A stretch of DNA of 64,000 nt from Elusimicrobiota bacterium (lineage in GTDB: Bacteria > Elusimicrobiota > Elusimicrobia > JACQPE01), in the NCBI GenBank assembly GCA_016180815.1, contig JACPAN010000020.1, positions 18,731 through 82,730 of the forward strand, written 5' to 3'. Numbering within the stretch: position 1 is the stretch's first letter; each line of letters begins with the position of its first letter. Positions 1-64,000 of the stretch are shown here, one piece after another. The notes below the pieces were generated by a model that was not told the DNA's origin, did not search any database, and was given only the letters and a program-made list of their open reading frames with translations. The position numbers and the translations under genes are program-made.

Positions 1-3000
1 ATTTCCGGCCAGGCCCGCGTCAGGATTAAGGGTGTGACCGAGGGCTTGGGCGGCGAGGAAATCGGCACCGCTGACAAGCATTATTTCATCGTCTATGACG
101 TGGATTATTTGGCCAATGTGCATTCGCAAGCGCGCTTGGGCGCTGAAATGCGCGACCCTAATTACTTTTCATTGATTTCTCCGGATTTTATGGGCACGTT
201 AAATATCGGATTGCCCCCGCCCGACGGCGCCGGGAAAACTGTTTCTTATGTGACGACGATTGGCGAGTTCTCCGACAAAATAACCGTTGTTTCGACGGGG
301 ACGCCGTTAACCATCGAACCGGTGCAGGGTACCCTGAACAACCCGGTGGGCGTGCTCCAAATCTCGGTGGACAAAGCCGATGCCTTGTGGCGCGGGTTGA
401 TCGTTAAGGCTACGGGCACGGCTTCGGCCAACGGCGTATTCAGCGAAGAAGTGACCATGGTCAAAATTTGGCGCGACAATACCACAGCCGGGAATCCTGG
501 ACAGCTCGATGCGGCCGTTGATGTGATGATCGGCACCGGAACATTCGGCTCCGCCGGCCAGCAGTTGGAAGCGCCGGTTCGATTTACCACGGCCGAGCGC
601 CTGAGCGTGTCCCCCGCCATTTATTTCATCAGCTATGACATCTCGGATAATGCCGCGCCCCTGGACCCGGCCACTAAAGCGGCCCGGACCGTGGGCGTTG
701 TCTTGGATGCGGCTTCCTATCCCCAAAATGTCAACGGCGTTGATGACCCGGCCACGGATTTGATCTCGGAGCCTAATATTTTGGCTTCGACGCAGCCTTT
801 TACCGGCAATCTTCATAAATTGAAGGCTTCTCCGAGAAACGTTACCGTGATCCCCGCGCCGCTGTTTACCTCGGCTTCAGCCCGGTTCAATCCCAATAAA
901 CAATTGACCGCGGCCATCGGCGGTTCCAATGACACGATTTCGCTGGCCAATACCAATGATTTGCCGAGCTGCGGCATTTTAAAAATCGAAAGCGAAATCA
1001 TCGCGTATTCCGGGATTACGCCCACCACGATCAACAATGTCGAGCGCGGACTTTACGGTTCGGAGGGCGTGACCCATGCGTCCACCACCGTGGTCGAACC
1101 TTACAGCGCCGTGTTCGAGGCGCCGACATTGACCCAGGCCATCACCGACCCAACCGATTCGGTTGTGCGCCTCAGCGACGCCCGAGGGTTCGCGCCTTGC
1201 GGCTATGCCACGATTTCCAAGGACGACACCACGGAAATGATTTATTACTCGAGCGTTTCCTTGGCCGCGAACATGCTTTCCGGCGTGATCCGGGGCCAAT
1301 TCAGCAAGGCGGCGTCCAACCATGAGGTCGGCGAGCGCGTCGCTCCGGCCGTGACTCAAGGCGACGCCAAAATGGCGGTGCTGAAATTCACGGCCGTGTC
1401 TTCGGGCTTTGAAGTGCCGTGGAGCCAGGCTGTGATCGGGCGCACGGATATCGCGGGCGCTAATGACGCGGATTCGGATGTTTCCGAGGTTGCCATTTAC
1501 AAGGATAACGGCGACGGGGTTTTAAACAGAAATCCCGACGGCACCATCGCTCCGTTTACAGACACGGTGCTGGGAACGGCCGAATTCGGCACGCTGTTAT
1601 CCGGCCAGGCGACGGTGAATTTATCCGAGGGCGGCCAGGCATTCACCGTGATCGGCACCAATATATCCACGTATTTCATGGTTCTTTCCATCGATCCCGC
1701 GTCCCAATTTTCACACGACTCCGCGCTCAATAAAAACGAAGTCATCGGCGCCGAATTAAAAGACATGATTTTCGACGGCGATCACGGCGAAACCCTCGTT
1801 GTCCGGCCGATTACCCCCAATTACGTGATCCGCCCGACCGTGGACGAATTAATCGTCGATGATGCGGCGTTGAATCCCGCGGAAGAAGTGCAAACCAAGA
1901 AAAACGTCCCCATGATGAGGCTGACCGTCAACGCCAATCACAATACCGTAATTCTGGACTCGTTGACGCTGGACCTGCTTTCCGAAGCCGGAGGCGTGGG
2001 CTCGGATGTGTTCGCGGTCAAGATTTGGCAGAACGTGGGCGCGGACGCTTTCGACGCCGAAGACACCACGCAAACCGCTCAAGGTATTTTCCCCAATTTA
2101 TTATCCCAGGGCGGCGACACGTTTATCGAAGGCCGTTCCTTGGTCAAATTCAAAACGCCGCTGGTAGTCGGGGTGACGCCGGTGAAGCTGGTCATCACCT
2201 ACGATGTTTCGGAATTCGCTTCGCCCGGGCATCGCATCGGCGTTCAATTGTCATCGGCCGCCATGGCGGGCGCCCAAATTCCCGACGCGGTCAAGGCCGC
2301 CCCCAATCGCAGCTTCCCTATGAAAAGCGGATTTATGACCATCAAGGACGTGGCCAGCAAGGTGACGTTGGGCGTTTTTGACCAAACCAACGAGCTCTTG
2401 GCCCTAGGAGGCGTGTTCCAGGCTCAAACCATGGCCTCGGTGTTGCGCTTCAACATGAAAACGGATATCGCCAATGCCACTTGGCAGACCTTGGTCGTGG
2501 AGCGCACCGGCTCCTCATCCGATCCCCTAAGGCCGTTCGGCTCCAATCGCGATGTGCGCTTTGTCAAGATTTATAAAGACATCAACGTCAACGATGTCCT
2601 GGATACCAACGATATCGTGGTTTCCTCAAGCAAAACCACCGGCTTGGCGAGCGTTTCCTCGTTCACGGCCGTGCCCTTTAACCTGCCCGTCTCTTCAACG
2701 CAGAATTGGCCCACCAGCGGCTTGGTCATGGTCAGCGATTCCGAGTTGATGAAGTATTCCGACATTATTGTCGATATCGGGGCTTCGACCGGATCGCTGA
2801 GGATTATCGAGCGCGCCATGCGCTTAGGCGATGCCAATACCCCGTCCATTGCGCATTCCACGGGCACGTCGGTGGAAAAAGTGGACACGTTCGATCAATT
2901 AAATGAGAATGACCGGGTCCGGCAAGTGACGCTCACATTCCCGCAACTGCTGTCCCCTGTGCCGCAAGTATATTTCCTGGCTTATGATATCGGCGAAGCC

Positions 3001-5412
3001 GCGTACACCGGCGACAGTTTGGGCGTCAAAATCAATGCCGTGACCTCCATCGGTTTGGCCCAGCCCAATTTGGCCCAGCCAAAAACCGTGGACGCGGTGA
3101 TCAACAATAATATCACCCGTTCCGCGCCTTTGGGCCAAGGAGCCACGGTTTCTTATCCTTATGAAACAGGCAAGGTTACCATCAACGCCGTGAGCATGAA
3201 AATTACCGGCTTGTCCTTGGCGCCGGCCGGAGCCAAACCCGGCCTGACCTCCGTGCCTTTGCTGCAATTGAACCTTTCCGTGTCCAAGAATTATATGGAT
3301 ATCGGCGCGATTCGCATCAATCAGACAGGCACCGTGGATGAGCCCGGCAGAAGCGTCAACCCTGGCCTGGATCAAGTCGAAGGCCGCGGCGATTTTTCTC
3401 AAATCGCGGTTTATCTGGACACGGACGGCAATCAAACCTTCACCACATCCGGCGATTTATTGATCGGCAAGGTCAAATATTGGGCCGATGCCTCCAGCAC
3501 CACCGCCAATCCTGATTTCACCAATGGTTTGGCGGTGATCGATTTCAATGTTGAAGGCAAACCCAGGCTGCGGGTCACGCCGATTGCCAGCACGATTTTC
3601 TTGGTCGGCGATATCGGGGCCTTTGACAGCGCGGGCTGCCCTACCATCGGCGCTCAGGCCGCCGGCGGCGCGCCGGGCAGTTGCAAAGCATCAGGGCATC
3701 AGGTCGGCGTCCGGATCGATTCCATCGCCGATCTTTTGGTGCCCGGCCGTTCCGGCAATATTTCGGTGGTAGAAGACCCGTTCGAGAAACTGCCTTACAA
3801 TTCAGGGTTGACCTTGATCAGCCCTGAAGTGATCCCGCCCGTCAACCTGATCCCGGCTATTCTCATCGCGTCGGATGGGTACCCGGCCTACGCCAAACTC
3901 GATTCTTCGGGGACCGTTATTCTCGACAGCCAAGGATTTCCGGAGCCGGATTTATCCCGCCGCGTTGTTGACGGCGGCGAACCCTTGATTGATTTGGACA
4001 CGGATAACAAAGGCGACAACTTTGATTTCAACCGTGACGGTAAAAGGCAAGAACTTGATTTAGACGGCGACGGCTTGCCGGACACGGATATTGACGGCGA
4101 CACCCTATTGGATGTGGATTACAACGATGACGGCGTGCCCGATACCGCGGAAAGCGTGGGCGGCACGCCGCAGATATTCTTAAGGCGCTTGGACGGGTCC
4201 AAAGTGCCCATGCTCGATCAAGGCTTCGCCAAAACCGCTTGGGCCGGGAAAACAACCGAGGTGTATGGGTCTTGGCCGAAGGTCAGCAATGTGACTCAGT
4301 ACCAGGCGGCCTTGGGCCGGGATTACAAGAATCCCAATTTGTTGCGCACGTGGGACTCGGCGCAGACGGACAATAAGAAAACCTTGACCGGCATTACCTT
4401 GGCCGTGCCCAAGGTGACTCGTTTATTGGAGGAAATCAATCAATCAGCCAGCACCATTACCGTGGTGTCCACGGACGGTTTCTTGGAGAACGGACGTCTT
4501 TATATCGGCAGCGAAATCATTGAAATATCCAAGAAACTGGGCAACGATCAATTCGCGGTTAAAACGCGCGGCGTGGGCGGCTCCATTGCCCAGAATCATT
4601 TGCCGGGAGAATTAGTCAGCGATCAAGCGTTCCTTTATTCCGTGCGCGCCGAGTCCACCCAGGGAGGCGCGTTCATTCCTTCCTTAGCCGGGCGCCCGTT
4701 GTTGATGCTGAGAACCGATCCCACGGCGCCGACTGTTCCCGGATCTCCTAAAGCCGAATTGGCTTCAGGCCAAAGCGCTTCTTCATTCCCCTTATCGTGG
4801 GAGGCCAGCGATGATCCCGAGAGCCGCGCCTTCTATTACGAAATCCAGGAGCGCATGGACACTAATCCCGTTTGGAAAACCATCGCTTTGATCCCCGCGC
4901 GGCGCACCGGTGGCGCCATCAATAATCGCATAACCGTCGGGGATCCGAGTTCAAAGACTTTGGGCTATGCCGCGGCCGACGCGCCGCGCGAATCCGGCCA
5001 CTTTTACACCTATCGCGTCAGGGCTTACAACACCGCGGGCGTGGCCTCGTCTTGGTCGGGCGAATCTGCGGCCGCTTCATCGGGGCAGATCAGCGAAGTG
5101 GTCAAAAACGTGTCCAATTACCCCAACCCGGTGGACACCCGCCAAGGCGGATTCACCACCGTCACTTATATGCTGGGCGCGGATTCCGACGTCACCATCA
5201 CGATTTACGATCTCCTGGGCTATAAGGTGCGGGAATGGCATTTCAACCCGGGTGATGCCGCCGGCGGCCGCTCCGGCCCCAATTTCCTCAAATGGTTCGG
5301 GGACACGGACGGCGGCGAAAAAGTTTCCAAGGGCGGTTATATCGTCAAAATCGAAGTGAAATCCTCCAAGGGCTCTCAGACGATCATCAGAAAGGTGGGC
5401 ATTATCCATTGA
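1..5412 (+). CDS. Giant secreted repeat protein with C-terminal FlgD-Ig/PNPV domain (5' end outside window)
   Basis: The frame is open from base 1, so at least 1803 residues are present and the N-terminus lies upstream. At least six beta-rich repeats end in a pattern such as YFISYDIS, YFLAYDIG or VITYDVSE. Most contain a preceding VKIYKD / VAIYKDNGDG segment whose D-x-N-x-D-G spacing suggests a calcium loop. A second repeat type, with an IGSEIIEIS...RG...H..G core, occurs four times, near nt 970, 1200, 2720 and 4500. Nt 3985-4150 encode a dense DxDxDG thrombospondin-type-3-like stretch. A fibronectin-III-like part follows, and the last 100 residues start with NYPNPV and match the FlgD-Ig / type A sorting-like fold found at the end of exported surface proteins. 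It probably acts outside the cell. Its place directly before the motor genes suggests that it is a cargo, adhesin or substrate of that machine, which is inference. Confidence 0.7.
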   Translation: MSGQARVRIKGVTEGLGGEEIGTADKHYFIVYDVDYLANVHSQARLGAEMRDPNYFSLISPDFMGTLNIGLPPPDGAGKTVSYVTTIGEFSDKITVVSTGTPLTIEPVQGTLNNPVGVLQISVDKADALWRGLIVKATGTASANGVFSEEVTMVKIWRDNTTAGNPGQLDAAVDVMIGTGTFGSAGQQLEAPVRFTTAERLSVSPAIYFISYDISDNAAPLDPATKAARTVGVVLDAASYPQNVNGVDDPATDLISEPNILASTQPFTGNLHKLKASPRNVTVIPAPLFTSASARFNPNKQLTAAIGGSNDTISLANTNDLPSCGILKIESEIIAYSGITPTTINNVERGLYGSEGVTHASTTVVEPYSAVFEAPTLTQAITDPTDSVVRLSDARGFAPCGYATISKDDTTEMIYYSSVSLAANMLSGVIRGQFSKAASNHEVGERVAPAVTQGDAKMAVLKFTAVSSGFEVPWSQAVIGRTDIAGANDADSDVSEVAIYKDNGDGVLNRNPDGTIAPFTDTVLGTAEFGTLLSGQATVNLSEGGQAFTVIGTNISTYFMVLSIDPASQFSHDSALNKNEVIGAELKDMIFDGDHGETLVVRPITPNYVIRPTVDELIVDDAALNPAEEVQTKKNVPMMRLTVNANHNTVILDSLTLDLLSEAGGVGSDVFAVKIWQNVGADAFDAEDTTQTAQGIFPNLLSQGGDTFIEGRSLVKFKTPLVVGVTPVKLVITYDVSEFASPGHRIGVQLSSAAMAGAQIPDAVKAAPNRSFPMKSGFMTIKDVASKVTLGVFDQTNELLALGGVFQAQTMASVLRFNMKTDIANATWQTLVVERTGSSSDPLRPFGSNRDVRFVKIYKDINVNDVLDTNDIVVSSSKTTGLASVSSFTAVPFNLPVSSTQNWPTSGLVMVSDSELMKYSDIIVDIGASTGSLRIIERAMRLGDANTPSIAHSTGTSVEKVDTFDQLNENDRVRQVTLTFPQLLSPVPQVYFLAYDIGEAAYTGDSLGVKINAVTSIGLAQPNLAQPKTVDAVINNNITRSAPLGQGATVSYPYETGKVTINAVSMKITGLSLAPAGAKPGLTSVPLLQLNLSVSKNYMDIGAIRINQTGTVDEPGRSVNPGLDQVEGRGDFSQIAVYLDTDGNQTFTTSGDLLIGKVKYWADASSTTANPDFTNGLAVIDFNVEGKPRLRVTPIASTIFLVGDIGAFDSAGCPTIGAQAAGGAPGSCKASGHQVGVRIDSIADLLVPGRSGNISVVEDPFEKLPYNSGLTLISPEVIPPVNLIPAILIASDGYPAYAKLDSSGTVILDSQGFPEPDLSRRVVDGGEPLIDLDTDNKGDNFDFNRDGKRQELDLDGDGLPDTDIDGDTLLDVDYNDDGVPDTAESVGGTPQIFLRRLDGSKVPMLDQGFAKTAWAGKTTEVYGSWPKVSNVTQYQAALGRDYKNPNLLRTWDSAQTDNKKTLTGITLAVPKVTRLLEEINQSASTITVVSTDGFLENGRLYIGSEIIEISKKLGNDQFAVKTRGVGGSIAQNHLPGELVSDQAFLYSVRAESTQGGAFIPSLAGRPLLMLRTDPTAPTVPGSPKAELASGQSASSFPLSWEASDDPESRAFYYEIQERMDTNPVWKTIALIPARRTGGAINNRITVGDPSSKTLGYAAADAPRESGHFYTYRVRAYNTAGVASSWSGESAAASSGQISEVVKNVSNYPNPVDTRQGGFTTVTYMLGADSDVTITIYDLLGYKVREWHFNPGDAAGGRSGPNFLKWFGDTDGGEKVSKGGYIVKIEVKSSKGSQTIIRKVGIIH

Positions 5413-5481
5413 TTGTTGCTGATGACTTGGGCCTTGCGCCGCCGAAGGAGGAGCCCTACACTTAGGAGGGAGAACTCATTG

Positions 5482-7203
5482 GTGAGCCGTTATTTACCGT
5501 CGGGAAATAAGTTTAAGCGGTTCGGCCGCGATATTTTTATTTTATCGATGTGCCTGGCCTCATTCGCGGCCGCGGCCGCGGCCATTGAATTAGGCGGCAG
5601 CACGATCCTCGAGGTTTCCGCCCGTCTGTCCCGTGAAATGAAAGACCGCATCCAGGTGCACCTGGATAAAATTTTCGGCTACGGCAAAAGCGAAGTGTTC
5701 GTGCACGTGGACATCGGGTTTTCCAAGGAGGTCAAAGGCGATTTTGAGAAAACCCTCAAAGCGTATCTTTCGGGCGAGATCAATCGCGCCGCCATGCAGG
5801 GCGCCTCGCCTCAACAGTCGCAGGGAGGGGGTTACCAGTGGTTATTTCCGGGCCTTTCCGCGGAAGGCGGCTCCGCCGGCGCCGGGCAATCCCAATCTTA
5901 TATTTTGCCCGGCTTCACCATGCAGGGTTTCGGCGGCGGCACGCCGCCTGCGGCCGCGCCTCAGGGGGGAGGCGGCGGGCCGCAAATGATGCCCGGGCCG
6001 GGCATGCCGTTCGCGGACCCGAATTTCCTTTATGCCATCGGTCTTGAAATCAAGCGTATTTTCGTCAAGGTGGCGCTGGATTATTCCCTGCCCAGCGACG
6101 CTGAAACCAAGGTGCAGGCGCTGTTGGGGGCTTTGCTGGAGGTCGACCCCAATCGCGGCGACCGGATCGTGATCACGCGTTTCAATATGCCGAATCCTAT
6201 TTTTGAGCTGTTCAAGGATTCCAAGTTTTTAAGCCTTGTCCTGCAATGGGCCACCATCGCGGGGTTGATCCTGGCCGGGTTGATTTTGATCAGCCTGTTG
6301 GTCGTGGTGACCATGCGCAGCTTATTCAACATTCTGGGCCAGTGGGTCGAGGCGTTTTTGGCCATGCGCCATCGGACCATGGAATTGAAATTTGACGTGC
6401 CTCCCTGGCTGCGCGAGGCCTTGCCCGCCATTCGTTTCAGGAAGGAAGAAGGTTCGCCGGATGAATTGGACGCCCAGGGGGCTCCGAAAATGATCGAAGC
6501 CCAAACCGCCGAAGGGCCGGCGGGTGATTTGACGATCAATATTCCGCCTGAGCGGGCCACGGAGCTTTATCATTTGATCGGCAAGGAGAATCCCCAGCAT
6601 GTGGCCATGGTGGTGGCCAAGCTGGCGCCGGCGACGCGGGCCGCTTTTTTGTCGTCCTTGCCGCCGGATCGCCTGGCCCAAGTGTTTTCCGCTTTGGGTC
6701 AGCCCCAATACGTGGAGCGCGACGTGCTGCTGCGCTTGAAAGAAGAGCTTGAGCACCGCATCGTGGGCGTGGTCGGCGGAGAGACCGAGGTTGTGCGCAC
6801 ATTGGAAAGCATGGCGCTGGGGTTCAAAATGAAGCTGCTGAAAAATCTCGAGACGCAGAACGCGGTTTTATTTCGCTCGGTCCGCAAAAGAATTTTGTTA
6901 TTCGAAGACCTGATGCATGTCGGCGACCAGGAATTGAACGTTCTTTTATCCAAGGTGCCGATCCAGGAATTGACCATGGCCATTGCCGACGGCTTGACGT
7001 CTCCGGCCTTGAAAGAAAAAATCATCCGGGCGCTGCCGCGAAAAACAGCCGAAACCCTGACCGAGCTCCTGAGCATGACCGCCAAACCGCCCGAGGAGAA
7101 AATTTTCGAGGCCCAGGATAAAATTTTAAGAATCGCCCAAAAAATGATCGTGGACGGAACCATGCATCATCCCTTGGCCGAGGCCAGCCTGGAGGGGAAG
7201 TAG
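5482..7203 (+). CDS. FliF-like ring domain fused to FliG (motor protein 1)
   Basis: A 573-residue protein. A signal/TM segment (about residues 17-40, ending in AAAAAAIELGG) leads to two stretches like the FliF ring-building motif 3: IQVHLDKIFGYG...VFVHVDI near 57, and IKRIFVKVALDY...RGDRIVI at 190-230. Between them lies a long Gly/Pro-rich insert, as in the FliF beta-collar. A second TM segment (about 250-275) precedes a cytoplasmic FliG-like region (350-567) with the middle-domain VVGG turn and the C-terminal RKRILLFEDL motif and armadillo-like helices. In flagella, FliF forms the MS ring and FliG the torque-receiving rotor. Here one chain could do both. The start is GTG 5482 (or TTG 5479) after an AGGAGGGAG ribosome site; the frame is open back to 5413. 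motA follows after 3 nt. The FliF N-terminal ring motifs are absent. Confidence 0.82.
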   Translation: MSRYLPSGNKFKRFGRDIFILSMCLASFAAAAAAIELGGSTILEVSARLSREMKDRIQVHLDKIFGYGKSEVFVHVDIGFSKEVKGDFEKTLKAYLSGEINRAAMQGASPQQSQGGGYQWLFPGLSAEGGSAGAGQSQSYILPGFTMQGFGGGTPPAAAPQGGGGGPQMMPGPGMPFADPNFLYAIGLEIKRIFVKVALDYSLPSDAETKVQALLGALLEVDPNRGDRIVITRFNMPNPIFELFKDSKFLSLVLQWATIAGLILAGLILISLLVVVTMRSLFNILGQWVEAFLAMRHRTMELKFDVPPWLREALPAIRFRKEEGSPDELDAQGAPKMIEAQTAEGPAGDLTINIPPERATELYHLIGKENPQHVAMVVAKLAPATRAAFLSSLPPDRLAQVFSALGQPQYVERDVLLRLKEELEHRIVGVVGGETEVVRTLESMALGFKMKLLKNLETQNAVLFRSVRKRILLFEDLMHVGDQELNVLLSKVPIQELTMAIADGLTSPALKEKIIRALPRKTAETLTELLSMTAKPPEEKIFEAQDKILRIAQKMIVDGTMHHPLAEASLEGK

Positions 7204-7206
7204 TTT

Positions 7207-8010
7207 ATGGATTGGACGACGTTAATCGGGCTGATATCAGGCATCGCGGTGGTGGTTTATGGGCTTCTGGAAACGCAAAGCGCCCACGCGTTCTTAAACA
7301 TTCACGGTTTGATTCTGGTGGTGGGGGGAACAATAGCCGCCACCTTTATTAACACGCCGTTTTCGTTGATCGGCGACGCCTTGCGCTCCCTGCGATTTTT
7401 ATTTTTAAAACCCAAGGGCGTGGCCCCAAGCGAAGCGATCCGGACCATCGTGTCCTTGGCCGAGAAGGCGCGGAGGATGGGTAATTTGTCCATTGAAAAC
7501 GATGGACAGGGCGTGGGCGACGGTTTCCTTCAGGCCTCCATCGACGTCTGCCTGGCGACGTCCGATGAGAAGCTCTCGCGGGAAATCCTTTCCCTTCGCG
7601 TGCGTCAGGCTAAATCGCGCCATACCGAGGTGGCGAATGTGTTTCGCACCATGTCCATTCTGTTCCCCATGTTCGGCCTGGTCGGTACGCTCATCGGCAT
7701 CGTGACCGTCTTGAAAAACATTTCCAATCCCAAAAACGTGGGCCCGGCCATGGCCGTGGCCTTATCCACGGCTTTTTTCGGGATTCTGCTGGCCAATATG
7801 GTTTGCGTTCCCGTGGCCGGAAAACTTAGGCTGCGCGCCATCGAAGAAGCCTTGAGCCAGGAAATTTTCATCGAAGGCGTGCTGAAGATTTTTTTCAGCC
7901 CGATGATTCCTTCGCAGATCGGCCTTTATCTTGAATCGTATATGGCCGGGCGTTCGAAGGGGTCTGCGGCGGGAGCGCCTGCGGTCGAAGGAGCCGCAAA
8001 AACCGCATGA
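7207..8010 (+). CDS. motA: MotA-family stator protein 1
   Basis: A 267-residue inner-membrane protein with four predicted TM helices, the normal size for MotA/PomA. The third and fourth helices carry the family signature FPMFGLVGTLIGIVTVL and the ALSTAFFGILLANMVCVPVAGKL segment. These contain the prolines that line the ion path. The cytoplasmic loop (about 60-150) is the part that touches FliG in flagellar motors. The gene starts 3 nt after the FliF-FliG fusion and overlaps motB by 4 nt (ATGA), so stator and rotor are co-transcribed. The TolQ/ExbB family is a distant alternative, but length and loop size favour MotA. The stator-rotor pairing is inferred from the operon. Confidence 0.9.
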   Translation: MDWTTLIGLISGIAVVVYGLLETQSAHAFLNIHGLILVVGGTIAATFINTPFSLIGDALRSLRFLFLKPKGVAPSEAIRTIVSLAEKARRMGNLSIENDGQGVGDGFLQASIDVCLATSDEKLSREILSLRVRQAKSRHTEVANVFRTMSILFPMFGLVGTLIGIVTVLKNISNPKNVGPAMAVALSTAFFGILLANMVCVPVAGKLRLRAIEEALSQEIFIEGVLKIFFSPMIPSQIGLYLESYMAGRSKGSAAGAPAVEGAAKTA

Positions 8011-8693
8011 TCGACGCAGAAGACGAAAACGACTTGGAGAACCAATTAAATAAAGGCGCCTTGTGGGCGGTGACCTACGGCGATTTGATGAGTTATTTGA
8101 TGCTGTTTTTTTTACTGATGTTTTCTTTCAGCATGTCGGAAGAAGGCATCTCCTTCATCGAAAGTTTGTCCGAAGTGCAGAAGACCTTCGGCGGCGAAGA
8201 AAACAAGGAGCTCTTGGAGCGCAAATCCAAAATCGTCAAGGAGGAGGAGCTGGCCAAGGATCTTCAGGAAAAATTCGGCGGCAAGGCCGGGCTCGATAAA
8301 TTCACCCAGGTCGAATTGTCCGAGGAGAAAATCAAGATCACGTTGAGAGAAGCCATTGTTTTTGATCCGGGGGAAATCGATTTAAAGCCGACCGCCAAGA
8401 CCGTGCTTCACGAGGTCGCGGAATTCGTGGGCTCCATGCCCAACCGGATCGTCGTCGAGGGCCACACCGACAACATCCCGGTCCCCAAAGGGAGCCGCTT
8501 TGTTTCCAATTGGGTGGTGTCCATGGCGCGGGCCTATCGCGTGCTCAAGTATTTTTCCGATGAAGAGAAAATTCCCGCCGAGCGCCTGGCGTGCGTGGGT
8601 TACGGCGAACATCAGCCGATCGCCGATAACACGACGCCTGAAGGACGGGCCAAGAACAGGCGCATCGAAATCACGTTGGTGAGGACCAAATAA
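8007..8693 (+). CDS. motB: MotB-family stator protein 1 with OmpA peptidoglycan-binding domain
   Basis: A 228-residue protein. A short cytoplasmic tail is followed by one TM helix with TYGDLMSYLMLFFLLMF; its Asp is the ion-carrying residue of MotB. A helical linker then leads to an OmpA-like domain with VEGHTDNIPV, GYGEHQPIADN and KNRRIEI, which binds peptidoglycan and anchors the stator. It overlaps motA by 4 nt. The OmpA domain separates it from TolR/ExbD proteins. Confidence 0.9.
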   Translation: MIDAEDENDLENQLNKGALWAVTYGDLMSYLMLFFLLMFSFSMSEEGISFIESLSEVQKTFGGEENKELLERKSKIVKEEELAKDLQEKFGGKAGLDKFTQVELSEEKIKITLREAIVFDPGEIDLKPTAKTVLHEVAEFVGSMPNRIVVEGHTDNIPVPKGSRFVSNWVVSMARAYRVLKYFSDEEKIPAERLACVGYGEHQPIADNTTPEGRAKNRRIEITLVRTK

Positions 8694-9752
8694 ATGGCCG
8701 AAGGCTTCTTTTCTCAATTTTTTGAGGGCGGGGTCCCTCCGGGAGCTCAAGGAGCCGCCAAGCCGTCCGAGGGCCCCCCGCCGAAGTCCGCAACGCCTCC
8801 CCCAAAAGCCTCCGCTGGGCGGGGAGGGGGTTCCCTCGAAGCGCGTTTGGCCGATCTGGAGCGCCAATTGATGGAAGCCAGGGAGCGCGCCCTCATGTTC
8901 GAGGTCCGGTTTAAGGAAATGCAAAACGCCCAAGGCGCGGTCGAGGAGATGTTCGAAAAGCTTTGGGCCAAGGCCAACAAGGAGCGCGTCGAGGAAGAGC
9001 TCCGTTTAATTCGGGAAAAATCTCAGGCCAGGGTTGAGACTTTGGAAAAGCGCCTGGATGAATTTCAAAAGGCGCTGCTGGAGCTGGTCAGCCTGAGGGA
9101 TCAGGAAATGGTCCGGTTTGAAGCCCAGGTGAAAGAGCGCATCATCAAGCATGTCGAGGAGGCGATGTCCAAGCTCCAGGGCGCCCAACAAAGCACCGCG
9201 GCCAAGGTGGCCGAGTTGGAGCGTTTTTGGAGTTATCTGTTGTCCGATTTTAAGGAAATCTCAGCGTCGGCCGCGGCCATGAAAGGGACGATCGCCAACT
9301 TGGAATCGGTGATCGCGGGCAAATTGCGGCGGGAGTTCGCGGATGAGTTGGCAAAGGCGGCCCAGCAGTGGGCGGCTTCTTTAGCCGCGCTGGATATAAA
9401 AACCGATCAGAAAAGCCGGCAGTTGCGCCAAGAGACGGTGGCTGAATTGCGCGATCTTTGGAGCCAGATCGTGGAGCCCGCCAAAGAGGCTTTTTTGGCT
9501 GATTTGCGCGAATCCACGGAATGGAAGCAGATGCGGGGTTTGGCCGAGCGCCTGCTGGCCTTGGAGGAATCCCTGGAAACCATGCGCCAGAACTCGGTTT
9601 CGGGGCGCCATGATTGGAGAAAGGAAATCGATGTTTTGCGCTCGGAGCTGGAAACCATGCGCCCTGATTTGCGCGGCGCCCATCAGAGCATCGGGCGCCT
9701 GGACGAAGCGCTTCAGATGATCCTCAACCTGGTCGAACGCGGGCAAAAATAG
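8694..9752 (+). CDS. Coiled-coil protein of the motor cluster (352 aa)
   Basis: No known family is recognised. After a 45-residue Pro/Ala/Gly-rich start (PSEGPPPKSATPPPKAS) the protein is almost wholly alpha-helical with heptad-like patterns and many Glu/Lys/Arg, from about residue 50 to the end. There is no signal peptide or TM segment, so it is probably cytoplasmic. The ATG directly follows the motB stop codon, so it belongs to the first motor operon. A role as a scaffold or adaptor on the cytoplasmic face of the FliG-like rotor is a guess from position. Confidence 0.6.
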   Translation: MAEGFFSQFFEGGVPPGAQGAAKPSEGPPPKSATPPPKASAGRGGGSLEARLADLERQLMEARERALMFEVRFKEMQNAQGAVEEMFEKLWAKANKERVEEELRLIREKSQARVETLEKRLDEFQKALLELVSLRDQEMVRFEAQVKERIIKHVEEAMSKLQGAQQSTAAKVAELERFWSYLLSDFKEISASAAAMKGTIANLESVIAGKLRREFADELAKAAQQWAASLAALDIKTDQKSRQLRQETVAELRDLWSQIVEPAKEAFLADLRESTEWKQMRGLAERLLALEESLETMRQNSVSGRHDWRKEIDVLRSELETMRPDLRGAHQSIGRLDEALQMILNLVERGQK

Positions 9753-9785
9753 AGCCTACCCCCCGTTTCAATAACCCGACTACCC

Positions 9786-9814
9786 TTGACTCCGTCTGAT
9801 TTTGGGGATAAAAC
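9786..9814 (+). promoter_or_regulatory. Sigma70-type promoter before the c-di-GMP riboswitch
   Basis: TTGACT at 9786-9791 and TAAAAC at 9809-9814 are separated by 17 bp. The expected transcription start near 9821 lies just upstream of the first conserved base of the riboswitch. This agreement supports both calls. Confidence 0.6.
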
Positions 9815-9826
9815 CAAACTAGAGCG

Positions 9827-9901
9827 ACAAAGGCAATCCCGGCCGCAAGGCCGGGGGCGCAAAGCCGAGGTTCTCCGTCGGGAGAAGGCCGGGCTGCCGA
9901 A
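9827..9901 (+). ncRNA. c-di-GMP-I (GEMM) riboswitch
   Basis: The sequence shows the GEMM-I elements in order: AAAGGCAA, a CCCGGCC-GCAA-GGCCGGG hairpin with a GNRA tetraloop, the conserved GCGCAAAGCC, a second hairpin GTTCTCC-GTCG-GGAGAA that supplies the receptor side, and the closing GGCCGGGCTGCCGA. This class binds cyclic di-GMP, the signal for the motile/sessile switch. It begins about 6 nt after the predicted transcription start and is followed 48 nt later by an intrinsic terminator, so control of transcription is likely. Confidence 0.85.
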
Positions 9902-9905
9902 GACA

Positions 9906-10049
9906 ATGAATACATTAATAGTCGCGTATTTAATCGCGTTGATTTTGGCCGTCGAGCTAAGCTCGACGGTTTATTTTTTAAGCCTAAAGAGTTTGAAAAA
10001 AGCAGATTTCGGGCATCGAGGGCCGAAAGGCCTTCTGAGCAAACGATAA
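9906..10049 (+). CDS. Possible small membrane peptide (47 aa) after the riboswitch
   Basis: An ATG 5 nt after the riboswitch opens a frame of 47 codons whose first 20 residues are hydrophobic (LIVAYLIALILAVELSSTV). No clear ribosome site precedes it, and the middle of the frame coincides with a strong terminator hairpin. It may be a leader peptide, a small membrane protein or just non-coding leader. Confidence 0.25.
   Translation: MNTLIVAYLIALILAVELSSTVYFLSLKSLKKADFGHRGPKGLLSKR
9949..9979 (+). terminator. Intrinsic terminator downstream of GEMM riboswitch
   Basis: A perfect 9-bp stem CCGTCGAGC / GCTCGACGG with a TAA loop is followed by TTTATTTTTTA. It lies between the riboswitch and the barrel gene at 10220, where premature termination could be controlled by ligand binding. 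Confidence 0.75.
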
Positions 10050-10109
10050 ACGACGCCCGGGGCTTCCGTGAGGAGGCCCGGGGCAAGTCCCGCGCCCAAC
10101 GGGGCACGG

Positions 10110-10214
10110 GAGGCAAACTCAAGCGAAGCGAGACCCTGAGCCAAGTCGAGGGGCCTCGCCAAGCCGGGGGCGCAAAGCCGAGGTTCTCCGTCGGGAGAAG
10201 GCCGGGCTGCCGAA
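10110..10214 (+). ncRNA. Second GEMM-like element directly before the barrel gene
   Basis: Positions 10163-10214 repeat exactly the 52 nt of 9850-9901, which is the 3' half of the riboswitch with GCGCAAAGCC, the second hairpin and the closing strand. Its 5' part differs. AGGCAAACTC followed by a GCGAAGC mini-hairpin near 10110-10130 could be the matching opening strand, with a longer first stem between. The element ends 5 nt before the ATG at 10220, so it could also mask translation initiation. It may be a variant or decayed c-di-GMP riboswitch. Confidence 0.5.
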
Positions 10215-10219
10215 CGCTG

Positions 10220-11794
10220 ATGAAGGCGATTATTGGAGCGCTTAGCGTCATGATGATGCTGGCGAGCCTTGGGACGCTTGAAGCGAAAAGTTCAGGCGGG
10301 GAGGCGGGCCGGTTCCTTTCCTATGGGGCCGGCGGCCGGCCCTTGGCCATGGGCGGCGCTTTCTATGGATTGGCCGACGATGCCACGGCCGCTTACTGGA
10401 ATCCCGCGGGTTTGGCCGGCTTGCAGCGAAAAGAGCTCGTCGCCATGTACGCCCAGCTCTACGCCGACACCAATCTTGGTTTTCTCGCCTATGCCCACCC
10501 GATGGCCGCCAAGGGAACGGTCGGGTTCATGTACAACCAGTTGATTTCCGACGGATTCGAGAAGGTGACGATTCAAACGGATAATCAGGGCAATATCACC
10601 GGGCTTCAAACCATCGGCACGTTCAGCGACGAACAGCGGGCCCTGGGCATGGCTTGGGGCAAGCCCATCGCCGAGCGTTTTGATTTGGGCGTCAGTTCCA
10701 AATTTTTGACCCGCAAGTTGGACACCAGCGTGGATTCGCATATCGGCATGGACATTACCACCATCATCCGCGCCTTCCCCCGCTATCAAATCGGCTTGGG
10801 CTTGCACAATGTTCTGGCCATGAAATCCGGCGATACCGATGACACCCTGCCCTTGACGCTTCGCGTCGGCAACAATTACAAGCTCATCAGGGATAAACTT
10901 TCCCTGGGGTTGGACTTTGAGAATTCCCAGCGCAGCGGCTTATCCTGGCGCTTCGGCGGCGAGTATTGGGTGTTGTCCTGGATCGCTTTTCGTTTCGGCA
11001 TTCAAGGCGACCCCGGCTCAACCGGCGGAGCCAGGGAGATGAATTTCGGCGCCGGGCTTCATTACCAGAATTTTTCCTTGGATTTGGCCAACGCGGTCCA
11101 TGACCTGGGGCTGACCACCCGGTTTTCCGCTTCATGGCGCTTCGGCGGCTCCATCAAAGTGAGTCAGGAGTCGAAAATCCGCCGCAGCGTTCAACTCGGT
11201 TTCGACGCCTTCCGCAGCGGCAATTTCCTCATCGCCCTCCAGCGTTTAAACCAGGCCCTCGATGCCCAGCCTGGCAACAAAATGCTTCAAGGCATGGTGG
11301 AGCGCCTCCAGCAAGTGGTGGCTGTTTACCCACAGGCCCTTGGGGAGTCGGAAGTCATGACCTATGTCCGAAAGGGCGTGGCCCAATACATCAGCGGCGC
11401 CGATCAAAAAGCCTCGGTCAACGCGCTGCGATACGCCTTCAATAAAAACATCCAGGATGAGAAGGTCCTGGGCTTGCTCAACCTGGTGGAAAAAGACGCT
11501 CAAGTGCCCGAGCTCACTCGCAAAATCGAAGGCCCTCAAATTTTCACCTGGATCGATCAGAAGGTTTTCGATGCCCGAAGCTCCTTCCACGACGGCAAAT
11601 ATGACATCGTGATCAGGCGCTGTCAGGATATCCTGGACTTGGAGCCCACGAACACCACGGCCCTGGAGATCATGGGCAGCGCCTTCTTTATGATGGACCA
11701 AAAGGACAAAGCCACGGCTTTGTGGAAGCGGGTTTTGGAAGTCGATCCCAACAACAAAACAGTGCGGCCTTTCCTGGAGTCCTTGGAGAAATGA
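10220..11794 (+). CDS. PorV/UPF0164-like outer-membrane barrel with C-terminal TPR domain
   Basis: A 524-residue protein with a signal peptide (MKAIIGALSVMMMLASLGTLEA). The mature start has the family signature RFLSYGAGGRPLAMGGAFYGLADDATAAYWNPAGL (split here as FLSYGAGGRPLAMGGAF and WNPAGL). This motif is typical of the PorV/PorQ/UPF0164 FadL-like barrels. Alternating beta strands reach residue 310. The last 210 residues are helical with TPR-like patterns (AFRSGNFLIALQRLNQALD; ILDLEPTNTTALEIMGSAF). In type IX secretion, PorV shuttles cargo at the outer membrane. The periplasmic TPR tail is an extra that could contact other parts. It lies between the two FliF-FliG genes and behind c-di-GMP riboswitch elements. 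Confidence 0.78.
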   Translation: MKAIIGALSVMMMLASLGTLEAKSSGGEAGRFLSYGAGGRPLAMGGAFYGLADDATAAYWNPAGLAGLQRKELVAMYAQLYADTNLGFLAYAHPMAAKGTVGFMYNQLISDGFEKVTIQTDNQGNITGLQTIGTFSDEQRALGMAWGKPIAERFDLGVSSKFLTRKLDTSVDSHIGMDITTIIRAFPRYQIGLGLHNVLAMKSGDTDDTLPLTLRVGNNYKLIRDKLSLGLDFENSQRSGLSWRFGGEYWVLSWIAFRFGIQGDPGSTGGAREMNFGAGLHYQNFSLDLANAVHDLGLTTRFSASWRFGGSIKVSQESKIRRSVQLGFDAFRSGNFLIALQRLNQALDAQPGNKMLQGMVERLQQVVAVYPQALGESEVMTYVRKGVAQYISGADQKASVNALRYAFNKNIQDEKVLGLLNLVEKDAQVPELTRKIEGPQIFTWIDQKVFDARSSFHDGKYDIVIRRCQDILDLEPTNTTALEIMGSAFFMMDQKDKATALWKRVLEVDPNNKTVRPFLESLEK

Positions 11795-11950
11795 TGATCG
11801 GCATTTGGGTGTTGCGCGTCGTGGGAAGGGGGTTTAGACTTAAAGGGTAGGTACGGGTCCATTGTCATGATTAGGGATACAAACGGCAGAGAGCCTGTTG
11901 AGTCTCGTCGGCCATTGCGGACCGGCGGGGCTAAACTTTTTGACCAAGTC

Positions 11951-11990
11951 CCAGGACCTGTCACTGGCAGGTCCTGGCCCGCGAAGCGGG
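11951..11990 (+). promoter_or_regulatory. Two stacked hairpins before the second FliF-FliG gene
   Basis: CCAGGACCTG / CAGGTCCTGG (10 bp, 7-nt loop, 11951-11977) is followed at once by CCCGC-GAA-GCGGG (11978-11990), ending 11 nt before ATG 12002. There is no U tract, so these are more likely a leader structure or processing site than a terminator. The rest of the 207-nt gap (11795-12001) shows no other clear signal. Confidence 0.4.
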
Positions 11991-12001
11991 TGGACGCGGA
12001 A

Positions 12002-13924
12002 ATGGTTGGAGCAGGGCCGTGCGTAAACCATGACGGGGGCGGGTTCGCCGCTTACGGCATTTTCCCTTTGCTGCTGGGCGGCTTGATCGCCTTGGCCACG
12101 GTGTTGGCCTTCGGCCAGGAGACGGGCGGCGATTATGGGCTGCCCAATTTTTCTCTCCTGGAGAAAGAGCGCCAACTGCGCGGCGAGCTTGAGAAAAAAA
12201 TACAAACGGATATTTTGGATCCGATCTTGGGCCGCGGTAAGGCCGTCGTATTCGTTTCGCTGGAGTTGGACGTTGTGACCGTGCGCCAGAAAGCGGCTCA
12301 ATCCGGATCGGGCGTGGCGTCGAAAGGCCAAACCCAGTCGCCGCTTCTTTCGGAAACGGAATATATCCTGCCGGGCATCCCGAAGCCCAAAAGTACGGAT
12401 ACCGGGCCGTTGGAGGGCAAATCGCAGCAAGCACGCCAGGAGCGCGAGGCTCTCCAGGAAAAAGCCGCTCAGCGGACCGTGGTTAAACGATTCGAAGCCG
12501 TGATCATGCATGATGAAACGCTCGCCGCGGATGTTCTGGATATGGTCCGCCAGCGCATCATCGACGCCCTGAAGCAGTTTGAGGTCAAGCCCGATCAGAT
12601 CAGTTTCAAGCCGACCAGGATGGAGGGTCATCTGGTCGACGATTTTCGTCAGCCCATGGTTTATATCCCGTCCTTGTTCGCATTGCTTGTTTTTCTTTTC
12701 TTGATGTTTTTATTCGGCCCCTTGGCTTCGTTTATGCGCGGCTATGTCCGCCTGTTGGAACGCCGCGAGGGGACCGAGGTCAATGTCGAATCCGAATTCA
12801 AGAATCCCGAGGACGAAGGTCCCGGAGGCCCCGGCGGCGGCGCCATGGGCGCGTTGGAAGGAGAAATGGCTTCCCTGGAAAAAGAAGGGGAAGGGGGTGA
12901 GGAAGAAATGCAGAAGTTCGAGCCGTTTAGATACGTCAATGAGGAGAATATCAAAGGGCTGATTTATTTACTCAAGCGCGAGGAACCATGGATTATTTCC
13001 GTGGTTCTGACGTACCTCAAGCCCGAATTAGCTCAGAAGGTGCTGACTTCGCTGCCTGTTGATTTGCAGGCGCGCGTGGCCATGGAAACCGCGGTCATCC
13101 GGGAGGTCACCAGGGAGCAGGTGGTGGCCATTGACCAGGAAATCAAGGAACGGGTGGATTTTGTCATCGGCGGCATCGAACCCTTGGTCAATATGCTGGA
13201 GGAAGCCAAGCCCGATGTCCGGGAAAGCATTTTGGAATACCTCAGGAACGAAAAACCCGAGGTTTATGAAAAGCTGAGGAAGCGCCTTCTGTTGTTTGAA
13301 GACCTGCCTTTGCTTCCGGACAAGGTCGTGGCTATGGCCGTGCGCGAGCTCAAGCCCTCCGAGATCGCCGTCGCCCTGAAAGAGGCGTCTCCTGAGATCG
13401 AAAACAAAATTTTCGCGAATTTGTCTTCGGGCGCCGTTAATTTGGTCAAGGAAGAACTCGAGCTTTCCGCCGAGACATCTCTCGAAGAAGTGGAGCGGGA
13501 GCGCCAAAAAATTTTGGCGGTGATCAAACGCATGGAAACCGAAGGGAAAGTCGCGTTCAGGGAAAAGCCTCAGGCGACGATCATCGACGGCATCGAAGAG
13601 GATGAGGTCAAGGCCCAGGAGCGCATGCGCGCTTGGCGCGCCCCGGCCGGCGAAGGGGCCGCCCAGCCCGGAGAGCCGCCTCCTTACGAGCGAGGCTTGG
13701 CCCTTTATAACGAAGGGCGTTATGAGGAGGCGATCGGCGCCTTCCAGGCGGCCGTCGGCGAGCGCCAGGATTTTTGGGAAGCCTATCAGGCCTTGGGCGG
13801 GGCCTATTACGCGTTGGGGCGGTTATCGGAAGCCTTGTGGGCTTACGAGCAGGTGCTGGCCTTAAACCCTTCGCCCGAAGTCGAGGAATTCGTGCGCTCC
13901 ATGCGCGTGCAGGCGGGGACATAA
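12002..13924 (+). CDS. FliF-like ring domain fused to FliG with TPR tail (motor protein 2)
   Basis: A 640-residue protein. TM helix 1 (about 17-40, YGIFPLLLGGLIALATVLAF) leads to a periplasmic segment with FliF-like strands (ILGRGKAVVFVSLELDVV near 75; VVKRFEAVIMHDETLAADV near 160). TM helix 2 (220-245) precedes an acidic Gly-rich linker and a clear FliG region (300-535). That region includes RKRLLLFEDLPLLPDK, VALKEASPEIENKIFANLS and the SLEEVERERQKIL helix of FliG-C. The last 80 residues form TPR-like helices (ERGLALYNEGRYEEAIGAF). The ATG at 12002 gives the membrane anchor; the frame is open further upstream to 11867, but that part looks non-coding. It is the more FliG-like of the two fusions. 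The TPR tail is not usual for FliG and may bind the coiled-coil proteins encoded next. Confidence 0.82.
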   Translation: MVGAGPCVNHDGGGFAAYGIFPLLLGGLIALATVLAFGQETGGDYGLPNFSLLEKERQLRGELEKKIQTDILDPILGRGKAVVFVSLELDVVTVRQKAAQSGSGVASKGQTQSPLLSETEYILPGIPKPKSTDTGPLEGKSQQARQEREALQEKAAQRTVVKRFEAVIMHDETLAADVLDMVRQRIIDALKQFEVKPDQISFKPTRMEGHLVDDFRQPMVYIPSLFALLVFLFLMFLFGPLASFMRGYVRLLERREGTEVNVESEFKNPEDEGPGGPGGGAMGALEGEMASLEKEGEGGEEEMQKFEPFRYVNEENIKGLIYLLKREEPWIISVVLTYLKPELAQKVLTSLPVDLQARVAMETAVIREVTREQVVAIDQEIKERVDFVIGGIEPLVNMLEEAKPDVRESILEYLRNEKPEVYEKLRKRLLLFEDLPLLPDKVVAMAVRELKPSEIAVALKEASPEIENKIFANLSSGAVNLVKEELELSAETSLEEVERERQKILAVIKRMETEGKVAFREKPQATIIDGIEEDEVKAQERMRAWRAPAGEGAAQPGEPPPYERGLALYNEGRYEEAIGAFQAAVGERQDFWEAYQALGGAYYALGRLSEALWAYEQVLALNPSPEVEEFVRSMRVQAGT

Positions 13925-13927
13925 CCC

Positions 13928-15172
13928 ATGGAATTCAAAGACATCCAATCCACGATTAAATCGGGCAAGAAAGAGGACATCGCCAAAAATTGGGCCCTCT
14001 ACATGGAGGAGCTTAAAAAGAAAAAAATTGAAACTCAGCCTCAGAAAGCGCCGGCGCCGCAGCAGCCGGCGGTCGCGGACAAGGAATTGAAGGACGCCCG
14101 CGATCGTCTGGAGACCTTTGAGCGGACGCTCGCTGAGGCCCAGGCCAAACTTTCCGCGCAAGAGGCGCAGATGACGGCCCAGCAGGAGTCCTCGCAAAAA
14201 AGCGGCGCGGACCTGGCCGCGCTGCAAGCCGATCTCAAGCAAAAAATCGAGGCGTTGGCTAAAGCCGATGAGCAGTTGATCCGCCTGCGTCAGGATTTTT
14301 CCACGCGCCTGATCGAGATCGACCGCCTGAATCAGGAACGCGAGTCGTTCCTGGAGATGGAAAAAGACATGCGCGCCAAATCCGAAATTTTGATGGAGAT
14401 GGAGGCGAAACTCGCTCAAAACGCCCTGCATACCCAGGAGCTTTTGGGCCGCCTGGAAGAAAAAGACCGGGAGCTTGAGCAGGCGCGCTATCAGCTGGAG
14501 CGTTTTCAGAGGGGGGAAGTCGTCCGGCTCCTGGAGGCCAAGGTCCAGGAATTAGGGGGAAAAATCGCGGAATTGGAAGCCGCTCTGGCCGCTAAAACGA
14601 CCGAGCTCGATGATTTTCGCGGATTTTTGAACCAGCGCGAAACCGAGCTGACCAAGCGCCGCGAAGAGGAAGCGGGGCTCTTCGCCCGGGAGCGGTCCGC
14701 TCTTGAGGAAAAAATCAATCAGGGTCAAACGCGTTTGAAAGAATTGGAAGCCGAGTTGGCCGGTCTGCGGCGCATTTTGATCAAAGAAGAGGAGCGTTCC
14801 CGTCAATTGGAAATCGTCGCTTCGGCCGCGGACGCCGACCGTCGCAGCCTGCAAGAACGCCTTGAGCTGTTGACCGGGGAGATGAAGGAACATCAAGCGA
14901 AGCTGTCCCGTTATTTGACGCCGGCAGCCCTCGGTCCCTCATCGTCCGCCGGCCCTGCGGCCGGCGTCCCTTCTGCGCGGCCGTTGTTCGCTCCGGAACG
15001 GCCGGCGGGGGAAGGTTGGGGCGTTTCTGCGTTGCCCATGGATTGGGGTTTGCCGGCTTTTCCCGAACCCGATTTTGAAGCCATGGAATGGGATGATCCT
15101 CTATTACACGCGCCCGAGCCCATCGAACCGGACGCTTTTGATTGGCCGCCAGACGAGGGAAAAGGAGTTTAG
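13928..15172 (+). CDS. Coiled-coil protein (414 aa)
   Basis: Not assigned to a family. The first 30 residues (IKSGKKEDIAKNWALYMEEL) look like a small globular or docking helix pair. Residues 50-330 are a continuous heptad-rich coiled coil. The last 90 residues are Pro/Ala/acid-rich and end in an aromatic-acidic tail (FDWPPDEGKGV) that could be a binding peptide. No membrane segment is seen. It starts 3 nt after the FliF-FliG gene and abuts the next coiled-coil gene, so it is in the same operon. Confidence 0.6.
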   Translation: MEFKDIQSTIKSGKKEDIAKNWALYMEELKKKKIETQPQKAPAPQQPAVADKELKDARDRLETFERTLAEAQAKLSAQEAQMTAQQESSQKSGADLAALQADLKQKIEALAKADEQLIRLRQDFSTRLIEIDRLNQERESFLEMEKDMRAKSEILMEMEAKLAQNALHTQELLGRLEEKDRELEQARYQLERFQRGEVVRLLEAKVQELGGKIAELEAALAAKTTELDDFRGFLNQRETELTKRREEEAGLFARERSALEEKINQGQTRLKELEAELAGLRRILIKEEERSRQLEIVASAADADRRSLQERLELLTGEMKEHQAKLSRYLTPAALGPSSSAGPAAGVPSARPLFAPERPAGEGWGVSALPMDWGLPAFPEPDFEAMEWDDPLLHAPEPIEPDAFDWPPDEGKGV

Positions 15173-18100
15173 GTGGACGAACTCGACAAGCTCGAGAAAG
15201 AAAAAGACGAGGAACTGCTGAATTTGGCGGCTCGCATCGAACAGATTTCAAAGCTGGCCGAAGCCAGAAAAACGTTGTTTCAACGTGAGGCCGAGCAGTT
15301 AAAAGAGCTGTTCAACCGTTCGGTCGACAACCTCGAAACCACGCTCAAGCTTTCCCAAACCAAGCTGGCCGCGGAAATTGAAAACGCCAATAAAAATTTG
15401 ACCGCTCTTGAGGCCCGTCTTCAGGAAATCGAGCAGGAAGCCAGCCCTGCGGTCGTCGAGAAGAAGCTCAAGGCGCTGGAGGATGACATCGTCCGCCAGG
15501 GCGCCGGCCATCCCTCGGCGAGTTTGGAATCGGCCGACGACTCCCTGAGCGGGCTCCATCGGCAAATCGAGGAGAGTATCCGCCAGAAAAGCGGACAAAT
15601 CGGACGCCTTAAGGAGAATTTAAGCCTCAAGGAAAAAGAACTCGGCCAATTGACGTCGCGCGTGGAGGCCGAGAAGTCGGCCTTGGTGGCCAAATATAAA
15701 ACAGCCCTGGATAAAAAGGAGCGCGCGGCGCGGGAAGCCATCCGGTTGCTCCAAGCGGAATTCTCCCGCCGACGCCTGCGCATGCAAGAGGTCACGAAAG
15801 TGGTGGAAGCCAGGGAGGTCTGGCTGGAAGAGGAAAAATCCCGGCGCCTGGAGGCTTTAAAAGGGCTGATGGGTGAGATGGAAAGCAGGGGCCAGGCCCT
15901 TCAGCAGAAGATGTTCGAGGAAAAAACGTTTTGGGAAGGCCAGATTAAAGCCGCGGAACAAGAAATCAACGCCTTGAGCATGCGTCTGGTGACCGGGCAG
16001 GCGGAATTCGCCGCGATTAAAACGAAAGGGGAGGAGGAACTCAAAAAACTCGAGTTCGAATTAAACGCCGAGTACACGCAGCGCGCCGAGGCCGTGGGGG
16101 CCGAGGTCAAATCCTTGCGCGGGGAGCTCGACGAAGCGAATACGCGCATCACCCAGCTGATCGGCAAGCTTCGCCGTTACGAGGAGGCCAATAAAAAGGA
16201 AGTCGCGGACCTGGAGGCGTTGGCTGCTAAGCGCCATGGCGACACCGCTCAGGAGATCAAGCGCCGCGAGGGCCGCTTGGCTGTCCTACGCGAAGAGCAT
16301 CAAAAGCTGCTGGAAGCCAAAACGAAGGAGCTCGACGTCTTGCGCTCTGAATACGAAGCCAAGGTGTTGACGCCCACGCTTCTGGCCAAGAAAAAAGGCG
16401 TCGAGGAAATCGAAGCCAGAAAGAAAGAGTGGGAAAAGAAGCTTTTTGACCTGGAAGAGAGCCATCGGGCCGAACGTCTGCAAATGGATACGGCCATCCG
16501 CAACTGCCATGATCAAATCCGCGCGATTGAAGAGAAGTTGAGCCTTGAGGCGCGGTCCCATCAAGAGCGGATGAAAGAGTTGGCCGCCAAAAAAGACGAA
16601 ATGCTCGCTCCTCGCGCGGCCCGGTTGGGAGAGCTGGAGAAAACCATCGAGCTGACCGCCGTAAAGTTTAAGGATGAAATCGCGGCTTTGGACGAGCGAA
16701 AGGCGAATATCCATCTGGAAGCGGATCATATGCGCGCGGCGTTTGAAGCCACCACCGAGGAGCACCGCCGGGAGCTTCTTTTCGCTATCGAGAATTTAAG
16801 GGCTCAGCTTGAGGCCCAGCAATCCCGCAGCGTCAAGGAAAAGGGCCAGTGGACCGACGCGCTGGAGACCAGCCGCAGCCAAGTGCGGCGGCTTGAAAAA
16901 GACCTCGAGGCGATATCCACCGCCCATGCCCAGGAGCTTCGGTCCCGCGAAGATGAAATCAGCGCCTCGCGCGCCACCGACGAGGAAAAAATCCGCTCGT
17001 TGGAATCGCTGTTGACGCAAATGGTCGCTAAATCCAAAGAGGAGATTAAAAATAAGGAGACGGAAATAGTCCGGGCCGAAGGCGCCGGCCGGCGGCTGAT
17101 GGAAAACCTCCGCAGGAAGCGCGAGGCCGAGGAGTCGCGGCTGGAGGCCCGCCGGGTGGAGCTGTTGTCCGCGATCAACGAGCATGCCGAGTCCTTTGCC
17201 AAGGAGCGCAGCCAATTAACACAGGAAGCCGACGAGGTCCAGCAAAAGCTGTTGAAAGTTGAAAAAGTGCTCGAGGAGCAGACGCAGCGCTGGCAGGCCG
17301 TGTTCACCCAGTTGGAGGAAAAGCGCAGCCGGGAAATCGGTCCTCTGGAGGCGCGTTTGAGGGAATTGGAATCGCAACGAAGCGATTTCGAAGCGGCTTC
17401 GACAAACAGCCACGACCTCTGGGCCTCCAGGATCAAAGAGATGCGCGATGATTTATCCCGGCGCCAATCCGAGTGGACGGAGGCTTGGCAAACGCGCAAA
17501 AAAGAGCTGACGGATGAAACCTCGCGGCTGGAGGCGCGGCTGGCGGCTTTGCGCAGCCAGCACCGCAGCCAGCTCGATACTTTGGGCGCGGAGCGCGCCA
17601 GGAAGGAAACCGATCTTCAAGAAAAGGAGCGGTCCTTGGAGGAGCTTTCCGGAACGCTCGCCGCCAAGCGTCAAGCGGCTGAAACGGGATTGAAGGAAGA
17701 ACAGGTTCGCTATACGCAAGCCGTTGAGAAAGCCAAGGCCGAAATCGAGCAGCTTCAAATGCAGATCGCGGCCGTCGACGCGGCCAAGGAAAAGGAGCTG
17801 GCTGCGTTGTCGAATGAATTGATCGGATTCGAGCAGACCCACCGCCGCCAAATCGAAACGTTACAGGAGCGTTTCACCCGCGACCGCCAAACGTTGGAAT
17901 CTTCGCTCAAATCCCAGACTCAGACCGGTGAAGACGAAATCGCGCAGATGGAATCCCATATTGAAAATTTAACAGTCCAAATTAAGGATCGTTCCATGGA
18001 GCTGGAGGTGTTGAGGAGCCAGCAGGAAATCGAATCCGCGGAGATCAGCCGCCGCAAGAGAAAAGTCGTGGCTGATTTGCGCACCCACCGCGCGGAATTG

Positions 18101-18697
18101 GCTCAGGAGTTAAAGCAGGTCCGGCGCTCTTATCAGGAGAGGGTCAAGGAGAAGGATCATGAAATTTATTTGGCGCGTCTGAAAGTCGAGCTGCGTTCCA
18201 AGCGCCTGGAGGAGATTCTATCGGCGAAGCGCCAGGAGCTCGAGCGCATGCGCGCAGGCTGGGCCGGCCGCGCCGAACAAACGCTTGATCACCTGAAGAC
18301 GAAAATCGACGAATTGTCCGCGGCCCGCCGGGCGAGGGAGGAGGAACTTAAATCGTTCGACGCTAAAAGCGGCCAACTGCGCGAGAATCTTTCCGAGCTG
18401 CGCGCCGGCGCGCAGCGTCCGGGAGCGTCTACTTCTTGGGAGGAAAAGGAGATCGAGCGCATGCGCGTCCGCGCCAAACAACAGATCGAGTATTTCCGGG
18501 TGCGCATGGAGGAGCTTTTGAAAACACGGGAGAATGAGAAGGCCCGGTTATTGGAGGCCGCGGAAAAAGTGGAGCCTATCAGCCGGGAGGCGTCCATGAC
18601 GTTGACGGATTTTATTCTTGTTTGGGAGCGGGAAGTGCGCCGGATGGCCACGCTCATAAAAGGCCTTGAAGAATCTTCGTTTTGGAGACAACATTAA
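15173..18697 (+). CDS. Very long coiled-coil protein (1174 aa)
   Basis: The GTG start comes directly after the previous stop codon, with GGAG 9 nt upstream. Almost the whole protein is one charged, heptad-repeating coiled coil with short breaks, like SMC or myosin rods. There is no ATPase motif, no hinge and no membrane helix. A straight coiled coil of this length would span well over 100 nm. It could be a cytoplasmic filament, track or spacer for the motor, as is thought for other bacterial coiled-coil cytoskeletal proteins. That role is inference from the operon. Confidence 0.6.
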   Translation: MDELDKLEKEKDEELLNLAARIEQISKLAEARKTLFQREAEQLKELFNRSVDNLETTLKLSQTKLAAEIENANKNLTALEARLQEIEQEASPAVVEKKLKALEDDIVRQGAGHPSASLESADDSLSGLHRQIEESIRQKSGQIGRLKENLSLKEKELGQLTSRVEAEKSALVAKYKTALDKKERAAREAIRLLQAEFSRRRLRMQEVTKVVEAREVWLEEEKSRRLEALKGLMGEMESRGQALQQKMFEEKTFWEGQIKAAEQEINALSMRLVTGQAEFAAIKTKGEEELKKLEFELNAEYTQRAEAVGAEVKSLRGELDEANTRITQLIGKLRRYEEANKKEVADLEALAAKRHGDTAQEIKRREGRLAVLREEHQKLLEAKTKELDVLRSEYEAKVLTPTLLAKKKGVEEIEARKKEWEKKLFDLEESHRAERLQMDTAIRNCHDQIRAIEEKLSLEARSHQERMKELAAKKDEMLAPRAARLGELEKTIELTAVKFKDEIAALDERKANIHLEADHMRAAFEATTEEHRRELLFAIENLRAQLEAQQSRSVKEKGQWTDALETSRSQVRRLEKDLEAISTAHAQELRSREDEISASRATDEEKIRSLESLLTQMVAKSKEEIKNKETEIVRAEGAGRRLMENLRRKREAEESRLEARRVELLSAINEHAESFAKERSQLTQEADEVQQKLLKVEKVLEEQTQRWQAVFTQLEEKRSREIGPLEARLRELESQRSDFEAASTNSHDLWASRIKEMRDDLSRRQSEWTEAWQTRKKELTDETSRLEARLAALRSQHRSQLDTLGAERARKETDLQEKERSLEELSGTLAAKRQAAETGLKEEQVRYTQAVEKAKAEIEQLQMQIAAVDAAKEKELAALSNELIGFEQTHRRQIETLQERFTRDRQTLESSLKSQTQTGEDEIAQMESHIENLTVQIKDRSMELEVLRSQQEIESAEISRRKRKVVADLRTHRAELAQELKQVRRSYQERVKEKDHEIYLARLKVELRSKRLEEILSAKRQELERMRAGWAGRAEQTLDHLKTKIDELSAARRAREEELKSFDAKSGQLRENLSELRAGAQRPGASTSWEEKEIERMRVRAKQQIEYFRVRMEELLKTRENEKARLLEAAEKVEPISREASMTLTDFILVWEREVRRMATLIKGLEESSFWRQH

Positions 18698-18701
18698 AGG
18701 T

Positions 18702-20915
18702 ATGGCTGAACAAACGCCGCCGTCTTTGCCGCCGAAGCCCCCGGTCGGGGGTCCCGGGCGCCCGCCTGCGCCGCCTCCGGGCAATCTGCGCCCGCCTGCG
18801 CCGCCGGCGTCTGCGCCCAAGGGGCCTCCTCCCCCGTCCCGTTCGTTCGGCCCGGGGATCGGCCGCCCCAATCCTCCCGCCTCAAGCCCCGCGACACCGG
18901 GGCCTGCGGATCTCCAGTCTCAGGACTTGTTGCGCAAGAATGAAGATTTGGAGCGCGCGAAATCCGCCATGGAGGAGAGAGTCGCCAAACTTGAAAAAGC
19001 TTTGCTCGAGGAGCGGGAGAAGTCCATGACCGCCAACTTAAAGAGCCACGAGGAGCGTTCGGTCGGCTTAAGAGTGGAGGCCAGCCTTCGCGAGATTCAG
19101 GAGAAGTTGAAGCGCGATCAGCGGGAGCGCGAGCTGGAAATGACCAAAGCCAAGCTGGAGGCCCAAATCAAGGATCTTGAAAAGAAGGTCGTCCATGAGC
19201 GCGAGACGTGGGTTGAGGCGCTGAAATCCCAGATGTCCAAGCGCGACCTGGAAGACCGCGCCGTGGAGGAGCGTTTCAACGCGAAATTAAAGGAGATCGA
19301 ACAGCGTTACGCCCAGGAGCGTTCCCGCATCGCCAGCAAGCTGGAGGAGAAAAACCGCGAGATCGAAGATTTGAAAAAACAGGTCTTGGTTAAAGAAGAG
19401 ACGGCCAAGGGCGCGTCTCAAAAAGCCGAGACCCAGGTTCAGGCCATGGAGGAATTAAGGCGGCGTTTTGAAAAAGCCGAGGACGATTACGAGCGGACTC
19501 AACGGCGAGCCGTTGAAATGGACAGCAAGCTGCGGCGCGCCGAAGATATGGAACGGGAAGTGGGCATCGTGCGCGACGAGTTGCGTTCGGCGCGCGATCG
19601 CTTGGCCCAGGCGCAGCGCATGATCGAGCAAAGAAACGCGCTCTTGGGCCGCGCCAAGGCCGCGCTTTCCGGATTGGCCCGCGACCGGGCCGAGGCCCAG
19701 CGCCTCAAAGAAGAATTTAGAACAGCCAAGAGCCGCCTGGCCTCGGTTGTGGAAGCGTACCGGCGCCTTCAAGCCGGCAAGCAGGCCCTAGAACGCGCGG
19801 CCCAAGAGCAGCTGCGTCAAAAGGAGGCCGATCTGACGCGGCTGGAGGAGGCCCGCCGGCAGGAATTCGAACGCCGCAGCCGGTTTGAGCTCGATTTAGC
19901 CCGGGCGGAAATGGAAAAGAGCCAACTGCTGCGCGAACGCTCTCAGCTTGAAGCGGATGTCATCAGGCTTAAGGCTGAGCTTAACAATGTCGGCCGCGCG
20001 CATTTGGAATTACCGGGGGTTCTCCATCAGTTGAACGCCGCCAGGAAGGAAGCCGATGCCAAGGCCGCCGGCGTCATCAACATGGAAGAGGAAATCCGCA
20101 TGCTCAAAGCCTCCCAAGCCGAGATGGCGGCCCAGCGTGATCAATCGCTGAAGGACCTGGAGGCCGCCAAAAGAGAAGCCGAGTCCGCGCGCGCGGAGCT
20201 GCGCCGCTTAAGCGCCGCGGTCGGTGAAGCCAAACATTCTTCTCAGACCGAATTTGTTTTGGCTAAAAAAGATTTGGAAGCCGCCCAACGGGAATTGGTA
20301 AAAACCGCGGCCGAGCTGACGCAAACCAGAAGGGAGCTTGACGAAGCGCGTTCGCTCGGCAGCCGCCATATCGAGAGCAATGCCCAGATTTCCGGCCGCT
20401 ACGAGGAGGCCATGAGCGTGGTTGAGTCCGCTCGCAGGGAATTAGCCGCGGCCCGGGAGGCTCAGGCCAAGGCCTTGGAAGAGGCTAAAAATGCCCAAGC
20501 GCAAGCCCGCGTGTTTGAGGCTGAGTTGTTGGACTTGAGGGTGAAGTCGCAGCGCTTGGAACAGGATTTGGTCCGGACGCACCAGGATGAGCCTCAGCGC
20601 GTGCTCACGCTGGAGGCGGAATTAAAAAGCCTGCAGAAGGCGGCGGATCAAATCAAGCAGACTTACGAGGAAGAGATGCGGCGGGTGCAGAAGATTTTCG
20701 AAAGCCAATGCGCGGCTTATGAGAATAAAATTCGCGCCCTGGCCGCGCAGTTGACCCCGGATCAGGTCCGGCAAGCCACGCTCGAAGCCCGCACCGGTTC
20801 GACGATGGAACTTCCGGTCAAGCCCGTTGATCCGAGCAAGACCCAGCAGCTCAAAAGCACGGGCAAGGAAGGCGTGCTTGAGCGCACCATGAAATGGCTG
20901 TCCAAACCCGTATGA
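18702..20915 (+). CDS. Coiled-coil protein with Pro-rich N-terminus (737 aa)
   Basis: The first 75 residues are a Pro/Ala/Gly-rich disordered arm (PPKPPVGGPGRPPAPPPGN). The rest, from residue 80 to about 690, is a long coiled coil rich in Glu, Lys, Arg and Ala. A short C-terminal tail ends in LERTMKWLSKPV, a possible amphipathic helix. ATG 18702 was chosen over the in-frame upstream codon at 18666, which overlaps the preceding gene. The Pro-rich arm resembles that of the 352-aa coiled-coil protein at 8694, so the two may share a partner. It is followed by flbD. Confidence 0.6.
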   Translation: MAEQTPPSLPPKPPVGGPGRPPAPPPGNLRPPAPPASAPKGPPPPSRSFGPGIGRPNPPASSPATPGPADLQSQDLLRKNEDLERAKSAMEERVAKLEKALLEEREKSMTANLKSHEERSVGLRVEASLREIQEKLKRDQRERELEMTKAKLEAQIKDLEKKVVHERETWVEALKSQMSKRDLEDRAVEERFNAKLKEIEQRYAQERSRIASKLEEKNREIEDLKKQVLVKEETAKGASQKAETQVQAMEELRRRFEKAEDDYERTQRRAVEMDSKLRRAEDMEREVGIVRDELRSARDRLAQAQRMIEQRNALLGRAKAALSGLARDRAEAQRLKEEFRTAKSRLASVVEAYRRLQAGKQALERAAQEQLRQKEADLTRLEEARRQEFERRSRFELDLARAEMEKSQLLRERSQLEADVIRLKAELNNVGRAHLELPGVLHQLNAARKEADAKAAGVINMEEEIRMLKASQAEMAAQRDQSLKDLEAAKREAESARAELRRLSAAVGEAKHSSQTEFVLAKKDLEAAQRELVKTAAELTQTRRELDEARSLGSRHIESNAQISGRYEEAMSVVESARRELAAAREAQAKALEEAKNAQAQARVFEAELLDLRVKSQRLEQDLVRTHQDEPQRVLTLEAELKSLQKAADQIKQTYEEEMRRVQKIFESQCAAYENKIRALAAQLTPDQVRQATLEARTGSTMELPVKPVDPSKTQQLKSTGKEGVLERTMKWLSKPV

Positions 20916-20931
20916 GCGCGCCGAGGATTTG

Positions 20932-21159
20932 GTGATTATTTTGCACAAACTAAACGGCAAGGAGGTTTCGATCAACGCCGAATTGATCGAATCCATCGAA
21001 GCTTCGCCGGACACCGTGGTGACGCTGGTGACGGGCAATCGCTACATGGTCAGAGACAGCGTGGAAGAGGTGGTGGCTAAGGTCGTGGAGTTCAAGCGCC
21101 GCATCGTCGGCGCAACCGGCCGCGCGCCGCAGGACTGGCAGAATTTAAAGAAAGAGTAG
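20932..21159 (+). CDS. flbD: FlbD/SwrD-family flagellar protein
   Basis: A 75-residue protein that fits FlbD/SwrD along its length: LHKLNGKEVSINAELIES, SPDTVVTLVTGNRYMV and SVEEVVAKVVEFKR. In flagellate bacteria the gene sits just before motA/motB, and SwrD raises motor torque in Bacillus. Here it keeps the same place before a motA-motB pair. GTG 20932 with GAGG 5 nt upstream matches the usual family start; TTG 20929 is possible. The family is known almost only from flagellar loci, which makes it strong support for a motor origin of the cluster. Confidence 0.85.
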   Translation: MIILHKLNGKEVSINAELIESIEASPDTVVTLVTGNRYMVRDSVEEVVAKVVEFKRRIVGATGRAPQDWQNLKKE

Positions 21160-21197
21160 AGGGAAATTCCGTGACGGAGGGAGGGGGATAAGGCGCC

Positions 21198-22004
21198 GTG
21201 GATATCGCGACAATTCTGGGCATCACCGTTTTTGCGGGCATGGTGATCGTAACCGTGCTGATCGCCGAGGGCGTGGCCGGGTTCAAGCCGTTCTTAAACG
21301 TCGAGGCGCTGTTCGTGGTGATGGGGGGAACGTTCTGCGCCTTGCTGGTCAATTATTCCATGAATCAGGTCTTGGGCGTGGGCCGCGTGTTGAAGAAAGT
21401 CTTGACCAGCACCGAAGACGAGGAGACCAGCGGGGAGGTGATTTCGACGTTCGTGCAGCTTTCTAGCAAAGCGAAAAAAGAGGGATTTCTTTCATTGGAA
21501 AACGATATTAAAAAGCTGACCAACGATTTCATGAAGCGCGGGCTGCAATTGGTCATCGACGGCGCGGACCAGGATTTTATCCGCAATATGCTGGAAACGG
21601 AATTGGGCTTCATCCGCGAGCGCCATAAGGTCGGGCAGGAGATTTTCAACGCCCTGGGCACGTATGCGCCGGCCTTCGGCATTATCGGGACGGTGCTGGG
21701 CATGATTTTGATGCTGAACTCCATCAGCGACGTGGAGGAGGTGCCCCGGCGCATGGCGTTGGCTTTGGCTGCGGCTTTTTTCGGCTTGGGCGCGGGGTAC
21801 CTGATTTTTTTGCCCATGGCCGGCAAACTGCGGCGGCGTTCGGAAGCGGAGCTTTTGGCCAAGGAAATCATTATCCGAGGGGTGCTTCTTTTGCAATCGG
21901 GCGTGGCTCCGAGCGTCATTGAGGCGAACTTGAAAGCTTACTTGGAACCGGCCCAGCGCATGTTGATTCGTTCAGCCGTGGCCAAGGGGGAGGCCCCCAA
22001 ATAA
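21198..22004 (+). CDS. motA: MotA-family stator protein 2
   Basis: A 268-residue, four-helix MotA protein with MGGTFCALLVNYS in the second helix, and TYAPAFGIIGTVLGMILML and LALAAAFFGLGAGYLIFLPMAGKL in the last two. The start is GTG, with a strong purine-rich ribosome site (GGAGGGAGGGGGA, 21177-21189). It differs clearly from the first MotA in sequence, so the two pairs are not recent copies. They may use different ions, loads or rotors. Confidence 0.9.
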   Translation: MDIATILGITVFAGMVIVTVLIAEGVAGFKPFLNVEALFVVMGGTFCALLVNYSMNQVLGVGRVLKKVLTSTEDEETSGEVISTFVQLSSKAKKEGFLSLENDIKKLTNDFMKRGLQLVIDGADQDFIRNMLETELGFIRERHKVGQEIFNALGTYAPAFGIIGTVLGMILMLNSISDVEEVPRRMALALAAAFFGLGAGYLIFLPMAGKLRRRSEAELLAKEIIIRGVLLLQSGVAPSVIEANLKAYLEPAQRMLIRSAVAKGEAPK

Positions 22005-22005
22005 A

Positions 22006-22656
22006 ATGCCTTTGAAACCCAGGAACCTCATCGATGAGAGCGACCCCAGGGTGTCTCAAATCGGCCACCCGGCGCCTCCCTGGCTGATCAATTATGCGGA
22101 TTTGATGACGGAGATGGTTTGTTTTTTCGTCATCCTGTACGCTCTTTCAGCCGCTTTGAATAAAAATGTGCAGCAAGCCAAAACCCAGTTGGAAGAGATG
22201 ATGAAGAAAAGCGAAATTTCGGGCGAAGTGAAAATGACCAAAGACGGCTTGCATATCACGTTCGAAGAGAAGGGGGAGATGTCGTTTTTCCAGTCCGGAA
22301 AAGCGGAACTGACACCCGGAATGACCAAATTGTTGACCCAGGTGTCTCCGTCCGTCCGGGAACTCGCGCAGAAATTCGATATTTTAGTGGAGGGGCACAC
22401 GGACAATGTGCCTATTCACACCGGCCGCTACAGTTCCAATTGGGAACTCTCCACCGCGCGCGCCACAGAGGTCGTCAGGTATTTAATCGCCAGCCAGCAG
22501 TTTCCGCCCGAACGCTTGGCGGCCGTGGGCTACGGGGAGTATAAACCGGTGGCTCTGAATGATCGGCCTGAGAATCGCGCCCGCAACCGCCGCGTGGTCT
22601 TTTTTGTGAAAACCGTGCCCACAAAATTCGAAGATCAAGGAGCGCAGGAACAATGA
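22006..22656 (+). CDS. motB: MotB-family stator protein 2
   Basis: A 216-residue protein with WLINYADLMTEMVCFFVILY, where the Asp in ADLMT is the ion-binding residue, and a C-terminal OmpA-like domain (VEGHTDNVPI, GYGEYKPVALN, RARNRRV). Its linker is shorter than in the first MotB. The ATG follows the motA stop by 1 nt, and its end overlaps the next gene by 4 nt. Confidence 0.9.
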   Translation: MPLKPRNLIDESDPRVSQIGHPAPPWLINYADLMTEMVCFFVILYALSAALNKNVQQAKTQLEEMMKKSEISGEVKMTKDGLHITFEEKGEMSFFQSGKAELTPGMTKLLTQVSPSVRELAQKFDILVEGHTDNVPIHTGRYSSNWELSTARATEVVRYLIASQQFPPERLAAVGYGEYKPVALNDRPENRARNRRVVFFVKTVPTKFEDQGAQEQ

Positions 22657-23435
22657 ATCGGGCCGTGATATTAATTGTTGCGGTTATTGGCGCTTTACCA
22701 GCGGTGTCCGCCGCCGAGGAAGTTATCATAAAGGAAAATTTAGCCGAGGAACGCGTGACGGACGTCATGCGCGCCAGAAAGCTGGTGGCTTCACGGAGTT
22801 TTATTTTGTTTAAAAGGCCCAAGTACGGTCATTTTCTTGAAGGCTATCTCACCGGTTTCGTCACCGATTATGACGATCGTCCCATCGAGGGCGTGGTGGT
22901 CCGGGCCTTGGTGACGGCCACGGAATCGGGTAAAAAGAAAGGCGAGGAAGATCTTTTGTTATCGGGCGAGTCGCTGGAGGAAGGGGGCGGGGAAAAAGTG
23001 CATGAATTTACCCCGCATTTTGAAGCCGGCATTTCGGACGCGGACGGCGTCTACCGCATCCATTTTTCCGTTCCCATCATCAAGCGCAAGGTCGATATCC
23101 GGGGCAAAATCATATACAACCCGGGTTGGAACCAGCAGCATGATGTTTTGGGCCAATCCTACGAGCCCCAGATGAAGGAGTCGCCGTTTAGGTTCTACTA
23201 TGATGAAAAAACGAAGGTGTTGGCCTTTGCCGAAGGCAGCCGCAAGGTGATCGTGCGCCCGGTCCGAAACGTCGCGGGTCCGGTTTCGCCGATCAAGCTC
23301 AAGGGTTCGGAAAAGCCGGAAACCGCCGAGCCTAAAGGCGGCAAGGCCGCGGAAAGATCCGCGCCCGGCGGCGCCAAACCCGTGGAACAGAAAGAAGAGG
23401 ACGATTTTTTTAAGACGTTCAACTTCGGCCCGTAA
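22653..23435 (+). CDS. Secreted protein of the motor operon (260 aa)
   Basis: No family is recognised with certainty. A signal peptide (AVILIVAVIGALPAVSAAEE) is followed by an Ig-like beta domain (about 70-175) containing LTGFVTDYDDRPIEGVVVRAL, which resembles carboxypeptidase-regulatory-like/CNA-B folds. The C-terminal 50 residues are Pro/Lys-rich and end in an acidic-aromatic tail. The gene overlaps motB by 4 nt (ATGA). It is therefore the last gene of the second motor operon and a candidate periplasmic or outer-membrane linker. Confidence 0.55.
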   Translation: MNRAVILIVAVIGALPAVSAAEEVIIKENLAEERVTDVMRARKLVASRSFILFKRPKYGHFLEGYLTGFVTDYDDRPIEGVVVRALVTATESGKKKGEEDLLLSGESLEEGGGEKVHEFTPHFEAGISDADGVYRIHFSVPIIKRKVDIRGKIIYNPGWNQQHDVLGQSYEPQMKESPFRFYYDEKTKVLAFAEGSRKVIVRPVRNVAGPVSPIKLKGSEKPETAEPKGGKAAERSAPGGAKPVEQKEEDDFFKTFNFGP

Positions 23436-23450
23436 GGGCCCGTACCGCTC

Positions 23451-23613
23451 GGAGTCTGTCCAAGTATTCGCTTTCATGGCGAAATGTTGGATTTTGAGCC
23501 GAGACGAAGCCAAATTTTCCGAGCATACCCGCAGTGGTATGTAAGGAAAATTTGGCAAAGTCGCAGGCCAAAATCCAACATTGCAGCCGAAATGGAATGC
23601 TTGGACAGACTCC
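23451..23613. repeat. 163-bp imperfect inverted repeat (long hairpin element)
   Basis: Matching arms are nested: GGAGTCTGTCCAAG (23451) with 23600-23613; AATGTTGGATTTT (23483) with 23570-23582; GCCAAATTTTCC (23509) with 23545-23556; and CATACC (23524) with GGTATG (23536). The central loop is 6 nt. It fills most of the gap between the motor operon and the broken cysteine desulfurase gene. It may be a REP/MITE-like element or a terminator of the operon; there is no U tract. Confidence 0.7.
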
Positions 23614-23634
23614 TCGGTATATAATCTTAAGGCC

Positions 23635-24680
23635 ATGCTTTCTGAGCGAAGAATTTATCTTGATCATAACGCCACAACCCCTGTTCGTCCGGAGGTTGTC
23701 GAGGCCATGGCCCCGTTCTGGGGCCGCGTGTTCGGCAATCCCTCCAGCATCCATCAATGGGGCCAGGAGGCCAAAACAGCTCTGGAAACCGCTCGCCGGC
23801 AGGTCGCCGGGCTTTTTGGGGCTTCCGGAACCGATGGGATTATTTTTACTTCAGGCGGATCGGAAGCGAATGTCTTAGGCATTCGGGGGAAGCCAGAGTC
23901 GATACGGAAGAATTGCGCCGCCGGATCAGGGCCGAAACCGGTTTGATCGTGGTCATGGCCGCCAATAACGAGACGGGAACGATTCAGGATATTGAGGCCA
24001 TCGGGCGCCTGGCCCGGGAGGCGGGCATTCCTTTTCACGTGGATGCCGTTCAGGCCATGGGCAAAATACCGGTTCAAACCGAATCCTGGGGCGCGACAAC
24101 CATTTCTTTATCCGGGCATAAAATCAACGCCCCTAAGGGCATCGGCGCGCTTTGGGCGGCCCTGAACCATAACATTCGTCCGATTTTTCCCGGCCAACAC
24201 GAAGGCGGACGCCGGGCCGGCACTCAGAACGTGCCTTATGCCGCGGGCTTGGGCCTGGCCGCGGCCTTGGCATCAGCCGATTTGCCGGGTTATGCGCAAA
24301 GAATCGGCGCCTTGCGCGATCGATTTGAGGGCATGATCCTTCGGGAAATCCCGGAGGTCCGCATCAACGGCTTGGGAGCGCCCCGTTTGCCAAATACCAG
24401 CCATTGTTCGTTCGCCGGAGTTGATGCCGCCCGCCTGGCGGTTGCTCTTGACCTTCAGGGGGTCGGCGCCTCAACCGGAAGCGCTTGCGCCTCCGGGGCC
24501 GCCCGCCCGTCGCATGTGCTTTCCGCCATGGCTCTTGACGAGCGTTGGCTCAAGGGCGGCGTTCGTTTTTCCTTTGGCAGGGGAACGACTCAGGAAGAGC
24601 TTGATATCGCGCTGGCGGCCGTTAAAAAAGCCGTGGACGCCCAGAGGCGAATGAACCTCGTGGCGAAAAGCCGTTTTTAG
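23635..24680 (+). pseudogene. Cysteine desulfurase (NifS/IscS type) with internal deletion and frameshift
   Basis: The first 87 codons encode a normal NifS/IscS start (YLDHNATTPVRPEVVEAM, GIIFTSGGSEANVLGIRG). At about 23890 the reading frame changes and the protein resumes with VDTEELRRRIRAETGLIVV in the next frame. Compared with IscS, about 45 residues are missing, including the conserved His region after the cofactor loop. The rest is intact: the PLP lysine in LSGHKINAPKG, the catalytic Cys in GASTGSACASGA, and a normal C-terminus. TATAAT at 23620 lies 9 nt before the ATG. The gene should not give an active enzyme unless this is an assembly error. A [Fe-S] donor must then be encoded elsewhere. 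Confidence 0.8.
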
Positions 24681-24716
24681 GGCGTTATTACCTTAATTTA
24701 GTACAATTAACTTAAT

Positions 24717-24743
24717 AAGGTGCCTAAGGGCACCTTTTCTTTT
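24717..24743 (+). terminator. Hairpin with T-tract before rimP
   Basis: AAGGTGCC-TAAG-GGCACCTT is followed by TTCTTTT. It may end transcription of the upstream gene or act as an attenuator for the rimP-nusA-infB operon, whose first start codon is 34 nt downstream. Confidence 0.6.
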
Positions 24744-24776
24744 ACCTGTGTCCACGAATACGCAGGGCAGGTCTTT

Positions 24777-25253
24777 ATGTCGTGTATGGAACTTAAAGAA
24801 AAACTTGAGGAAATCTTAAGCCCGGTCATCAGCCAAGAAGGTCTGGAATTGCTTGATATCGAGTGGCGTTCCGAACAGAACGGCTGGGTGCTGAGGCTGA
24901 TTTTGGACAGCGAGGCTAAGCCCGTGACCTTGCATGATTGCGAGCGCGTCAGCCATAAGGTCGGGCCGCATCTGGACAATTTGGACATCATTACGCATGG
25001 TTATCACCTGGAAGTTTCCTCCCCCGGCCTTAGGCGTCCGTTGAAGAAAGAAAAGGATTATTTGCGATTTTTGGGCGAACGCGTTCACTTGACGTTGAAG
25101 GAGCCCCTTGAAGGGACGAATCAGCGCGTATTGACCGCTTATTTGGCGGGCTTCCAGGAAGGCAGGGTTCTCTTGGTCGAAGGCTCGAGGCGTTGGTCCT
25201 TGGCTCTGGCCAATGTGGAAAAAGCCCATTTAGATCCGGAGATTAATCCGTAA
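24777..25253 (+). CDS. rimP: Ribosome maturation factor RimP
   Basis: About 158 residues. The N-terminal alpha/beta domain (LLDIEWRSEQNGWVLRLIL, then HDCERVSHKV) and the motif YHLEVSSPGLRRPLKKEKDY are typical of RimP, which helps assemble the 30S subunit. It heads the conserved rimP-nusA-infB-rbfA-truB operon. Two starts are possible: ATG 24777 or ATG 24786. The first has GGGCAGG upstream. Confidence 0.9.
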   Translation: MSCMELKEKLEEILSPVISQEGLELLDIEWRSEQNGWVLRLILDSEAKPVTLHDCERVSHKVGPHLDNLDIITHGYHLEVSSPGLRRPLKKEKDYLRFLGERVHLTLKEPLEGTNQRVLTAYLAGFQEGRVLLVEGSRRWSLALANVEKAHLDPEINP

Positions 25254-26375
25254 ATGAGTCAATCGAAAAGCGAATTCATCCTCCTCTTGGAGACCATCGA
25301 GAAGGACAAGGGCATCCCTCGTCAGGAGATTTTGCGCCTGATCGAAGGGGCGCTGGTATCCGCGCTCCACAAACATTTAGGCCGCGAGGTCCCGGTTCAG
25401 GCGACCATGGACGCTGAGACCGGTGAAATGCGCGCGGCCGTGGTTAAAAAAGTCGTCAAGCAGGTGAGCGATCCTGTGGCTGAGATTTCCGCGGAACAGG
25501 CGAAAAAACTCGGCCTCACCGCCGAGCTTGAGGCCGAATGCCCGGTTTTAGTGGACACGACGGAGTTTTCCCGGATTGCGGCCCAAACAGCCAAACAGGT
25601 CATCCTTCAGAAGCTCAGGGAAGTGGAAAAAGAGAACCTATTCAAAGATTTCAAGAAAAAAGAAAGCCTGGTGGTCACAGGTTCGGTTTATCGCTACGGG
25701 CAGGATAAAACGGTGTACGTCAGCCTGGGCAAAATCGAGGCGATTTTGAAAAAAGAGGATCAGATCCCCGGCGAGCGTTTCGCCATCGGCTATACCATCA
25801 AGGCTTTGGTCCGGGCCGTGGAATTAAGCGTCAAGGGGCCGCAGGTTTATTTATCGCGTTCCTCTGCGGAATTCGTTAAAAGCCTGCTGCGTCTTGAGGT
25901 GCCGGAAGTGCATGACGGCACGGTCGAGGTGCTCAAAGTCGCGCGCGAACCCGGTTTTCGGTCCAAAGTTTTGGTGAAATCATCCAACCCCAGGGTCGAT
26001 CCCGTGGGCGCTTGCGTGGGCATCAAGGGCACACGCATCAAACCCGTGATCAATGAATTGCACGGTGAAAAAATCGATTTAATACCGTTCTCGGACAAGG
26101 TGGGGGAGATGTTGGCCGCCTCGTTGGCGCCGGCTAAAGTAGTTAAAATAGAGCTTGAGGATCATGATAAGAAAACAGCCCACATTTACGCGGCCCAGGA
26201 CCAAGTGGCCGGCGCCATCGGCAAGGATGGGCTGAATTTGAAGCTGGCCATCGAACTTTCAGGGTGGAATATGACCATTGAACAAGCCGCGACGGAACCT
26301 GTTCAACCGGTCGCGCCGCCTGCCGCCGAGCCGATTCCGTCGCCGTCGAGCGCTACAGAGGGTTCTGAGCAATAA
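25254..26375 (+). CDS. nusA: Transcription termination/antitermination factor NusA
   Basis: A 373-residue NusA with the N-terminal RNA-polymerase-binding domain (about 1-125), an S1 domain (135-200, VVTGSVYRYGQDKTVYVSLG) and two KH domains (205-345, with VGACVGIKGTRI and GAIGKDGLNLKLA). The C-terminal acidic repeats of E. coli NusA are absent, as in many bacteria. Instead a short Pro/Ala tail is present. The ATG follows the rimP stop directly. Confidence 0.94.
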   Translation: MSQSKSEFILLLETIEKDKGIPRQEILRLIEGALVSALHKHLGREVPVQATMDAETGEMRAAVVKKVVKQVSDPVAEISAEQAKKLGLTAELEAECPVLVDTTEFSRIAAQTAKQVILQKLREVEKENLFKDFKKKESLVVTGSVYRYGQDKTVYVSLGKIEAILKKEDQIPGERFAIGYTIKALVRAVELSVKGPQVYLSRSSAEFVKSLLRLEVPEVHDGTVEVLKVAREPGFRSKVLVKSSNPRVDPVGACVGIKGTRIKPVINELHGEKIDLIPFSDKVGEMLAASLAPAKVVKIELEDHDKKTAHIYAAQDQVAGAIGKDGLNLKLAIELSGWNMTIEQAATEPVQPVAPPAAEPIPSPSSATEGSEQ

Positions 26376-26377
26376 TT

Positions 26378-28651
26378 ATGGCCAAAAAAGAAATCGAAAA
26401 AAAACCGCGCGCCGCGTCGAGAGAGAAGGCCGCCGCCAAAAGCGAAACCCGGCCGAAAGCGGATCAAGAACCCGGTAAACGCGTCGAGAAAACGTCCGTT
26501 AAATCAGCGGCTAAAACCGTCGCAAAACCGGCGCGCTCAAAGCCCCCGAAAAAGGCCCATCTCGATGAGGGCCATCTCACGGCTGATCAAGCCCCCGTTG
26601 AAACGGCTAAACCTTTGACCGTCAAGACCAGACGTTCCTCCGCTAAAACAAAGAAAGAGGTTGTTGAGGCCGCGCCGCGCGAAGCAACCGCCACGGTTGT
26701 TCCCGAGGCCGTCCCGGTCGAGACGAAACCGCACCCCGCGCAGCCTGTCGAAATCCCGCAGCCGTCCAAACCGCCGCCTGTTTCGGTCGTTGCGGCTTTG
26801 ACGCCGACGTCCGCGCCCGTTGCGCCCGCTCCGGCGCTCCCTAAAGTCACGCCGGCCCCGGTGGAACCTTTGAAAAAGAAAATCGTTTTAACGCCGCAGG
26901 CCACGGTCAAAGAATTGGCCGGGCTTTTAGGGGTCGGCATTTCGGATGTGATCAAACGATTGATGGGTTTTGGGGTTTGGGCCACGATCAATCAGCGCCT
27001 TGAGCCTGATATGGCCAAATTGGTGGCCGGTGAAATGGGTTTTGAGGTTGAAGTGCCCAAGGTGTTCGAGCAAGAGGAGGCGTCGTTGGTTCCCCGGGCA
27101 GCCGAGGGCGCCGAACATTTGCAGCCGCGCGCTCCCATCGTGACTATTATGGGGCATGTCGATCACGGTAAAACCACGCTGTTGGACGCGATCCGCCAGA
27201 CCAGGGTCGCGGAACAAGAGGCGGGCGGCATCACGCAACATATCGGCGCCTATAAGGTCAAAACATCCAAAGGCGAAATCGTTTTTTTGGACACACCGGG
27301 TCATGAGGCCTTCACCGCCATGCGCGCGCGCGGCGCCAAGGTGACGGACATGGTCGTTCTCGTCGTGGCCGCCGACGACCGCGTCATGCCGCAGACCATC
27401 GAGGCCATCGATCATGCCAAAGCCGGCGGCGTAAAAATCGTGGTGGCGATCAATAAAGTAGACAAGCCTGAGGCCAATGTCAACCGCGTTAAGCAGGAGT
27501 TGGGCGACTTGGGCTTGGTGCCCGAAGAATGGGGCGGGAAAACGGTCATGGTGGAAGTTTCCGCCAAGAAAAAGATCAATATCGATAAATTGTTGGAAAT
27601 GATTTTGCTTGAGGCCGAATTGATGGAGTTGAAGGCCAACCCCGACCGCCCGGCCGCGGCCGCGATTTTGGAAGCGCGCAAGGACCCGAAAAAAGGCAAT
27701 GTCGCTTCCGTCCTGGTGTCCGACGGAACGCTGCGCGTGGGGGACCCTTTTCTTTGCGGCATCACTTGGGGCAAAGTGCGCGCCATGGTGGATGAGCATA
27801 ACGTTAAGCTGACCCAGGCGCCGCCGGCGACCCCGGTCATGGTGCTGGGTTTTGAGGAGGTGGCTCAAGCGGGCGACCGTTTGTTGGTCGCCAAGGATGA
27901 GCGCCAAGCCCGCGAAATTGCCGGCCGGCGTAAAATTGAATTCGAGACCATCCACGGCAAGAAAGCGACCAAGCACCTGATGTTGGAAGATTTGCACGAG
28001 AAAATCGAACAAGGTTTGGTCAAGGAATTCCGCATCGTCTTGCGGGCGGACATGCAGGGATCGCTGGAAGCCATCGTGGGCGAGCTGTCCAAGCTTCATC
28101 ATGAAGAAGTCGTGATCAAGGTTCTTCACGCGGGGGTGGGCTCCATCAGCCTTTCCGACGTGCTTCTGGCCGCGGCCAGCGACGCCGTTGTCCTGGGCTT
28201 TCATGTTCTTACGGACAATCGCGCCGAGGAGGAAGCCAAACGCGAATCCGTGGAGTTGCGCATTTATTCGGTCATTTATGAGTTGATTGATGATGCGCGA
28301 GCCGCTTTGGAAGGCCTCTTGACGCCGATCATCAAAGAGAATGTGTTGGGTTCGGCCGAGGTCAGAAAGTCGTTTAAAGTGACCGGCGTCGGCCATGTGG
28401 CCGGATGCATGGTGCTTCAAGGGAAGATGACCCGGGGCATGCGCGGGCGCGTTTGGCGCAAAGACGCCAAGCTGCTGGAGGGAAAAGTGACCAGCTTAAA
28501 GCGCGTCAAAGACGACGTTGCGGAAGTGGCGCACGGCTATGAATGCGGCGTGGTGATCAGCGGTTACAATGATCCGCGTCCGGGCGACCGCATCGAATGT
28601 TTCGAAGAGGTCAAGGAGCTCAAAAAGCTCGCCTCAAAAACAGCCAAATAA
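26378..28651 (+). CDS. infB: Translation initiation factor IF-2
   Basis: A 757-residue protein. The first 170 residues are Lys/Ala/Pro-rich and disordered. An IF2-N domain follows ([19 protein letters not shown]), then the GTPase with G1 [10 protein letters not shown] (about residue 260), DTPGHEAF, and NKVD. Domain II and the C-terminal fMet-tRNA-binding domains follow. It places initiator tRNA on the 30S subunit. The gene lies 2 nt after nusA. Confidence 0.96.
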
Positions 28652-28664
28652 CAAGCAAGGCCAG

Positions 28665-29102
28665 ATGTTTCCCGATCGCATCAGCCGCGTTGAAAGCATG
28701 ATTCAAGAAGAGGTGACGCGTCTGCTTGAGATTCATCGCGAAGAGATTCGCAATGCGGTTAAGGACGACGCGTTATTGACCGTCACGCGGGTTTCCGTGG
28801 CGCGGAATTTGGAATCGGCGTTGATCCGCTACTCCTGGACAGGGACGCCGGCCGAACCTGAGGCGTTTGCGCAAAAACTGCGCGATACATTGTCCGATCT
28901 TGAACCCGTGCTGGGCCGGGAACTGGCCCGGAGGGTCCGATTAAAGCGTATGCCCAAGCTGACATTTATGTACGATGGTTCGTTTGAAGCCGCGGATCGG
29001 GTTTATCAGATTTTAAAAGGGCTTGAGGCCGAAACCGTAACCCCGGCTCAAGAGCCCGGAAAAAAAGGCGTTCAACGTGAATCACGCAGACACCGCCGCT
29101 AA
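28665..29102 (+). CDS. rbfA: Ribosome-binding factor A
   Basis: About 145 residues. It has the RbfA KH-like fold: ISRVESMIQEEVTRLL at the start, DALLTVTRVSVARNLESAL in the middle, and KRMPKLTFMYDGSFEAADRV near the end. It acts in late 30S/16S maturation. ATG 28665 (MFPDRISRV) was chosen over earlier in-frame codons inside infB. The end overlaps nrnA by 26 nt. Confidence 0.9.
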   Translation: MFPDRISRVESMIQEEVTRLLEIHREEIRNAVKDDALLTVTRVSVARNLESALIRYSWTGTPAEPEAFAQKLRDTLSDLEPVLGRELARRVRLKRMPKLTFMYDGSFEAADRVYQILKGLEAETVTPAQEPGKKGVQRESRRHRR

Positions 29103-30096
29103 AGCTCCAGCACCTTTGCTGCGCGCTTTGCGCGAGGCCAAAAGCTTCGGCATCGTCGGCCATGTCAAACCCGACGCGGATACCTTGGGTTCGTCATTGG
29201 CCATCGCCAGCCTTTTGCGGCGCATCAAACCCGGACGAAAAATAGTGCTCGGCAACGCCAACCCCATCCCGGAGCAGTTGTGTTTTCTGCCTAAATGGAA
29301 GACGGTGATCGCTCCCGCTCAACGCAGCAATCTCAAAGGGCTCGATTGCGCTATTTACCTGGAGTGCTCCAACCCGGAGCGTTCCGGCGGCATCGCGGTG
29401 CCCGAGGATTTTCGGTTGACCATCAATATCGATCACCATAAAACAGGCCGGGGGTTCGCGGACGTCAATTGGATCAATCCGCGGGCCTCGTCGAACGCCG
29501 AGCAGGTCTTCATTCTTTTTAGGGCTTTCGGCTTGGCCCCGACCAAGGAAGATGCCGTCTGTCTTTATGCGGGCATGGTTTCGGACACCGGCCGTTTTCA
29601 ATATTCGTTGACCAGCCCCTTCACGCATCGTGTGGCCGCTGAGCTTCTTGAAGTCGGCATCCCCCATACCCGGATCGCGGAACGGCTCTTCAGCACCAAA
29701 ACGGTGGAGCATTTGCGCCTATTGGCCAGGGCCGTGGGCACCATGCAGTTTCCGGCCAACGGAAAACTGGCGGTGCTGAGGCTTTCAGCCAAGGATTTCG
29801 GCGAATTCGACCAGCATGCGACTCAGACGGAGGATATCGTCAATTACGGTCTTTTCCCCGAGCATGTGGAAGTGGCTTTTTTCTTGAAGGAAGAGCCGTT
29901 TCGAGGCAAGGGCGTGATTTCCGTTTCCTTTCGCTCGAGGGGGAAGGTGGATGTCTCGGTGCTGGCGGCCAGTTTCGGCGGCGGCGGGCATCGCAATGCG
30001 GCCGGCTGCGAAATACGGGGGCTTGCCTTGGAGCAGGCGGAAAAGATTTTGACCGAGCGCGCCGCGGCGCTGTTATCCCAAGCCAAGCTGTCGTAA
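29077..30096 (+). CDS. nrnA: DHH-family oligoribonuclease/pAp phosphatase (NrnA type)
   Basis: A 339-residue DHH-DHHA1 protein. Metal-binding motifs are GHVKPDADTLGSSLA (I), the DCAIYLECSNPERSG region (II), INIDHHKTG (the DHH motif) and GMVSDTGRFQY (IV). The DHHA1 domain ends with SFGGGGHRNAAGC. NrnA degrades 2-5-nt RNA and pAp, and in some species pGpG from c-di-GMP breakdown. GTG start at 29077. It is usual between rbfA and truB. Confidence 0.9.
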   Translation: MNHADTAAKAPAPLLRALREAKSFGIVGHVKPDADTLGSSLAIASLLRRIKPGRKIVLGNANPIPEQLCFLPKWKTVIAPAQRSNLKGLDCAIYLECSNPERSGGIAVPEDFRLTINIDHHKTGRGFADVNWINPRASSNAEQVFILFRAFGLAPTKEDAVCLYAGMVSDTGRFQYSLTSPFTHRVAAELLEVGIPHTRIAERLFSTKTVEHLRLLARAVGTMQFPANGKLAVLRLSAKDFGEFDQHATQTEDIVNYGLFPEHVEVAFFLKEEPFRGKGVISVSFRSRGKVDVSVLAASFGGGGHRNAAGCEIRGLALEQAEKILTERAAALLSQAKLS

Positions 30097-30121
30097 ATCC
30101 TGATTTTTGCAACCGATTGGC

Positions 30122-30868
30122 ATGCACGGTTTATTAAATCTTTACAAGCCCGCCGGCCCGACGTCTTACGATATGATCCGGCGCATCAAAAAAATCATCA
30201 ATCAGGGCAAGTCCATCAAAATCGGTCATTCCGGAACATTGGACCCGTTCGCCGAAGGGGTGCTGCTGGTTTTATTCGGGAAAGCGACCAAGCTCGCCGA
30301 GCGGCTCATGGCTTGCCCTAAAGTCTATGCCGGCTCCATCCGCCTGGGGCGATCCACGGACACGGATGATCGAACGGGCCGCTTCATAGGCAGCGCTCCC
30401 GCGGAGGCCCTGGCCGCCTTGGATCCGCAAGCCGTCCGCGCGGCAGCCGGGCGTTTGACCGGCGAGCTCGATCAAGCGCCTCCTGTTTTTTCGGCTCTGC
30501 ATTTAAACGGCCGCCGCCTCTATGATTTGGCCAGAAGCGGCCAAGCGGTTTCGCTGCCGCCGCGGCGGGTCAAAATTCATGAATTCACGGTTACGCAAGT
30601 CGATTTATCCGACCGTTCGTCGCCGATCGCGGCTTTCCGCGCTTGCGTCGGGCGCGGCGCTTATATCAGAAGCTTGGCTCGGGATTTAGGGACCGCCCTC
30701 GGCGTGGGCGGCTACCTGGAGAGCCTGGAACGTTCGGCAGTCGGCCCTTTTTTATCCAGCCGGTCTCTGCGGCTCGCGGATGACGCGAATGCCGGTTTAA
30801 TCGCCGGCCAAATGTTAAATTATGAGCAAACACTGACATGCCTGGATCAAGCAGAAAGCGCATCTTAG
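30122..30868 (+). CDS. truB: tRNA pseudouridine-55 synthase TruB
   Basis: A 248-residue TruB with the start motif GLLNLYKPAGPTSYDM, the catalytic Asp in HSGTLDPFAEGVLLVL, RLGRSTDTDDRTG, and YDLARSGQAV. It makes pseudouridine at position 55 in the tRNA T-loop. ATG 30122 fits the family start. The 3' end overlaps ribF by 31 nt. Confidence 0.95.
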   Translation: MHGLLNLYKPAGPTSYDMIRRIKKIINQGKSIKIGHSGTLDPFAEGVLLVLFGKATKLAERLMACPKVYAGSIRLGRSTDTDDRTGRFIGSAPAEALAALDPQAVRAAAGRLTGELDQAPPVFSALHLNGRRLYDLARSGQAVSLPPRRVKIHEFTVTQVDLSDRSSPIAAFRACVGRGAYIRSLARDLGTALGVGGYLESLERSAVGPFLSSRSLRLADDANAGLIAGQMLNYEQTLTCLDQAESAS

Positions 30869-31743
30869 CCCTGGGCACGTTCGACGGCGTGCATTTGGGC
30901 CATCGCCGCCTGATCGAAATCATGCTCAAAGCAGCCGAGCGCCGACATTTAGAGCCCATAGTCGTCTTGTTCCCGTATTCACCCCGCATTTTTCTTCATT
31001 CCCCTCAACGCGTTGTCCGGCTTCTGAGCACGGTGCAGGAACGGATCGCTATTCTTAAAAACGAGTTTGGAGTGGAGCAGGTTAAAGCCCTGACCATGCG
31101 CAAGGCGTTGTTTAACCTTCCGGCGAGCCGGTTCCTGGCCGATTACGCCGGACGCCGTTGGGGAGCGAAGGCCATGGTGTTCGGAGAGAATTTCGCTCTG
31201 GGCAACCGGCGCCTCTGCCATGCGGCCAATTTTTTGCGTTACGCGGGGCCGTTGGGCATCGAGGGCATCCGGGTGAGTTTGAGGCACGGGCACATGGCCC
31301 CGATTTCCTCTTCCCGCATCCGCGGCCTGCTGGCCGAGGGCCATTTGCCCGAGGCTAATCGTCTGCTGGGGCGGCCTTATCAAATGTCGGGGCCGGTGGT
31401 GCGCGGCCAGGGCATCGGCCGGCGCCTGTTGGGTTATCCGACCGCTAATTTAAGGATTCCCGCGCAAAAGATACTGCCCCTGGGCGTTTACCAGGCGCAT
31501 ATTCCGGAGCTTGATCGCACGGCCATGGTCAATATCGGCCATCGGCCCACGGTGCGGGTTTTTTCCAGCGCCCGAGTTCCCTGGGTAGAGGCCCATGTGC
31601 TTCATTTTGCCGGCGTTCTTTACGGGCGCCGTTTGACCCTGCAACTCGTCAAGAAGCTGCGCGGAGAGCGGAAATTCGAATCGCTGGATGATCTTCGGTT
31701 TCAGATTGCGCGGGACATTCGTGCGGTGTTAAAGCGAGTCTGA
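30838..31743 (+). CDS. ribF: Bifunctional riboflavin kinase/FAD synthetase RibF
   Basis: A 301-residue protein. The N-terminal FAD-synthetase domain has LGTFDGVHLGHRRLI and the SSSRIRGLLAEG motif. The C-terminal riboflavin kinase domain has GQGIGRRLLGYPTANL. It converts riboflavin to FMN and FAD. It overlaps truB, so the two are translated together. Confidence 0.95.
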   Translation: MPGSSRKRILALGTFDGVHLGHRRLIEIMLKAAERRHLEPIVVLFPYSPRIFLHSPQRVVRLLSTVQERIAILKNEFGVEQVKALTMRKALFNLPASRFLADYAGRRWGAKAMVFGENFALGNRRLCHAANFLRYAGPLGIEGIRVSLRHGHMAPISSSRIRGLLAEGHLPEANRLLGRPYQMSGPVVRGQGIGRRLLGYPTANLRIPAQKILPLGVYQAHIPELDRTAMVNIGHRPTVRVFSSARVPWVEAHVLHFAGVLYGRRLTLQLVKKLRGERKFESLDDLRFQIARDIRAVLKRV

Positions 31744-31754
31744 CCTGCTATAAT
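31743..31754 (+). promoter_or_regulatory. Extended -10 promoter for rpsO
   Basis: TGCTATAAT (31746-31754) is an extended -10 box. Its expected start point, near 31761, is only about 4 nt before the rpsO ATG. No Shine-Dalgarno sequence is visible, so a leaderless or near-leaderless mRNA is likely. The -35 match is weak. Confidence 0.5.
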
Positions 31755-31764
31755 AACAACGAAA

Positions 31765-32028
31765 ATGTTGACAAAGGAACAAAAAGCGGACATTGTGAGG
31801 CGCTACGCCTCGAATCCCAAAGATACGGGAACCACGGTCGTCCAAATCGCGTTTTTGGCCAAGCGGATCCAAAATATTTCCGCGCATTTAAAAGCGAGAA
31901 AGAACGATCATTCTTCCGAGCGGGGGCTGTTGAGGCTCGTGGGCCAACGCCGATCGCTGTTTCGCTATCTTGATCGGCGGGACCCTGAGGCTGCAAAAAA
32001 ACTCCGTTCGGATCTTGACGTCGGTTAA
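31765..32028 (+). CDS. rpsO: 30S ribosomal protein S15
   Basis: An 87-residue protein of normal S15 length with ASNPKDTGTTVVQIAFLAKRI, HLKARKNDHSSERGLLRLVG and RRSLFRYL. It binds 16S rRNA in the 30S platform. The rpsO-pnp order is conserved in many bacteria. Confidence 0.95.
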   Translation: MLTKEQKADIVRRYASNPKDTGTTVVQIAFLAKRIQNISAHLKARKNDHSSERGLLRLVGQRRSLFRYLDRRDPEAAKKLRSDLDVG

Positions 32029-32145
32029 ATCGGTTTTTAACCACGCCTACCCGGGGAGTCTGAATTTGCGCCGGCCTGCCATGCCCGACCTATTGTCCAT
32101 AAAAAAACATTTAATATTTGAAACCATTAAATAAAAGGAGCACTT

Positions 32146-34431
32146 ATGCATAATCCAGTTGAATTCGCCATTGAAATCGGCGGGAAAACCATTCTATTCC
32201 AAGCCGGTCATGTGGCCCAGCAAGCCAACGGCGCCGTGATGGTCACCATGGGGGGAACCGTTGTTCTCTCTTCCGTCTGCGCTTCGCCTAATCCTAAAGA
32301 AGGAGCCAGCTTTTTTCCCTTGACCGTTGATTACCGGGAAAGAAATTACGCCATGGGCCGTATCCCCGGCGGTTTTTTCCGCAGGGAAGGCCGTCCGAAG
32401 GAGTCCGAAATTTTGGCTTCGCGCCTGACCGACCGGTCCTTGCGGCCGCTGTTTCCGGAAGGTTTTTACCATGAGGTTACCGTTCAGAGCCTGGTGCTTT
32501 CCTCAGACGGCGAAAACGACGCGGATATTCTGACGCTCTTAGCGTCTTCCGCGGCGTTGACCATGTCCGACATTCCCTTCAGCGGCCCCGTGGCCTGCGT
32601 GCGCGTGGCCAGAATCGGCGGGGAATTCGTGTTCAATCCGACTTTCGCCGAGTTGGAGACCAGCGATATCGAGGTCGTGGTTTCCGCGACGAAAGACGCT
32701 TATATTATGGTGGAGGGCGGAGCCAAAATCGTTCCCGAAGAAGTGATTTTGCAAGCCCTGCGCACGGCGCAGAAGCCGCTGGAACGGCTTTGCGAAATTC
32801 AGGATGAAATCAGGAAAAAAATCGGCAAGGCCAAGTTTTCTTGGACGCCGTTTTCTTGGAACGCGGAATTGAAAGCCGCCGTCACCCCTGAAGCTACGCC
32901 GAAGGTTCAGGCGATGCTCAAGAAGTTTTTGGATAAGAAGAGCCAGGATCTTGAATTAGGGTCCATCACCAAGGCGTTTAAAGCAAAGCTTGAGGCTAAA
33001 TTTCCGGACCATGTCGGCCAGGTGGGCGGCGTCGTTCATGATATTTATTACGCCGAAGCCAGGGCCATGCTCGTCAACGACGGCGTGCGCGCCGACGGCA
33101 GAAAACCCGATGAAATCAGAAACATCACCTGTATGACTTCGGTTCTGCCCCGCACCCACGGGTCCGCCATCTTCAAGCGCGGACAAACCCAGGCGCTGGT
33201 GACCGTCACGTTGGGCACGCCCAAAGACACTCAGCAAATGGAAGATTTGGAAGGCGATTATCGAGAACGCTTCCTGTTCCATTACAATTTCCCCGCTTTT
33301 TCGGTCGGGGAGATCAGGCCTGATCGCGGCCCAGGACGGCGGGAAATCGGGCACGGGTCCTTGGCCCGGCGCTCTCTTTTGCCGTTGGTGCCCAAAGAAG
33401 AGGATTTTCCTTACACGGTCAGGGTCGTCTCCGATATTCTCGAATCAAACGGCTCGACTTCCATGGCCTCTGTTTGCGGAGGCTCATTAGCCATGTTCGA
33501 CGCCGGCGTTCCGATGGAAGATCATGTCGCGGGCATCGCCATGGGGCTGATCCTGGAAAACGGCCGCCCGATCGTGTTGACGGACATTATGGGGCTTGAA
33601 GATCACTTGGGCGACATGGACTTCAAGCTCGCCGGAACAAGAAACGGCGTGACCGGTTTCCAGATGGACGTTAAAGTGCCGGGCTTGACCTTCGATATTC
33701 TCAATCAAGCGGTCGAACAGGCGCGCCACGCGCGTTTGGCGATTTTGGACAAAATGATCCAGGCGCTGACGCACCCGCGCTCCTCGCTTTCTTTATACGC
33801 GCCTAAGATGGTCGTCGTTTCCATCCCCGTTGAAAAAATCGGCGCGTTGATCGGCCCGGGCGGCAAAAATATCCGGCGCATGTCCGAGACTTATTCCGTT
33901 GAGATTGAAGTCGAGGACGACGGCCGGGTTTTCCTCCACGCCAAGGAGTGGGAATCCGTCGAACAGGCGAAGCGGGAAATTGAAGCCATGACCCAGGAGC
34001 CTGAGATCGGCAAAATTTACAAGGGCAAGGTGGTTTCGATCACCGACTTCGGCGCTTTCGTGGAGATTATGCCGGGCCGAGACGGCTTGCTCCATGTTTC
34101 CCAGATGGCGGAGCATCCCGTCAATCATCCCTCGGATCTCTATAAAGAAGGCGATGAGGTCGAGGTTAAAATCGTGGACATCGATTCCATGGGCAAAATC
34201 CGGCTTTCCAGAAAAGCCATTCTTGTTCCCGGCAGCGAATTTGAAGACACTCGCGCCCGGCGTCCCGACGGCGGCGGCGATGCGCCTCGCCGGCATGATG
34301 GGCCGCGCGGTTTCGGGTTAAGGCCCCCTCGGTTCGGGGGCGGTCATCCTCGAGGCGGCGGCGGGCATCGCGGAGGCCACGGCGGCGGACCCCGGGGAGG
34401 CCACGGCGGCGGCGGGCATCGCGGGCGGTGA
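32146..34431 (+). CDS. pnp: Polyribonucleotide nucleotidyltransferase (PNPase) with Gly/His-rich tail
   Basis: A 761-residue PNPase with two RNase PH domains, a linker helical domain, a KH domain (IGALIGPGGKNIRRM) and an S1 domain (IYKGKVVSITDFGAFVEIM). It degrades RNA from the 3' end using phosphate. AAGGAG lies 7 nt before the ATG. The last 60 residues are an unusual low-complexity tail rich in Gly, His and Arg (HRGGHGGGPRGGHGGGG), reminiscent of RGG-type RNA-binding tails. Confidence 0.96.
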   Translation: MHNPVEFAIEIGGKTILFQAGHVAQQANGAVMVTMGGTVVLSSVCASPNPKEGASFFPLTVDYRERNYAMGRIPGGFFRREGRPKESEILASRLTDRSLRPLFPEGFYHEVTVQSLVLSSDGENDADILTLLASSAALTMSDIPFSGPVACVRVARIGGEFVFNPTFAELETSDIEVVVSATKDAYIMVEGGAKIVPEEVILQALRTAQKPLERLCEIQDEIRKKIGKAKFSWTPFSWNAELKAAVTPEATPKVQAMLKKFLDKKSQDLELGSITKAFKAKLEAKFPDHVGQVGGVVHDIYYAEARAMLVNDGVRADGRKPDEIRNITCMTSVLPRTHGSAIFKRGQTQALVTVTLGTPKDTQQMEDLEGDYRERFLFHYNFPAFSVGEIRPDRGPGRREIGHGSLARRSLLPLVPKEEDFPYTVRVVSDILESNGSTSMASVCGGSLAMFDAGVPMEDHVAGIAMGLILENGRPIVLTDIMGLEDHLGDMDFKLAGTRNGVTGFQMDVKVPGLTFDILNQAVEQARHARLAILDKMIQALTHPRSSLSLYAPKMVVVSIPVEKIGALIGPGGKNIRRMSETYSVEIEVEDDGRVFLHAKEWESVEQAKREIEAMTQEPEIGKIYKGKVVSITDFGAFVEIMPGRDGLLHVSQMAEHPVNHPSDLYKEGDEVEVKIVDIDSMGKIRLSRKAILVPGSEFEDTRARRPDGGGDAPRRHDGPRGFGLRPPRFGGGHPRGGGGHRGGHGGGPRGGHGGGGHRGR

Positions 34432-34474
34432 CGGAGTCCGGCATTGATTCATTTGAATTCGCGAGGGAGCACGG

Positions 34475-34900
34475 GTGGGTTCTTTTTTAACCCAGCTTGA
34501 GCTTCTTTATCGCCGCATGATCGAAGCGGGGGTATCCAAGCTTGAGCTTGAGATCGGCCCCCAAGAAAAACTTCGCTTGACGCGCAAAGGCGCTCAAGCG
34601 CCTTCCGCGAGTCCGGCGCAGGCCGCTTCAGCGTTCTCTGCCGCGCCGGCTTCGGAGATCCCGGGCATGAAAATCACCGCGCCTTTATCAGGCGTTTTTT
34701 ACCGGGCGCCTTCGCCATCATCCCCGATGTTCGTTGAAGAAGGGTCCGGGGTGCGCCCCGGGGACGTCCTTTGCATCATCGAGGCGATGAAGGTGATGAA
34801 TGAGATTAAAGCCGCAAAAGCCGGCCGGGTGCTCAAAATCTCCGGCGTCAACGGCAAGCACGTTAAAAAAGGCGATGTTCTATTCATTCTAGGAGAGTAG
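34475..34900 (+). CDS. accB: Biotin carboxyl carrier protein of acetyl-CoA carboxylase
   Basis: 141 residues. The C-terminal biotinyl domain has the biotin lysine in EAMKVMNEI. An Ala/Pro-rich linker (45-70) joins it to a short N-terminal helical part. GTG start with GAGGGAG upstream. It carries CO2 between the carboxylase subunits in fatty-acid synthesis. accC is not adjacent, which is less common. Confidence 0.9.
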   Translation: MGSFLTQLELLYRRMIEAGVSKLELEIGPQEKLRLTRKGAQAPSASPAQAASAFSAAPASEIPGMKITAPLSGVFYRAPSPSSPMFVEEGSGVRPGDVLCIIEAMKVMNEIKAAKAGRVLKISGVNGKHVKKGDVLFILGE

Positions 34901-34901
34901 C

Positions 34902-35126
34902 ATGAACAAAGAAATTCAAGAATTGACATGGCGCATCGAAGAATTGCTGGGCGAAAATCAAGCCGTCGAAGTGATGCACTTGAAGCTTAAGCTTGAAGTG
35001 GCGGCCAGCCGGTTGTTTTTAGCTTTAGGTTGGATGCTTTCCGAAAGTCGCGTCGAGTTGCTGCCCTCCGACTACGGCTATCAGGTCCGCCGCATCACTC
35101 AACCGGCGACGGTCGGCGATTCGTAA
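34902..35126 (+). CDS. Small winged-helix protein (DUF2582-like)
   Basis: 74 residues. The pattern RLFLALGWMLSESRVEL matches the conserved core of DUF2582 winged helix-turn-helix proteins. The function is unknown. AGGAG precedes the ATG, and the gene lies directly behind accB. Confidence 0.55.
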   Translation: MNKEIQELTWRIEELLGENQAVEVMHLKLKLEVAASRLFLALGWMLSESRVELLPSDYGYQVRRITQPATVGDS

Positions 35127-35134
35127 CAGCCCCT

Positions 35135-35162
35135 TTACATTCCTCCCTTGACGTTTTAGACT
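35135..35162 (+). promoter_or_regulatory. Promoter of ftsK, close to the start codon
   Basis: TTTACA and TAGACT are spaced by 16-17 bp. TAGACT ends about 7 nt before the ATG at 35170, so transcription should start at or near the A of ATG, with no room for a ribosome site. Confidence 0.5.
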
Positions 35163-35169
35163 CTAGTCG

Positions 35170-37386
35170 ATGCCCAAGCCCCCAAAGCGTCGACGGAAAA
35201 CCTGGCGGTTTATTTTTTCTTTTTTCACGCTGGCCTCGGCCGGCGTTTCGGCCGGCGCGCTGTATTGGACGCAGGGGCTGGGACCCTTCGGCCGTTGGCT
35301 GGCCGACGGTATGCTTGGTTTATTGGGATGGCCCGCTTATTGTTGGCCGCCTTTTTTCTTTTGGATCGGCCTCAGGGCTTGGAGGGGCAGGACTTCGACC
35401 GGCAGCGATTTGGCTTTTACCGTGGAACATCTGGGCGTGCCTTTGGCCGGGGGTTTTTTGGGCGAGCTCACCTGGGGGCTGTTGATCGCGGGGCAGCAGG
35501 ATATCGCCGGGCATTTGGCTTTGAGCTTAGCCGGCGGGCTCATCAGCCGCATCGGTTTTTTAGGAGCCTGGGGCATGACCGTTTTGGCTTGGGCCGCCTG
35601 GCTTTGGTTTATTTTTGAAATCCCATGGGTGTCGCTGTTGAAAAAAGGGATGCAGGCGCTTTACGCGGATTGGAAGTCCTGGAGAAAAGAACTGCTCGAG
35701 CGCCGGCGTTTGGCCGCGAGCCTTGAACCTAAATTAAAAACAGTCAACGGCGGCGAAACCGCGGTGATAAAAGTCCGGGTTCCGGAAGCGGATGAACCCA
35801 AGGGTCAGGAAACGCCGGTAGCGGCCGTCGCGATCAGCGCGCCCGCGCCCTTGCGCAAAACGGCCAAGGAAAAGCCGGCCGTCGTTGCTGCGCCCGCGCC
35901 TGCCGTCGGCGTTGCCGGCGATTTATCATGGACCCGTCCGCCGCTTGAATTATTGGCCGCCTCGGAACATCGGTCAGGCTCCTGGGCCAAAGAGGACGAA
36001 TTGGTGCGCCGGGGACAGGATTTGGTTTCGGCCTTGGGCAATTTCGAGGTGGCCGTTGAGTTGGACGGCATTGTCCCCGGCCCGGTGGTCACCCGTTACG
36101 ACGTCATCCCCAAGCCGGGCGTCAAGGTCGGGGAAATCGTCAACTTGACCTCGGATATCGCTTTGGCTCTTAAAGTGGGCGGGGTGCGCATCCTGGGACC
36201 CATCGCCGGCCGCGGGGCCATCGGCATCGAGGTGCCCAACCCGCGCCCGACATTGGTGCGCCTGCGCGAAGTCCTGGAGGATCCCGCCATGAACGCGTCC
36301 GGGAGGCTGCCGTTCGCACTGGGACGTTCTGCCTCAGGCGAACCCGTGACCGCGGACTTGACGGACATGCCTCATTTGCTGATCGCCGGAGCCACTAACT
36401 CGGGCAAAAGCGTTTTAATTCATACCCTCGTCGTTTCATTTTTATACAGGCTCACGCCCGATGAATTGAAGTTGGTGCTCATCGATCCCAAGCGTCTGGA
36501 GTTGCCGTTTTATGACCGCATCCCCCATCTATTCAATCCGCGGGTGACGGCGGCCGAAGTCAAAGTGATCACCGATTCCAAAGAGGCCGCCAAAACTTTG
36601 GCCGCGATGGTGGATTTGATGGAGGCGCGCTATGAGCGCCTGGCTCAAAAAAGCGCCAGGAATATCGACGCCTACAACCGGATGGCTAAATCCGACGGAT
36701 TTGCGCCGGAGCCTTATGTGGCGGTGATTATCGACGAATTGGCGGATTTAATGCTAGTGGCCGGTAAAGAGGTGGAAAATTCGATTCAGCGTCTGGCGCA
36801 AATGGCCAGAGCCGTGGGCATTCATCTGGTCTTGGCGACTCAGCGGCCCAGCGTGGACGTCATCACCGGCGTGATCAAGGCGAATCTCCCCGCGCGCATC
36901 GCGCTTCAGGTGGTTTCGAAAATCGACTCCCGCGTCATTTTAGACACCCAGGGCGCGGAGAATCTTCTGGGCGCCGGGGATATGCTGTATCTGGCGTCGG
37001 GCGCTCAACGGCCCGTGCGCATCCAAGGCGCTTACGTGTCGGACGCGGAGATCAACCGCGTGGTGGAGAGATGGGCCAAGCAAGGCCCTCCAAATTATCC
37101 CGAACCGGCCGCGCTTATGGGTCTGCCCGCCAAAGAGGGCCAGGAGGGTCCGGCCTCGAGGGAAGACGCCGAAAACCTTTCCCGCGCGCTTAAACTCGTT
37201 TTGGAGCGCCGCCGCGTGTCTCAAGATTTGCTCAAAGCCCATTTCGGTTCCTCCGCCCGTGCCACGGATATTTTGTCGCGCCTTGAAATCGGCGGCTTCA
37301 TCATGAAGCCTGAGGGAACCAACCGCTGGGAAATTCGATATGATCGGATCGAGGATTATCTTGCCAACAACAAAGTCGACAGCTGA
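35170..37386 (+). CDS. ftsK: DNA translocase FtsK/SpoIIIE
   Basis: A 738-residue protein. The N-terminal 160 residues hold several TM helices. A Pro/Ala linker follows, then the alpha and beta motor domains with Walker A (AGATNSGKSVLIH, about residue 405) and Walker B (VAVIIDELADLMLV, about 518). The C-terminal gamma winged helix (ALKLVLERRRVSQDLLKAHF) reads polar DNA motifs. It pumps chromosome ends through the division septum. The 3' end overlaps the lolA-like gene by 47 nt. Confidence 0.95.
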   Translation: MPKPPKRRRKTWRFIFSFFTLASAGVSAGALYWTQGLGPFGRWLADGMLGLLGWPAYCWPPFFFWIGLRAWRGRTSTGSDLAFTVEHLGVPLAGGFLGELTWGLLIAGQQDIAGHLALSLAGGLISRIGFLGAWGMTVLAWAAWLWFIFEIPWVSLLKKGMQALYADWKSWRKELLERRRLAASLEPKLKTVNGGETAVIKVRVPEADEPKGQETPVAAVAISAPAPLRKTAKEKPAVVAAPAPAVGVAGDLSWTRPPLELLAASEHRSGSWAKEDELVRRGQDLVSALGNFEVAVELDGIVPGPVVTRYDVIPKPGVKVGEIVNLTSDIALALKVGGVRILGPIAGRGAIGIEVPNPRPTLVRLREVLEDPAMNASGRLPFALGRSASGEPVTADLTDMPHLLIAGATNSGKSVLIHTLVVSFLYRLTPDELKLVLIDPKRLELPFYDRIPHLFNPRVTAAEVKVITDSKEAAKTLAAMVDLMEARYERLAQKSARNIDAYNRMAKSDGFAPEPYVAVIIDELADLMLVAGKEVENSIQRLAQMARAVGIHLVLATQRPSVDVITGVIKANLPARIALQVVSKIDSRVILDTQGAENLLGAGDMLYLASGAQRPVRIQGAYVSDAEINRVVERWAKQGPPNYPEPAALMGLPAKEGQEGPASREDAENLSRALKLVLERRRVSQDLLKAHFGSSARATDILSRLEIGGFIMKPEGTNRWEIRYDRIEDYLANNKVDS

Positions 37387-38125
37387 GCGTCCGGCTATTG
37401 TTTTTTGTTTTTGCGCTTTCCTTCTTCTGCCCGCTTTGGGCATCGCGGCCAGCACGGCGACGGCCAATATCGAGCTGAGCACCGGCGCTGTTTTGGCGAA
37501 GATTCAGCAGTTCGATAACTCCATCGAACGCGCGATATTTCGTTTCAACGAGCGGTTTTATCTGGCGCCCACGGGAGAGGAGTCCAAGCTCGACGGCCGG
37601 GTTTATTTCGACCGGATGAACAAGCGCGTTCGCATGGATTACTCCGGCAAGGGCGTCAAGTATAAAGTTTGGTTGGACAAGGGGTTGGTTTTTCTTTACG
37701 ACGAATCGCTCAAGCAACTGGCCATCCGGCGTTGGGATGATTTCACCAAGGTTCATTTCCAGGCGTTCATGAACATCCCGGTATTTTTCGACGTGGGGCG
37801 TTTTATGGATCGCTATGATTTTTCCAGCGTTTCGGCGGAAAAATCTTCGCCCAGGGCCGAGGAGCTGAAGAAAAACAAAACAATGCCCGCGCTTGTGTAT
37901 GTGCGCGCCGATCCAAAAATGAAGGCCGCTCCCTATTATTTGGTTCTGGGCGTCGACGTTGAAACCGGGCAGACCCGGACATTGGATTTGGTGATGCCCA
38001 ATTATGAGGCGAATCTCACCATCTCCGAGATTAAGCCCAAGGCTAAATTCTCTGATAAAATGTTCGATCGCAATTTGCCGTCGGATGTCGCTATTTTGGA
38101 TTTGACGAAAGGAAACGATTTATGA
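37340..38125 (+). CDS. LolA-like periplasmic lipoprotein carrier
   Basis: A 261-residue protein with an N-terminal hydrophobic signal (IVFCFCAFLLLPALGIAAS). Its beta-rich body contains DGRVYFDRMNKRVRMDYSG and a following LVFLYDESLKQL strand, typical of the LolA/LolB fold. It would carry lipoproteins to the outer membrane. The first 20 residues overlap ftsK; a later start is possible but would shorten the signal. Confidence 0.65.
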   Translation: MIGSRIILPTTKSTAERPAIVFCFCAFLLLPALGIAASTATANIELSTGAVLAKIQQFDNSIERAIFRFNERFYLAPTGEESKLDGRVYFDRMNKRVRMDYSGKGVKYKVWLDKGLVFLYDESLKQLAIRRWDDFTKVHFQAFMNIPVFFDVGRFMDRYDFSSVSAEKSSPRAEELKKNKTMPALVYVRADPKMKAAPYYLVLGVDVETGQTRTLDLVMPNYEANLTISEIKPKAKFSDKMFDRNLPSDVAILDLTKGNDL

Positions 38126-39036
38126 CCAAAGAAGAAAAAATTCCGATTCAAACTCCGGCCGTCCCGGCTCCCCTGGCCGTCCACGAGCTGTTGCGCGCCC
38201 GCCGCACGGAGCGCGGCCTGACCATCGAAAAAGTCCGCGACGATACGAAAATCCCCACCAAGTTTTTAAACGCCTTGGAGGAGGCTCGCTACGACGCCTT
38301 CCCCGCCAGGGTGTATTGCCGCGGTTTCTTTTTAAATTACGCCAAGTACCTGGCCCTGGCCAATCCGCCTGAGCTTTGGGAAAAAGTCGAGGGCACTCTT
38401 GAATCGGACCGCCATTCCGTTCCCGTCGAGAAACGAGAGACTAAGCGCCGCCCCCAGGAGCGTATTCAGTCCGCGCCCGGTGAGAATCGAGTCAGGCCCG
38501 ACGGCCCGTGGGAATCGTTCGTTTTATGGGCTCTGGAAGGACAGAATTGGATTTTTGCTTTTTTGGTGCTGCCGGCCTTGCTGGTGGGCTGTTTTTACGG
38601 GGTTTACTCCTATGTTCAGCGTCAGAGCTATCATAGCCAGCCCAGGAGAACCGTCGATGTCAATAAAATCATCGGGCAGACCCCGCCTGCCGGCCGGGAA
38701 CGGCCCGCTCTAGACGGCCCGGGCGGCGGCCATTCGGTGGCCGCTTTGTTTACCCAGGAATTTCAAATGGAATTGGCCACTAAATCCGAACCCACCTGGC
38801 TGCGCGTCGACGTTGATGAGCGCAGGGCCTTTGAGGGGGTTCTTCCCGCTCTTCAAAAACGCTCCTTTCGCGTGAAGGGCGTTTCCAGAATCCGCGTCGG
38901 CAATCCTAAGAGCATGGAAGTGCGCATTAACGGAACGCCGTGGCCTTTCTCCGTCGATGAGCTTGAGCGCACGCCGCTTGAGGCGGAATTCAATCAAAGC
39001 GTGATCGAAGCCAAGCTGGGCACTAAAAAGCCTTAG
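38122..39036 (+). CDS. RodZ-like helix-turn-helix membrane protein
   Basis: A 304-residue protein. The cytoplasmic HTH is at 18-85 (LLRARRTERGLTIEKV, IPTKFLNALEEARYDAFP). A basic linker follows, then one TM helix (about 145-165, IFAFLVLPALLVGCFYGVY) and a periplasmic beta domain of the DUF4115 type. RodZ links MreB filaments to the wall-synthesis machine. The gene overlaps the lolA-like gene by 4 nt. Confidence 0.75.
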   Translation: MTKEEKIPIQTPAVPAPLAVHELLRARRTERGLTIEKVRDDTKIPTKFLNALEEARYDAFPARVYCRGFFLNYAKYLALANPPELWEKVEGTLESDRHSVPVEKRETKRRPQERIQSAPGENRVRPDGPWESFVLWALEGQNWIFAFLVLPALLVGCFYGVYSYVQRQSYHSQPRRTVDVNKIIGQTPPAGRERPALDGPGGGHSVAALFTQEFQMELATKSEPTWLRVDVDERRAFEGVLPALQKRSFRVKGVSRIRVGNPKSMEVRINGTPWPFSVDELERTPLEAEFNQSVIEAKLGTKKP

Positions 39037-39050
39037 GTCCGGTTTTGTCC

Positions 39051-39635
39051 ATGAGGGCGAACCTGCCCAATCAGCTCACCCTAAGCCGCGTTTTTTTAGG
39101 CCTCTTGTTTTGTTTTTTTGTGTTGCAAGGCGGGCTTGTCTATCTGTCGCTGGCCGCCTTGACCGTGGTGGCTGCTTTCATTTCCGATTTGCTCGATGGG
39201 CATCTCGCGCGGCGCTGGAGAGTCGTGTCTCATTTCGGGATTTGTTTCGATCCGGTTGTGGATAAAGTGTTCGTCTTATCGGCCTTTGCGGCTTTGGTGG
39301 CGTTGCCTAAATCGAATTTGCCTGTTTTTCCATTGATTTTGATCATGATGCGGGAGCTGTTGGTTTTGGGGTTGAGGGTGATTCTGTTGGTGTCTTCGAG
39401 CGGATTGCTGCCGGCGGAGCGTTTCGGAAAAATAAAGGCCGCGATTCAATTCAGCCTGATTCTGGCGGTGAACCTGGCTTTGCTGGGCGGCGCGCCGCCC
39501 AAGACGCACGAGCATTTGGGGACGGCCTTTTGGTTGGTCGGTTTTTTGACGGTGATCAGCGGCATCCCTTACTTTTGGAAAAATCGCGAGGCGCTTCGGC
39601 GCGCCTGGGCCTCGTCAACAAAAAAACAAAATTGA
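39051..39635 (+). CDS. pgsA: CDP-diacylglycerol-glycerol-3-phosphate phosphatidyltransferase
   Basis: A 194-residue membrane protein with PNQLTLSRVFLG at the start and the CDP-alcohol phosphatidyltransferase motif (SDLLDGHLARRW...FGICFDPVVDK), including the D-G-x2-A-R-x8-G-x3-D-x3-D pattern. It makes phosphatidylglycerophosphate. ATG 39051 fits; TTG 39045 is an alternative. It converges on pgpA, which encodes the next step, with a 21-nt overlap. Confidence 0.92.
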   Translation: MRANLPNQLTLSRVFLGLLFCFFVLQGGLVYLSLAALTVVAAFISDLLDGHLARRWRVVSHFGICFDPVVDKVFVLSAFAALVALPKSNLPVFPLILIMMRELLVLGLRVILLVSSSGLLPAERFGKIKAAIQFSLILAVNLALLGGAPPKTHEHLGTAFWLVGFLTVISGIPYFWKNREALRRAWASSTKKQN

Positions 39636-40154
39636 CGCCAGGATCAGCGCCGTCAGCCATCCTGCGGCGACATCGTCCATCATGCAGCCCAAGCCTCCCG
39701 GCAGCTCTTCGAGACGCCGGATGCCCAGCGGCTTGAACACGTCAAGCAACCGAAAGCCGATGAAGGCCGCAATCAAAACCCAGGCCTGTTTCGGCAGGAA
39801 AACAACGGACCAAAGATACCCGGCGAACTCATCAATGACCACACGGGGGTCATCTTCCTGGCCGTAGTACGCTTGAGCTCCTTGAGCCGCGGCCACGCCC
39901 GCCAGGGTGACGGCCGCAGCCAAAAGCGCGGCCGCCCAGGCGCCAAGGGGCGGCATCGCTATCCAGGCGGCCAGGGCCAAGGCGCTGCCGATTAAGCCGC
40001 AGCCCTTGCCCAGTTTAAAGCGGATATTGCGGGTGTGCCGGTAAAGCAGATGACTTAAAAAGAAGCCGCTGGCCAAAAAAGCCGCCAGCATGACCGCTGC
40101 GCCGTGCGTTCGGGGAGCCGGGTTTTTCAAAAAACTCCTACCACCGGCTTTCAA
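39615..40154 (-). CDS. pgpA: Phosphatidylglycerophosphatase A
   Basis: A 179-residue protein with the PgpA signature: DDPRVVIDEFAGYLW, FRLLDVFKPLGIRR and PGGLGCMMDDVAAGW. It dephosphorylates phosphatidylglycerophosphate to phosphatidylglycerol. It is convergent and overlapping with pgsA, so the pathway pair is kept together on opposite strands. Confidence 0.9.
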   Translation of the reverse strand: MKAGGRSFLKNPAPRTHGAAVMLAAFLASGFFLSHLLYRHTRNIRFKLGKGCGLIGSALALAAWIAMPPLGAWAAALLAAAVTLAGVAAAQGAQAYYGQEDDPRVVIDEFAGYLWSVVFLPKQAWVLIAAFIGFRLLDVFKPLGIRRLEELPGGLGCMMDDVAAGWLTALILASILFFC

Positions 40155-40180
40155 GGGCTGTTAGAATTAGGTGAGACTTC

Positions 40181-41155
40181 ATGAATAAACAAGGCATGGC
40201 TTCGATAGCCATTCTATCCCTTGTGGTTTTGGGCCAGGCGGCTGCGGCCTCCACCTCAACGGACACAGCCCATCCGCTTGATTATTACCACGATTGGTAC
40301 AAAGACTATTTCTATCAGGCAGACATGGGCAGGACCTTTGCCTTTAAAGTGTTGGCGTTTCGGCCGGACAATACGGTATTGGCCGTTTCCTTCCCGGAAT
40401 GGCTGTTCTGGAAGCCCATGCAGCCGCCGCCTTCCGGTCTGATGCTGACGCCTGCGGCTTATCGCCGGATTCCTTTGTACGACTCCGACGCCAGCGCCTC
40501 AAGCAAGCTGTTGCCGGTCAATGTCGATATTTTGGCGAGCTACTATATCGGCCGGCTCTACAGTTACAATCGTTTAGAAGAGCTGACCAGTACGAGAAGA
40601 AGTTTGTTTTCGCGCATCGGCGTCATGTTTTGGCAGGTTGACGCCAAGGTCATTTTGGAGCGGGAGGGTCCCTTGCTGCCCGAACTGGCCGTGGGAATGG
40701 AAAGTTCCATGATGCTTAACAACGCGCCCGCGCCCAGCGTTTCCGCCGCTCCGGGCGTCACGCTGACCACCAAAGAAAAGAACAGGACGTTCAACGGCTT
40801 GTTTCTGGTGGCCAGCAAAAATTTTGGATGGTTTAATCCGTCATTAGGATGGGTGCAAGGCGACTCGCCGTCGAAGCTTATTTATTTGAGCGAGTTTTTG
40901 ACCAGGGATTCCGACGCGAAGTCCGGGTACTTCGGCGGCGTTGTGTTAAAGCTGGGCCGCCGCTTTGCGCTTAAGGGAGAGCTTATTCGTCCCGTTGGAG
41001 TCAAAGCTGCGCCCTACTTGATTAATCTTCAGGTGGGCCAGGCGCTGCATGCCAATTTTGATTTGGCCTATTTGGCTTATGAAAGGGGCTATGAAGTCAT
41101 GGCCCATATTAATTTCCGTTATACGTTCTACCCGGCTACCGCCGGGAAGAAGTGA
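40181..41155 (+). CDS. Predicted outer-membrane or secreted beta-rich protein (324 aa)
   Basis: Signal peptide (ASIAILSLVVLGQAAAAS) followed by alternating beta strands to the end. The last residues, HINFRYTFYPATAGKK, have an aromatic-rich final strand like outer-membrane barrels, though the C-terminus is not an exact terminal Phe. No named family is recognised. AGGTGAGA precedes the ATG. It is divergent from pgpA, and its 3' end overlaps nth by 20 nt. Confidence 0.5.
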   Translation: MNKQGMASIAILSLVVLGQAAAASTSTDTAHPLDYYHDWYKDYFYQADMGRTFAFKVLAFRPDNTVLAVSFPEWLFWKPMQPPPSGLMLTPAAYRRIPLYDSDASASSKLLPVNVDILASYYIGRLYSYNRLEELTSTRRSLFSRIGVMFWQVDAKVILEREGPLLPELAVGMESSMMLNNAPAPSVSAAPGVTLTTKEKNRTFNGLFLVASKNFGWFNPSLGWVQGDSPSKLIYLSEFLTRDSDAKSGYFGGVVLKLGRRFALKGELIRPVGVKAAPYLINLQVGQALHANFDLAYLAYERGYEVMAHINFRYTFYPATAGKK

Positions 41156-41795
41156 CGCCGACTTTCGGGCACAAATCCGCCAGCCGGCATTGACCGCATA
41201 GCGCTTTGGGCGCGCGGCAGACGGCGCGGCCGTGCTCCTTCATGAAATAGGTGATTTTAACCCAGTAGTTTTTTGGCAGGATGTTCATTAAGTCCTGTTC
41301 GATTTTTTTGGGGTCCGTGTTTTTGGAAAAGCCCAGGCGATTGGCCAGCCGGATCACATGCGTGTCCACCACAACCCCGATGACTTTGTTGAAGGCATTG
41401 ATCAAGACGGCGTTGGCGCTTTTTCTGCCGATGCCGGGCAGTTCGATCAGCGCTTCCATGGTCTGCGGCACCCGTCCGTTATGTTTTTGCGCAATGATCG
41501 CGCAGGCTTTGTGAATATTTTTGGATTTTGTGTTTGAGAAATTAATGCCGGCGATATAGCGTTGAATTTCTTCGGGCGTCGAACGCGCGTAGTCTTGGGC
41601 GGTTTTAAACCGGGCGAAGAGCTTAGGGGTGGCCGCATTGACCGCCTGGTCGCGGGTTTGCGCCGACAGAACCACCGCAACCAACAGCTCAAGCGGATTT
41701 GAAAAATTCAGATAATAATGGGCGCCGGGGTAAAGCTTGTCGAAGCGCTTGAGGATGGCGCGTGTTTGTCGATTCGAAATCGCCGCTTTCGCCAT
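41136..41795 (-). CDS. nth: Endonuclease III
   Basis: A 219-residue enzyme with the helix-hairpin-helix LPGIGRKSANAVL carrying the catalytic Lys, the catalytic Asp in VVDTHVIRLANRLG, and a C-terminal [4Fe-4S] loop C-x6-C-x2-C-x5-C (CRAPKALCGQCRLADLC). It removes oxidised pyrimidines. ATG at 41795 fits the family start. That start codon touches the start codon of the divergent SDR gene. Confidence 0.94.
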   Translation of the reverse strand: MAKAAISNRQTRAILKRFDKLYPGAHYYLNFSNPLELLVAVVLSAQTRDQAVNAATPKLFARFKTAQDYARSTPEEIQRYIAGINFSNTKSKNIHKACAIIAQKHNGRVPQTMEALIELPGIGRKSANAVLINAFNKVIGVVVDTHVIRLANRLGFSKNTDPKKIEQDLMNILPKNYWVKITYFMKEHGRAVCRAPKALCGQCRLADLCPKVGVTSSRR

Positions 41796-42524
41796 ATGAA
41801 AATTGAAAATTCGGTTATAGCAATTACCGGCGCGGGCCGAGGCATGGGCCGCGCTTATGCTTCCTGCTTCGCCAAGGCGGGCGCGCGGCTTAGCCTTTGC
41901 GCCAGAACCGCCGCCGACCTTGAGTCCGCGGCTCAAGAAGCCGTCAAGCGTTCTTCCCTTGGCCGCGACGCTGTTTTAACCCAAATCCTTGATATCACCG
42001 ATCGCCAAGGCGCCGTCCAATGGATTCGCGAAACCGTCCGCCGCTTTGGGCGCATCGATGTTTTGATCAATAACGCCGGGCTCTTGGGCGCGCGCGCCCC
42101 GCTTTACGATTACCCGGAGGATGTTTGGAAAAGCGTGATGGACGCCAATGTGAACGGCCTTTTTTGGGTGACCAAAGCCTGTTTAAAAGAAACCATGCTC
42201 AAGCAAGGATCCGGTTTAATCGTCAATATTTCAAGCGGGGTCGGCCGCGTTGGTAAGCCCAATTGGGGCGCTTATGCCGCGAGTAAATTCGCTTTGGAAG
42301 GCATAAATCAGGTATTGGCCAATGAACTTCGGGAGAAAGGCATTATTTCCATCGCGTTTAATCCCGAAGGAACGCGCACGAAAATGCGCGCCGACGCTTA
42401 CCCGCAGGAAGACCCTGAAACCTTGAAGACGCCGGAACAATTGGCCGAGGTTCTGGCCAAATTCATCCCGCGCCTTACCATCAATGATTCGGGAAAATCC
42501 TTTGACTACAAAGATATTCAGTAG
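41796..42524 (+). CDS. Short-chain dehydrogenase/reductase
   Basis: A 242-residue classical SDR: cofactor loop ITGAGRGMGRAYA, NNAG, the catalytic Ser in VNISSGVG and the YAASK motif. The substrate cannot be told. ATG 41796 is directly next to the divergent nth start; an in-frame upstream codon would place the start inside nth. No ribosome site is visible. Confidence 0.85.
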   Translation: MKIENSVIAITGAGRGMGRAYASCFAKAGARLSLCARTAADLESAAQEAVKRSSLGRDAVLTQILDITDRQGAVQWIRETVRRFGRIDVLINNAGLLGARAPLYDYPEDVWKSVMDANVNGLFWVTKACLKETMLKQGSGLIVNISSGVGRVGKPNWGAYAASKFALEGINQVLANELREKGIISIAFNPEGTRTKMRADAYPQEDPETLKTPEQLAEVLAKFIPRLTINDSGKSFDYKDIQ

Positions 42525-43098
42525 GCTCGGGGCCGCGGTTTTTTTAGGCGCGCTCGGTTTCTCGGCCCTGATCGCCTTCTCCAAGGAACCGGATCGCTTG
42601 GACCAAATCGAAGCCAAAGTGGTGTCCGTGATGCCGGATGCCGAAGGCAAGGGTTGGCTGGTGATTTTAGCCCCTAAAACCTTGGATATTTCAAATATGG
42701 CGCCCCGCCGTAAGAAAAAATACAAATACCCTCAGAAAGTGCTGGTCATCGGCGTGGGCATGTCCGAAGGGACGTCGATTTTTTACGCCGTCGCCAAAAA
42801 AACATCGATCCGTCCCTTGACGCATGAACTCTTTTCCAAGTTCATGAATCAGGCCGGCGTCCGGCTTCTTTCTTGCCTGATTCATACGGTTTCCGGCAAT
42901 ACTTTTTTCGCCAGGCTCGATTGGACGCTGGGGGATAAAAAATACTCCACCGATGCCCGCCCTTCGGATGCCATGGCTCTGGCCTTAAGGTCAAAAGCCA
43001 AAATCTACGTTCTCAGGAAGGTCTTCGAGGAAAACGGCTTGGATTGGCCGCCGGATAAGGATAAATTCAAGGACGCGCCCCGCGAAGGGCCTCTTTAA
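42484..43098 (+). CDS. Membrane-anchored or exported BFN-domain (bifunctional nuclease family) protein
   Basis: A 204-residue protein. An N-terminal hydrophobic segment (GAAVFLGALGFSALIAF) precedes a BFN/DUF151 domain. That domain shows RPLTHELFSKFMNQAGVRLLS and the conserved ARPSDAMALALRSKA. BFN proteins are reported to have nuclease activity in a few cases. The export signal on this one is unusual. The 5' end overlaps the SDR by 41 nt; a later in-frame TTG (42502) is possible. Confidence 0.75.
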   Translation: MIRENPLTTKIFSRLGAAVFLGALGFSALIAFSKEPDRLDQIEAKVVSVMPDAEGKGWLVILAPKTLDISNMAPRRKKKYKYPQKVLVIGVGMSEGTSIFYAVAKKTSIRPLTHELFSKFMNQAGVRLLSCLIHTVSGNTFFARLDWTLGDKKYSTDARPSDAMALALRSKAKIYVLRKVFEENGLDWPPDKDKFKDAPREGPL

Positions 43099-43123
43099 CC
43101 CCTAAATCCTTATCCTGTATACT
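43094..43123 (+). promoter_or_regulatory. Promoter of the ferredoxin gene
   Basis: TTTAAC (43094-43099), an 18-bp gap and the extended -10 TGTATACT (43116-43123). The -10 ends 6 nt before the ATG at 43130, so a leaderless mRNA is expected. Confidence 0.5.
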
Positions 43124-43129
43124 TAGGTT

Positions 43130-43579
43130 ATGCCGGCTCAAATGAACCCCCAGCGCCGCGCCGCTCTCGTTAAAGGGGCGTCCAAGGCGAAGATTAAAGC
43201 CCTGGTCAATCTCAACGCCTGCACCGGCTGCGAGGTCTGCATCGCGGTCTGCCCGGTGCCCACCTGCATCGAAAAATTCGGCGAATCACCGGAAAACTGG
43301 GGCGTTTATGTCAACTACGACATCTGTATTGGGTGCATGCTCTGCGTCAAAGACTGCCCGTGGGACACGATACGTATGGTTCCGACCGATTCAATCAAGG
43401 AACACAAAACAAGTTTAGACAGCCAACTCACCCACGATCACGCCATTTTCAGCAACCCCCAAGTTGTCGAGGGAGAACTGCGAACCTTCGTCGGGAAACC
43501 CCCATTTAACAACCCCCAGGTTGAGCAACTTTTCCAGAAACAAAACCCCCAAGTGCCCAACTTGATGGGGCCCAAGTAG
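43130..43579 (+). CDS. 2[4Fe-4S] ferredoxin-like protein; insertion site of the defence island
   Basis: A 149-residue protein with two cluster motifs: CTGCEVCIAVCPVPTC and CIGCMLCVKDCPW. A non-conserved 70-residue C-terminal extension follows, ending in VPNLMGPK. It probably transfers electrons in the cytoplasm, but its partner is unknown. The 3' part of the gene (from 43350) is repeated at 51122-51350, so an element appears to have entered here and restored the coding end. Confidence 0.85.
   Translation: MPAQMNPQRRAALVKGASKAKIKALVNLNACTGCEVCIAVCPVPTCIEKFGESPENWGVYVNYDICIGCMLCVKDCPWDTIRMVPTDSIKEHKTSLDSQLTHDHAIFSNPQVVEGELRTFVGKPPFNNPQVEQLFQKQNPQVPNLMGPK
43350..43579. repeat. Left copy of the att-like ferredoxin 3'-end repeat
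   Basis: About 230 bp shared with 51122-51350. The longest identical run is 49 bp (43403-43451 = 51174-51222). The two copies have diverged elsewhere, so the event is not recent or the element brought its own version. Confidence 0.75.
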
Positions 43580-43621
43580 ACCTGGCCGATATTGCGGAAT
43601 GTTGCCGAATGTTGCTCAAAT

Positions 43622-43645
43622 GGGCAGCAAAGCGGGCAGCAAAAG
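43622..43645. repeat. Paired 12-nt tandem repeat, copy a
   Basis: GGGCAGCAAAGC followed at once by GGGCAGCAAAAG, 42 nt after the ferredoxin stop. The shared core is AGCAAA with 12-nt spacing. Similar pairs occur at 51077, 51404 and 52481. The stretch 43580-43812 otherwise holds only the hairpins listed next. Confidence 0.6.
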
Positions 43646-43749
43646 TGCTACCCAAAAGGGCACATGGAAAGGGGGTGGGTAGCAGGGTTTTTGCGCTCTT
43701 CCTGAGGTCAACGCAAAAATCTGTGATCTCTTGAGGGTTAAGCCTTAAA

Positions 43750-43794
43750 CCAAAAGAGCAAGGCTTTTGGCTTACATTTTACAGACCTGTAAAA
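43750..43794. repeat. Hairpin and palindrome upstream of the excisionase-like gene
   Basis: CCAAAAG / CTTTTGG (43750-43770) is followed by the palindrome TTTTACAG-AC-CTGTAAAA (43777-43794). The latter lies 19 nt before the start codon of the small HTH gene and looks like an operator or weak terminator. Confidence 0.45.
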
Positions 43795-43812
43795 ATTTTA
43801 TTAAATGAAGCA

Positions 43813-44034
43813 ATGTCGATAAAAGTTGCCGTAACCCCCAACGATATCTTGAGTACCACCGAGGTGTGTGAACTTTTGGGGATTACAAGACAAACCCTGT
43901 ATTCTTGGATGGACCAAAATAGGATTAAACCCTGGAAGCGAACCGGCGGAGGAGCCACTTGGATTTTTTTACGTTGGGACGCAGAAAAACTAAAGGGAAA
44001 AAAATATAAGCTGGAACCACAGCCCAACAACTAA
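43813..44034 (+). CDS. Small HTH protein, excisionase-like
   Basis: A 73-residue protein with a MerR/HTH_17-type fold: STTEVCELLGITRQTLYSWM, then a wing with WKRTGGGATWIFLRWD. Such proteins act as excisionases or small regulators in integrated elements. Its place at the left edge of the island supports that, but no integrase is left in the window. Confidence 0.6.
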   Translation: MSIKVAVTPNDILSTTEVCELLGITRQTLYSWMDQNRIKPWKRTGGGATWIFLRWDAEKLKGKKYKLEPQPNN

Positions 44035-44070
44035 AAAGCTTAAGTCTTCGTTGACGTTTTATTAATATTT

Positions 44071-44658
44071 ATGGAAATTAATGAATGTATTCAGCGATTA
44101 AAGGATCAACTTGGTCAAATTGAATCCTTAAAAAAAGGACCTGCCTTCAATCCGCAGTATCAGCTTTGGGAGAATGCAACAACTAGGTTACTGAAAAGCG
44201 CTTTTGATGAAGCGACGGTTGCTGTTTTTGAAGATTCGTCTGAAATGCGATGGTCTTTAAGCGATGAGGATCATTGCGCAAAGTTTTTGGGGACTCTCGA
44301 AAAGAAAAGGTCGGCACTTGAAGCAATAATTCGACAATACGAAACGGCGTTGCATCCGATAGTCAACGGGACTGCGGCAGATGTCCTACAAAATCACGCA
44401 TTGCATACAAAAATTGAGGCGGTAGCCGGAAGCCTTTTCCGTGATGGGCATTATGCCCAGGCGGTTGAGGAAGCATTGAAGAGGGTTATTTCTGAAGTAA
44501 AAAATCGAATGCAGGCTCTTGGGAAAAATACGCATGACGGGGGAGATTCATTGATGAATCATGCTTTTGGATGCGATAATCGAGCGCCATTTATCAAATT
44601 TAACCAACTGGGATCTCAGGAAGAGAGAGATGAGCAGAGGGGTATTATGTTCTTATGA
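44071..44658 (+). pseudogene. TIGR02391 (Ymh-type) abortive-infection-like protein, truncated
   Basis: 195 residues. The N-terminal 100 residues are a helical region. The TIGR02391 core follows: LFRDGHYAQAVEEALKRVI, GDSLMNHAFG and DEQRGIMFL. Family members continue for about 30-40 residues after GIM with a conserved helical end; here a stop codon comes at once. In the next frame 44660-44733 reads on as SYDPDELVRKNANWVISKIS and stops. This points to a frameshift or deletion. Proteins of this family are often found in defence islands, with role unclear. Confidence 0.5.
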
Positions 44659-44780
44659 TCCAGATGAGTTAGTTCGAAAAAATGCAAATTGGGTAATCAG
44701 CAAGATTAGCGAAAAGATGAAGGGGGCATAATCCCAACAACGTCAGTTGAAATTCAGACGGTCAGTTTTGGCGGATTTTA

Positions 44781-45941
44781 ATGGCTTTTCAAATTAGAGA
44801 GCTTTATTACATTACTCATATTGATAATCTTCCCAGCATTGTGGCGGAGGGGATTTTGTCTCATGAGTTAGTGCTATCTAAAGGCCTTCGATATACACCG
44901 GTCTATGACGAACAAATTATCGCCGGACGACGGGAGCGGACTGCGGGTGGCCGTAATCTTCTGAGCTTTGCGAATCTTTATTTTCAAGCAAGAAACGCCA
45001 TGCTGTACCGGGTTCTTTATGAAAAATCGCCCAATGATATTGTGGTTTTAGGAATTAGCAGGGATATCTTAAGGCGACCTGATATTTTCATTTCAGACGG
45101 GGGGTTAGGAAGTCCGCAATCAAGCGTTCTGCCTCCTCAAGAAGGGTTGAAAAATATTGATTCATTGCGCAAAGAACTTGACAGCGAGTATTGGAAACCT
45201 GAGGACGGCTCTAAAAGAAAGATGATGGCCGAGTGTCTGGTGCCAGACCTCGTGCCACCCGATCTGATCAATACAATTTACGTGGCAAGCCATGAGGCAG
45301 CCGAAAAGGTTAGATCCATGTCTCTGCCGGACAGGCTCGCGATTGTTCCTCAGATGCCTCTATTTTTTGAGCCAACTCGCAAGATGAGCCTTGCTAATAA
45401 TTTATTTTTAGTTGAAGGCGATATGTTCTTTTCTAAGTTGCAGACAATGACGATCAGCGTTAATTGCGTGGGTATTATGGGCAAGGGGCTTGCCTCTAGG
45501 GCCAAATATCAATTTTCTGATGTGTATGTGTTTTACCAGGATGCGTGTCGAAGCGGTAGGTTACAAATGGGCAAGCCCTGTATTTATAAGCGAGAGAATT
45601 CACTGGATAGTGAATTGGCCGATGAACCGCGCCCGGTGGTCAATGGCAATGGAGTTACCTGGTTTTTACTTTTTGCTACTAAAAACCATTGGAAAGAGCT
45701 TGGAGATTTTGAAGGTATCAAAAGAGGGCTCGTTTGGTTGCGAGAAAATTATAAGAAAGAGGGCATCAAATCTTTGGCGATGCCAGCGTTGGGTTGTGGA
45801 TTAGGCGGTTTGGATTGGAAAGACGTGGGCCCAGCGATTTGCCGTTTTCTGGTTGATCTGGATATTCCGGTTTGGATTTATTTGCCAACAGAGAGAAAGA
45901 TTCCCGATGCCCAGCTTACCAGGGAATTCTTGTTGAAATAG
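44781..45941 (+). CDS. DarT-DarG fusion: DNA ADP-ribosyltransferase toxin joined to macrodomain antitoxin
   Basis: A 386-residue protein. Residues 1-200 match DarT (DUF4433): YYITHIDNLPSIVAEGILSH, the Arg-rich GRRERTAGG, LYFQARNAMLY, and the likely catalytic Glu in MMAECLVPDL (about residue 151). Residues 205-386 are an ALC1/DarG-type macrodomain: ISVNCVGIMGKGLASRAK, LLFATKNHWKELGDFEGI and PALGCGLGGLDWKDVGP. DarT puts ADP-ribose on thymidine in single-stranded DNA; DarG removes it. The two are normally separate genes, with DarG carrying an extra C-terminal domain that binds DarT. Here toxin and reversing enzyme are one chain and that extra domain is absent. Anti-phage function is known for DarTG; for this fusion it is inferred. 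Confidence 0.85.
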   Translation: MAFQIRELYYITHIDNLPSIVAEGILSHELVLSKGLRYTPVYDEQIIAGRRERTAGGRNLLSFANLYFQARNAMLYRVLYEKSPNDIVVLGISRDILRRPDIFISDGGLGSPQSSVLPPQEGLKNIDSLRKELDSEYWKPEDGSKRKMMAECLVPDLVPPDLINTIYVASHEAAEKVRSMSLPDRLAIVPQMPLFFEPTRKMSLANNLFLVEGDMFFSKLQTMTISVNCVGIMGKGLASRAKYQFSDVYVFYQDACRSGRLQMGKPCIYKRENSLDSELADEPRPVVNGNGVTWFLLFATKNHWKELGDFEGIKRGLVWLRENYKKEGIKSLAMPALGCGLGGLDWKDVGPAICRFLVDLDIPVWIYLPTERKIPDAQLTREFLLK

Positions 45942-46061
45942 ATTGGAGGATATTTTACAGATTGAATTGGAAGAGGCCAATTTGAAAGGTAAGAGTCAAA
46001 TTTATACTTAAGAAAAGAAGACAGCAGCAGTTAGGGCTCGATGTAATCGAAGAAAAGAATT

Positions 46062-46092
46062 AAAGAGGGGCAAGCCCCCTCTTTATTTTTTT
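46062..46092 (+). terminator. Intrinsic terminator after the DarTG fusion
   Basis: AAAGAGGGG-CAAGC-CCCCTCTTT is followed by ATTTTTTT. A clear rho-independent terminator 120 nt after the stop codon. Confidence 0.85.
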
Positions 46093-46211
46093 CTCAAAGC
46101 CTAAAACATAAAGGGGTGGTGTGCCCAAAAAGAAGAAAAAGGACCAACTGGATAATCAGAGAACGGCTGAAACTGGATAGTCAGGAGGCGGCGCTAACAT
46201 CGGCCAGGGTT

Positions 46212-46256
46212 TCAACGATTAGGATAGGACTCACGACTGTTGCCTAAAAAGGCCAT
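46212..46256 (-). pseudogene. Remnant of the 5' end of an AbiEi-like regulator gene
   Basis: On the minus strand, ATG at 46256 opens MAFLGNSRES and stops after 14 codons. The start (M-A-F-L-G-N-S) and the inverted repeat at its start codon match the gene starting at 50898 (M-S-I-L-S-N-T). It looks like a leftover of a second copy. The rest of the gap 45942-46378 holds the terminator, the inverted repeat and the abiEi promoter; near 46121 a short frame PKKKKKDQLDNQ is not convincing as a gene. Confidence 0.4.
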
Positions 46257-46277
46257 ATTGCTCGCTGTGTGCAATAT
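46255..46277. promoter_or_regulatory. Inverted repeat ATATTGC-N9-GCAATAT, copy 1 (possible operator)
   Basis: The spacer TCGCTGTGT differs by one base from that of the copy at 50897-50919. Each copy starts at or beside a minus-strand start codon. Confidence 0.55.
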
Positions 46278-46342
46278 TGGTTTGATTTAGTACGAATAGA
46301 TAGATTTTTAATCATCTAAAAGTATTCAAAATAAACCAGCTA

Positions 46343-46371
46343 TTGATTTTAGTTTGAATTACTGCTAGTAT
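46343..46371 (+). promoter_or_regulatory. Promoter of abiEi-abiEii
   Basis: TTGATT (46343-46348), 17 bp, then TAGTAT (46366-46371) with TGC before it (extended -10). The start point falls on about 46378, one base before ATG 46379. The mRNA should be leaderless. Confidence 0.6.
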
Positions 46372-46378
46372 ATTGATA

Positions 46379-47164
46379 ATGGATCAATCAAATAAGACTA
46401 AAATAAACCAACTTTTGACCAATTGGCCCAATGGCACAGTTTCGGCCTGTTCTTGGCTCCACCAGAAGGGATTTGGTTACGACCTTATAAATCTCTATCG
46501 AAAGAGCAATTGGCTTTATTCCGTCGGCCGCGGGGCCGTCGGCCGCGTGGGGGACCAGTTGGATTGGACAGGCGGTCTTTACGCCATTCAGGAGCAGCTG
46601 AATTTGCCCATCCATCTTGGGGGAAGAACGGCTTTGGAAATGAGGGGTTATGCCCATTTCGTGCCTCTTGGAAAAGGTAGGGGGGTGTATTTGTTTGGGG
46701 CTCCCAGGACCCGGCTTCCTTCTTGGTTTCGTGAGTATAGCTGGGATGTTAAAGTTCGTTACATAACTACAAATCTTTTTCCCAAGGAAACAACCCTAGG
46801 GCTTACCAAAGAAGATTTGGGAGCGTATTCCGTAACCATATCCGCTCCGGAACGGGCCATAATGGAGACGCTTCGCCTCGTTCCTGAACAGCAATCCTTT
46901 GAGGGAGCCAAGCTTTTGTTTGAGGGTTTAACCACCCTGAGGCCCAATTTGGTTCAGAGTTTGTTGGAGCAGTGTGGCTCGATAAAGGTCAAGCGGCTTT
47001 TTATGCACTTGGCCGAGAAGTCTAACCATGCATGGGTGGCGAAGGTGGATCAGTCTCAATTGGATTTTGGAAAAGGAAAGCGCATGATCGTCAGAGACGG
47101 CCATTTGGATTCAAAGTATCAGATCACAGTTCCGGCGGTCAGTAAAGCGGAGGAGGGATCGTGA
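46379..47164 (+). CDS. abiEi: AbiEi-family antitoxin (type IV toxin-antitoxin)
   Basis: A 261-residue protein. The N-terminal winged helix (WLHQKGFGYDLINLYRKSNW) is followed by the AbiEi-type middle with LGGRTALEMRGYAHFV and the ISAPERAIMETLRLVPE motif. AbiEi represses its own operon and counters AbiEii. ATG 46379 follows a strong promoter. It overlaps the toxin gene by 4 nt (GTGA). Confidence 0.85.
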   Translation: MDQSNKTKINQLLTNWPNGTVSACSWLHQKGFGYDLINLYRKSNWLYSVGRGAVGRVGDQLDWTGGLYAIQEQLNLPIHLGGRTALEMRGYAHFVPLGKGRGVYLFGAPRTRLPSWFREYSWDVKVRYITTNLFPKETTLGLTKEDLGAYSVTISAPERAIMETLRLVPEQQSFEGAKLLFEGLTTLRPNLVQSLLEQCGSIKVKRLFMHLAEKSNHAWVAKVDQSQLDFGKGKRMIVRDGHLDSKYQITVPAVSKAEEGS

Positions 47165-48078
47165 AAAAAAGCCCATTTTTCAAAGAGACGGAGCTGATGC
47201 TGCGCATGATTCCTCATGTTTCTTCCGAATCGCGCTTCGCTCTTAAAGGCGGGACGGCGATCAACTTTTTTCTTCGGGATATGCCAAGGCTCTCCGTAGA
47301 TATTGATTTGACCTATCTTCCCCTTGAGGGACGTGAGGATTCCTTGAAAAATATCGGCCAAGCCCTTAAGCGTATCGCAGTTTCTATTAAAAAGGCGATG
47401 CCTGGGATCAAAATACAAGAAAGTGTTATTAAGCCATTGGGGCAGGTTGCCAAGCTCGTTGTTAACGATGGGAAAAATCAAATCAAAATTGAGCCGAATC
47501 AGATAATTCGTGGGACATTATTTCCATGTGAGAATCACGAGTTGTCAAAAAAAGCCGAGGAGCTTTTCGAGATTTCCGTTTCGACCACCACGCTTTCTGA
47601 AGCGGACATTTATGGAGGCAAAATTTGCGCGGCATTGGACCGCCAGCATCCTAGAGACCTTTTTGACATTAAAATCCTTATGGACCATGAGGGAATAACA
47701 CCCGAAATCCAGAAAGCCTTTGTCGTTTACTTGTCTAGCCATGACCGGCCGATGCACGAAGTCATTGATCCCACGCGAAAGGATGTGAGATCTATTTTTG
47801 AAAACGAATTTTTAGAAATGACCGATGAGCGGGTAACTTATGAGGAGCTGGTTGAAATCCGTGAGAATCTGGTGGCTCACTTGAAAGCTCGATTGACGGA
47901 CGCCGAGAGAAGATTTTTGATTTCCCTTAAAGAGGGCAACCCCGAATGGAATTTTCTTGGACTTGAAGGCATTGAGAGATTGCCCGCGATTCAGTGGAAG
48001 CTGCAAAATATTAAAAAGATGGACGCGGCCAAACACCGGGAATCTATCGCCAAGCTTAAAGCCAAGTTGGAGATGTAG
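47161..48078 (+). CDS. abiEii: AbiEii nucleotidyltransferase toxin
   Basis: A 305-residue protein of the AbiEii family: RFALKGGTAINFF and SVDIDLTYLP form the nucleotidyltransferase GG...DxDL motif, and SEADIYGGKICAALDR with HPRDLFDIKIL carries the following conserved residues. Related MenA-type toxins add nucleotides to tRNA. GTG start with GGAGGAGGG upstream. All catalytic motifs look intact. Confidence 0.9.
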   Translation: MKKSPFFKETELMLRMIPHVSSESRFALKGGTAINFFLRDMPRLSVDIDLTYLPLEGREDSLKNIGQALKRIAVSIKKAMPGIKIQESVIKPLGQVAKLVVNDGKNQIKIEPNQIIRGTLFPCENHELSKKAEELFEISVSTTTLSEADIYGGKICAALDRQHPRDLFDIKILMDHEGITPEIQKAFVVYLSSHDRPMHEVIDPTRKDVRSIFENEFLEMTDERVTYEELVEIRENLVAHLKARLTDAERRFLISLKEGNPEWNFLGLEGIERLPAIQWKLQNIKKMDAAKHRESIAKLKAKLEM

Positions 48079-48084
48079 GTTGCC

Positions 48085-48939
48085 ATGAAGATTCTTTTTG
48101 TGACCGATATCCATGGGAACAATGGGAAGTATTGGCAGGTTTTAGAAGTGGCGAGGGAGCATGGGGTTGACGCAGTGGTAAACGGTGGTGATATGCTGCC
48201 GAAAGGGGGTGCCAACCTGCACCGCGCTCAAAAAGAATTTGTTGAGGACTTTTTGAATGGGTACTTTGCTCAATATGAGAAAGCGGGGATTTATCATCTG
48301 GGCTACTTGGGCAATGATGATTTAAGAGTTTTCGACACTTCTTTTGAGAAGGTATGCTCCCAGCATTCCCATGCGGTCAACTTAGCCCAGAAAAGATTTG
48401 AATTGGGGACTTTTGAATTTATCGGTATGAATTGGGTAGTGGACTACCCTTTTAGGCTCAAGGACCGATGCCGAAAAGATCAAAAAGAGTATGCATTCCA
48501 GCGGCAACTTGGCTCTGGGCTTATCTCGACAAAAAATGGTTTTGAAGAATTGGGCGATTGGTTTGCCCATGCGGCGACGTTGCCAACGATTGAAGAAGAA
48601 CTGCGTTCGCTTCCTAAGCCCAAGAATCCTCGCAAAGCGATCTATGTGATCCACATGCCACCGGCTGGCTTGGGGTTGGATGTTTGTCAGTCTGGAGAAA
48701 AGGTCGGCTCAAAGGCGATTCATGAATTTATTAAAAGAACGCAGCCATTGCTTACTTTGCACGGCCATATTCATGAATCACCCGAGTGCAGCGGCGTGTG
48801 GCGCGCTATGGTAGGCAAAACCGTGTGCGTGCAGCCGGGGCAGGTAGGCGCGGATTCCGTAAGCTATGCGCTTATTGATCTTGACAACCTGAAGATCGAA
48901 AGACCCGTGGATTCGTTCATCAATAGAAAATTTGCGTGA
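48085..48939 (+). CDS. Calcineurin-like metallophosphoesterase
   Basis: A 284-residue protein with the metal-binding motifs DIHGN (start), GGD near residue 39, the GNDD loop (LGYLGNDDLRV) and GHIHES near the end. The substrate is unknown. It lies 6 nt after abiEii and may be part of the same unit, or a separate defence or RNA-processing gene. Confidence 0.8.
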   Translation: MKILFVTDIHGNNGKYWQVLEVAREHGVDAVVNGGDMLPKGGANLHRAQKEFVEDFLNGYFAQYEKAGIYHLGYLGNDDLRVFDTSFEKVCSQHSHAVNLAQKRFELGTFEFIGMNWVVDYPFRLKDRCRKDQKEYAFQRQLGSGLISTKNGFEELGDWFAHAATLPTIEEELRSLPKPKNPRKAIYVIHMPPAGLGLDVCQSGEKVGSKAIHEFIKRTQPLLTLHGHIHESPECSGVWRAMVGKTVCVQPGQVGADSVSYALIDLDNLKIERPVDSFINRKFA

Positions 48940-48971
48940 CCGGCCGCAGGGGGAACCGCTATTGTCTAAAA

Positions 48972-49001
48972 TGTCACACAAAATTACGGATTAGTGTGAC
49001 A
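48972..49001. repeat. Inverted repeat between convergent genes
   Basis: TGTCACAC / GTGTGACA with a 14-nt gap, between the phosphoesterase gene and the minus-strand nucleotidyltransferase gene. It may stop transcription from both sides, but there is no U tract. Confidence 0.4.
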
Positions 49002-49013
49002 GAAAGAATCTAA

Positions 49014-49850
49014 TTATTTCAGGGCGCGTACAAGATCGGTGGCTAAGGCCGAACAGGAAGCGGCGGTGGTTTCTGTGGGTTCCATGGGTGTCGCAGCGCG
49101 GGCGGCCATCTGGGAACCGGGGGAATCCGACTTGGCAAAGAGGTGGCTGAGTATTTCGATGGCTTCCAGAGTGACGCTTCCTGCGATTTTTTCCAAGCGG
49201 AGTTTACGCAATGTATCCGCTAAAGTCTGGGTGTCAGTATGGCGCAGGAGGCGGAGCGTGTCTAGGGCATCTTTGTCATTGAGCCTGCCCGCATCTTCCT
49301 GGCGGTCGGCCAGTTTGTGGAGCTTGGCGATTAAAAGAGCGGCGGGTCCGGCGACGGCTAAAGCGTAACTTCTCTGGTCAGTCGGCTCTAAGGCCGTGAT
49401 GGTCATCTGACTTTTATCCACAAGCGCGGCTTCTAGTCCTTTAACCTTCCTGGCGGCCTTGTTGCCATGTGCGCCTAGGCGAGCGCCGCGGCGACCTTGG
49501 CCACCCACGCCGGCCGGAACCAGTAGGTCCACTTTGATTTCCACCTCCTTTCCCTTCTGAGTTCTTTTCGTAACCCAGCTCCCAACATTGGTACCGTCCG
49601 GCTTAAATTTGGCGCCTTTCATGATTTCTTCCAACTGCGGGCTATCTGCGAGCATCTCCGGGTTTAAGGCGATGTCGGCATCGGTGGTGTATTCAGGAAC
49701 AGCCAGACCTGCCGGGCCGGTATGCAGATAGACAGCTTGGGCTCCGACCAGAATAGTGGCTTTGCGCTGGGAGCCCAGGGCTTCCAGCGCATCCAAAAGA
49801 ACCCTACGGGCCAGGATATAAAGCGGATCAGGTGCGCCACTTAGATTCAT
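49014..49850 (-). CDS. Nucleotidyltransferase-fold protein, putative toxin of a second type-IV-like pair
   Basis: A 278-residue protein. The nucleotidyltransferase signature is ILVGAQAVYLHTG...YTTDADIAL (G-x-Q-A-V and DADIAL). A conserved Lys lies further on in ALLIAKLHKLADRQ, followed by DKDALDTLRLLR. The C-terminal 50 residues are low-complexity. It overlaps the upstream regulator gene by 23 nt, as in toxin-antitoxin operons with order antitoxin-toxin. The AbiEii superfamily is the best guess. Confidence 0.6.
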   Translation of the reverse strand: MNLSGAPDPLYILARRVLLDALEALGSQRKATILVGAQAVYLHTGPAGLAVPEYTTDADIALNPEMLADSPQLEEIMKGAKFKPDGTNVGSWVTKRTQKGKEVEIKVDLLVPAGVGGQGRRGARLGAHGNKAARKVKGLEAALVDKSQMTITALEPTDQRSYALAVAGPAALLIAKLHKLADRQEDAGRLNDKDALDTLRLLRHTDTQTLADTLRKLRLEKIAGSVTLEAIEILSHLFAKSDSPGSQMAARAATPMEPTETTAASCSALATDLVRALK

Positions 49851-50898
49851 GATTTTCCATCCAGTCTAGCAGAGATTGGGCTTCCGAGGGATTGCGCCCT
49901 GGGCCGGTCAAAAGATCGGCCGCTGTTTGGCTCGGTGCGGCATAAGGAATACCATCACGCACTTGGACACGTTCAAAAACTACAGGGTCATAAGGTTCAG
50001 CAAGCAGTACATTGGCGCCGGCCTCGACGGGCTTAAGACCAAGCCGTTCCATAACGTCTTCTGGCGACTTAACGTAAGCCGCTATCATGCGGGTGGGTGC
50101 CACCGGGGCAATGGCAGCTGCTGCGGCGGAGCCTGTGATAGCCAGGCTGTCAGTTGTATCGGCGAGTTTTTGGGGTAGATTATTTATGTCGCGGGGTTCA
50201 AGGCAAGGAATGATACGGTTGGAACCTAAGAAGGAGTAATCCTGAGACCAACGATCAATAAGTTTTCTCCAGAGGACATTCGTAATGGGGCTTCTGGGTT
50301 CGCGCTGGATCAAGTCTTCACTGTCAATGAACGAAAGAACCCGTGAGGTGTAACCGGGGTCTACTCCTGCTTTTTGGGCCAGCTCTACCACTCCAAAAGG
50401 AGGAGAAAAGTCGCAAAGAGCTCGTACCACTTCTGCGGCTTTGGCGCCTTTGAGCGATTGAACTGGACGGTTTTCACGGTTAGGGTTGCGTTCTGCGCCT
50501 TGGGTTTCAATGTAGAGGCCTGGCTGCGAGGAAACTAGCCACATATTGCCGGTTGTATCGGCATAGGGGATACCGGCTTCCTTGAGGCTTTGGCGCGTGC
50601 TGGGGCTGATAAAAGGGGAAACAACCATGGGGACTGCTTCCTGGCCTAACGCTTTAGCGTAGATCCGCAGTTGATCCATTAACGGTTGGACAAGCTTGGG
50701 CTCTAGGCGATTTTTGAACTCCACCAGCATTTTGGTTTTTTTGCCTTCTGGCCCGCGCAGCTCTAGTAAGAGGTCAAGGCGTAAACCAGGGCCGGCTTTT
50801 ATCTCGGCGCCTTTAGACACCACCTTCCAACCGGGCGGAAGGCGTTTTTCTAATAGCCCCATTAACTCGCGTGTTAGAGTATTGCTTAAAATAGACAT
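49828..50898 (-). CDS. AbiEi-like winged-helix protein with N-terminal PD-(D/E)xK-like domain
   Basis: About 356 residues. The N-terminal domain shows LRLDLLLELRGPEGKK and KMLVEFKNR, spaced like the D...ExK site of restriction-endonuclease folds. A winged helix follows (about 165-230; FGVVELAQKAGVDPGYTSRV), then an AbiEi-like C-terminal half (ALCDFSPP before, ITGSAAAAAIAPVAPTRM after). ATG 50898 was chosen because the inverted repeat sits at that codon; earlier in-frame codons would cross it. It may regulate its own operon and counter the nucleotidyltransferase. Whether the nuclease site is active is unknown. Confidence 0.55.
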   Translation of the reverse strand: MSILSNTLTRELMGLLEKRLPPGWKVVSKGAEIKAGPGLRLDLLLELRGPEGKKTKMLVEFKNRLEPKLVQPLMDQLRIYAKALGQEAVPMVVSPFISPSTRQSLKEAGIPYADTTGNMWLVSSQPGLYIETQGAERNPNRENRPVQSLKGAKAAEVVRALCDFSPPFGVVELAQKAGVDPGYTSRVLSFIDSEDLIQREPRSPITNVLWRKLIDRWSQDYSFLGSNRIIPCLEPRDINNLPQKLADTTDSLAITGSAAAAAIAPVAPTRMIAAYVKSPEDVMERLGLKPVEAGANVLLAEPYDPVVFERVQVRDGIPYAAPSQTAADLLTGPGRNPSEAQSLLDWMENHESKWRT

Positions 50899-50919
50899 AT
50901 TGCTCACTGTGTGCAATAT
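50897..50919. promoter_or_regulatory. Inverted repeat ATATTGC-N9-GCAATAT, copy 2 (likely operator)
   Basis: It overlaps the start codon of the minus-strand regulator gene. A further half-site GCAATAT lies at 50931-50937. Its place fits autorepression by the winged-helix protein. Confidence 0.6.
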
Positions 50920-51076
50920 ATTATACTTAAGCAATATAGTATTCTCAAGGGGAGCTTTAGTTCGGACGTGTGGGGGATGGCGTTGAGAACCTGAGGGAGA
51001 AAAGAGGGGTGGGCGACCCTTCAATTACCCCCCAAGTGCCCTACAAGTAGCGGATATTCAAATTTGGCATGACGGA

Positions 51077-51100
51077 CCGTAGCAGAAACCGTAGCAACCG
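51077..51100. repeat. Paired 12-nt tandem repeat, copy b
   Basis: CCGTAGCAGAAA followed by CCGTAGCAACCG, 45 nt before the second ferredoxin copy. The same 12-nt spacing and core are seen in copies a, c and d. Confidence 0.5.
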
Positions 51101-51121
51101 GGGGGTCGCTTCGAGAGGGAT

Positions 51122-51350
51122 TGACTGCCCGTGGGACACCATCAGGATGGTTCCGACAGATACGATCAAGGATCACAAAACAAGTTTAGACAGCCAACTC
51201 ACCCACGATCACGCCATTTTCACAAACCCCGAAGTTGTCGAGGAGGAGCTCCGAACCTTCGTCGGGAAACCGCCCTCCGACAACCCAATTCACCGCGAAG
51301 TTTTTCAGAAACAGAACCCTCAGGTGCCCAACTTGATGGGGCCGAAGTAG
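51122..51350 (+). pseudogene. 3' fragment of the ferredoxin gene (right att-like copy)
   Basis: Codes for the last 75 residues of the ferredoxin from DCPWDTIRMVPTD to VPNLMGPK in an intact frame, but lacks all other cluster cysteines. An in-frame ATG at 51069 exists but gives an unrelated 18-residue start. It is best read as the right boundary of the island at 43580-51121. Confidence 0.75.
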
Positions 51351-51401
51351 CCCAATCTAACAGCCCTGAATATCCCCGAATGTCCTCGATTTACCCTGAT
51401 C

Positions 51402-51647
51402 TTGTTAGCAAAAACGTTAGCAAGAAATATCGACATTAACGGATGTAATAATTTCAATGGATTTGATCTCACGACCGGTTCCCTCTTGGGCTGGATATTT
51501 AAGGAAGCGCTGGCTTTAGCTAAGAAAGCCGATGTTTCCGAGGATCAACTAAGGGAAAAGTTTTATTCTCAAGCGGAGAATTTATGTAAAACTTTGCGAA
51601 TGACTATTTCACCTAGCGACGCTTGGAAAAAATTTCAAATTGGATAA
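51402..51647 (+). CDS. Short hypothetical reading frame (81 aa)
   Basis: The frame starts inside tandem repeat copy c and has only a TTG start. The C-terminal half (FKEALALAKKADVSEDQLREKF) is helical and plausible as protein. It may be a fragment of a larger mobile-element gene. Confidence 0.3.
   Translation: MLAKTLARNIDINGCNNFNGFDLTTGSLLGWIFKEALALAKKADVSEDQLREKFYSQAENLCKTLRMTISPSDAWKKFQIG
51404..51427. repeat. Paired 12-nt tandem repeat, copy c
   Basis: GTTAGCAAAAAC followed by GTTAGCAAGAAA, 53 nt after the end of the right ferredoxin copy. It is nearly identical to copy d. Confidence 0.6.
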
Positions 51648-51712
51648 TGTCTGACTTAAAAACGGAGCCTTGAAAATATACATATTTAGGTATATACTTT
51701 TAAGGGTATAAA

Positions 51713-52075
51713 ATGGCGCTTCGTAGAAGGTATTATCCCAACGGCGATTCCGGCGAGGTTCGGGAGTATTTGGAGGCCTTGCGGCAGGATAGCCAGAGGA
51801 GAAAGGCGGCCGTTAAGCTGGATATCGACCTTCAAACGTTAGAGCTATTTTGGCCTAAAACTATGAATGTGACGGTTAGGACTCTTAAAGGGTGGGAACC
51901 TTTGAAGGAGTTGAAAAGGCGCTTTGACAAGATCGCCTATAGAATTTTTTTCTGTATTAAAAAGAACGAGCTTTGGCTTCTTTCAGCTTATGAAAAGGAG
52001 TCGGATGATACACCTAGAAACGAGCTCGAGAAGGCTTATAAGCGAATGAAGGAAGTTTTGGAGATAAAACCATGA
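51713..52075 (+). CDS. RelE/HigB-type (Gp49-like) toxin
   Basis: A 120-residue protein with the Gp49/HigB pattern: VREYLEAL at the start, then MNVTVRTLKGWEPLKELKR, YRIFFCIKKNELWLLSAY and a C-terminal helix. Such toxins cut mRNA on the ribosome. It overlaps the following HTH gene by 4 nt, with toxin first as in higBA. Confidence 0.75.
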   Translation: MALRRRYYPNGDSGEVREYLEALRQDSQRRKAAVKLDIDLQTLELFWPKTMNVTVRTLKGWEPLKELKRRFDKIAYRIFFCIKKNELWLLSAYEKESDDTPRNELEKAYKRMKEVLEIKP

Positions 52076-52419
52076 AAAGAAAAAAGCAGGAAAACCAATT
52101 TGATCCAGACGTGCGTAAAGCCATTGAATCGGACCCCGAATATGCTGCCGAGTATTTCGAGGAGCTTATGCAGCGCCCTCTTCCTGTCCAGATCGCGCTT
52201 TTACGCAAATATTTGGGTATGACCCAGGAGCAGTTGGCCAAGGCACTTCATCTTAAGCAAACTCATATTTCTAGGCTTGAGAATGTGGATTCTGACCACC
52301 TTTTAAGCTTGTATAAGCGGGCCGCTGAAAAGATGGGCGCTCATCTGGCCGTGGTTCCAGAGAATATGACCCTGGTGTCCAAAGACTATCTCCAGAAATT
52401 TCATTCGGCGCATCTTTGA
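52072..52419 (+). CDS. HigA-type antitoxin with XRE helix-turn-helix
   Basis: A 115-residue protein. The C-terminal half holds the HTH (LGMTQEQLAKALHLKQTHIS). The N-terminal half likely binds the toxin. It would repress the operon and neutralise the upstream toxin. Confidence 0.75.
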   Translation: MKRKKQENQFDPDVRKAIESDPEYAAEYFEELMQRPLPVQIALLRKYLGMTQEQLAKALHLKQTHISRLENVDSDHLLSLYKRAAEKMGAHLAVVPENMTLVSKDYLQKFHSAHL

Positions 52420-52480
52420 TTGCACCTAGCTAAATTACGATTGCAGTCAACCGAAAATAGGGTCGAAAATCGGGGCGTCT

Positions 52481-52504
52481 GTTAGCAAAAGCGTTAGCAA
52501 GAAA
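52481..52504. repeat. Paired 12-nt tandem repeat, copy d
   Basis: GTTAGCAAAAGC followed by GTTAGCAAGAAA. It lies 62 nt after the HigA-like gene, so copies c and d bracket the toxin-antitoxin pair. Confidence 0.6.
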
Positions 52505-52626
52505 TGAATTTATCGAGAGCAACTGGCGCTCTTTATCCGAGTAATAGGATTCAAGGCTGTATTAGGCCGAATTGGGCCTTCAGCTCTGATTGATCCGATG
52601 CCCCCCTCCTTCGCTAAAATTGCCTA

Positions 52627-52658
52627 TTGACTCTATACTAAGGTATAGGGTTTATACT
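52627..52658 (+). promoter_or_regulatory. MerR-type promoter/operator with 20-bp spacer
   Basis: TTGACT (52627-52632) and TATACT (52653-52658) are 20 bp apart. The spacer holds the dyad CTATAC-TAAG-GTATAG (52633-52648). A long spacer with a central dyad is the mark of MerR-regulated promoters. Confidence 0.8.
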
Positions 52659-52676
52659 TAAGGTGAGGAGGCGGAC

Positions 52677-53120
52677 ATGAGCGAATCATTAACCATCGGC
52701 AAGGTAGCTAAATTGGGAGGCGTCAATATCCAAACGGTGCATTACTATGAGCGCCGGGGGATTTTATTTCCAGATGACCGAAGGGATTCAGGATATAGGC
52801 TCTACAACGAGGAAGCTGTCCAGAAATTAAGGTTCATCAAAAATGCCCAGGCTCTGGGGTTTACCCTTAAAGAAATAGAAGGACTTTTGAAATTAAGGGT
52901 GAGCCACCGGGCCCGTTGTGGAGATGTCAAAAGGAAGGCTGAGACCAAGCTACGGAGCGTCAGAGAGAAAATAGCCAGCCTTAAAGCCATGGAGAAGACG
53001 CTGCTGGGCCTTGTTCGTACCTGTCGGATCAAGGCCACTACTGATCGTTGCCCTATTCTAAGGAGCTTGGAGATTAAAGACGGAAAAAGGTCGCTTCCCA
53101 AAGGGGGATCGTCAAGATGA
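52677..53120 (+). CDS. merR: MerR-family metal-responsive regulator, mercury-type
   Basis: A 147-residue protein with the MerR HTH (TIGKVAKLGGVNIQTVHYYE, then RRDSGYRLYNEE). Three cysteines (CGDVKRK, LVRTCRI and DRCPIL) are placed as the Hg(II) ligands of MerR. It would bind the dyad just upstream and untwist the long spacer when metal is bound. It reads in the same direction as merT and overlaps it by 4 nt. Confidence 0.88.
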   Translation: MSESLTIGKVAKLGGVNIQTVHYYERRGILFPDDRRDSGYRLYNEEAVQKLRFIKNAQALGFTLKEIEGLLKLRVSHRARCGDVKRKAETKLRSVREKIASLKAMEKTLLGLVRTCRIKATTDRCPILRSLEIKDGKRSLPKGGSSR

Positions 53121-53692
53121 AAGAAAAAATTGCCAGCGTTGGAGCTTTGGCCTCGGCAGCCTTGGCCTCTGTCTGTTGCCTGGGGCCCATCGTGTTGATT
53201 GGCCTGGGCTTAGGCGGGGTTGGATTGGCGGCCGGCCTCGCAAAGTATCGCCTTTTCTTTTTAGGACTGACCGCTATTTTGCTGGGATCAGCGTTTTATA
53301 TGACCTACAGAAAACGCAAGGTTGCTTGCGCGGATGGATCTTGCGAGTTCCGATCAGGGAGCAAAACAATGAAGACAGTCTTATGGGTTATTGCCATTTT
53401 GGCGGTGGGAACAGCTACATTTCCTGATTGGTCGGCGCTGTTTCTATCGAAGCATCTGGCTGCGGCAAGCGCCAATGCCCAAACAGTTCATCTTTCCATC
53501 TCCGGCATGAGTTGCACGGCCTGCGCCCTAAGCATTGAGCGTTCCTTGAAGAAGGTTCACGGGGTTGAATCCGCGTTCGTGGATTTCGAAAAGGCCGAAG
53601 CCGCGGTTCTTGTGGAGCCGGGCACTTCAACAGATGACTTGCTTAAAGCCGTGTCAGCCGCTGGCGATTACACGGCCAAGATCAAGAATTAG
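53117..53692 (+). CDS. MerT-MerP fusion: mercury transporter with periplasmic heavy-metal domain
   Basis: A 191-residue protein. The MerT part has the paired Cys in TM1 (SVCCLGPIVLIGLGLGG), a loop with ACADGSC, and a third TM (about 80-100). The C-terminal 70 residues are an HMA/MerP domain with GMSCTACALSIERSL. It would bind Hg(II) outside and pass it inward for reduction. The fused form replaces separate merT and merP. Confidence 0.88.
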   Translation: MKEKIASVGALASAALASVCCLGPIVLIGLGLGGVGLAAGLAKYRLFFLGLTAILLGSAFYMTYRKRKVACADGSCEFRSGSKTMKTVLWVIAILAVGTATFPDWSALFLSKHLAAASANAQTVHLSISGMSCTACALSIERSLKKVHGVESAFVDFEKAEAAVLVEPGTSTDDLLKAVSAAGDYTAKIKN

Positions 53693-53700
53693 GAGTTAAG

Positions 53701-54162
53701 GTGCCTGACTCATCCGAAACACACGGAGCCTGCTGCAAGATACCGACAATCCTTTGCCCCTGCCCTGTTTGCGGTAATAGAGGACGAAAGGTAACCGCCT
53801 TGACTCTGAATAACCACGTGCCCAGCCCTTTGCGGAAGGAACTGGGCGATGATGCCACTTTTTGTCTTAACCCGGCCTGTGAGGTTGTTTACTGCAATCC
53901 TCAAGGCAGGATCGTAAAAAAAGGTCAAACCAGACTGCCTGTGACCATCAAAGATGTGGGTGACGACGTTTATGTGTGCTACTGCTTTGAGCATAAGCGG
54001 AGCGATTTGCGCCGCGGTCTTAAGGAAAAGGGCAAAACGGACATTCCTTATAAAATCAAGCAAGGCGTCAAGGAGGGCCGCTGCGACTGCGAAAGAAAGA
54101 ATCCCCAAGGCGCCTGCTGCCTGGGCAACGTTGCCCAGGCCATCAAAGAAATCGAGATTTAA
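53701..54162 (+). CDS. CopZ-like Cys-rich protein (zinc/[2Fe-2S] type)
   Basis: A 153-residue protein from GTG. It has CPCPVCGNRGRKV and CLNPACEVVYC in the first half, then VYVCYCFEHKRSDL and GRCDCERKNPQGACCLG in the second. The two halves fit the N-terminal domain of Archaeoglobus CopZ-like proteins with a zinc site and a BFD-like [2Fe-2S] site. It is probably a cytoplasmic metal chaperone or reductase partner for the mer system. Confidence 0.65.
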   Translation: MPDSSETHGACCKIPTILCPCPVCGNRGRKVTALTLNNHVPSPLRKELGDDATFCLNPACEVVYCNPQGRIVKKGQTRLPVTIKDVGDDVYVCYCFEHKRSDLRRGLKEKGKTDIPYKIKQGVKEGRCDCERKNPQGACCLGNVAQAIKEIEI

Positions 54163-54280
54163 CTTAAACGGCCATGAAAAGCACGAAGAAAAGGGGGTGA
54201 TGACCATGGGACCTAAAAAACCTTGCGGTTGTTAAAACGTTTTTCAAAGCTCACGGCAGGAAAGCAAGGAGGTGATTTGA

Positions 54281-54400
54281 GTGAAGACCATATTGATCGC
54301 CCTGGCCATAGCGATGGTGACAGGCGCTGGGGTTTGGGCCTACAAGGCTGGTATCTGTTGCGGCAATCCCTCGGCCCCATGTTGCCCTCTTAGGAAATAG
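54281..54400 (+). CDS. Small membrane peptide with Cys-rich tail (39 aa)
   Basis: A GTG with an excellent ribosome site (AGGAGGTGA) starts an N-terminal hydrophobic helix (TILIALAIAMVTGAGVWAY) followed by GICCGNPSAPCCPL. The two vicinal Cys pairs could bind a metal. Family unknown. Confidence 0.5.
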   Translation: MKTILIALAIAMVTGAGVWAYKAGICCGNPSAPCCPLRK

Positions 54401-54461
54401 GGCTTTCGGGTAGCGGGTACGCCCATGAAGGGTTTGTGATAAAAATGCTCAAGGCCAATCA

Positions 54462-54743
54462 ATGATCAGCGGGGTCCAAGTCGAGCCCAAGGGGATTGTT
54501 TATCTATCGCCGATATTTAAGTGGTTTGGCGAAGATTTTAAAATTGCCTATCCTCCTAAGGATGGATTTAAGGACCACGGTGGTGCCCTGGGGAGCCGCG
54601 CTAAAACCCCATTTGAATGGGCCCTTTATGCCTTGGGACTCATCGCAACGGTTGCGGTAACGCTTTTTGTAACTCGCGCCGCTCGATCCGCTTTGGATCA
54701 AGGGGCGCAAAATAAAAATACAAAAACACAAGGAGGAACGAGT
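54462..54743 (+). pseudogene. Chimeric remnant of DUF547-like and TVP38/TMEM64-like genes
   Basis: In frame with the next gene, VYLSPIFKWFGEDF looks like the conserved end of DUF547 proteins. LYALGLIATVAVTLFVTRAARSAL looks like the last helix of TVP38/TMEM64 membrane proteins. Neither is complete. A deletion that joined two neighbouring mer-type accessory genes would explain it. Confidence 0.4.
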
Positions 54744-55385
54744 ATGACACGAACCCTAGCGTTAAGCGCTATTGCGGCATTAATGTTTGCCGCGAATATC
54801 AACGCAGAGGAACACCCGAAGGAACATCCGTCGGGAACAGCTCCGGCTGCCGCTGCTCAGGAGCCTTCTAAAGAACATCCCTCTGGAACGGCTCCAGCGG
54901 CTGCCAAAGAGCATCCCAAGGAACATCCTGCTGGTGCGGCTGCCTCAGAACACAAGGAGCATCCGAAGGGCAAAGAGCACCCTGAACATCCCAAAGGTAA
55001 ACCCGCCCAGGCTCCCGAAGGCTCCAAGGCCTGGATGAAGCAGATCCGTAACGAATACGATGCCAAGGTTTGCGAGGTCGGAAAGGGCAAAAGCAAAACC
55101 GAGTCGTACACGATTCACGATGACAAGTTGAACAAAGATTGGGAACTGCGGGTCGTTAAGGTTCATAAGAACCGGATTGTCCAACTAGGCAAGAACCAAT
55201 TTTTTGCCTGCTCGGACTTCAAATCGGTTAAGAAAGGCGAAAAAGACAAGCTCGACCTGGATTTCTTCGCCACGAAAAATCCCGACGGTTCCTGGACAAT
55301 TGACAAAGTCCTAATCCACAAGGTTAACGGCGTTCCTCGTTATACCTGGAACGAGAAAAACGAGATGGCGCCGGCCGGCAATTAA
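54744..55385 (+). CDS. Exported His-rich protein with EHP repeats
   Basis: A 213-residue protein. Its own start (ATG 54744, AGGAGGA upstream) gives a signal peptide (TLALSAIAALMFAANINAEE). Residues 19-90 hold many E-H-P / E-H-P-K units in an Ala/Pro-rich stretch, a plausible metal sponge. The last 120 residues form a separate beta domain (SYTIHDDKLNKDWELRVVKV). No family is recognised. It sits between mer-type genes. Confidence 0.6.
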   Translation: MTRTLALSAIAALMFAANINAEEHPKEHPSGTAPAAAAQEPSKEHPSGTAPAAAKEHPKEHPAGAAASEHKEHPKGKEHPEHPKGKPAQAPEGSKAWMKQIRNEYDAKVCEVGKGKSKTESYTIHDDKLNKDWELRVVKVHKNRIVQLGKNQFFACSDFKSVKKGEKDKLDLDFFATKNPDGSWTIDKVLIHKVNGVPRYTWNEKNEMAPAGN

Positions 55386-55402
55386 GGCAGCTCGCAATAG
55401 TC

Positions 55403-56377
55403 ATGAAAGGGGAATGGCGTTTGGCAGCAGGAGGAGCGATCCTTCTGGCAGGAATTGCGGCCTTCGCGGCTTATTCTAATCTAGCGCCGCCATCAGCGTC
55501 CAGAGTTATTGAGCTGGAGGAAAGAGTTAAGGTGTCGGCGCCACCGGGGACTCGTGAAATCCGGCTCTGGATTCCCAAGCCGCCCAATGGTGCTTCGCAA
55601 TCCGTCCAACTGATCAGCGTTGAATCGCCGCTGCCTTATGAGATTGCCTCCGAGCCGGAGTTCGGGAACGAAACCGTGTTCCTGAGGGCTCATCCTCCGG
55701 TCAGGGAAGGGCTTGAGGTACTTCTTAGGTACAGGATTACCCGAAGGCCGCAAGGAGATTCTTTTGACGGCAGAAGGCCTTCGGATATTGATCTTAAGGC
55801 ACGCGGCCTCTTGGCCGTCAATGACGAAATCCAGCAAATCGCTAAAGACAAGACCCAGGGCATTTCCGATTCGTTGGAGAAAGGCCGCTCTCTCTATAAA
55901 TATGTCTTAAGCCGCATGGCTTATGACAAATCAGGAGAGGGTTGGGGGCGGGGGGACTCCATCTACGCTTGCCGCATCGGCAAGGGAAACTGCACGGACT
56001 TCCATTCTCTCTTTATGGCTCTAGCGATGGCTAGCGGAATTCCAGCGCGATTCCACATGGGGTTCTCCCTGCCGGAGGAGTCTCAAGGCGCGATCGGCGG
56101 TTACCACTGCTGGGCTGAATTCTACACGGAGAAAACAGGCTGGGTTCCTGTGGATATTTCGGAGGCTTGGAAAAACCCCAAACGCGCCGAGTATTACTTT
56201 GGCCATCTGGATACGAGGCGGGTTCTGGTCAGCACGGGCCGCGATATCCGACTTTCTCCGCCTCAGAAGGGGCCGTTGCTTAATTTTCTGAGCCGGCCCT
56301 ACGCGGAGGCGGATGGCAAGCCCCTCTACGATATCGAGTTTACGCGCAACTTTAAGGAGATGCAAAGATCATCGTGA
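55403..56377 (+). CDS. Transglutaminase-like secreted or membrane-anchored protein
   Basis: A 324-residue protein. An N-terminal hydrophobic segment (GGAILLAGIAAFAAYSNL) is followed by a beta domain. The transglutaminase-like core has the catalytic Cys in GKGNCTDFHSLFMAL, the His in GGYHCWAEFY and the Asp in VPVDISEA. It probably acts as a peptidase or amidase-like enzyme in the periplasm. It overlaps the flavoprotein gene by 4 nt. Confidence 0.82.
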   Translation: MKGEWRLAAGGAILLAGIAAFAAYSNLAPPSASRVIELEERVKVSAPPGTREIRLWIPKPPNGASQSVQLISVESPLPYEIASEPEFGNETVFLRAHPPVREGLEVLLRYRITRRPQGDSFDGRRPSDIDLKARGLLAVNDEIQQIAKDKTQGISDSLEKGRSLYKYVLSRMAYDKSGEGWGRGDSIYACRIGKGNCTDFHSLFMALAMASGIPARFHMGFSLPEESQGAIGGYHCWAEFYTEKTGWVPVDISEAWKNPKRAEYYFGHLDTRRVLVSTGRDIRLSPPQKGPLLNFLSRPYAEADGKPLYDIEFTRNFKEMQRSS

Positions 56378-57891
56378 AAGAGGTCATTGTCGAGCCTTGG
56401 GACGAGCACAATAAGACGCTTGTTTCTAATGCCCATCCACCCGATTGGATTAATCCAGAACCAGCTTCCCGTTACAATCTTGTAGTAATCGGAGCTGGTA
56501 CAGCAGGTTTGGTAACCGCGGCCGGGGCCGCCGGCCTTGGAGCCAAGGTAGCCTTGGTCGAGAAACATCTTTTAGGCGGTGATTGCCTCAACGTGGGCTG
56601 CGTGCCTTCCAAAGCCTTGATCCGGGCCTCGCGCGCCATTGCGGATGTGCAAGGCGCTGCGGACTACGGCGTTGTCGTCCCGCCGGGCGCTAAAGTAGAT
56701 TTCCCGGCAGTCATGGAACGTATGCGCCGCCTGCGTGCCCAGATCAGCCCCAACGACTCGGTCCAACGCTTCAAGAATCTAGGCGTGGATGTCTTTTTGG
56801 GGGAGGCCAAATTTACGGGCCCTGATACCGTGGAAATTGAGGGCAAACGGCTTCGTTTTACCAAGGCTGTTATCGCTTCTGGAGCCCGTGCCATAGAGCT
56901 GCCGATCCCGGGTCTTAAGGAGGCCGGCTACCTGACCAATGAAACAATTTTTTCCTTGACGGAACTGCCCAGGCGTTTGGCTGTAGTGGGGGCCGGGCCC
57001 ATCGGCTGTGAGATGGCCCAGGCTTTTCTGCGTTTCGGTTCTGAAGTTTATCTCATGGAGGCTCTGGGTCAAACCCTCATTCGCGAAGATCGTGACGCCG
57101 CCCAGATTATTGAGAAAGCGTTCGTAAGAGAGGGAATAAAGTTTTCCTGCAATCACAATGTTGTTAAGGTGGAAAAGCGTGGCGCTGAGAAAGTGGTTTT
57201 CACGCAGTGCGATTGCCATAAGGGCGGCATTGCTGTGGATCAGATTCTGGTAGGAGTCGGACGAGCCCCAAACGTGGAGGGACTCAACCTTGAAGCGGTC
57301 GCAGTGGAATACGACAAGAAGTCAGGGGTCCATGTTAATGATCGGCTGGAGACCAGCAACCTCAGAATTTACGCGGCGGGTGACATCTGCTCAGCCTACA
57401 AGTTCACTCACACGGCAGACGCGACCGCGCGCATCGTCATCCAAAACGCCTTGTTCATGGGACGCAAGAAGGCAAGCGCCTTAACAATTCCCTGGTGTAC
57501 CTACACCGATCCGGAAATCGCTCACGTCGGCCTTTACGAAAAGGACGCCAAGGAACGAAGCATCCCGGTGGATACCTTTATTCAGGAGTTTAAGGAAGTG
57601 GACAGGGCTTTGTTGGATGGCGAGAATGAAGGCATGATTAAGGTTCATGTAGAGAAAGGAACCGATCGGATACTGGGCGCCACTATCGTCGCCCGGCACG
57701 CCGGCGAGATGATCAGTGAGATCACTCTGGCCATGACCAATGGGATTGGTCTTAAGGGTATAGCCCAGACGATTCATCCTTATCCCACGCAGGCCGAATG
57801 CATTAAAAAAATCGGGGATGCCTACAATCGGACTCGATTAACTCCTTTTGCCAAGACCATTTTAGAGAAATGGTTGAGGTGGAACCGGTAG
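56374..57891 (+). CDS. MerA-like pyridine nucleotide-disulfide oxidoreductase
   Basis: A 505-residue flavoprotein from GTG. FAD motif VVIGAGTAGLVTAAG, redox disulfide GGDCLNVGCVPSK, NAD motif VVGAGPIGCEMAQ, and the C-terminal HPYPTQAE typical of the lipoamide-dehydrogenase/mercuric-reductase family. The N-terminal HMA domain and the C-terminal vicinal Cys pair of classical MerA are absent; the chain ends in KWLRWNR. It may reduce Hg(II) or another disulfide or metal substrate. Only the context suggests mercury. Confidence 0.75.
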   Translation: MKEVIVEPWDEHNKTLVSNAHPPDWINPEPASRYNLVVIGAGTAGLVTAAGAAGLGAKVALVEKHLLGGDCLNVGCVPSKALIRASRAIADVQGAADYGVVVPPGAKVDFPAVMERMRRLRAQISPNDSVQRFKNLGVDVFLGEAKFTGPDTVEIEGKRLRFTKAVIASGARAIELPIPGLKEAGYLTNETIFSLTELPRRLAVVGAGPIGCEMAQAFLRFGSEVYLMEALGQTLIREDRDAAQIIEKAFVREGIKFSCNHNVVKVEKRGAEKVVFTQCDCHKGGIAVDQILVGVGRAPNVEGLNLEAVAVEYDKKSGVHVNDRLETSNLRIYAAGDICSAYKFTHTADATARIVIQNALFMGRKKASALTIPWCTYTDPEIAHVGLYEKDAKERSIPVDTFIQEFKEVDRALLDGENEGMIKVHVEKGTDRILGATIVARHAGEMISEITLAMTNGIGLKGIAQTIHPYPTQAECIKKIGDAYNRTRLTPFAKTILEKWLRWNR

Positions 57892-57926
57892 TTCTTTAAG
57901 ATATTTTAAGTTGAGGAGGAAACCAG

Positions 57927-58112
57927 ATGGAAAACGAAAATGCTTTGACGTGCAGCCATTGCAATTACCAGCCTGAGAATGAAGCCAAAAACTGGAGAAA
58001 GTGCGTAAAGTGCGGGATGCTTTGGTGTCCTAAATGTGCGCCTTCCGATTCGGACCAATGCGTTAATTGTATTGGGGGCAAGCTTGTCGCCGTGGAGAAA
58101 TCTCATGAATAG
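57927..58112 (+). CDS. Small zinc-ribbon-like protein (61 aa)
   Basis: Four CxxC units in 40 residues (CSHCNY, CVKCGM, CPKCAP, CVNCIGG). Probably binds one or two zinc ions. GAGGAGG precedes the ATG. Function unknown; it overlaps the next gene by 8 nt. Confidence 0.6.
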   Translation: MENENALTCSHCNYQPENEAKNWRKCVKCGMLWCPKCAPSDSDQCVNCIGGKLVAVEKSHE

Positions 58113-58548
58113 GCTTGGTCTTTTGGCCGCAGCGCTCTTTAGCGGACTTTTGCTTTTTGGCTGCGCCGAATCACGAGAGCGGCCGCCTAAATTTCTCATC
58201 ATCCTTCAGGCGGGCACCGAAAGTCACGAGGGGTTGGCCCGCGCTCTCCATGCCCTGCTCTATGCGAAGGAGCTTAAAGAGGCGGGTTACGCCGTGACGC
58301 TTGTTTTTGACGGCGCAGGAACGGGCTGGGCCGAGGCTTTTCGCGATCCCAAGAATAAGCTTCACGATAGATACAAGGGACTTAAAAATCTGCAGGTGGT
58401 CGAAGAAATCTGCGACTTCTGTGCCGGGGCTTTCAAGGTTAAGGGTAAATTGAAACAGATGTCGGACGCCACGCTGGTGGGAGAATTTGAGGGCCATCCC
58501 AGCCTCAAGAAGTGGGTTGCTCAAGGCTATCAGATTATTGTTCTTTGA
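58105..58548 (+). CDS. DsrE-like lipoprotein
   Basis: A 147-residue protein. Signal and lipobox (LLFGCAES) are followed by a DsrE-type fold (FLIILQAGTESHEGLARAL, then KELKEAGYAVTLVFDGAG) with two Cys in EEICDFCAGAF, where DsrE relatives carry their active Cys. It may handle sulfur or act as a redox partner in the periplasm. Confidence 0.65.
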   Translation: MNRLGLLAAALFSGLLLFGCAESRERPPKFLIILQAGTESHEGLARALHALLYAKELKEAGYAVTLVFDGAGTGWAEAFRDPKNKLHDRYKGLKNLQVVEEICDFCAGAFKVKGKLKQMSDATLVGEFEGHPSLKKWVAQGYQIIVL

Positions 58549-58595
58549 TGTGGTGCGACGCGAAATCAATTTAGGACCGAGGGAGATTTGCTGCG

Positions 58596-59324
58596 ATGAG
58601 CCAGATTAGTGTTTGGATGTCATTCTTGGCTGGCGTGGCTTCGTTTTTGTCTCCTTGCGTTTTGCCTTTGGTTCCGGGCTATATTTCTTTTATCTCTGGC
58701 ATATCTCTAGAGGAGCTCTCTCAAGGCGCTGACCGCCGGGCCATCATTCGCCGCGCGGGAGTGGGCTCCATTTTTTTCGTCTTGGGCTTTGCGATGGTAT
58801 TTACCATGCTGGGCGCCTCGGCCTCAGCCATCGGCCGCCTTCTTGAGGCCCACATGCAGGTATTCTCCAAGCTGGCGGGGGCGATGATTATTCTTTTTGG
58901 ACTCCACACCATCGGCGTCGTTCCTATCAAATGGCTTTATTACGAGAAGCGAATCAAGACAGGAAAATTTCAGCCCAGTTGGGCCGGGGCCTTTGCAATG
59001 GGCTTCGCGTTCGCCTTCGGCTGGACTCCCTGCATCGGCCCAATTCTCTCTGGAATCCTGGCGTTGGCCGCGGTGCAGGCGACTGTAAAACAGGGAATGT
59101 TTCTTCTTTTTGTCTATTCCCTTGGTCTTGGAATTCCTTTTATACTCACAGGTTTTGGGACAGCTGCCTTCCTGCAATTCTTTAACCGTTACAAGCGCTA
59201 TATCCGTTGGGGAGAAATCGCGGCAGGCATTCTTCTTGTTGTGGTAGGAGCCCTCATTTTTTCAAACCGGCTGACCAAGCTAATCGCCCTATTTCCCTCA
59301 TGGCTCTTTAAGTTTGCCTTATGA
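58596..59324 (+). CDS. ccdA: CcdA-type thiol-disulfide membrane transporter
   Basis: A 242-residue protein with six TM helices and the two redox Cys in FLSPCVLPLVPGY and GWTPCIGPILSG. It passes electrons from cytoplasmic thioredoxin to periplasmic thiol proteins. It overlaps the TlpA-like gene by 4 nt, its likely partner. Confidence 0.92.
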   Translation: MSQISVWMSFLAGVASFLSPCVLPLVPGYISFISGISLEELSQGADRRAIIRRAGVGSIFFVLGFAMVFTMLGASASAIGRLLEAHMQVFSKLAGAMIILFGLHTIGVVPIKWLYYEKRIKTGKFQPSWAGAFAMGFAFAFGWTPCIGPILSGILALAAVQATVKQGMFLLFVYSLGLGIPFILTGFGTAAFLQFFNRYKRYIRWGEIAAGILLVVVGALIFSNRLTKLIALFPSWLFKFAL

Positions 59325-59893
59325 CTCTGCTCATCGAAAAAATAAGAAATTTTATTTTGAGGCGGTGGCGGACTTTGATCACGGTTGCGATGATCGCAGG
59401 CGTAGGATATTACCTTGGAATTCAACAGGGGCCGCAAACTCAGGATTTAAGCCAGAATCCCCGTCCATCTGCGGATTTTATTTTACCCGATCTTCAAGGT
59501 AAGCCCATTCATCTCTCAGATTTCAAGGGCAAGGTTATTCTTCTTGATTTTTGGGCGACTTGGTGTCTGCCTTGCATCGAGGAGCTGCCGGATCTAAAAG
59601 CTGTCTACAAAAAATATGCGGACAAAGGATTTGTGATTGTCGGGGTTTCCTTGGATGAGGCGGGCAAGGAGGTTGTTGTCCAGTTCGTCAAGGAACATAA
59701 TGTCCCCTGGCCCGTTCTTTTTGCGGGCGGCGCCGACAAATCGCCCAAAGGTTATCCTTTGCGCGGCCTTCCCACGGCTTATTTGATCAGCCCCGATGGA
59801 ATGATCCGCAAGAGATACACAGGATTCAAGTTTAGGGAGGAGCTTGAGAAGGACATCGAGAGCCTTGTGCCAATTCGAAAGGGAGGCGGTTAA
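59321..59893 (+). CDS. TlpA/ResA-like membrane-anchored thioredoxin
   Basis: A 190-residue protein. One N-terminal TM helix (about 17-33) and a thioredoxin fold with [15 protein letters not shown]; the WCLPC site is intact. The [10 protein letters not shown] cis-Pro loop is present. It reduces disulfides in the periplasm with electrons from CcdA. Confidence 0.9.
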
Positions 59894-59894
59894 G

Positions 59895-62129
59895 ATGAGA
59901 GGCTGTTTCATCGCTTTATTATTTGTTCAATACTTTTTTATGGCTTCAGATTCGCAAGCGTCCAATTCTCAAGGAAAACCCAATCATCTCATCCGGGAAA
60001 AAAGTCCCTATTTGCAACAGCATGCCTACAATCCCGTGGAATGGCATCCTTGGGGCGAGGAAGCGTTTCAAAAGGCCCGCCGGGAAAACAAACCCATTTT
60101 CCTCTCCATCGGGTATTCCACCTGCCATTGGTGCCATGTCATGGAGAAGGAATCCTTCTCTGATCCCAAGATCGCGGCAATCATGAATAAATATTTTGTT
60201 TCGATTAAAGTGGACCGGGAGGAGCGTCCGGACGTGGATAAAATCTACATGACAGCGGTCCAGGCCATGACCGGCGCCGGCGGCTGGCCACTTTCGGCAT
60301 GGCTGACGCCTGATCTCAAGCCATTCTTTGGCGGCACCTACTTTCCACCGGATTCCCGCTGGGGCAGGCCGGGATTTTCTCAGATTTTAGAAAGGACCGC
60401 GGAACTCTGGAAAACACAGCGCGACAAGCTTGTTTCCTCCAGCAATGATCTGACCGAGAAGATTCAGCAATACATGACAGTGGAGGGACGCCAGGGGCCA
60501 CTGGAGCCCGCGGCCCTTGAGAGCGGATTTAAGTCCTACCAGAGCTCTTATCAGGCCTCAAGAGGGGGTTTTGGCGGCGCTCCCAAGTTTCCCATGCCGG
60601 TCAATCATAACTTCCTCCTGCGTTACTGGGCGCGTGCCAAAGATTCCAAAGCCCTGGATATGTCCCTTCACACGTTGCGCGAGATGGCCAAGGGCGGGAT
60701 TTACGACCACCTAGGAGGCGGATTCCACCGTTATTCCACGGACGACAAATGGCATATCCCCCATTTTGAAAAGATGCTCTACGACAACGCCCAGCTTGCG
60801 GTCAATTACTTGGAGGCCTATCAGATCAGCAGAGAGGAGGGATTCGCCCAAGTTGTCCGCGAAACTCTGGAATATGTTCTGCGTGACATGACCCATCCCC
60901 AGGGCGGCTTTTATTCCGCCGAAGATGCGGATAGCCTCCCGCCGGAGTTGGCGGGCAAGGTTTCGGATAAAGGCCATGAGCACAAATCGGAAGGAGCTTT
61001 TTATATTTGGGAGAAGGAAGAAATTTTGCGGATTGCGGGCCAGGAGGCTGGAGAGATTTTTAGCTACCGCTACGGTATTGAGCCCACCGGCAACGCCGAG
61101 TCTGACCCCCAGGGAGAGTTCAAAAATAAAAATATTCTCTACATCGCCCACGGTATGCCCGATACAGCCAAAAAGTTCCAAAAATCAGAAAAAGAGACGC
61201 AGAGGATTCTCCAAGAAACCAAACAAAAACTTTTCGAAGCGCGCGCCAAGAGGCCAAGGCCCCATTTAGACGACAAGGTTCTGGTTTCCTGGAACGGCCT
61301 CATGATCTCGGCTTTCGCCAAGGCAGCTCAAATTTTGGGTGAGCCTCGATACGCTAAAGCCGCGGAGCGCTCCGCCGCCTTCATTCAAACCAGTCTGTAC
61401 GACTTAAAGACAAAAAGGCTTTATCGAAGATGGAGAGAGGGCGAAAGCAAGGTGCCTGGTATCGCCGATGACTACGCGTTTCTGGTTCAGGGGCTTTTGG
61501 ATCTTTATGAAGCAACCTTTGATGCCAGGTGGCTAGAATGGGCGATTGAGCTTACCGAAACGCAAAACAAACTCTTTTACGATTCTCAAAACGGGGGATT
61601 CTACATGACCGCTATCGGCCATGACAAAAATCTTCTGGTTCGAACCAAAGAAGATTCAGACAACGTAGAGCCCTCGGCCAGCTCTATTGCGGCCTTGAAT
61701 CTTTTGCGTTTGGCGCAGTTCACGGATCGTAAAGATTTCCGGGAGGCTGCGGAAAAAACCTTGACCCTTTTCGCCCAACAATTGAAGCAACAGCCGCGTT
61801 CCCTGCCTCAGATGCTGGCGGCTTTGGACTTTTATCTTTCTAAACCTAAGCAGATCGTTATTGCCGGGGAACCCTCGGATCAAGATATGAAAGAGATGCT
61901 TGAGGAAATCCACCGCCGCTTTATGCCAAACAAAATTCTCCTGGTGGTTAATGGCGGGAAAAACAGAGAAACCTTGATCCAATGGCTGCCTTTTTTGAAG
62001 GGCATCGTGCCTATTGGGGGCAAGGCAACCGCCTATGTCTGCATTGACTATGCCTGCGAGCTTCCTACCAATGATCTCAAAATTTTGGGATTGATTTTGG
62101 ATGGCTCGCGCCCCAGCCAGGGCAGGTAA
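59895..62129 (+). CDS. DUF255/SSP411-family protein with thioredoxin-like N-terminus
   Basis: A 744-residue protein. A short signal peptide (about residues 1-22) is followed by the DUF255 thioredoxin-like domain with [13 protein letters not shown] and [14 protein letters not shown] (CHWC site). An alpha/alpha six-barrel of the glycosidase type (about 230-600) follows. The family (YyaL, spermatogenesis-associated 20) has no firm function. ATG 59895 has GGGAGGCGG upstream. A signal peptide and the ccdA-tlpA context suggest a periplasmic thiol role. Confidence 0.85.
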
Positions 62130-62192
62130 TTTTGGCTCGATTTCTCAGAGCGAATTTTGCCGGCGCCATCTAAGATTTGCTTGAATAGACGA

Positions 62193-62270
62193 TAGGCGAT
62201 GGAGTTCGCCTTGAACCGCCCGGCGATTTTCGCGGGATGATAACTCCTACCAAGTAAAAGCGGTAGGAGT
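62193..62270 (+). ncRNA. Fluoride (crcB-motif) riboswitch with overlapping terminator
   Basis: TAGGCGATGGAGTTCGCC, AACCGCCC and GGGATGATAACTCCTACC follow the crcB consensus. ACTCCTACC (62243-62251) can pair back into the aptamer or with GGTAGGAGT (62262-62270) to form a terminator followed by TTTTTATTTT. Fluoride binding would prevent the terminator and let crcB be made. The Shine-Dalgarno GGAG lies in the terminator stem, so translation would be blocked as well. Confidence 0.88.
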
Positions 62271-62280
62271 TTTTTATTTT
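62271..62280 (+). terminator. U-tract of the fluoride riboswitch terminator
   Basis: TTTTTATTTT directly after the GGTAGGAGT stem and directly before the crcB ATG. Confidence 0.75.
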
Positions 62281-62661
62281 ATGGACACAAGCAAATTAAT
62301 TGGATTGGCCGCGGGCAGCCTTGCCGGAGGCTTTGCCAGGTATTTTCTGGCCGGCATGGCCTATCGTGTCTTTGGAACCGGTTTTCCGCATGGAACTTTC
62401 GTGGTCAATATGTCGGGGTGTCTGCTGATTGGACTTTTAGACGGCTTGGCTGAAGAAAAATTCCTTTTAGGCCCCAACGCCCGGCTCCTGCTCATGATCG
62501 GATTCTGCGGGGCCTTTACCACCTTCTCGACTTTAATTTTGGAAACCAACAATCTTTTGAAGGATGGAGAAATTTTAAGAGCCGTCTTAAACGCCGGCGG
62601 GAGCCTTCTCCTTGGCCTCGTCCTGCTTCGCCTGGGAATGGCCTTGGGAAAATTGATATGA
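62281..62661 (+). CDS. crcB: Fluoride exporter CrcB/Fluc
   Basis: A 126-residue, four-helix protein with the Fluc signatures GGFARYFLAG, FPHGTFVVNMSGCLLIG and FCGAFTTFSTL. It forms dimers that let fluoride out of the cell. The riboswitch immediately upstream confirms the role. Confidence 0.95.
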   Translation: MDTSKLIGLAAGSLAGGFARYFLAGMAYRVFGTGFPHGTFVVNMSGCLLIGLLDGLAEEKFLLGPNARLLLMIGFCGAFTTFSTLILETNNLLKDGEILRAVLNAGGSLLLGLVLLRLGMALGKLI

Positions 62662-62671
62662 GGGGGTTACG

Positions 62672-63013
62672 ATGAAAATTCCAACCGATGGAAAACTTTT
62701 AAGAATCTTTATCGGCGAAGCCGATCGATGGCAAGGCCAGCCGCTTTACGAAGCCATTGTTCTCGAAGCCAAAAAGGAGGGTTTGGCGGGAGCCACCGCC
62801 ATCAAAGGCTTCATGGGATTTGGCTGCAAAAGTCATTTGCACACCGCCAAGCTCCTGCGCCTATCCGAGGACCTGCCCATTGTTATCGAGATTGTGGATA
62901 GCGAAGAAAAGATCAGCAAATTTCTTCCCAAGCTCGACGCGATGGTTCAGGAGGGGCTAGTCACCCTGGAAAAGGTTCAGGTGGTCATGTACCGGGCTAA
63001 TGGAAAAGGATGA
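62672..63013 (+). CDS. DUF190 protein, partner of CrcB
   Basis: A 113-residue PII-like DUF190 protein: LLRIFIGEADRWQGQPLYEAI, GATAIKGFMGFG and DLPIVIEIVDSEEKI. DUF190 genes often follow crcB and may regulate it; the mechanism is unknown. GAGGGGG precedes the ATG. Confidence 0.88.
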   Translation: MKIPTDGKLLRIFIGEADRWQGQPLYEAIVLEAKKEGLAGATAIKGFMGFGCKSHLHTAKLLRLSEDLPIVIEIVDSEEKISKFLPKLDAMVQEGLVTLEKVQVVMYRANGKG

Positions 63014-63125
63014 AATATCTCCCCTTGGGTGGAATCTTAAGCGGCTTCTTTGGGGCGCTGTTCGGTGGTCCGTGGCCGCGATGCTTTTTTTGATTGCCGT
63101 CGGCTTAGTCAGTGGTATCATTTAA
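63012..63125 (+). pseudogene. Remnant of a TSUP (TauE/SafE) membrane-protein gene
   Basis: From ATG 63012, YLPLGGILSGFFGALFGG resembles a conserved TSUP helix and then stops. A second piece in another frame, LFLIAVGLVSGII, resembles the end of such proteins. Most of the gene is gone. Confidence 0.4.
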
Positions 63126-63132
63126 CGTGCCT

Positions 63133-63537
63133 ATGAAAATCAAGGTTCTGTTCGTTTGCGTTGAGAATTCCTGCCGCAGCCAAATGGCTGAAGGTTTCGC
63201 CAGGGCTTTGGGCAAGGATGCATTGGAAGCCTGGAGCGCGGGCTCTAAGCCTTCGGGCAAGGTCAATGAGACGGCCGTGCGGCTTATGAAGGAGCAAACA
63301 ATAGATTTGAGCCATAATATTCCCAAGGGTCTTGGTGACCTGCCTAAAATCCAATGGGACTATGTGGTCACGATGGGTTGCGGGGATGCCTGCCCCATAG
63401 TTGCCGCCAAGGCGAAACTTGATTGGAATATTCCTGATCCCAAGGCTATGCCTGATGACGAGTTTCGCAAGGTGCGCGACATAATCGAAGAGAAGGTTCG
63501 CGAGCTTATCCAAAATGCTAAACAAAAGAATCCCTAA
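63133..63537 (+). CDS. arsC: Arsenate reductase, low-molecular-weight phosphatase type
   Basis: A 134-residue protein with the CX5R loop (CVENSCRSQMAEGFAR) and the second redox Cys site in VTMGCGDACPI. The third cysteine lies near it. It reduces arsenate to arsenite using thioredoxin. ATG 63133 or GTG 63127 may be the start. It overlaps the aquaporin fragment by 23 nt, so an arsC-aqp pair once existed. Confidence 0.9.
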   Translation: MKIKVLFVCVENSCRSQMAEGFARALGKDALEAWSAGSKPSGKVNETAVRLMKEQTIDLSHNIPKGLGDLPKIQWDYVVTMGCGDACPIVAAKAKLDWNIPDPKAMPDDEFRKVRDIIEEKVRELIQNAKQKNP

Positions 63538-63646
63538 ATATCTGGCGGAGGCCGTCGGCACGTTCTGCCTGGTGTTCGCGGGTACGGGAGCCATTATTAT
63601 CAACGAGATCTCCGGCGGCCGGGTGACGCCCTACGCCCGCAGATAG
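63515..63646 (+). pseudogene. N-terminal fragment of an aquaporin/GlpF-type channel
   Basis: 43 codons give KYLAEAVGTFCLVFAGTGAI and ISGGRVT, the first helix of MIP-family channels. The frame then diverges to PYARR and stops. MIP channels coded beside arsC export arsenite. Here it cannot work. Confidence 0.65.
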
Positions 63647-63685
63647 ATCAACCAAATCAGGTTGTTGTTAGCGTACCGCGCAATA

Positions 63686-63719
63686 TTGATTGTACTCCCA
63701 GCAGATAAAATACAATCAA
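63686..63719. promoter_or_regulatory. Perfect 9-bp inverted repeat, possible operator or promoter
   Basis: TTGATTGTA (63686) and TACAATCAA (63711) are 16 bp apart. TTGATT with TACAAT gives a 19-bp spacer, again MerR-like. It lies in the 311-nt gap 63647-63957, which also holds the leader listed next and no convincing gene; a 42-codon frame from 63726 matches nothing known. Confidence 0.4.
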
Positions 63720-63802
63720 AGAAAAATGTCTCTACGATTATCCATAGGGTTACATTTTAGACGGCGCGATTCGGGCTCAATTTATCCAACCGGCCATAAA
63801 TT

Positions 63803-63957
63803 TATAATAGTGTATTCCATGCCTGCAGATAAGCGCAGCCGTCAAGAGCCACCCTGACGAAGCCTTTTGAGGCAACCCTCTCATGAATTCCGGCATCCTC
63901 TGATACCGGAATCCATGCGGGGGGTGACCCCCGCCGATATTCAGGAGGTAACTGTTC
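63803..63957 (+). promoter_or_regulatory. -10 box and hairpin-rich leader before the last gene
   Basis: TATAAT (63803-63808) would start an mRNA near 63815. The leader can form four successive stems: CGTCA/TGACG, GCCT/AGGC, ATTCCGG/CCGGAAT and GCGGGGG/CCCCCGC. The last ends before the AGGAGG at 63943. It may be a cis-regulatory RNA; I could not match it to a known riboswitch class. Confidence 0.4.
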
Positions 63958-64000
63958 GTGTTTGACCGGATCAGGCATTTGATTTTTGGAAAACCGCGCG
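63958..64000 (+). CDS. Start of a possible APC-type permease (cut by window end)
   Basis: GTG with AGGAGG 9 nt upstream starts MFDRIRHLIFGKPR. A basic amphipathic start ending in FGKPR is common in APC-superfamily transporters of the KimA type. Only 14 codons are present, so the assignment is weak. Confidence 0.35.
   Translation, partial: MFDRIRHLIFGKPR

Follow-up and report, generated by a model that had tools for sequence, protein, structure and literature searches.

FliG combined with MotA and MotB is generally treated as a flagellar signature. What, then, is the role of a cluster carrying these genes in a genome where none of the flagellar genes looked for was found? We examined this question in a 64,000-nucleotide stretch of DNA (the window) from an Elusimicrobiota genome of 99.5% completeness. 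Our best explanation, to which we give a probability of about one half on sequence evidence, is that the cluster encodes an envelope-based rotary motor which moves surface adhesins and thereby drives gliding, with its control predicted to be by c-di-GMP. The original prediction was an ion-driven envelope machine for gliding or adhesin movement; synteny, motor residues and a riboswitch now support a regulated ion-driven machine, and the gliding or adhesin part we infer.

The predicted inventory of two FliF-FliG fusions, two MotA/MotB pairs, FlbD, a PorV-family barrel and four coiled-coil-like proteins is present in full on one strand (the plus strand, as for all features below; positions are those of the window). 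Fusion 1 (596 aa, 5413..7203) joins a FliF C-region to FliG domains, and fusion 2 (685 aa, 11867..13924), the operon's conserved candidate for a rotor, carries TPR in addition. Each contains two membrane helices. FliG_C and FliG_M score above the Pfam cut-offs in both proteins (58.3 and 39.1 bits in fusion 1, 93.1 and 46.3 bits in fusion 2) and are matched by 39/39 members of fusion set A1 at E<=0.01. A profile of fusion 2 aligned at 200 bits with a FliG of known structure (1LKV). With 59.6 and 104 bits, respectively, both fusions score below the cut-off of the flagellar FliG equivalog TIGR00207 (226.7). Among the matches listed, three protein searches returned three TPR-only proteins and otherwise FliG-domain proteins, the latter assigned to Elusimicrobia or Endomicrobia wherever an organism is stated.

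The FliF portion is more limited than its name implies: the C-terminal periplasmic region and the second membrane helix are weakly recognised, and the rest of FliF is not recognisable. More specifically, YscJ_FliF_C (PF08345, cut-off 23.8) gives 19.4 bits for fusion 1, which is below the cut-off, no match for fusion 2 and 25.1 bits for the fusion of the C8 cluster, and it is matched by 11/39 members of set A1 at E<=0.01. An N-terminal fusion profile had only three matches below E 1 in the PDB, all of them to FliF and weak (E 0.02-0.27).

Residue conservation was counted in alignment rows picked by length and score. The equivalent of FliG D288 is Glu in 63/64 rows and that of R281 is Gly in 62/64, so that the classical charge contact is altered. 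We do not lean on the R281 change, given that the flagellar FliG of genome G214 also lacks Arg at this position. The EHPQ motif of FliG binds FliM; the corresponding position in fusion 2 reads E(E/D)PW, with Trp in 56/64 rows. The rotor candidates resemble the flagellar motor in their FliG middle and C domains and their weakly FliF-like membrane and periplasmic C-region, and differ from it in the fusion of FliF to FliG, the added TPR, the unrecognised FliF N-terminal ring domains and, in fusion 2, the replaced EHPQ.

The stator genes are MotA 1 (7207..8010) and MotB 1 (8007..8693), the latter with a plug and an OmpA/peptidoglycan-binding domain, and MotA 2 (21198..22004) and MotB 2 (22006..22656). 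PF01618, PF13677 and OmpA domains score above cut-off in both pairs, and the ion-binding Asp32 of MotB 2 is kept in 42/42 rows. No NCBIfam flagellar stator equivalog scores above cut-off, the best for MotA 2 being MotP (224.1 bits vs 394). A charge change in MotA at R90 was dropped from consideration because the MotA chains of known structure, as aligned, also lack Arg there. FlbD (20932..21159; PF06289, 90.3 bits, cut-off 24.7) completes the flagellar-like part of the cluster, which very probably encodes an ion-driven motor of a non-flagellar kind.

Does the genome encode a flagellum elsewhere? Genome-wide profile searches found no match for the export gate protein FlhA (PF00771), the C-ring proteins FliM/FliN (PF01052), flagellin (PF00669) or rod/hook proteins (PF00460), and four controls were matched in each search. 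The reported lack of FliM/FliN, export, rod and flagellin genes therefore extends from the cluster to the whole genome for these four families, and a complete flagellar set elsewhere, which would have spoken against the prediction, was not found. Nor do relatives with these genes always carry a flagellum: within the phylum, FliG_C occurs in 120/294 genomes (60/90 genera) and FlhA in 3/294. The three FlhA genomes could in part reflect mis-binned contigs, their stated contamination being 1-3%.

FlbD-MotA-MotB is a flagellar-type gene order, and the cluster might accordingly be read as the decaying remnant of a flagellar locus. Strong evidence makes this reading extremely improbable. The reading frames are intact and their synteny is common to many relatives; flagellar FliG forms a group apart from the fusions in a tree (support 0.98, with few outgroups); and genome G214 carries a flagellar-type cluster together with a fusion gene on a different contig.

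The original prediction called for a comparison of gene order in related genomes. The set porV - fliF::fliG::TPR - coiled coil - flbD - motA - motB - lipoprotein recurs, with its order kept, in named relatives. In the 43 loci whose sequence extends 6.5 kb or more beyond the fusion, we found coiled-coil-like protein 4 (cc4) in 43, motA in 37, motB in 33, flbD in 32 and the lipoprotein gene in 32; similar composition among coiled coils may account for part of the cc4 matches. Downstream MotA/MotB are missing from six of these loci (L079, L091, L093, L099, L104 and L106). Among six paralogous clusters examined, all have the fusion, MotA and MotB, and five have a match to the barrel part of PorV. 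These synteny counts rule out chance clustering of the genes.

The constancy of cc4 raises the question of whether the motor acts inside the cell. The coiled-coil-like proteins 1 (8694..9752), 2 (13928..15172), 3 (1174 aa, 15173..18697) and 4 (18666..20915, with a proline-rich N-terminus) have neither a signal peptide-like sequence nor a membrane helix, and no other downstream gene is as constant as cc4. The motor could conceivably turn or move these proteins to shape the cell or to organise a pole or filaments, the surface genes sharing only its regulation. We regard this as rather improbable, since PorV, a member of a lipoprotein family and a MotB whose OmpA domain binds peptidoglycan by prediction are encoded in the operon too, and since the PorV match is kept in nearly all of the paralogous clusters.

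The protein at 22653..23435, described earlier as a secreted Ig-like protein, is present and belongs more precisely to a lipoprotein family whose C-terminal tail is conserved (of the DLFKGFxFG type in relatives); in a 21-row alignment of the family, the lipobox Cys is kept in almost every row, and the window copy has a non-Cys residue there. The PorV/PorQ-family outer-membrane barrel with its C-terminal TPR (10220..11794) matches NF033709 at 112.2 bits (cut-off 90). Positions 1..5412 hold the last 1803 aa of a giant surface protein, which does not start inside the window as had been assumed: the reading frame is still open where the contig begins (C20:2 to window position 5412), giving a length of at least 8046 aa. 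No Pfam domain in it scores above cut-off. Its PNPV-type tail holds as far as the motif is concerned, but the C-terminus, resembling FlgD_ig and T9SS tails, scores 19.3 bits against the T9SS type A model TIGR04183 (cut-off 23) and is only sorting-domain-like; the surface protein of the C8 cluster reaches 26.9 bits, above the same cut-off. A giant or PNP-tailed reading frame adjoins porV on its upstream side in 24/52 testable relatives, with a length of 148-262 aa in five of the 24.

Proteins of this kind are consistent with a role in secretion, in which the motor would replace GldLM in an SprA/PorV-type (type IX-like) system and need not move adhesins. The PorV family member in the operon and in the paralogous clusters, and the PNP-tailed surface proteins adjoining the motors, agree with such a drive. 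So do SprA-like proteins in 105/119 genomes at E<=1e-3 (148.8 bits in three stretches for the protein of the window's genome) and the GldM-type coupling protein, matched in 0/119 genomes in a search in which no control matched either. Conversely, the SprA match exceeds the curated cut-off (TIGR04189, 200 bits) in 0/119 genomes, the protein of the window's genome included, and SprA_N (PF14349) gave no match in that genome, the control being silent as well. Furthermore, in family f2, which is nearly devoid of FliG_C, the SprA-like gene persists in 33/33 genomes tested and FliG_C occurs in none of these 33, which argues against motor-driven secretion. We consider this alternative unlikely, though the least so of those weighed here. 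Movement of surface proteins by the motor, for its part, has in our estimate slightly less than an even chance.

How would such a machine be regulated? A riboswitch region overlooked in the first reading (9822-10214) contains two c-di-GMP-I aptamers, one of them weak, preceding porV of the motor operon. Aptamer 1 (9822..9902) matches RF01051 at 52.2 bits, above the gathering threshold of 35, and RF03167 at 50.1 bits (gathering 59). The weak aptamer (10142..10214) scores 29.9 bits (gathering 35) and 42.5 bits with model R1, and its 3' end lies 5 nt upstream of the porV ATG. RF01051 or RF03167 was found at gathering level in 19/19 relatives scanned, of 71. With model R1, which includes 16 of the 57 matching loci, at least one aptamer precedes porV in 57/61 relatives testable for upstream sequence and was not found in the other 4. 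The start codon follows the aptamer by 1-9 nt in 53/57 loci. Like known GEMM-I riboswitches before motility or surface genes, the region has RF01051/RF03167 aptamers, sometimes in tandem; unlike them, it precedes a non-flagellar motor operon at this short distance from the start codon. Control of the operon by a c-di-GMP riboswitch is highly probable, with c-di-GMP as the predicted ligand.

We rejected transcription attenuation as the way in which the riboswitch generally works: a hairpin resembling a terminator lies at most 350 nt 3' of the aptamer in 11/57 loci, and the window's own hairpin with T tail, which follows aptamer 1 (9947..9981), is not beyond chance (2 such sites on both strands of the region vs 1.2 expected in shuffles). 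The riboswitch might also suggest a surface sensor, in which the stator and the FliG ring sense load or ion flow and pass on a signal instead of propelling. Yet it is an input to expression rather than a sensing output, and none of the operon genes in the window encodes a kinase or receptor domain, which makes a sensor very improbable.

Returning to the envelope motor, we propose the following working. MotA/MotB, anchored to peptidoglycan via the OmpA domain of MotB, would pass ions inward, and this flow would push on a ring assembled from FliG domains, which the fusion would weld to an inner-membrane base. Since FliM/FliN are absent, a direction switch of the flagellar kind is likely lacking. 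The periplasmic part of the turning rotor, the TPR domains, the lipoprotein and the PorV barrel may relay motion to the outer membrane, where it would reach the giant and other PNP-tailed surface proteins; the coiled-coil proteins, predicted to be cytoplasmic, may serve as scaffold or track. The aptamer adjoining the porV start codon would, by binding c-di-GMP, determine the amount of machine produced.

Two gliding systems offer parallels. As in Flavobacterium gliding and T9SS (GldLM, SprB, SprA, PorV), a motor in the inner membrane, powered by ions, would set in motion surface proteins that are related to PorV/SprA and bear PNP-type tails, one of them very large; in contrast, the motor is FliG-MotAB rather than GldLM, the SprA-like protein stays below the curated cut-off and GldM was not found (control silent). 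Myxococcus Agl-Glt gliding (AglRQS) likewise combines a stator-type motor with a cytoplasmic coiled-coil partner. It differs in that the window stators match flagellar MotA/MotP models and occur with FliG domains, whereas AglRS are placed in the generic group by a recent study that divides stators into a flagellar and a generic group (PMC12505986).

Against gliding, cultured Elusimicrobiota are reported to be non-motile (PMC11257099), though these may belong to families without the motor. Tentatively, and with less confidence than for surface movement itself, we suggest an ancient one-direction gliding machine of Elusimicrobiota, in which fused FliF-FliG rings and MotAB would drag PorV-anchored fibres of up to ~14,000 residues along the cell, with c-di-GMP as a switch at the first gene's start codon. 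In a phylum nearly without FlhA, genes for a flagellar-type rotor and stator have been retained together with surface-export-type genes and a c-di-GMP riboswitch. If the machine turns, it shows reuse of the flagellar motor without a filament and offers a simpler rotor, in which FliM/FliN were not found, for torque studies. It may also give a role to some of the giant Elusimicrobiota proteins without assigned function (PMC11573180), and surface motility would be expected in bacteria that have been described as non-motile. If the gliding reading is true, gliding driven by ions would have been invented independently once more, this time from true parts of the flagellar rotor and in a phylum that the literature calls non-motile.

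The window covers positions 18731–82730 of contig C20 in a genome of 2.85 Mb (39 contigs, completeness 99.5%, contamination 1.11%). Fourteen protein genes lie on the forward strand between the contig start and window position 23435. A first set, tightly packed with gaps of 0–3 nt or short overlaps, consists of a giant surface-protein ORF ending at 5412, a FliF-FliG fusion (fusion 1, 5413–7203), MotA1, MotB1 and a coiled-coil protein. A 467-nt leader separates it from a second set comprising porV, fusion 2 (11867–13924), three coiled-coil-like proteins, FlbD, MotA2, MotB2 and an Ig-like protein (22653–23435), after which ordinary genes follow (aminotransferase, RimP, NusA, IF-2). Pfam and NCBIfam bear out the gene names of the original prediction, which had proposed flagellar-type motor genes clustered without a flagellum, perhaps forming a gliding or adhesin machine. 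Elsewhere, the window holds toxin-antitoxin-like genes of DarT type (PF14487) and AbiEii type (PF08843) at 44781–48078 and a fluoride riboswitch (62186–62256, 56.9 bits).

Fusion 2 has one membrane helix near residues 64–82 and another at 265–283, with the FliG part C-terminal to the second; this predicted layout matches what FliF topology requires. Its profile aligns over 221 positions with 1LKV FliG (T. maritima) at 200 bits. The N-terminal part is weakly FliF-like: of 39 family members, 11 reach E ≤ 0.01 against YscJ_FliF_C, and the three PDB matches below E 1 are all FliF (E 0.021, 0.2 and 0.27). At the EHPQ site, the FliM-binding motif of flagellar FliG, most fusion rows carry E(E/D)PW, which fits the missing FliM. 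Sites corresponding to D288 and R281, placed by E. coli numbering and mapped through the fusion 2–1LKV alignment, hold Glu in 63/64 and Gly in 62/64 rows, respectively, for matches near median length. The E. coli contact residues are named in passages of PMC12505986. For MotA and MotB the best models are flagellar MotA/MotP/MotD, with scores under the equivalog cut-offs, and the ion-binding Asp of MotB is kept in 42/42 rows, likewise of near-median length. According to passages of PMC9389320, a Salmonella FliF-FliG fusion-deletion mutant still rotates; therefore, fusion does not rule out function.

Searches for FlhA, the FliM/FliN C-domain, flagellin and rod families gave no match in this 99.5% complete genome, and controls from E. 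coli, B. subtilis, C. vibrioides and T. maritima matched in each of the four. Across the phylum, FliG_C is found in 120 of 294 genomes (60/90 genera), distributed as 1/79 in family f2, 0/76 in f15 and 119/139 in all other families. FlhA is found in three genomes (G032, G214 and G245), the first two of which are among the 120. Alongside FlhA, G032 encodes FlhB, FliR, FliP and a hook-type protein, and G245 encodes FliP and FliR; in G214, CheA-type and CheB-type proteins and MotAB adjoin FlhA, and a full-length fusion gene lies on another contig. These flagellar export genes (L146–L148) occur despite the phylum being described without flagella, and mis-binning may account for some of them. Passages of PMC11257099 describe every Elusimicrobiota genome as without flagella and every isolate as non-motile; because FlhA occurs in only 3/294 genomes, the statement on flagella, as worded there, is correct for nearly all of them. 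The term 'FliG' is absent from the available text of that paper.

Among the 108 listed matches of a protein search with fusion 2, 105 contain FliG domains, and the organism, where stated in the names of these listed matches, is always Elusimicrobia, Elusimicrobiota, Elusimicrobiales or Endomicrobiia. Scanning named genome contigs yielded 71 loci, to which we added a second cluster of the window's own genome (L007, contig C8). Of these 72 loci, many truncated by contig ends, 67 have a PorV-type match, that of L007 being a 284-aa ORF in which Pfam sees TPR; the fourth coiled-coil-like protein (cc4, 18666–20915 in the window) is matched in 59, FlbD in 48, MotA2 in 48, MotB2 in 44, the Ig-like protein in 37 and the giant in 25. 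Where at least 6.5 kb follows the fusion (n=43), the counts are cc4 43, to which coiled-coil composition may contribute, MotA 37, MotB 33, too low where an overlapping frame was picked, FlbD 32 and Ig-like protein 32. Six of these 43 loci (L079, L091, L093, L099, L104 and L106) show no MotA, FlbD, MotB or Ig-like match downstream of the fusion. The Ig-like family (alignment A4) is a lipoprotein family whose C-terminal tail, of DLFKGFxFG type, is strongly conserved; the window's member is without the lipobox cysteine.

The giant is a frequent operon partner and not a fixed component: of 52 loci with sufficient upstream sequence, 24 carry an ORF that is giant-type or PNP-tailed no more than 3 kb upstream of porV and in the same orientation, five of these ORFs having only 148–262 aa. 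The giant ORF of the window has no start there and extends to the contig's first bases, giving at least 8046 aa, and Pfam finds no domain over cut-off. Eight further genomes were compared. The ORF preceding the operon spans 14,446 codons between stops in G108 and from at least 7942 to 11,479 aa, open at the far end of the stretch, in G229, G219, G209, G262, G142 and G037; in all seven, the tail carries a PNPV/PNPF motif and ends in a similar way. G248 has long ORFs, with no tail of the giant type seen. Proteins above 5000 aa with no assigned function are already recorded as abundant in Elusimicrobiota in passages of PMC11573180.

The C8 cluster encodes a surface protein whose sorting tail exceeds the TIGR04183 cut-off (26.9 bits versus 23), together with CARDB, FecR and carboxypeptidase-regulatory-like proteins, a FliF-FliG fusion, MotA and two MotB-type proteins. 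All six further paralogous clusters taken (L149, L150, L154–L157) have fusion, MotA and MotB, and five match the PorV barrel part, L149 matching the TPR part only; L154 adds a PNP-tailed protein of 2018 aa. In an approximate FliG-domain tree, 1LKV FliG and both Elusimicrobiota flagellar FliG proteins form one group (support 0.98), and the fusions fall into several other groups that branch relative to it without resolution. Separately, contig C4 of the window's genome encodes a protein of 343 aa with a domain of FliG_M type (41.6 bits; L006:10380–11411); its gene lies in a type IV pilus/type II secretion operon, flanked by a T2SSB-like gene and a secretin gene.

In the leader between the first coiled-coil gene and porV, Rfam identifies a c-di-GMP-I aptamer at 9822–9901/9902 (52.2 bits; gathering 35) and a second, weaker one at 10142–10214 (29.9 bits); this tandem (9822–10214) is absent from the original prediction. 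Rfam was run on 19 of the 71 named loci, picked for their upstream sequence, and in all 19 RF01051 or RF03167 reaches gathering level upstream of porV, in the same orientation. Seventeen of these aptamers (the window's and those of 16 relatives) were combined into a model, which gave 62 matches across the window and the 71 loci, each located before porV, or before the fusion if porV was uncalled, the weakest being L076 (E 0.0038). Ten loci have no upstream sequence; of the 61 where it extends to 250 nt or more, 57 matched, 16 having contributed to the model and 41 being independent of it; L096, L098, L106 and L111 gave no match, nor did any of 12 other loci, paralogous clusters included. A start codon follows 1–9 nt past the aptamer in 53/57 loci (50 ATG, 3 GTG), and in 48 it shares the reading frame of the porV or fusion ORF as called. 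Because this spacing leaves scant room for a separate ribosome-binding site, the predicted riboswitch likely controls translation. In the window, a terminator-like hairpin downstream of the first aptamer is within chance expectation. Five of the 17 aligned aptamers (alignment A3; L069, L072, L089, L101 and L062) have A replacing the first G of GGCAAA, presumably the position that shifts GEMM-I switches towards 3',3'-cGAMP.

On the secretion side, the window's PorV exceeds its family model cut-off (112.2 bits versus 90). Contig C2 of the same genome (L180:7530–12905) encodes a SprA-like protein of 1791 aa at 148.8 bits, under the cut-off of 200; metK and CoA-transferase genes lie nearby. At E ≤ 1e-3, 105 of 119 genomes of the phylum have a SprA-like match, none over cut-off, which suggests that many of its members encode a divergent type IX-like translocon; the 14 genomes without a match all belong to f15. 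SprA_N in this genome and GldM in the 119 genomes gave no match, control sequences being likewise silent. In f2, 33/33 genomes of this set have a SprA-like match and 0/33 have FliG_C. Because the SprA-like gene is thus kept where the motor is missing, a role of the motor in movement is favoured over one as a secretion drive.

Among the open-access PubMed Central papers listed, no description of such a system appears in titles, abstracts or passages. In Flavobacterium, according to passages of PMC8986121, gliding occurs through the adhesin SprB moved by the GldLM motor. We would not count the cluster as a member of that gliding family, because the SprA-like protein and the sorting tail of the window's giant score under their cut-offs and GldM was not found, with controls silent. 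By analogy, we nevertheless read the cluster as a putative SprB-moving-like machine of similar working, here driven by a flagellar-type motor. The fusion would be the rotor and MotAB the stators, sitting on peptidoglycan; TPR domains, lipoprotein and PorV would provide the linkage across the envelope, and PNP-tailed proteins would be the load at the surface.
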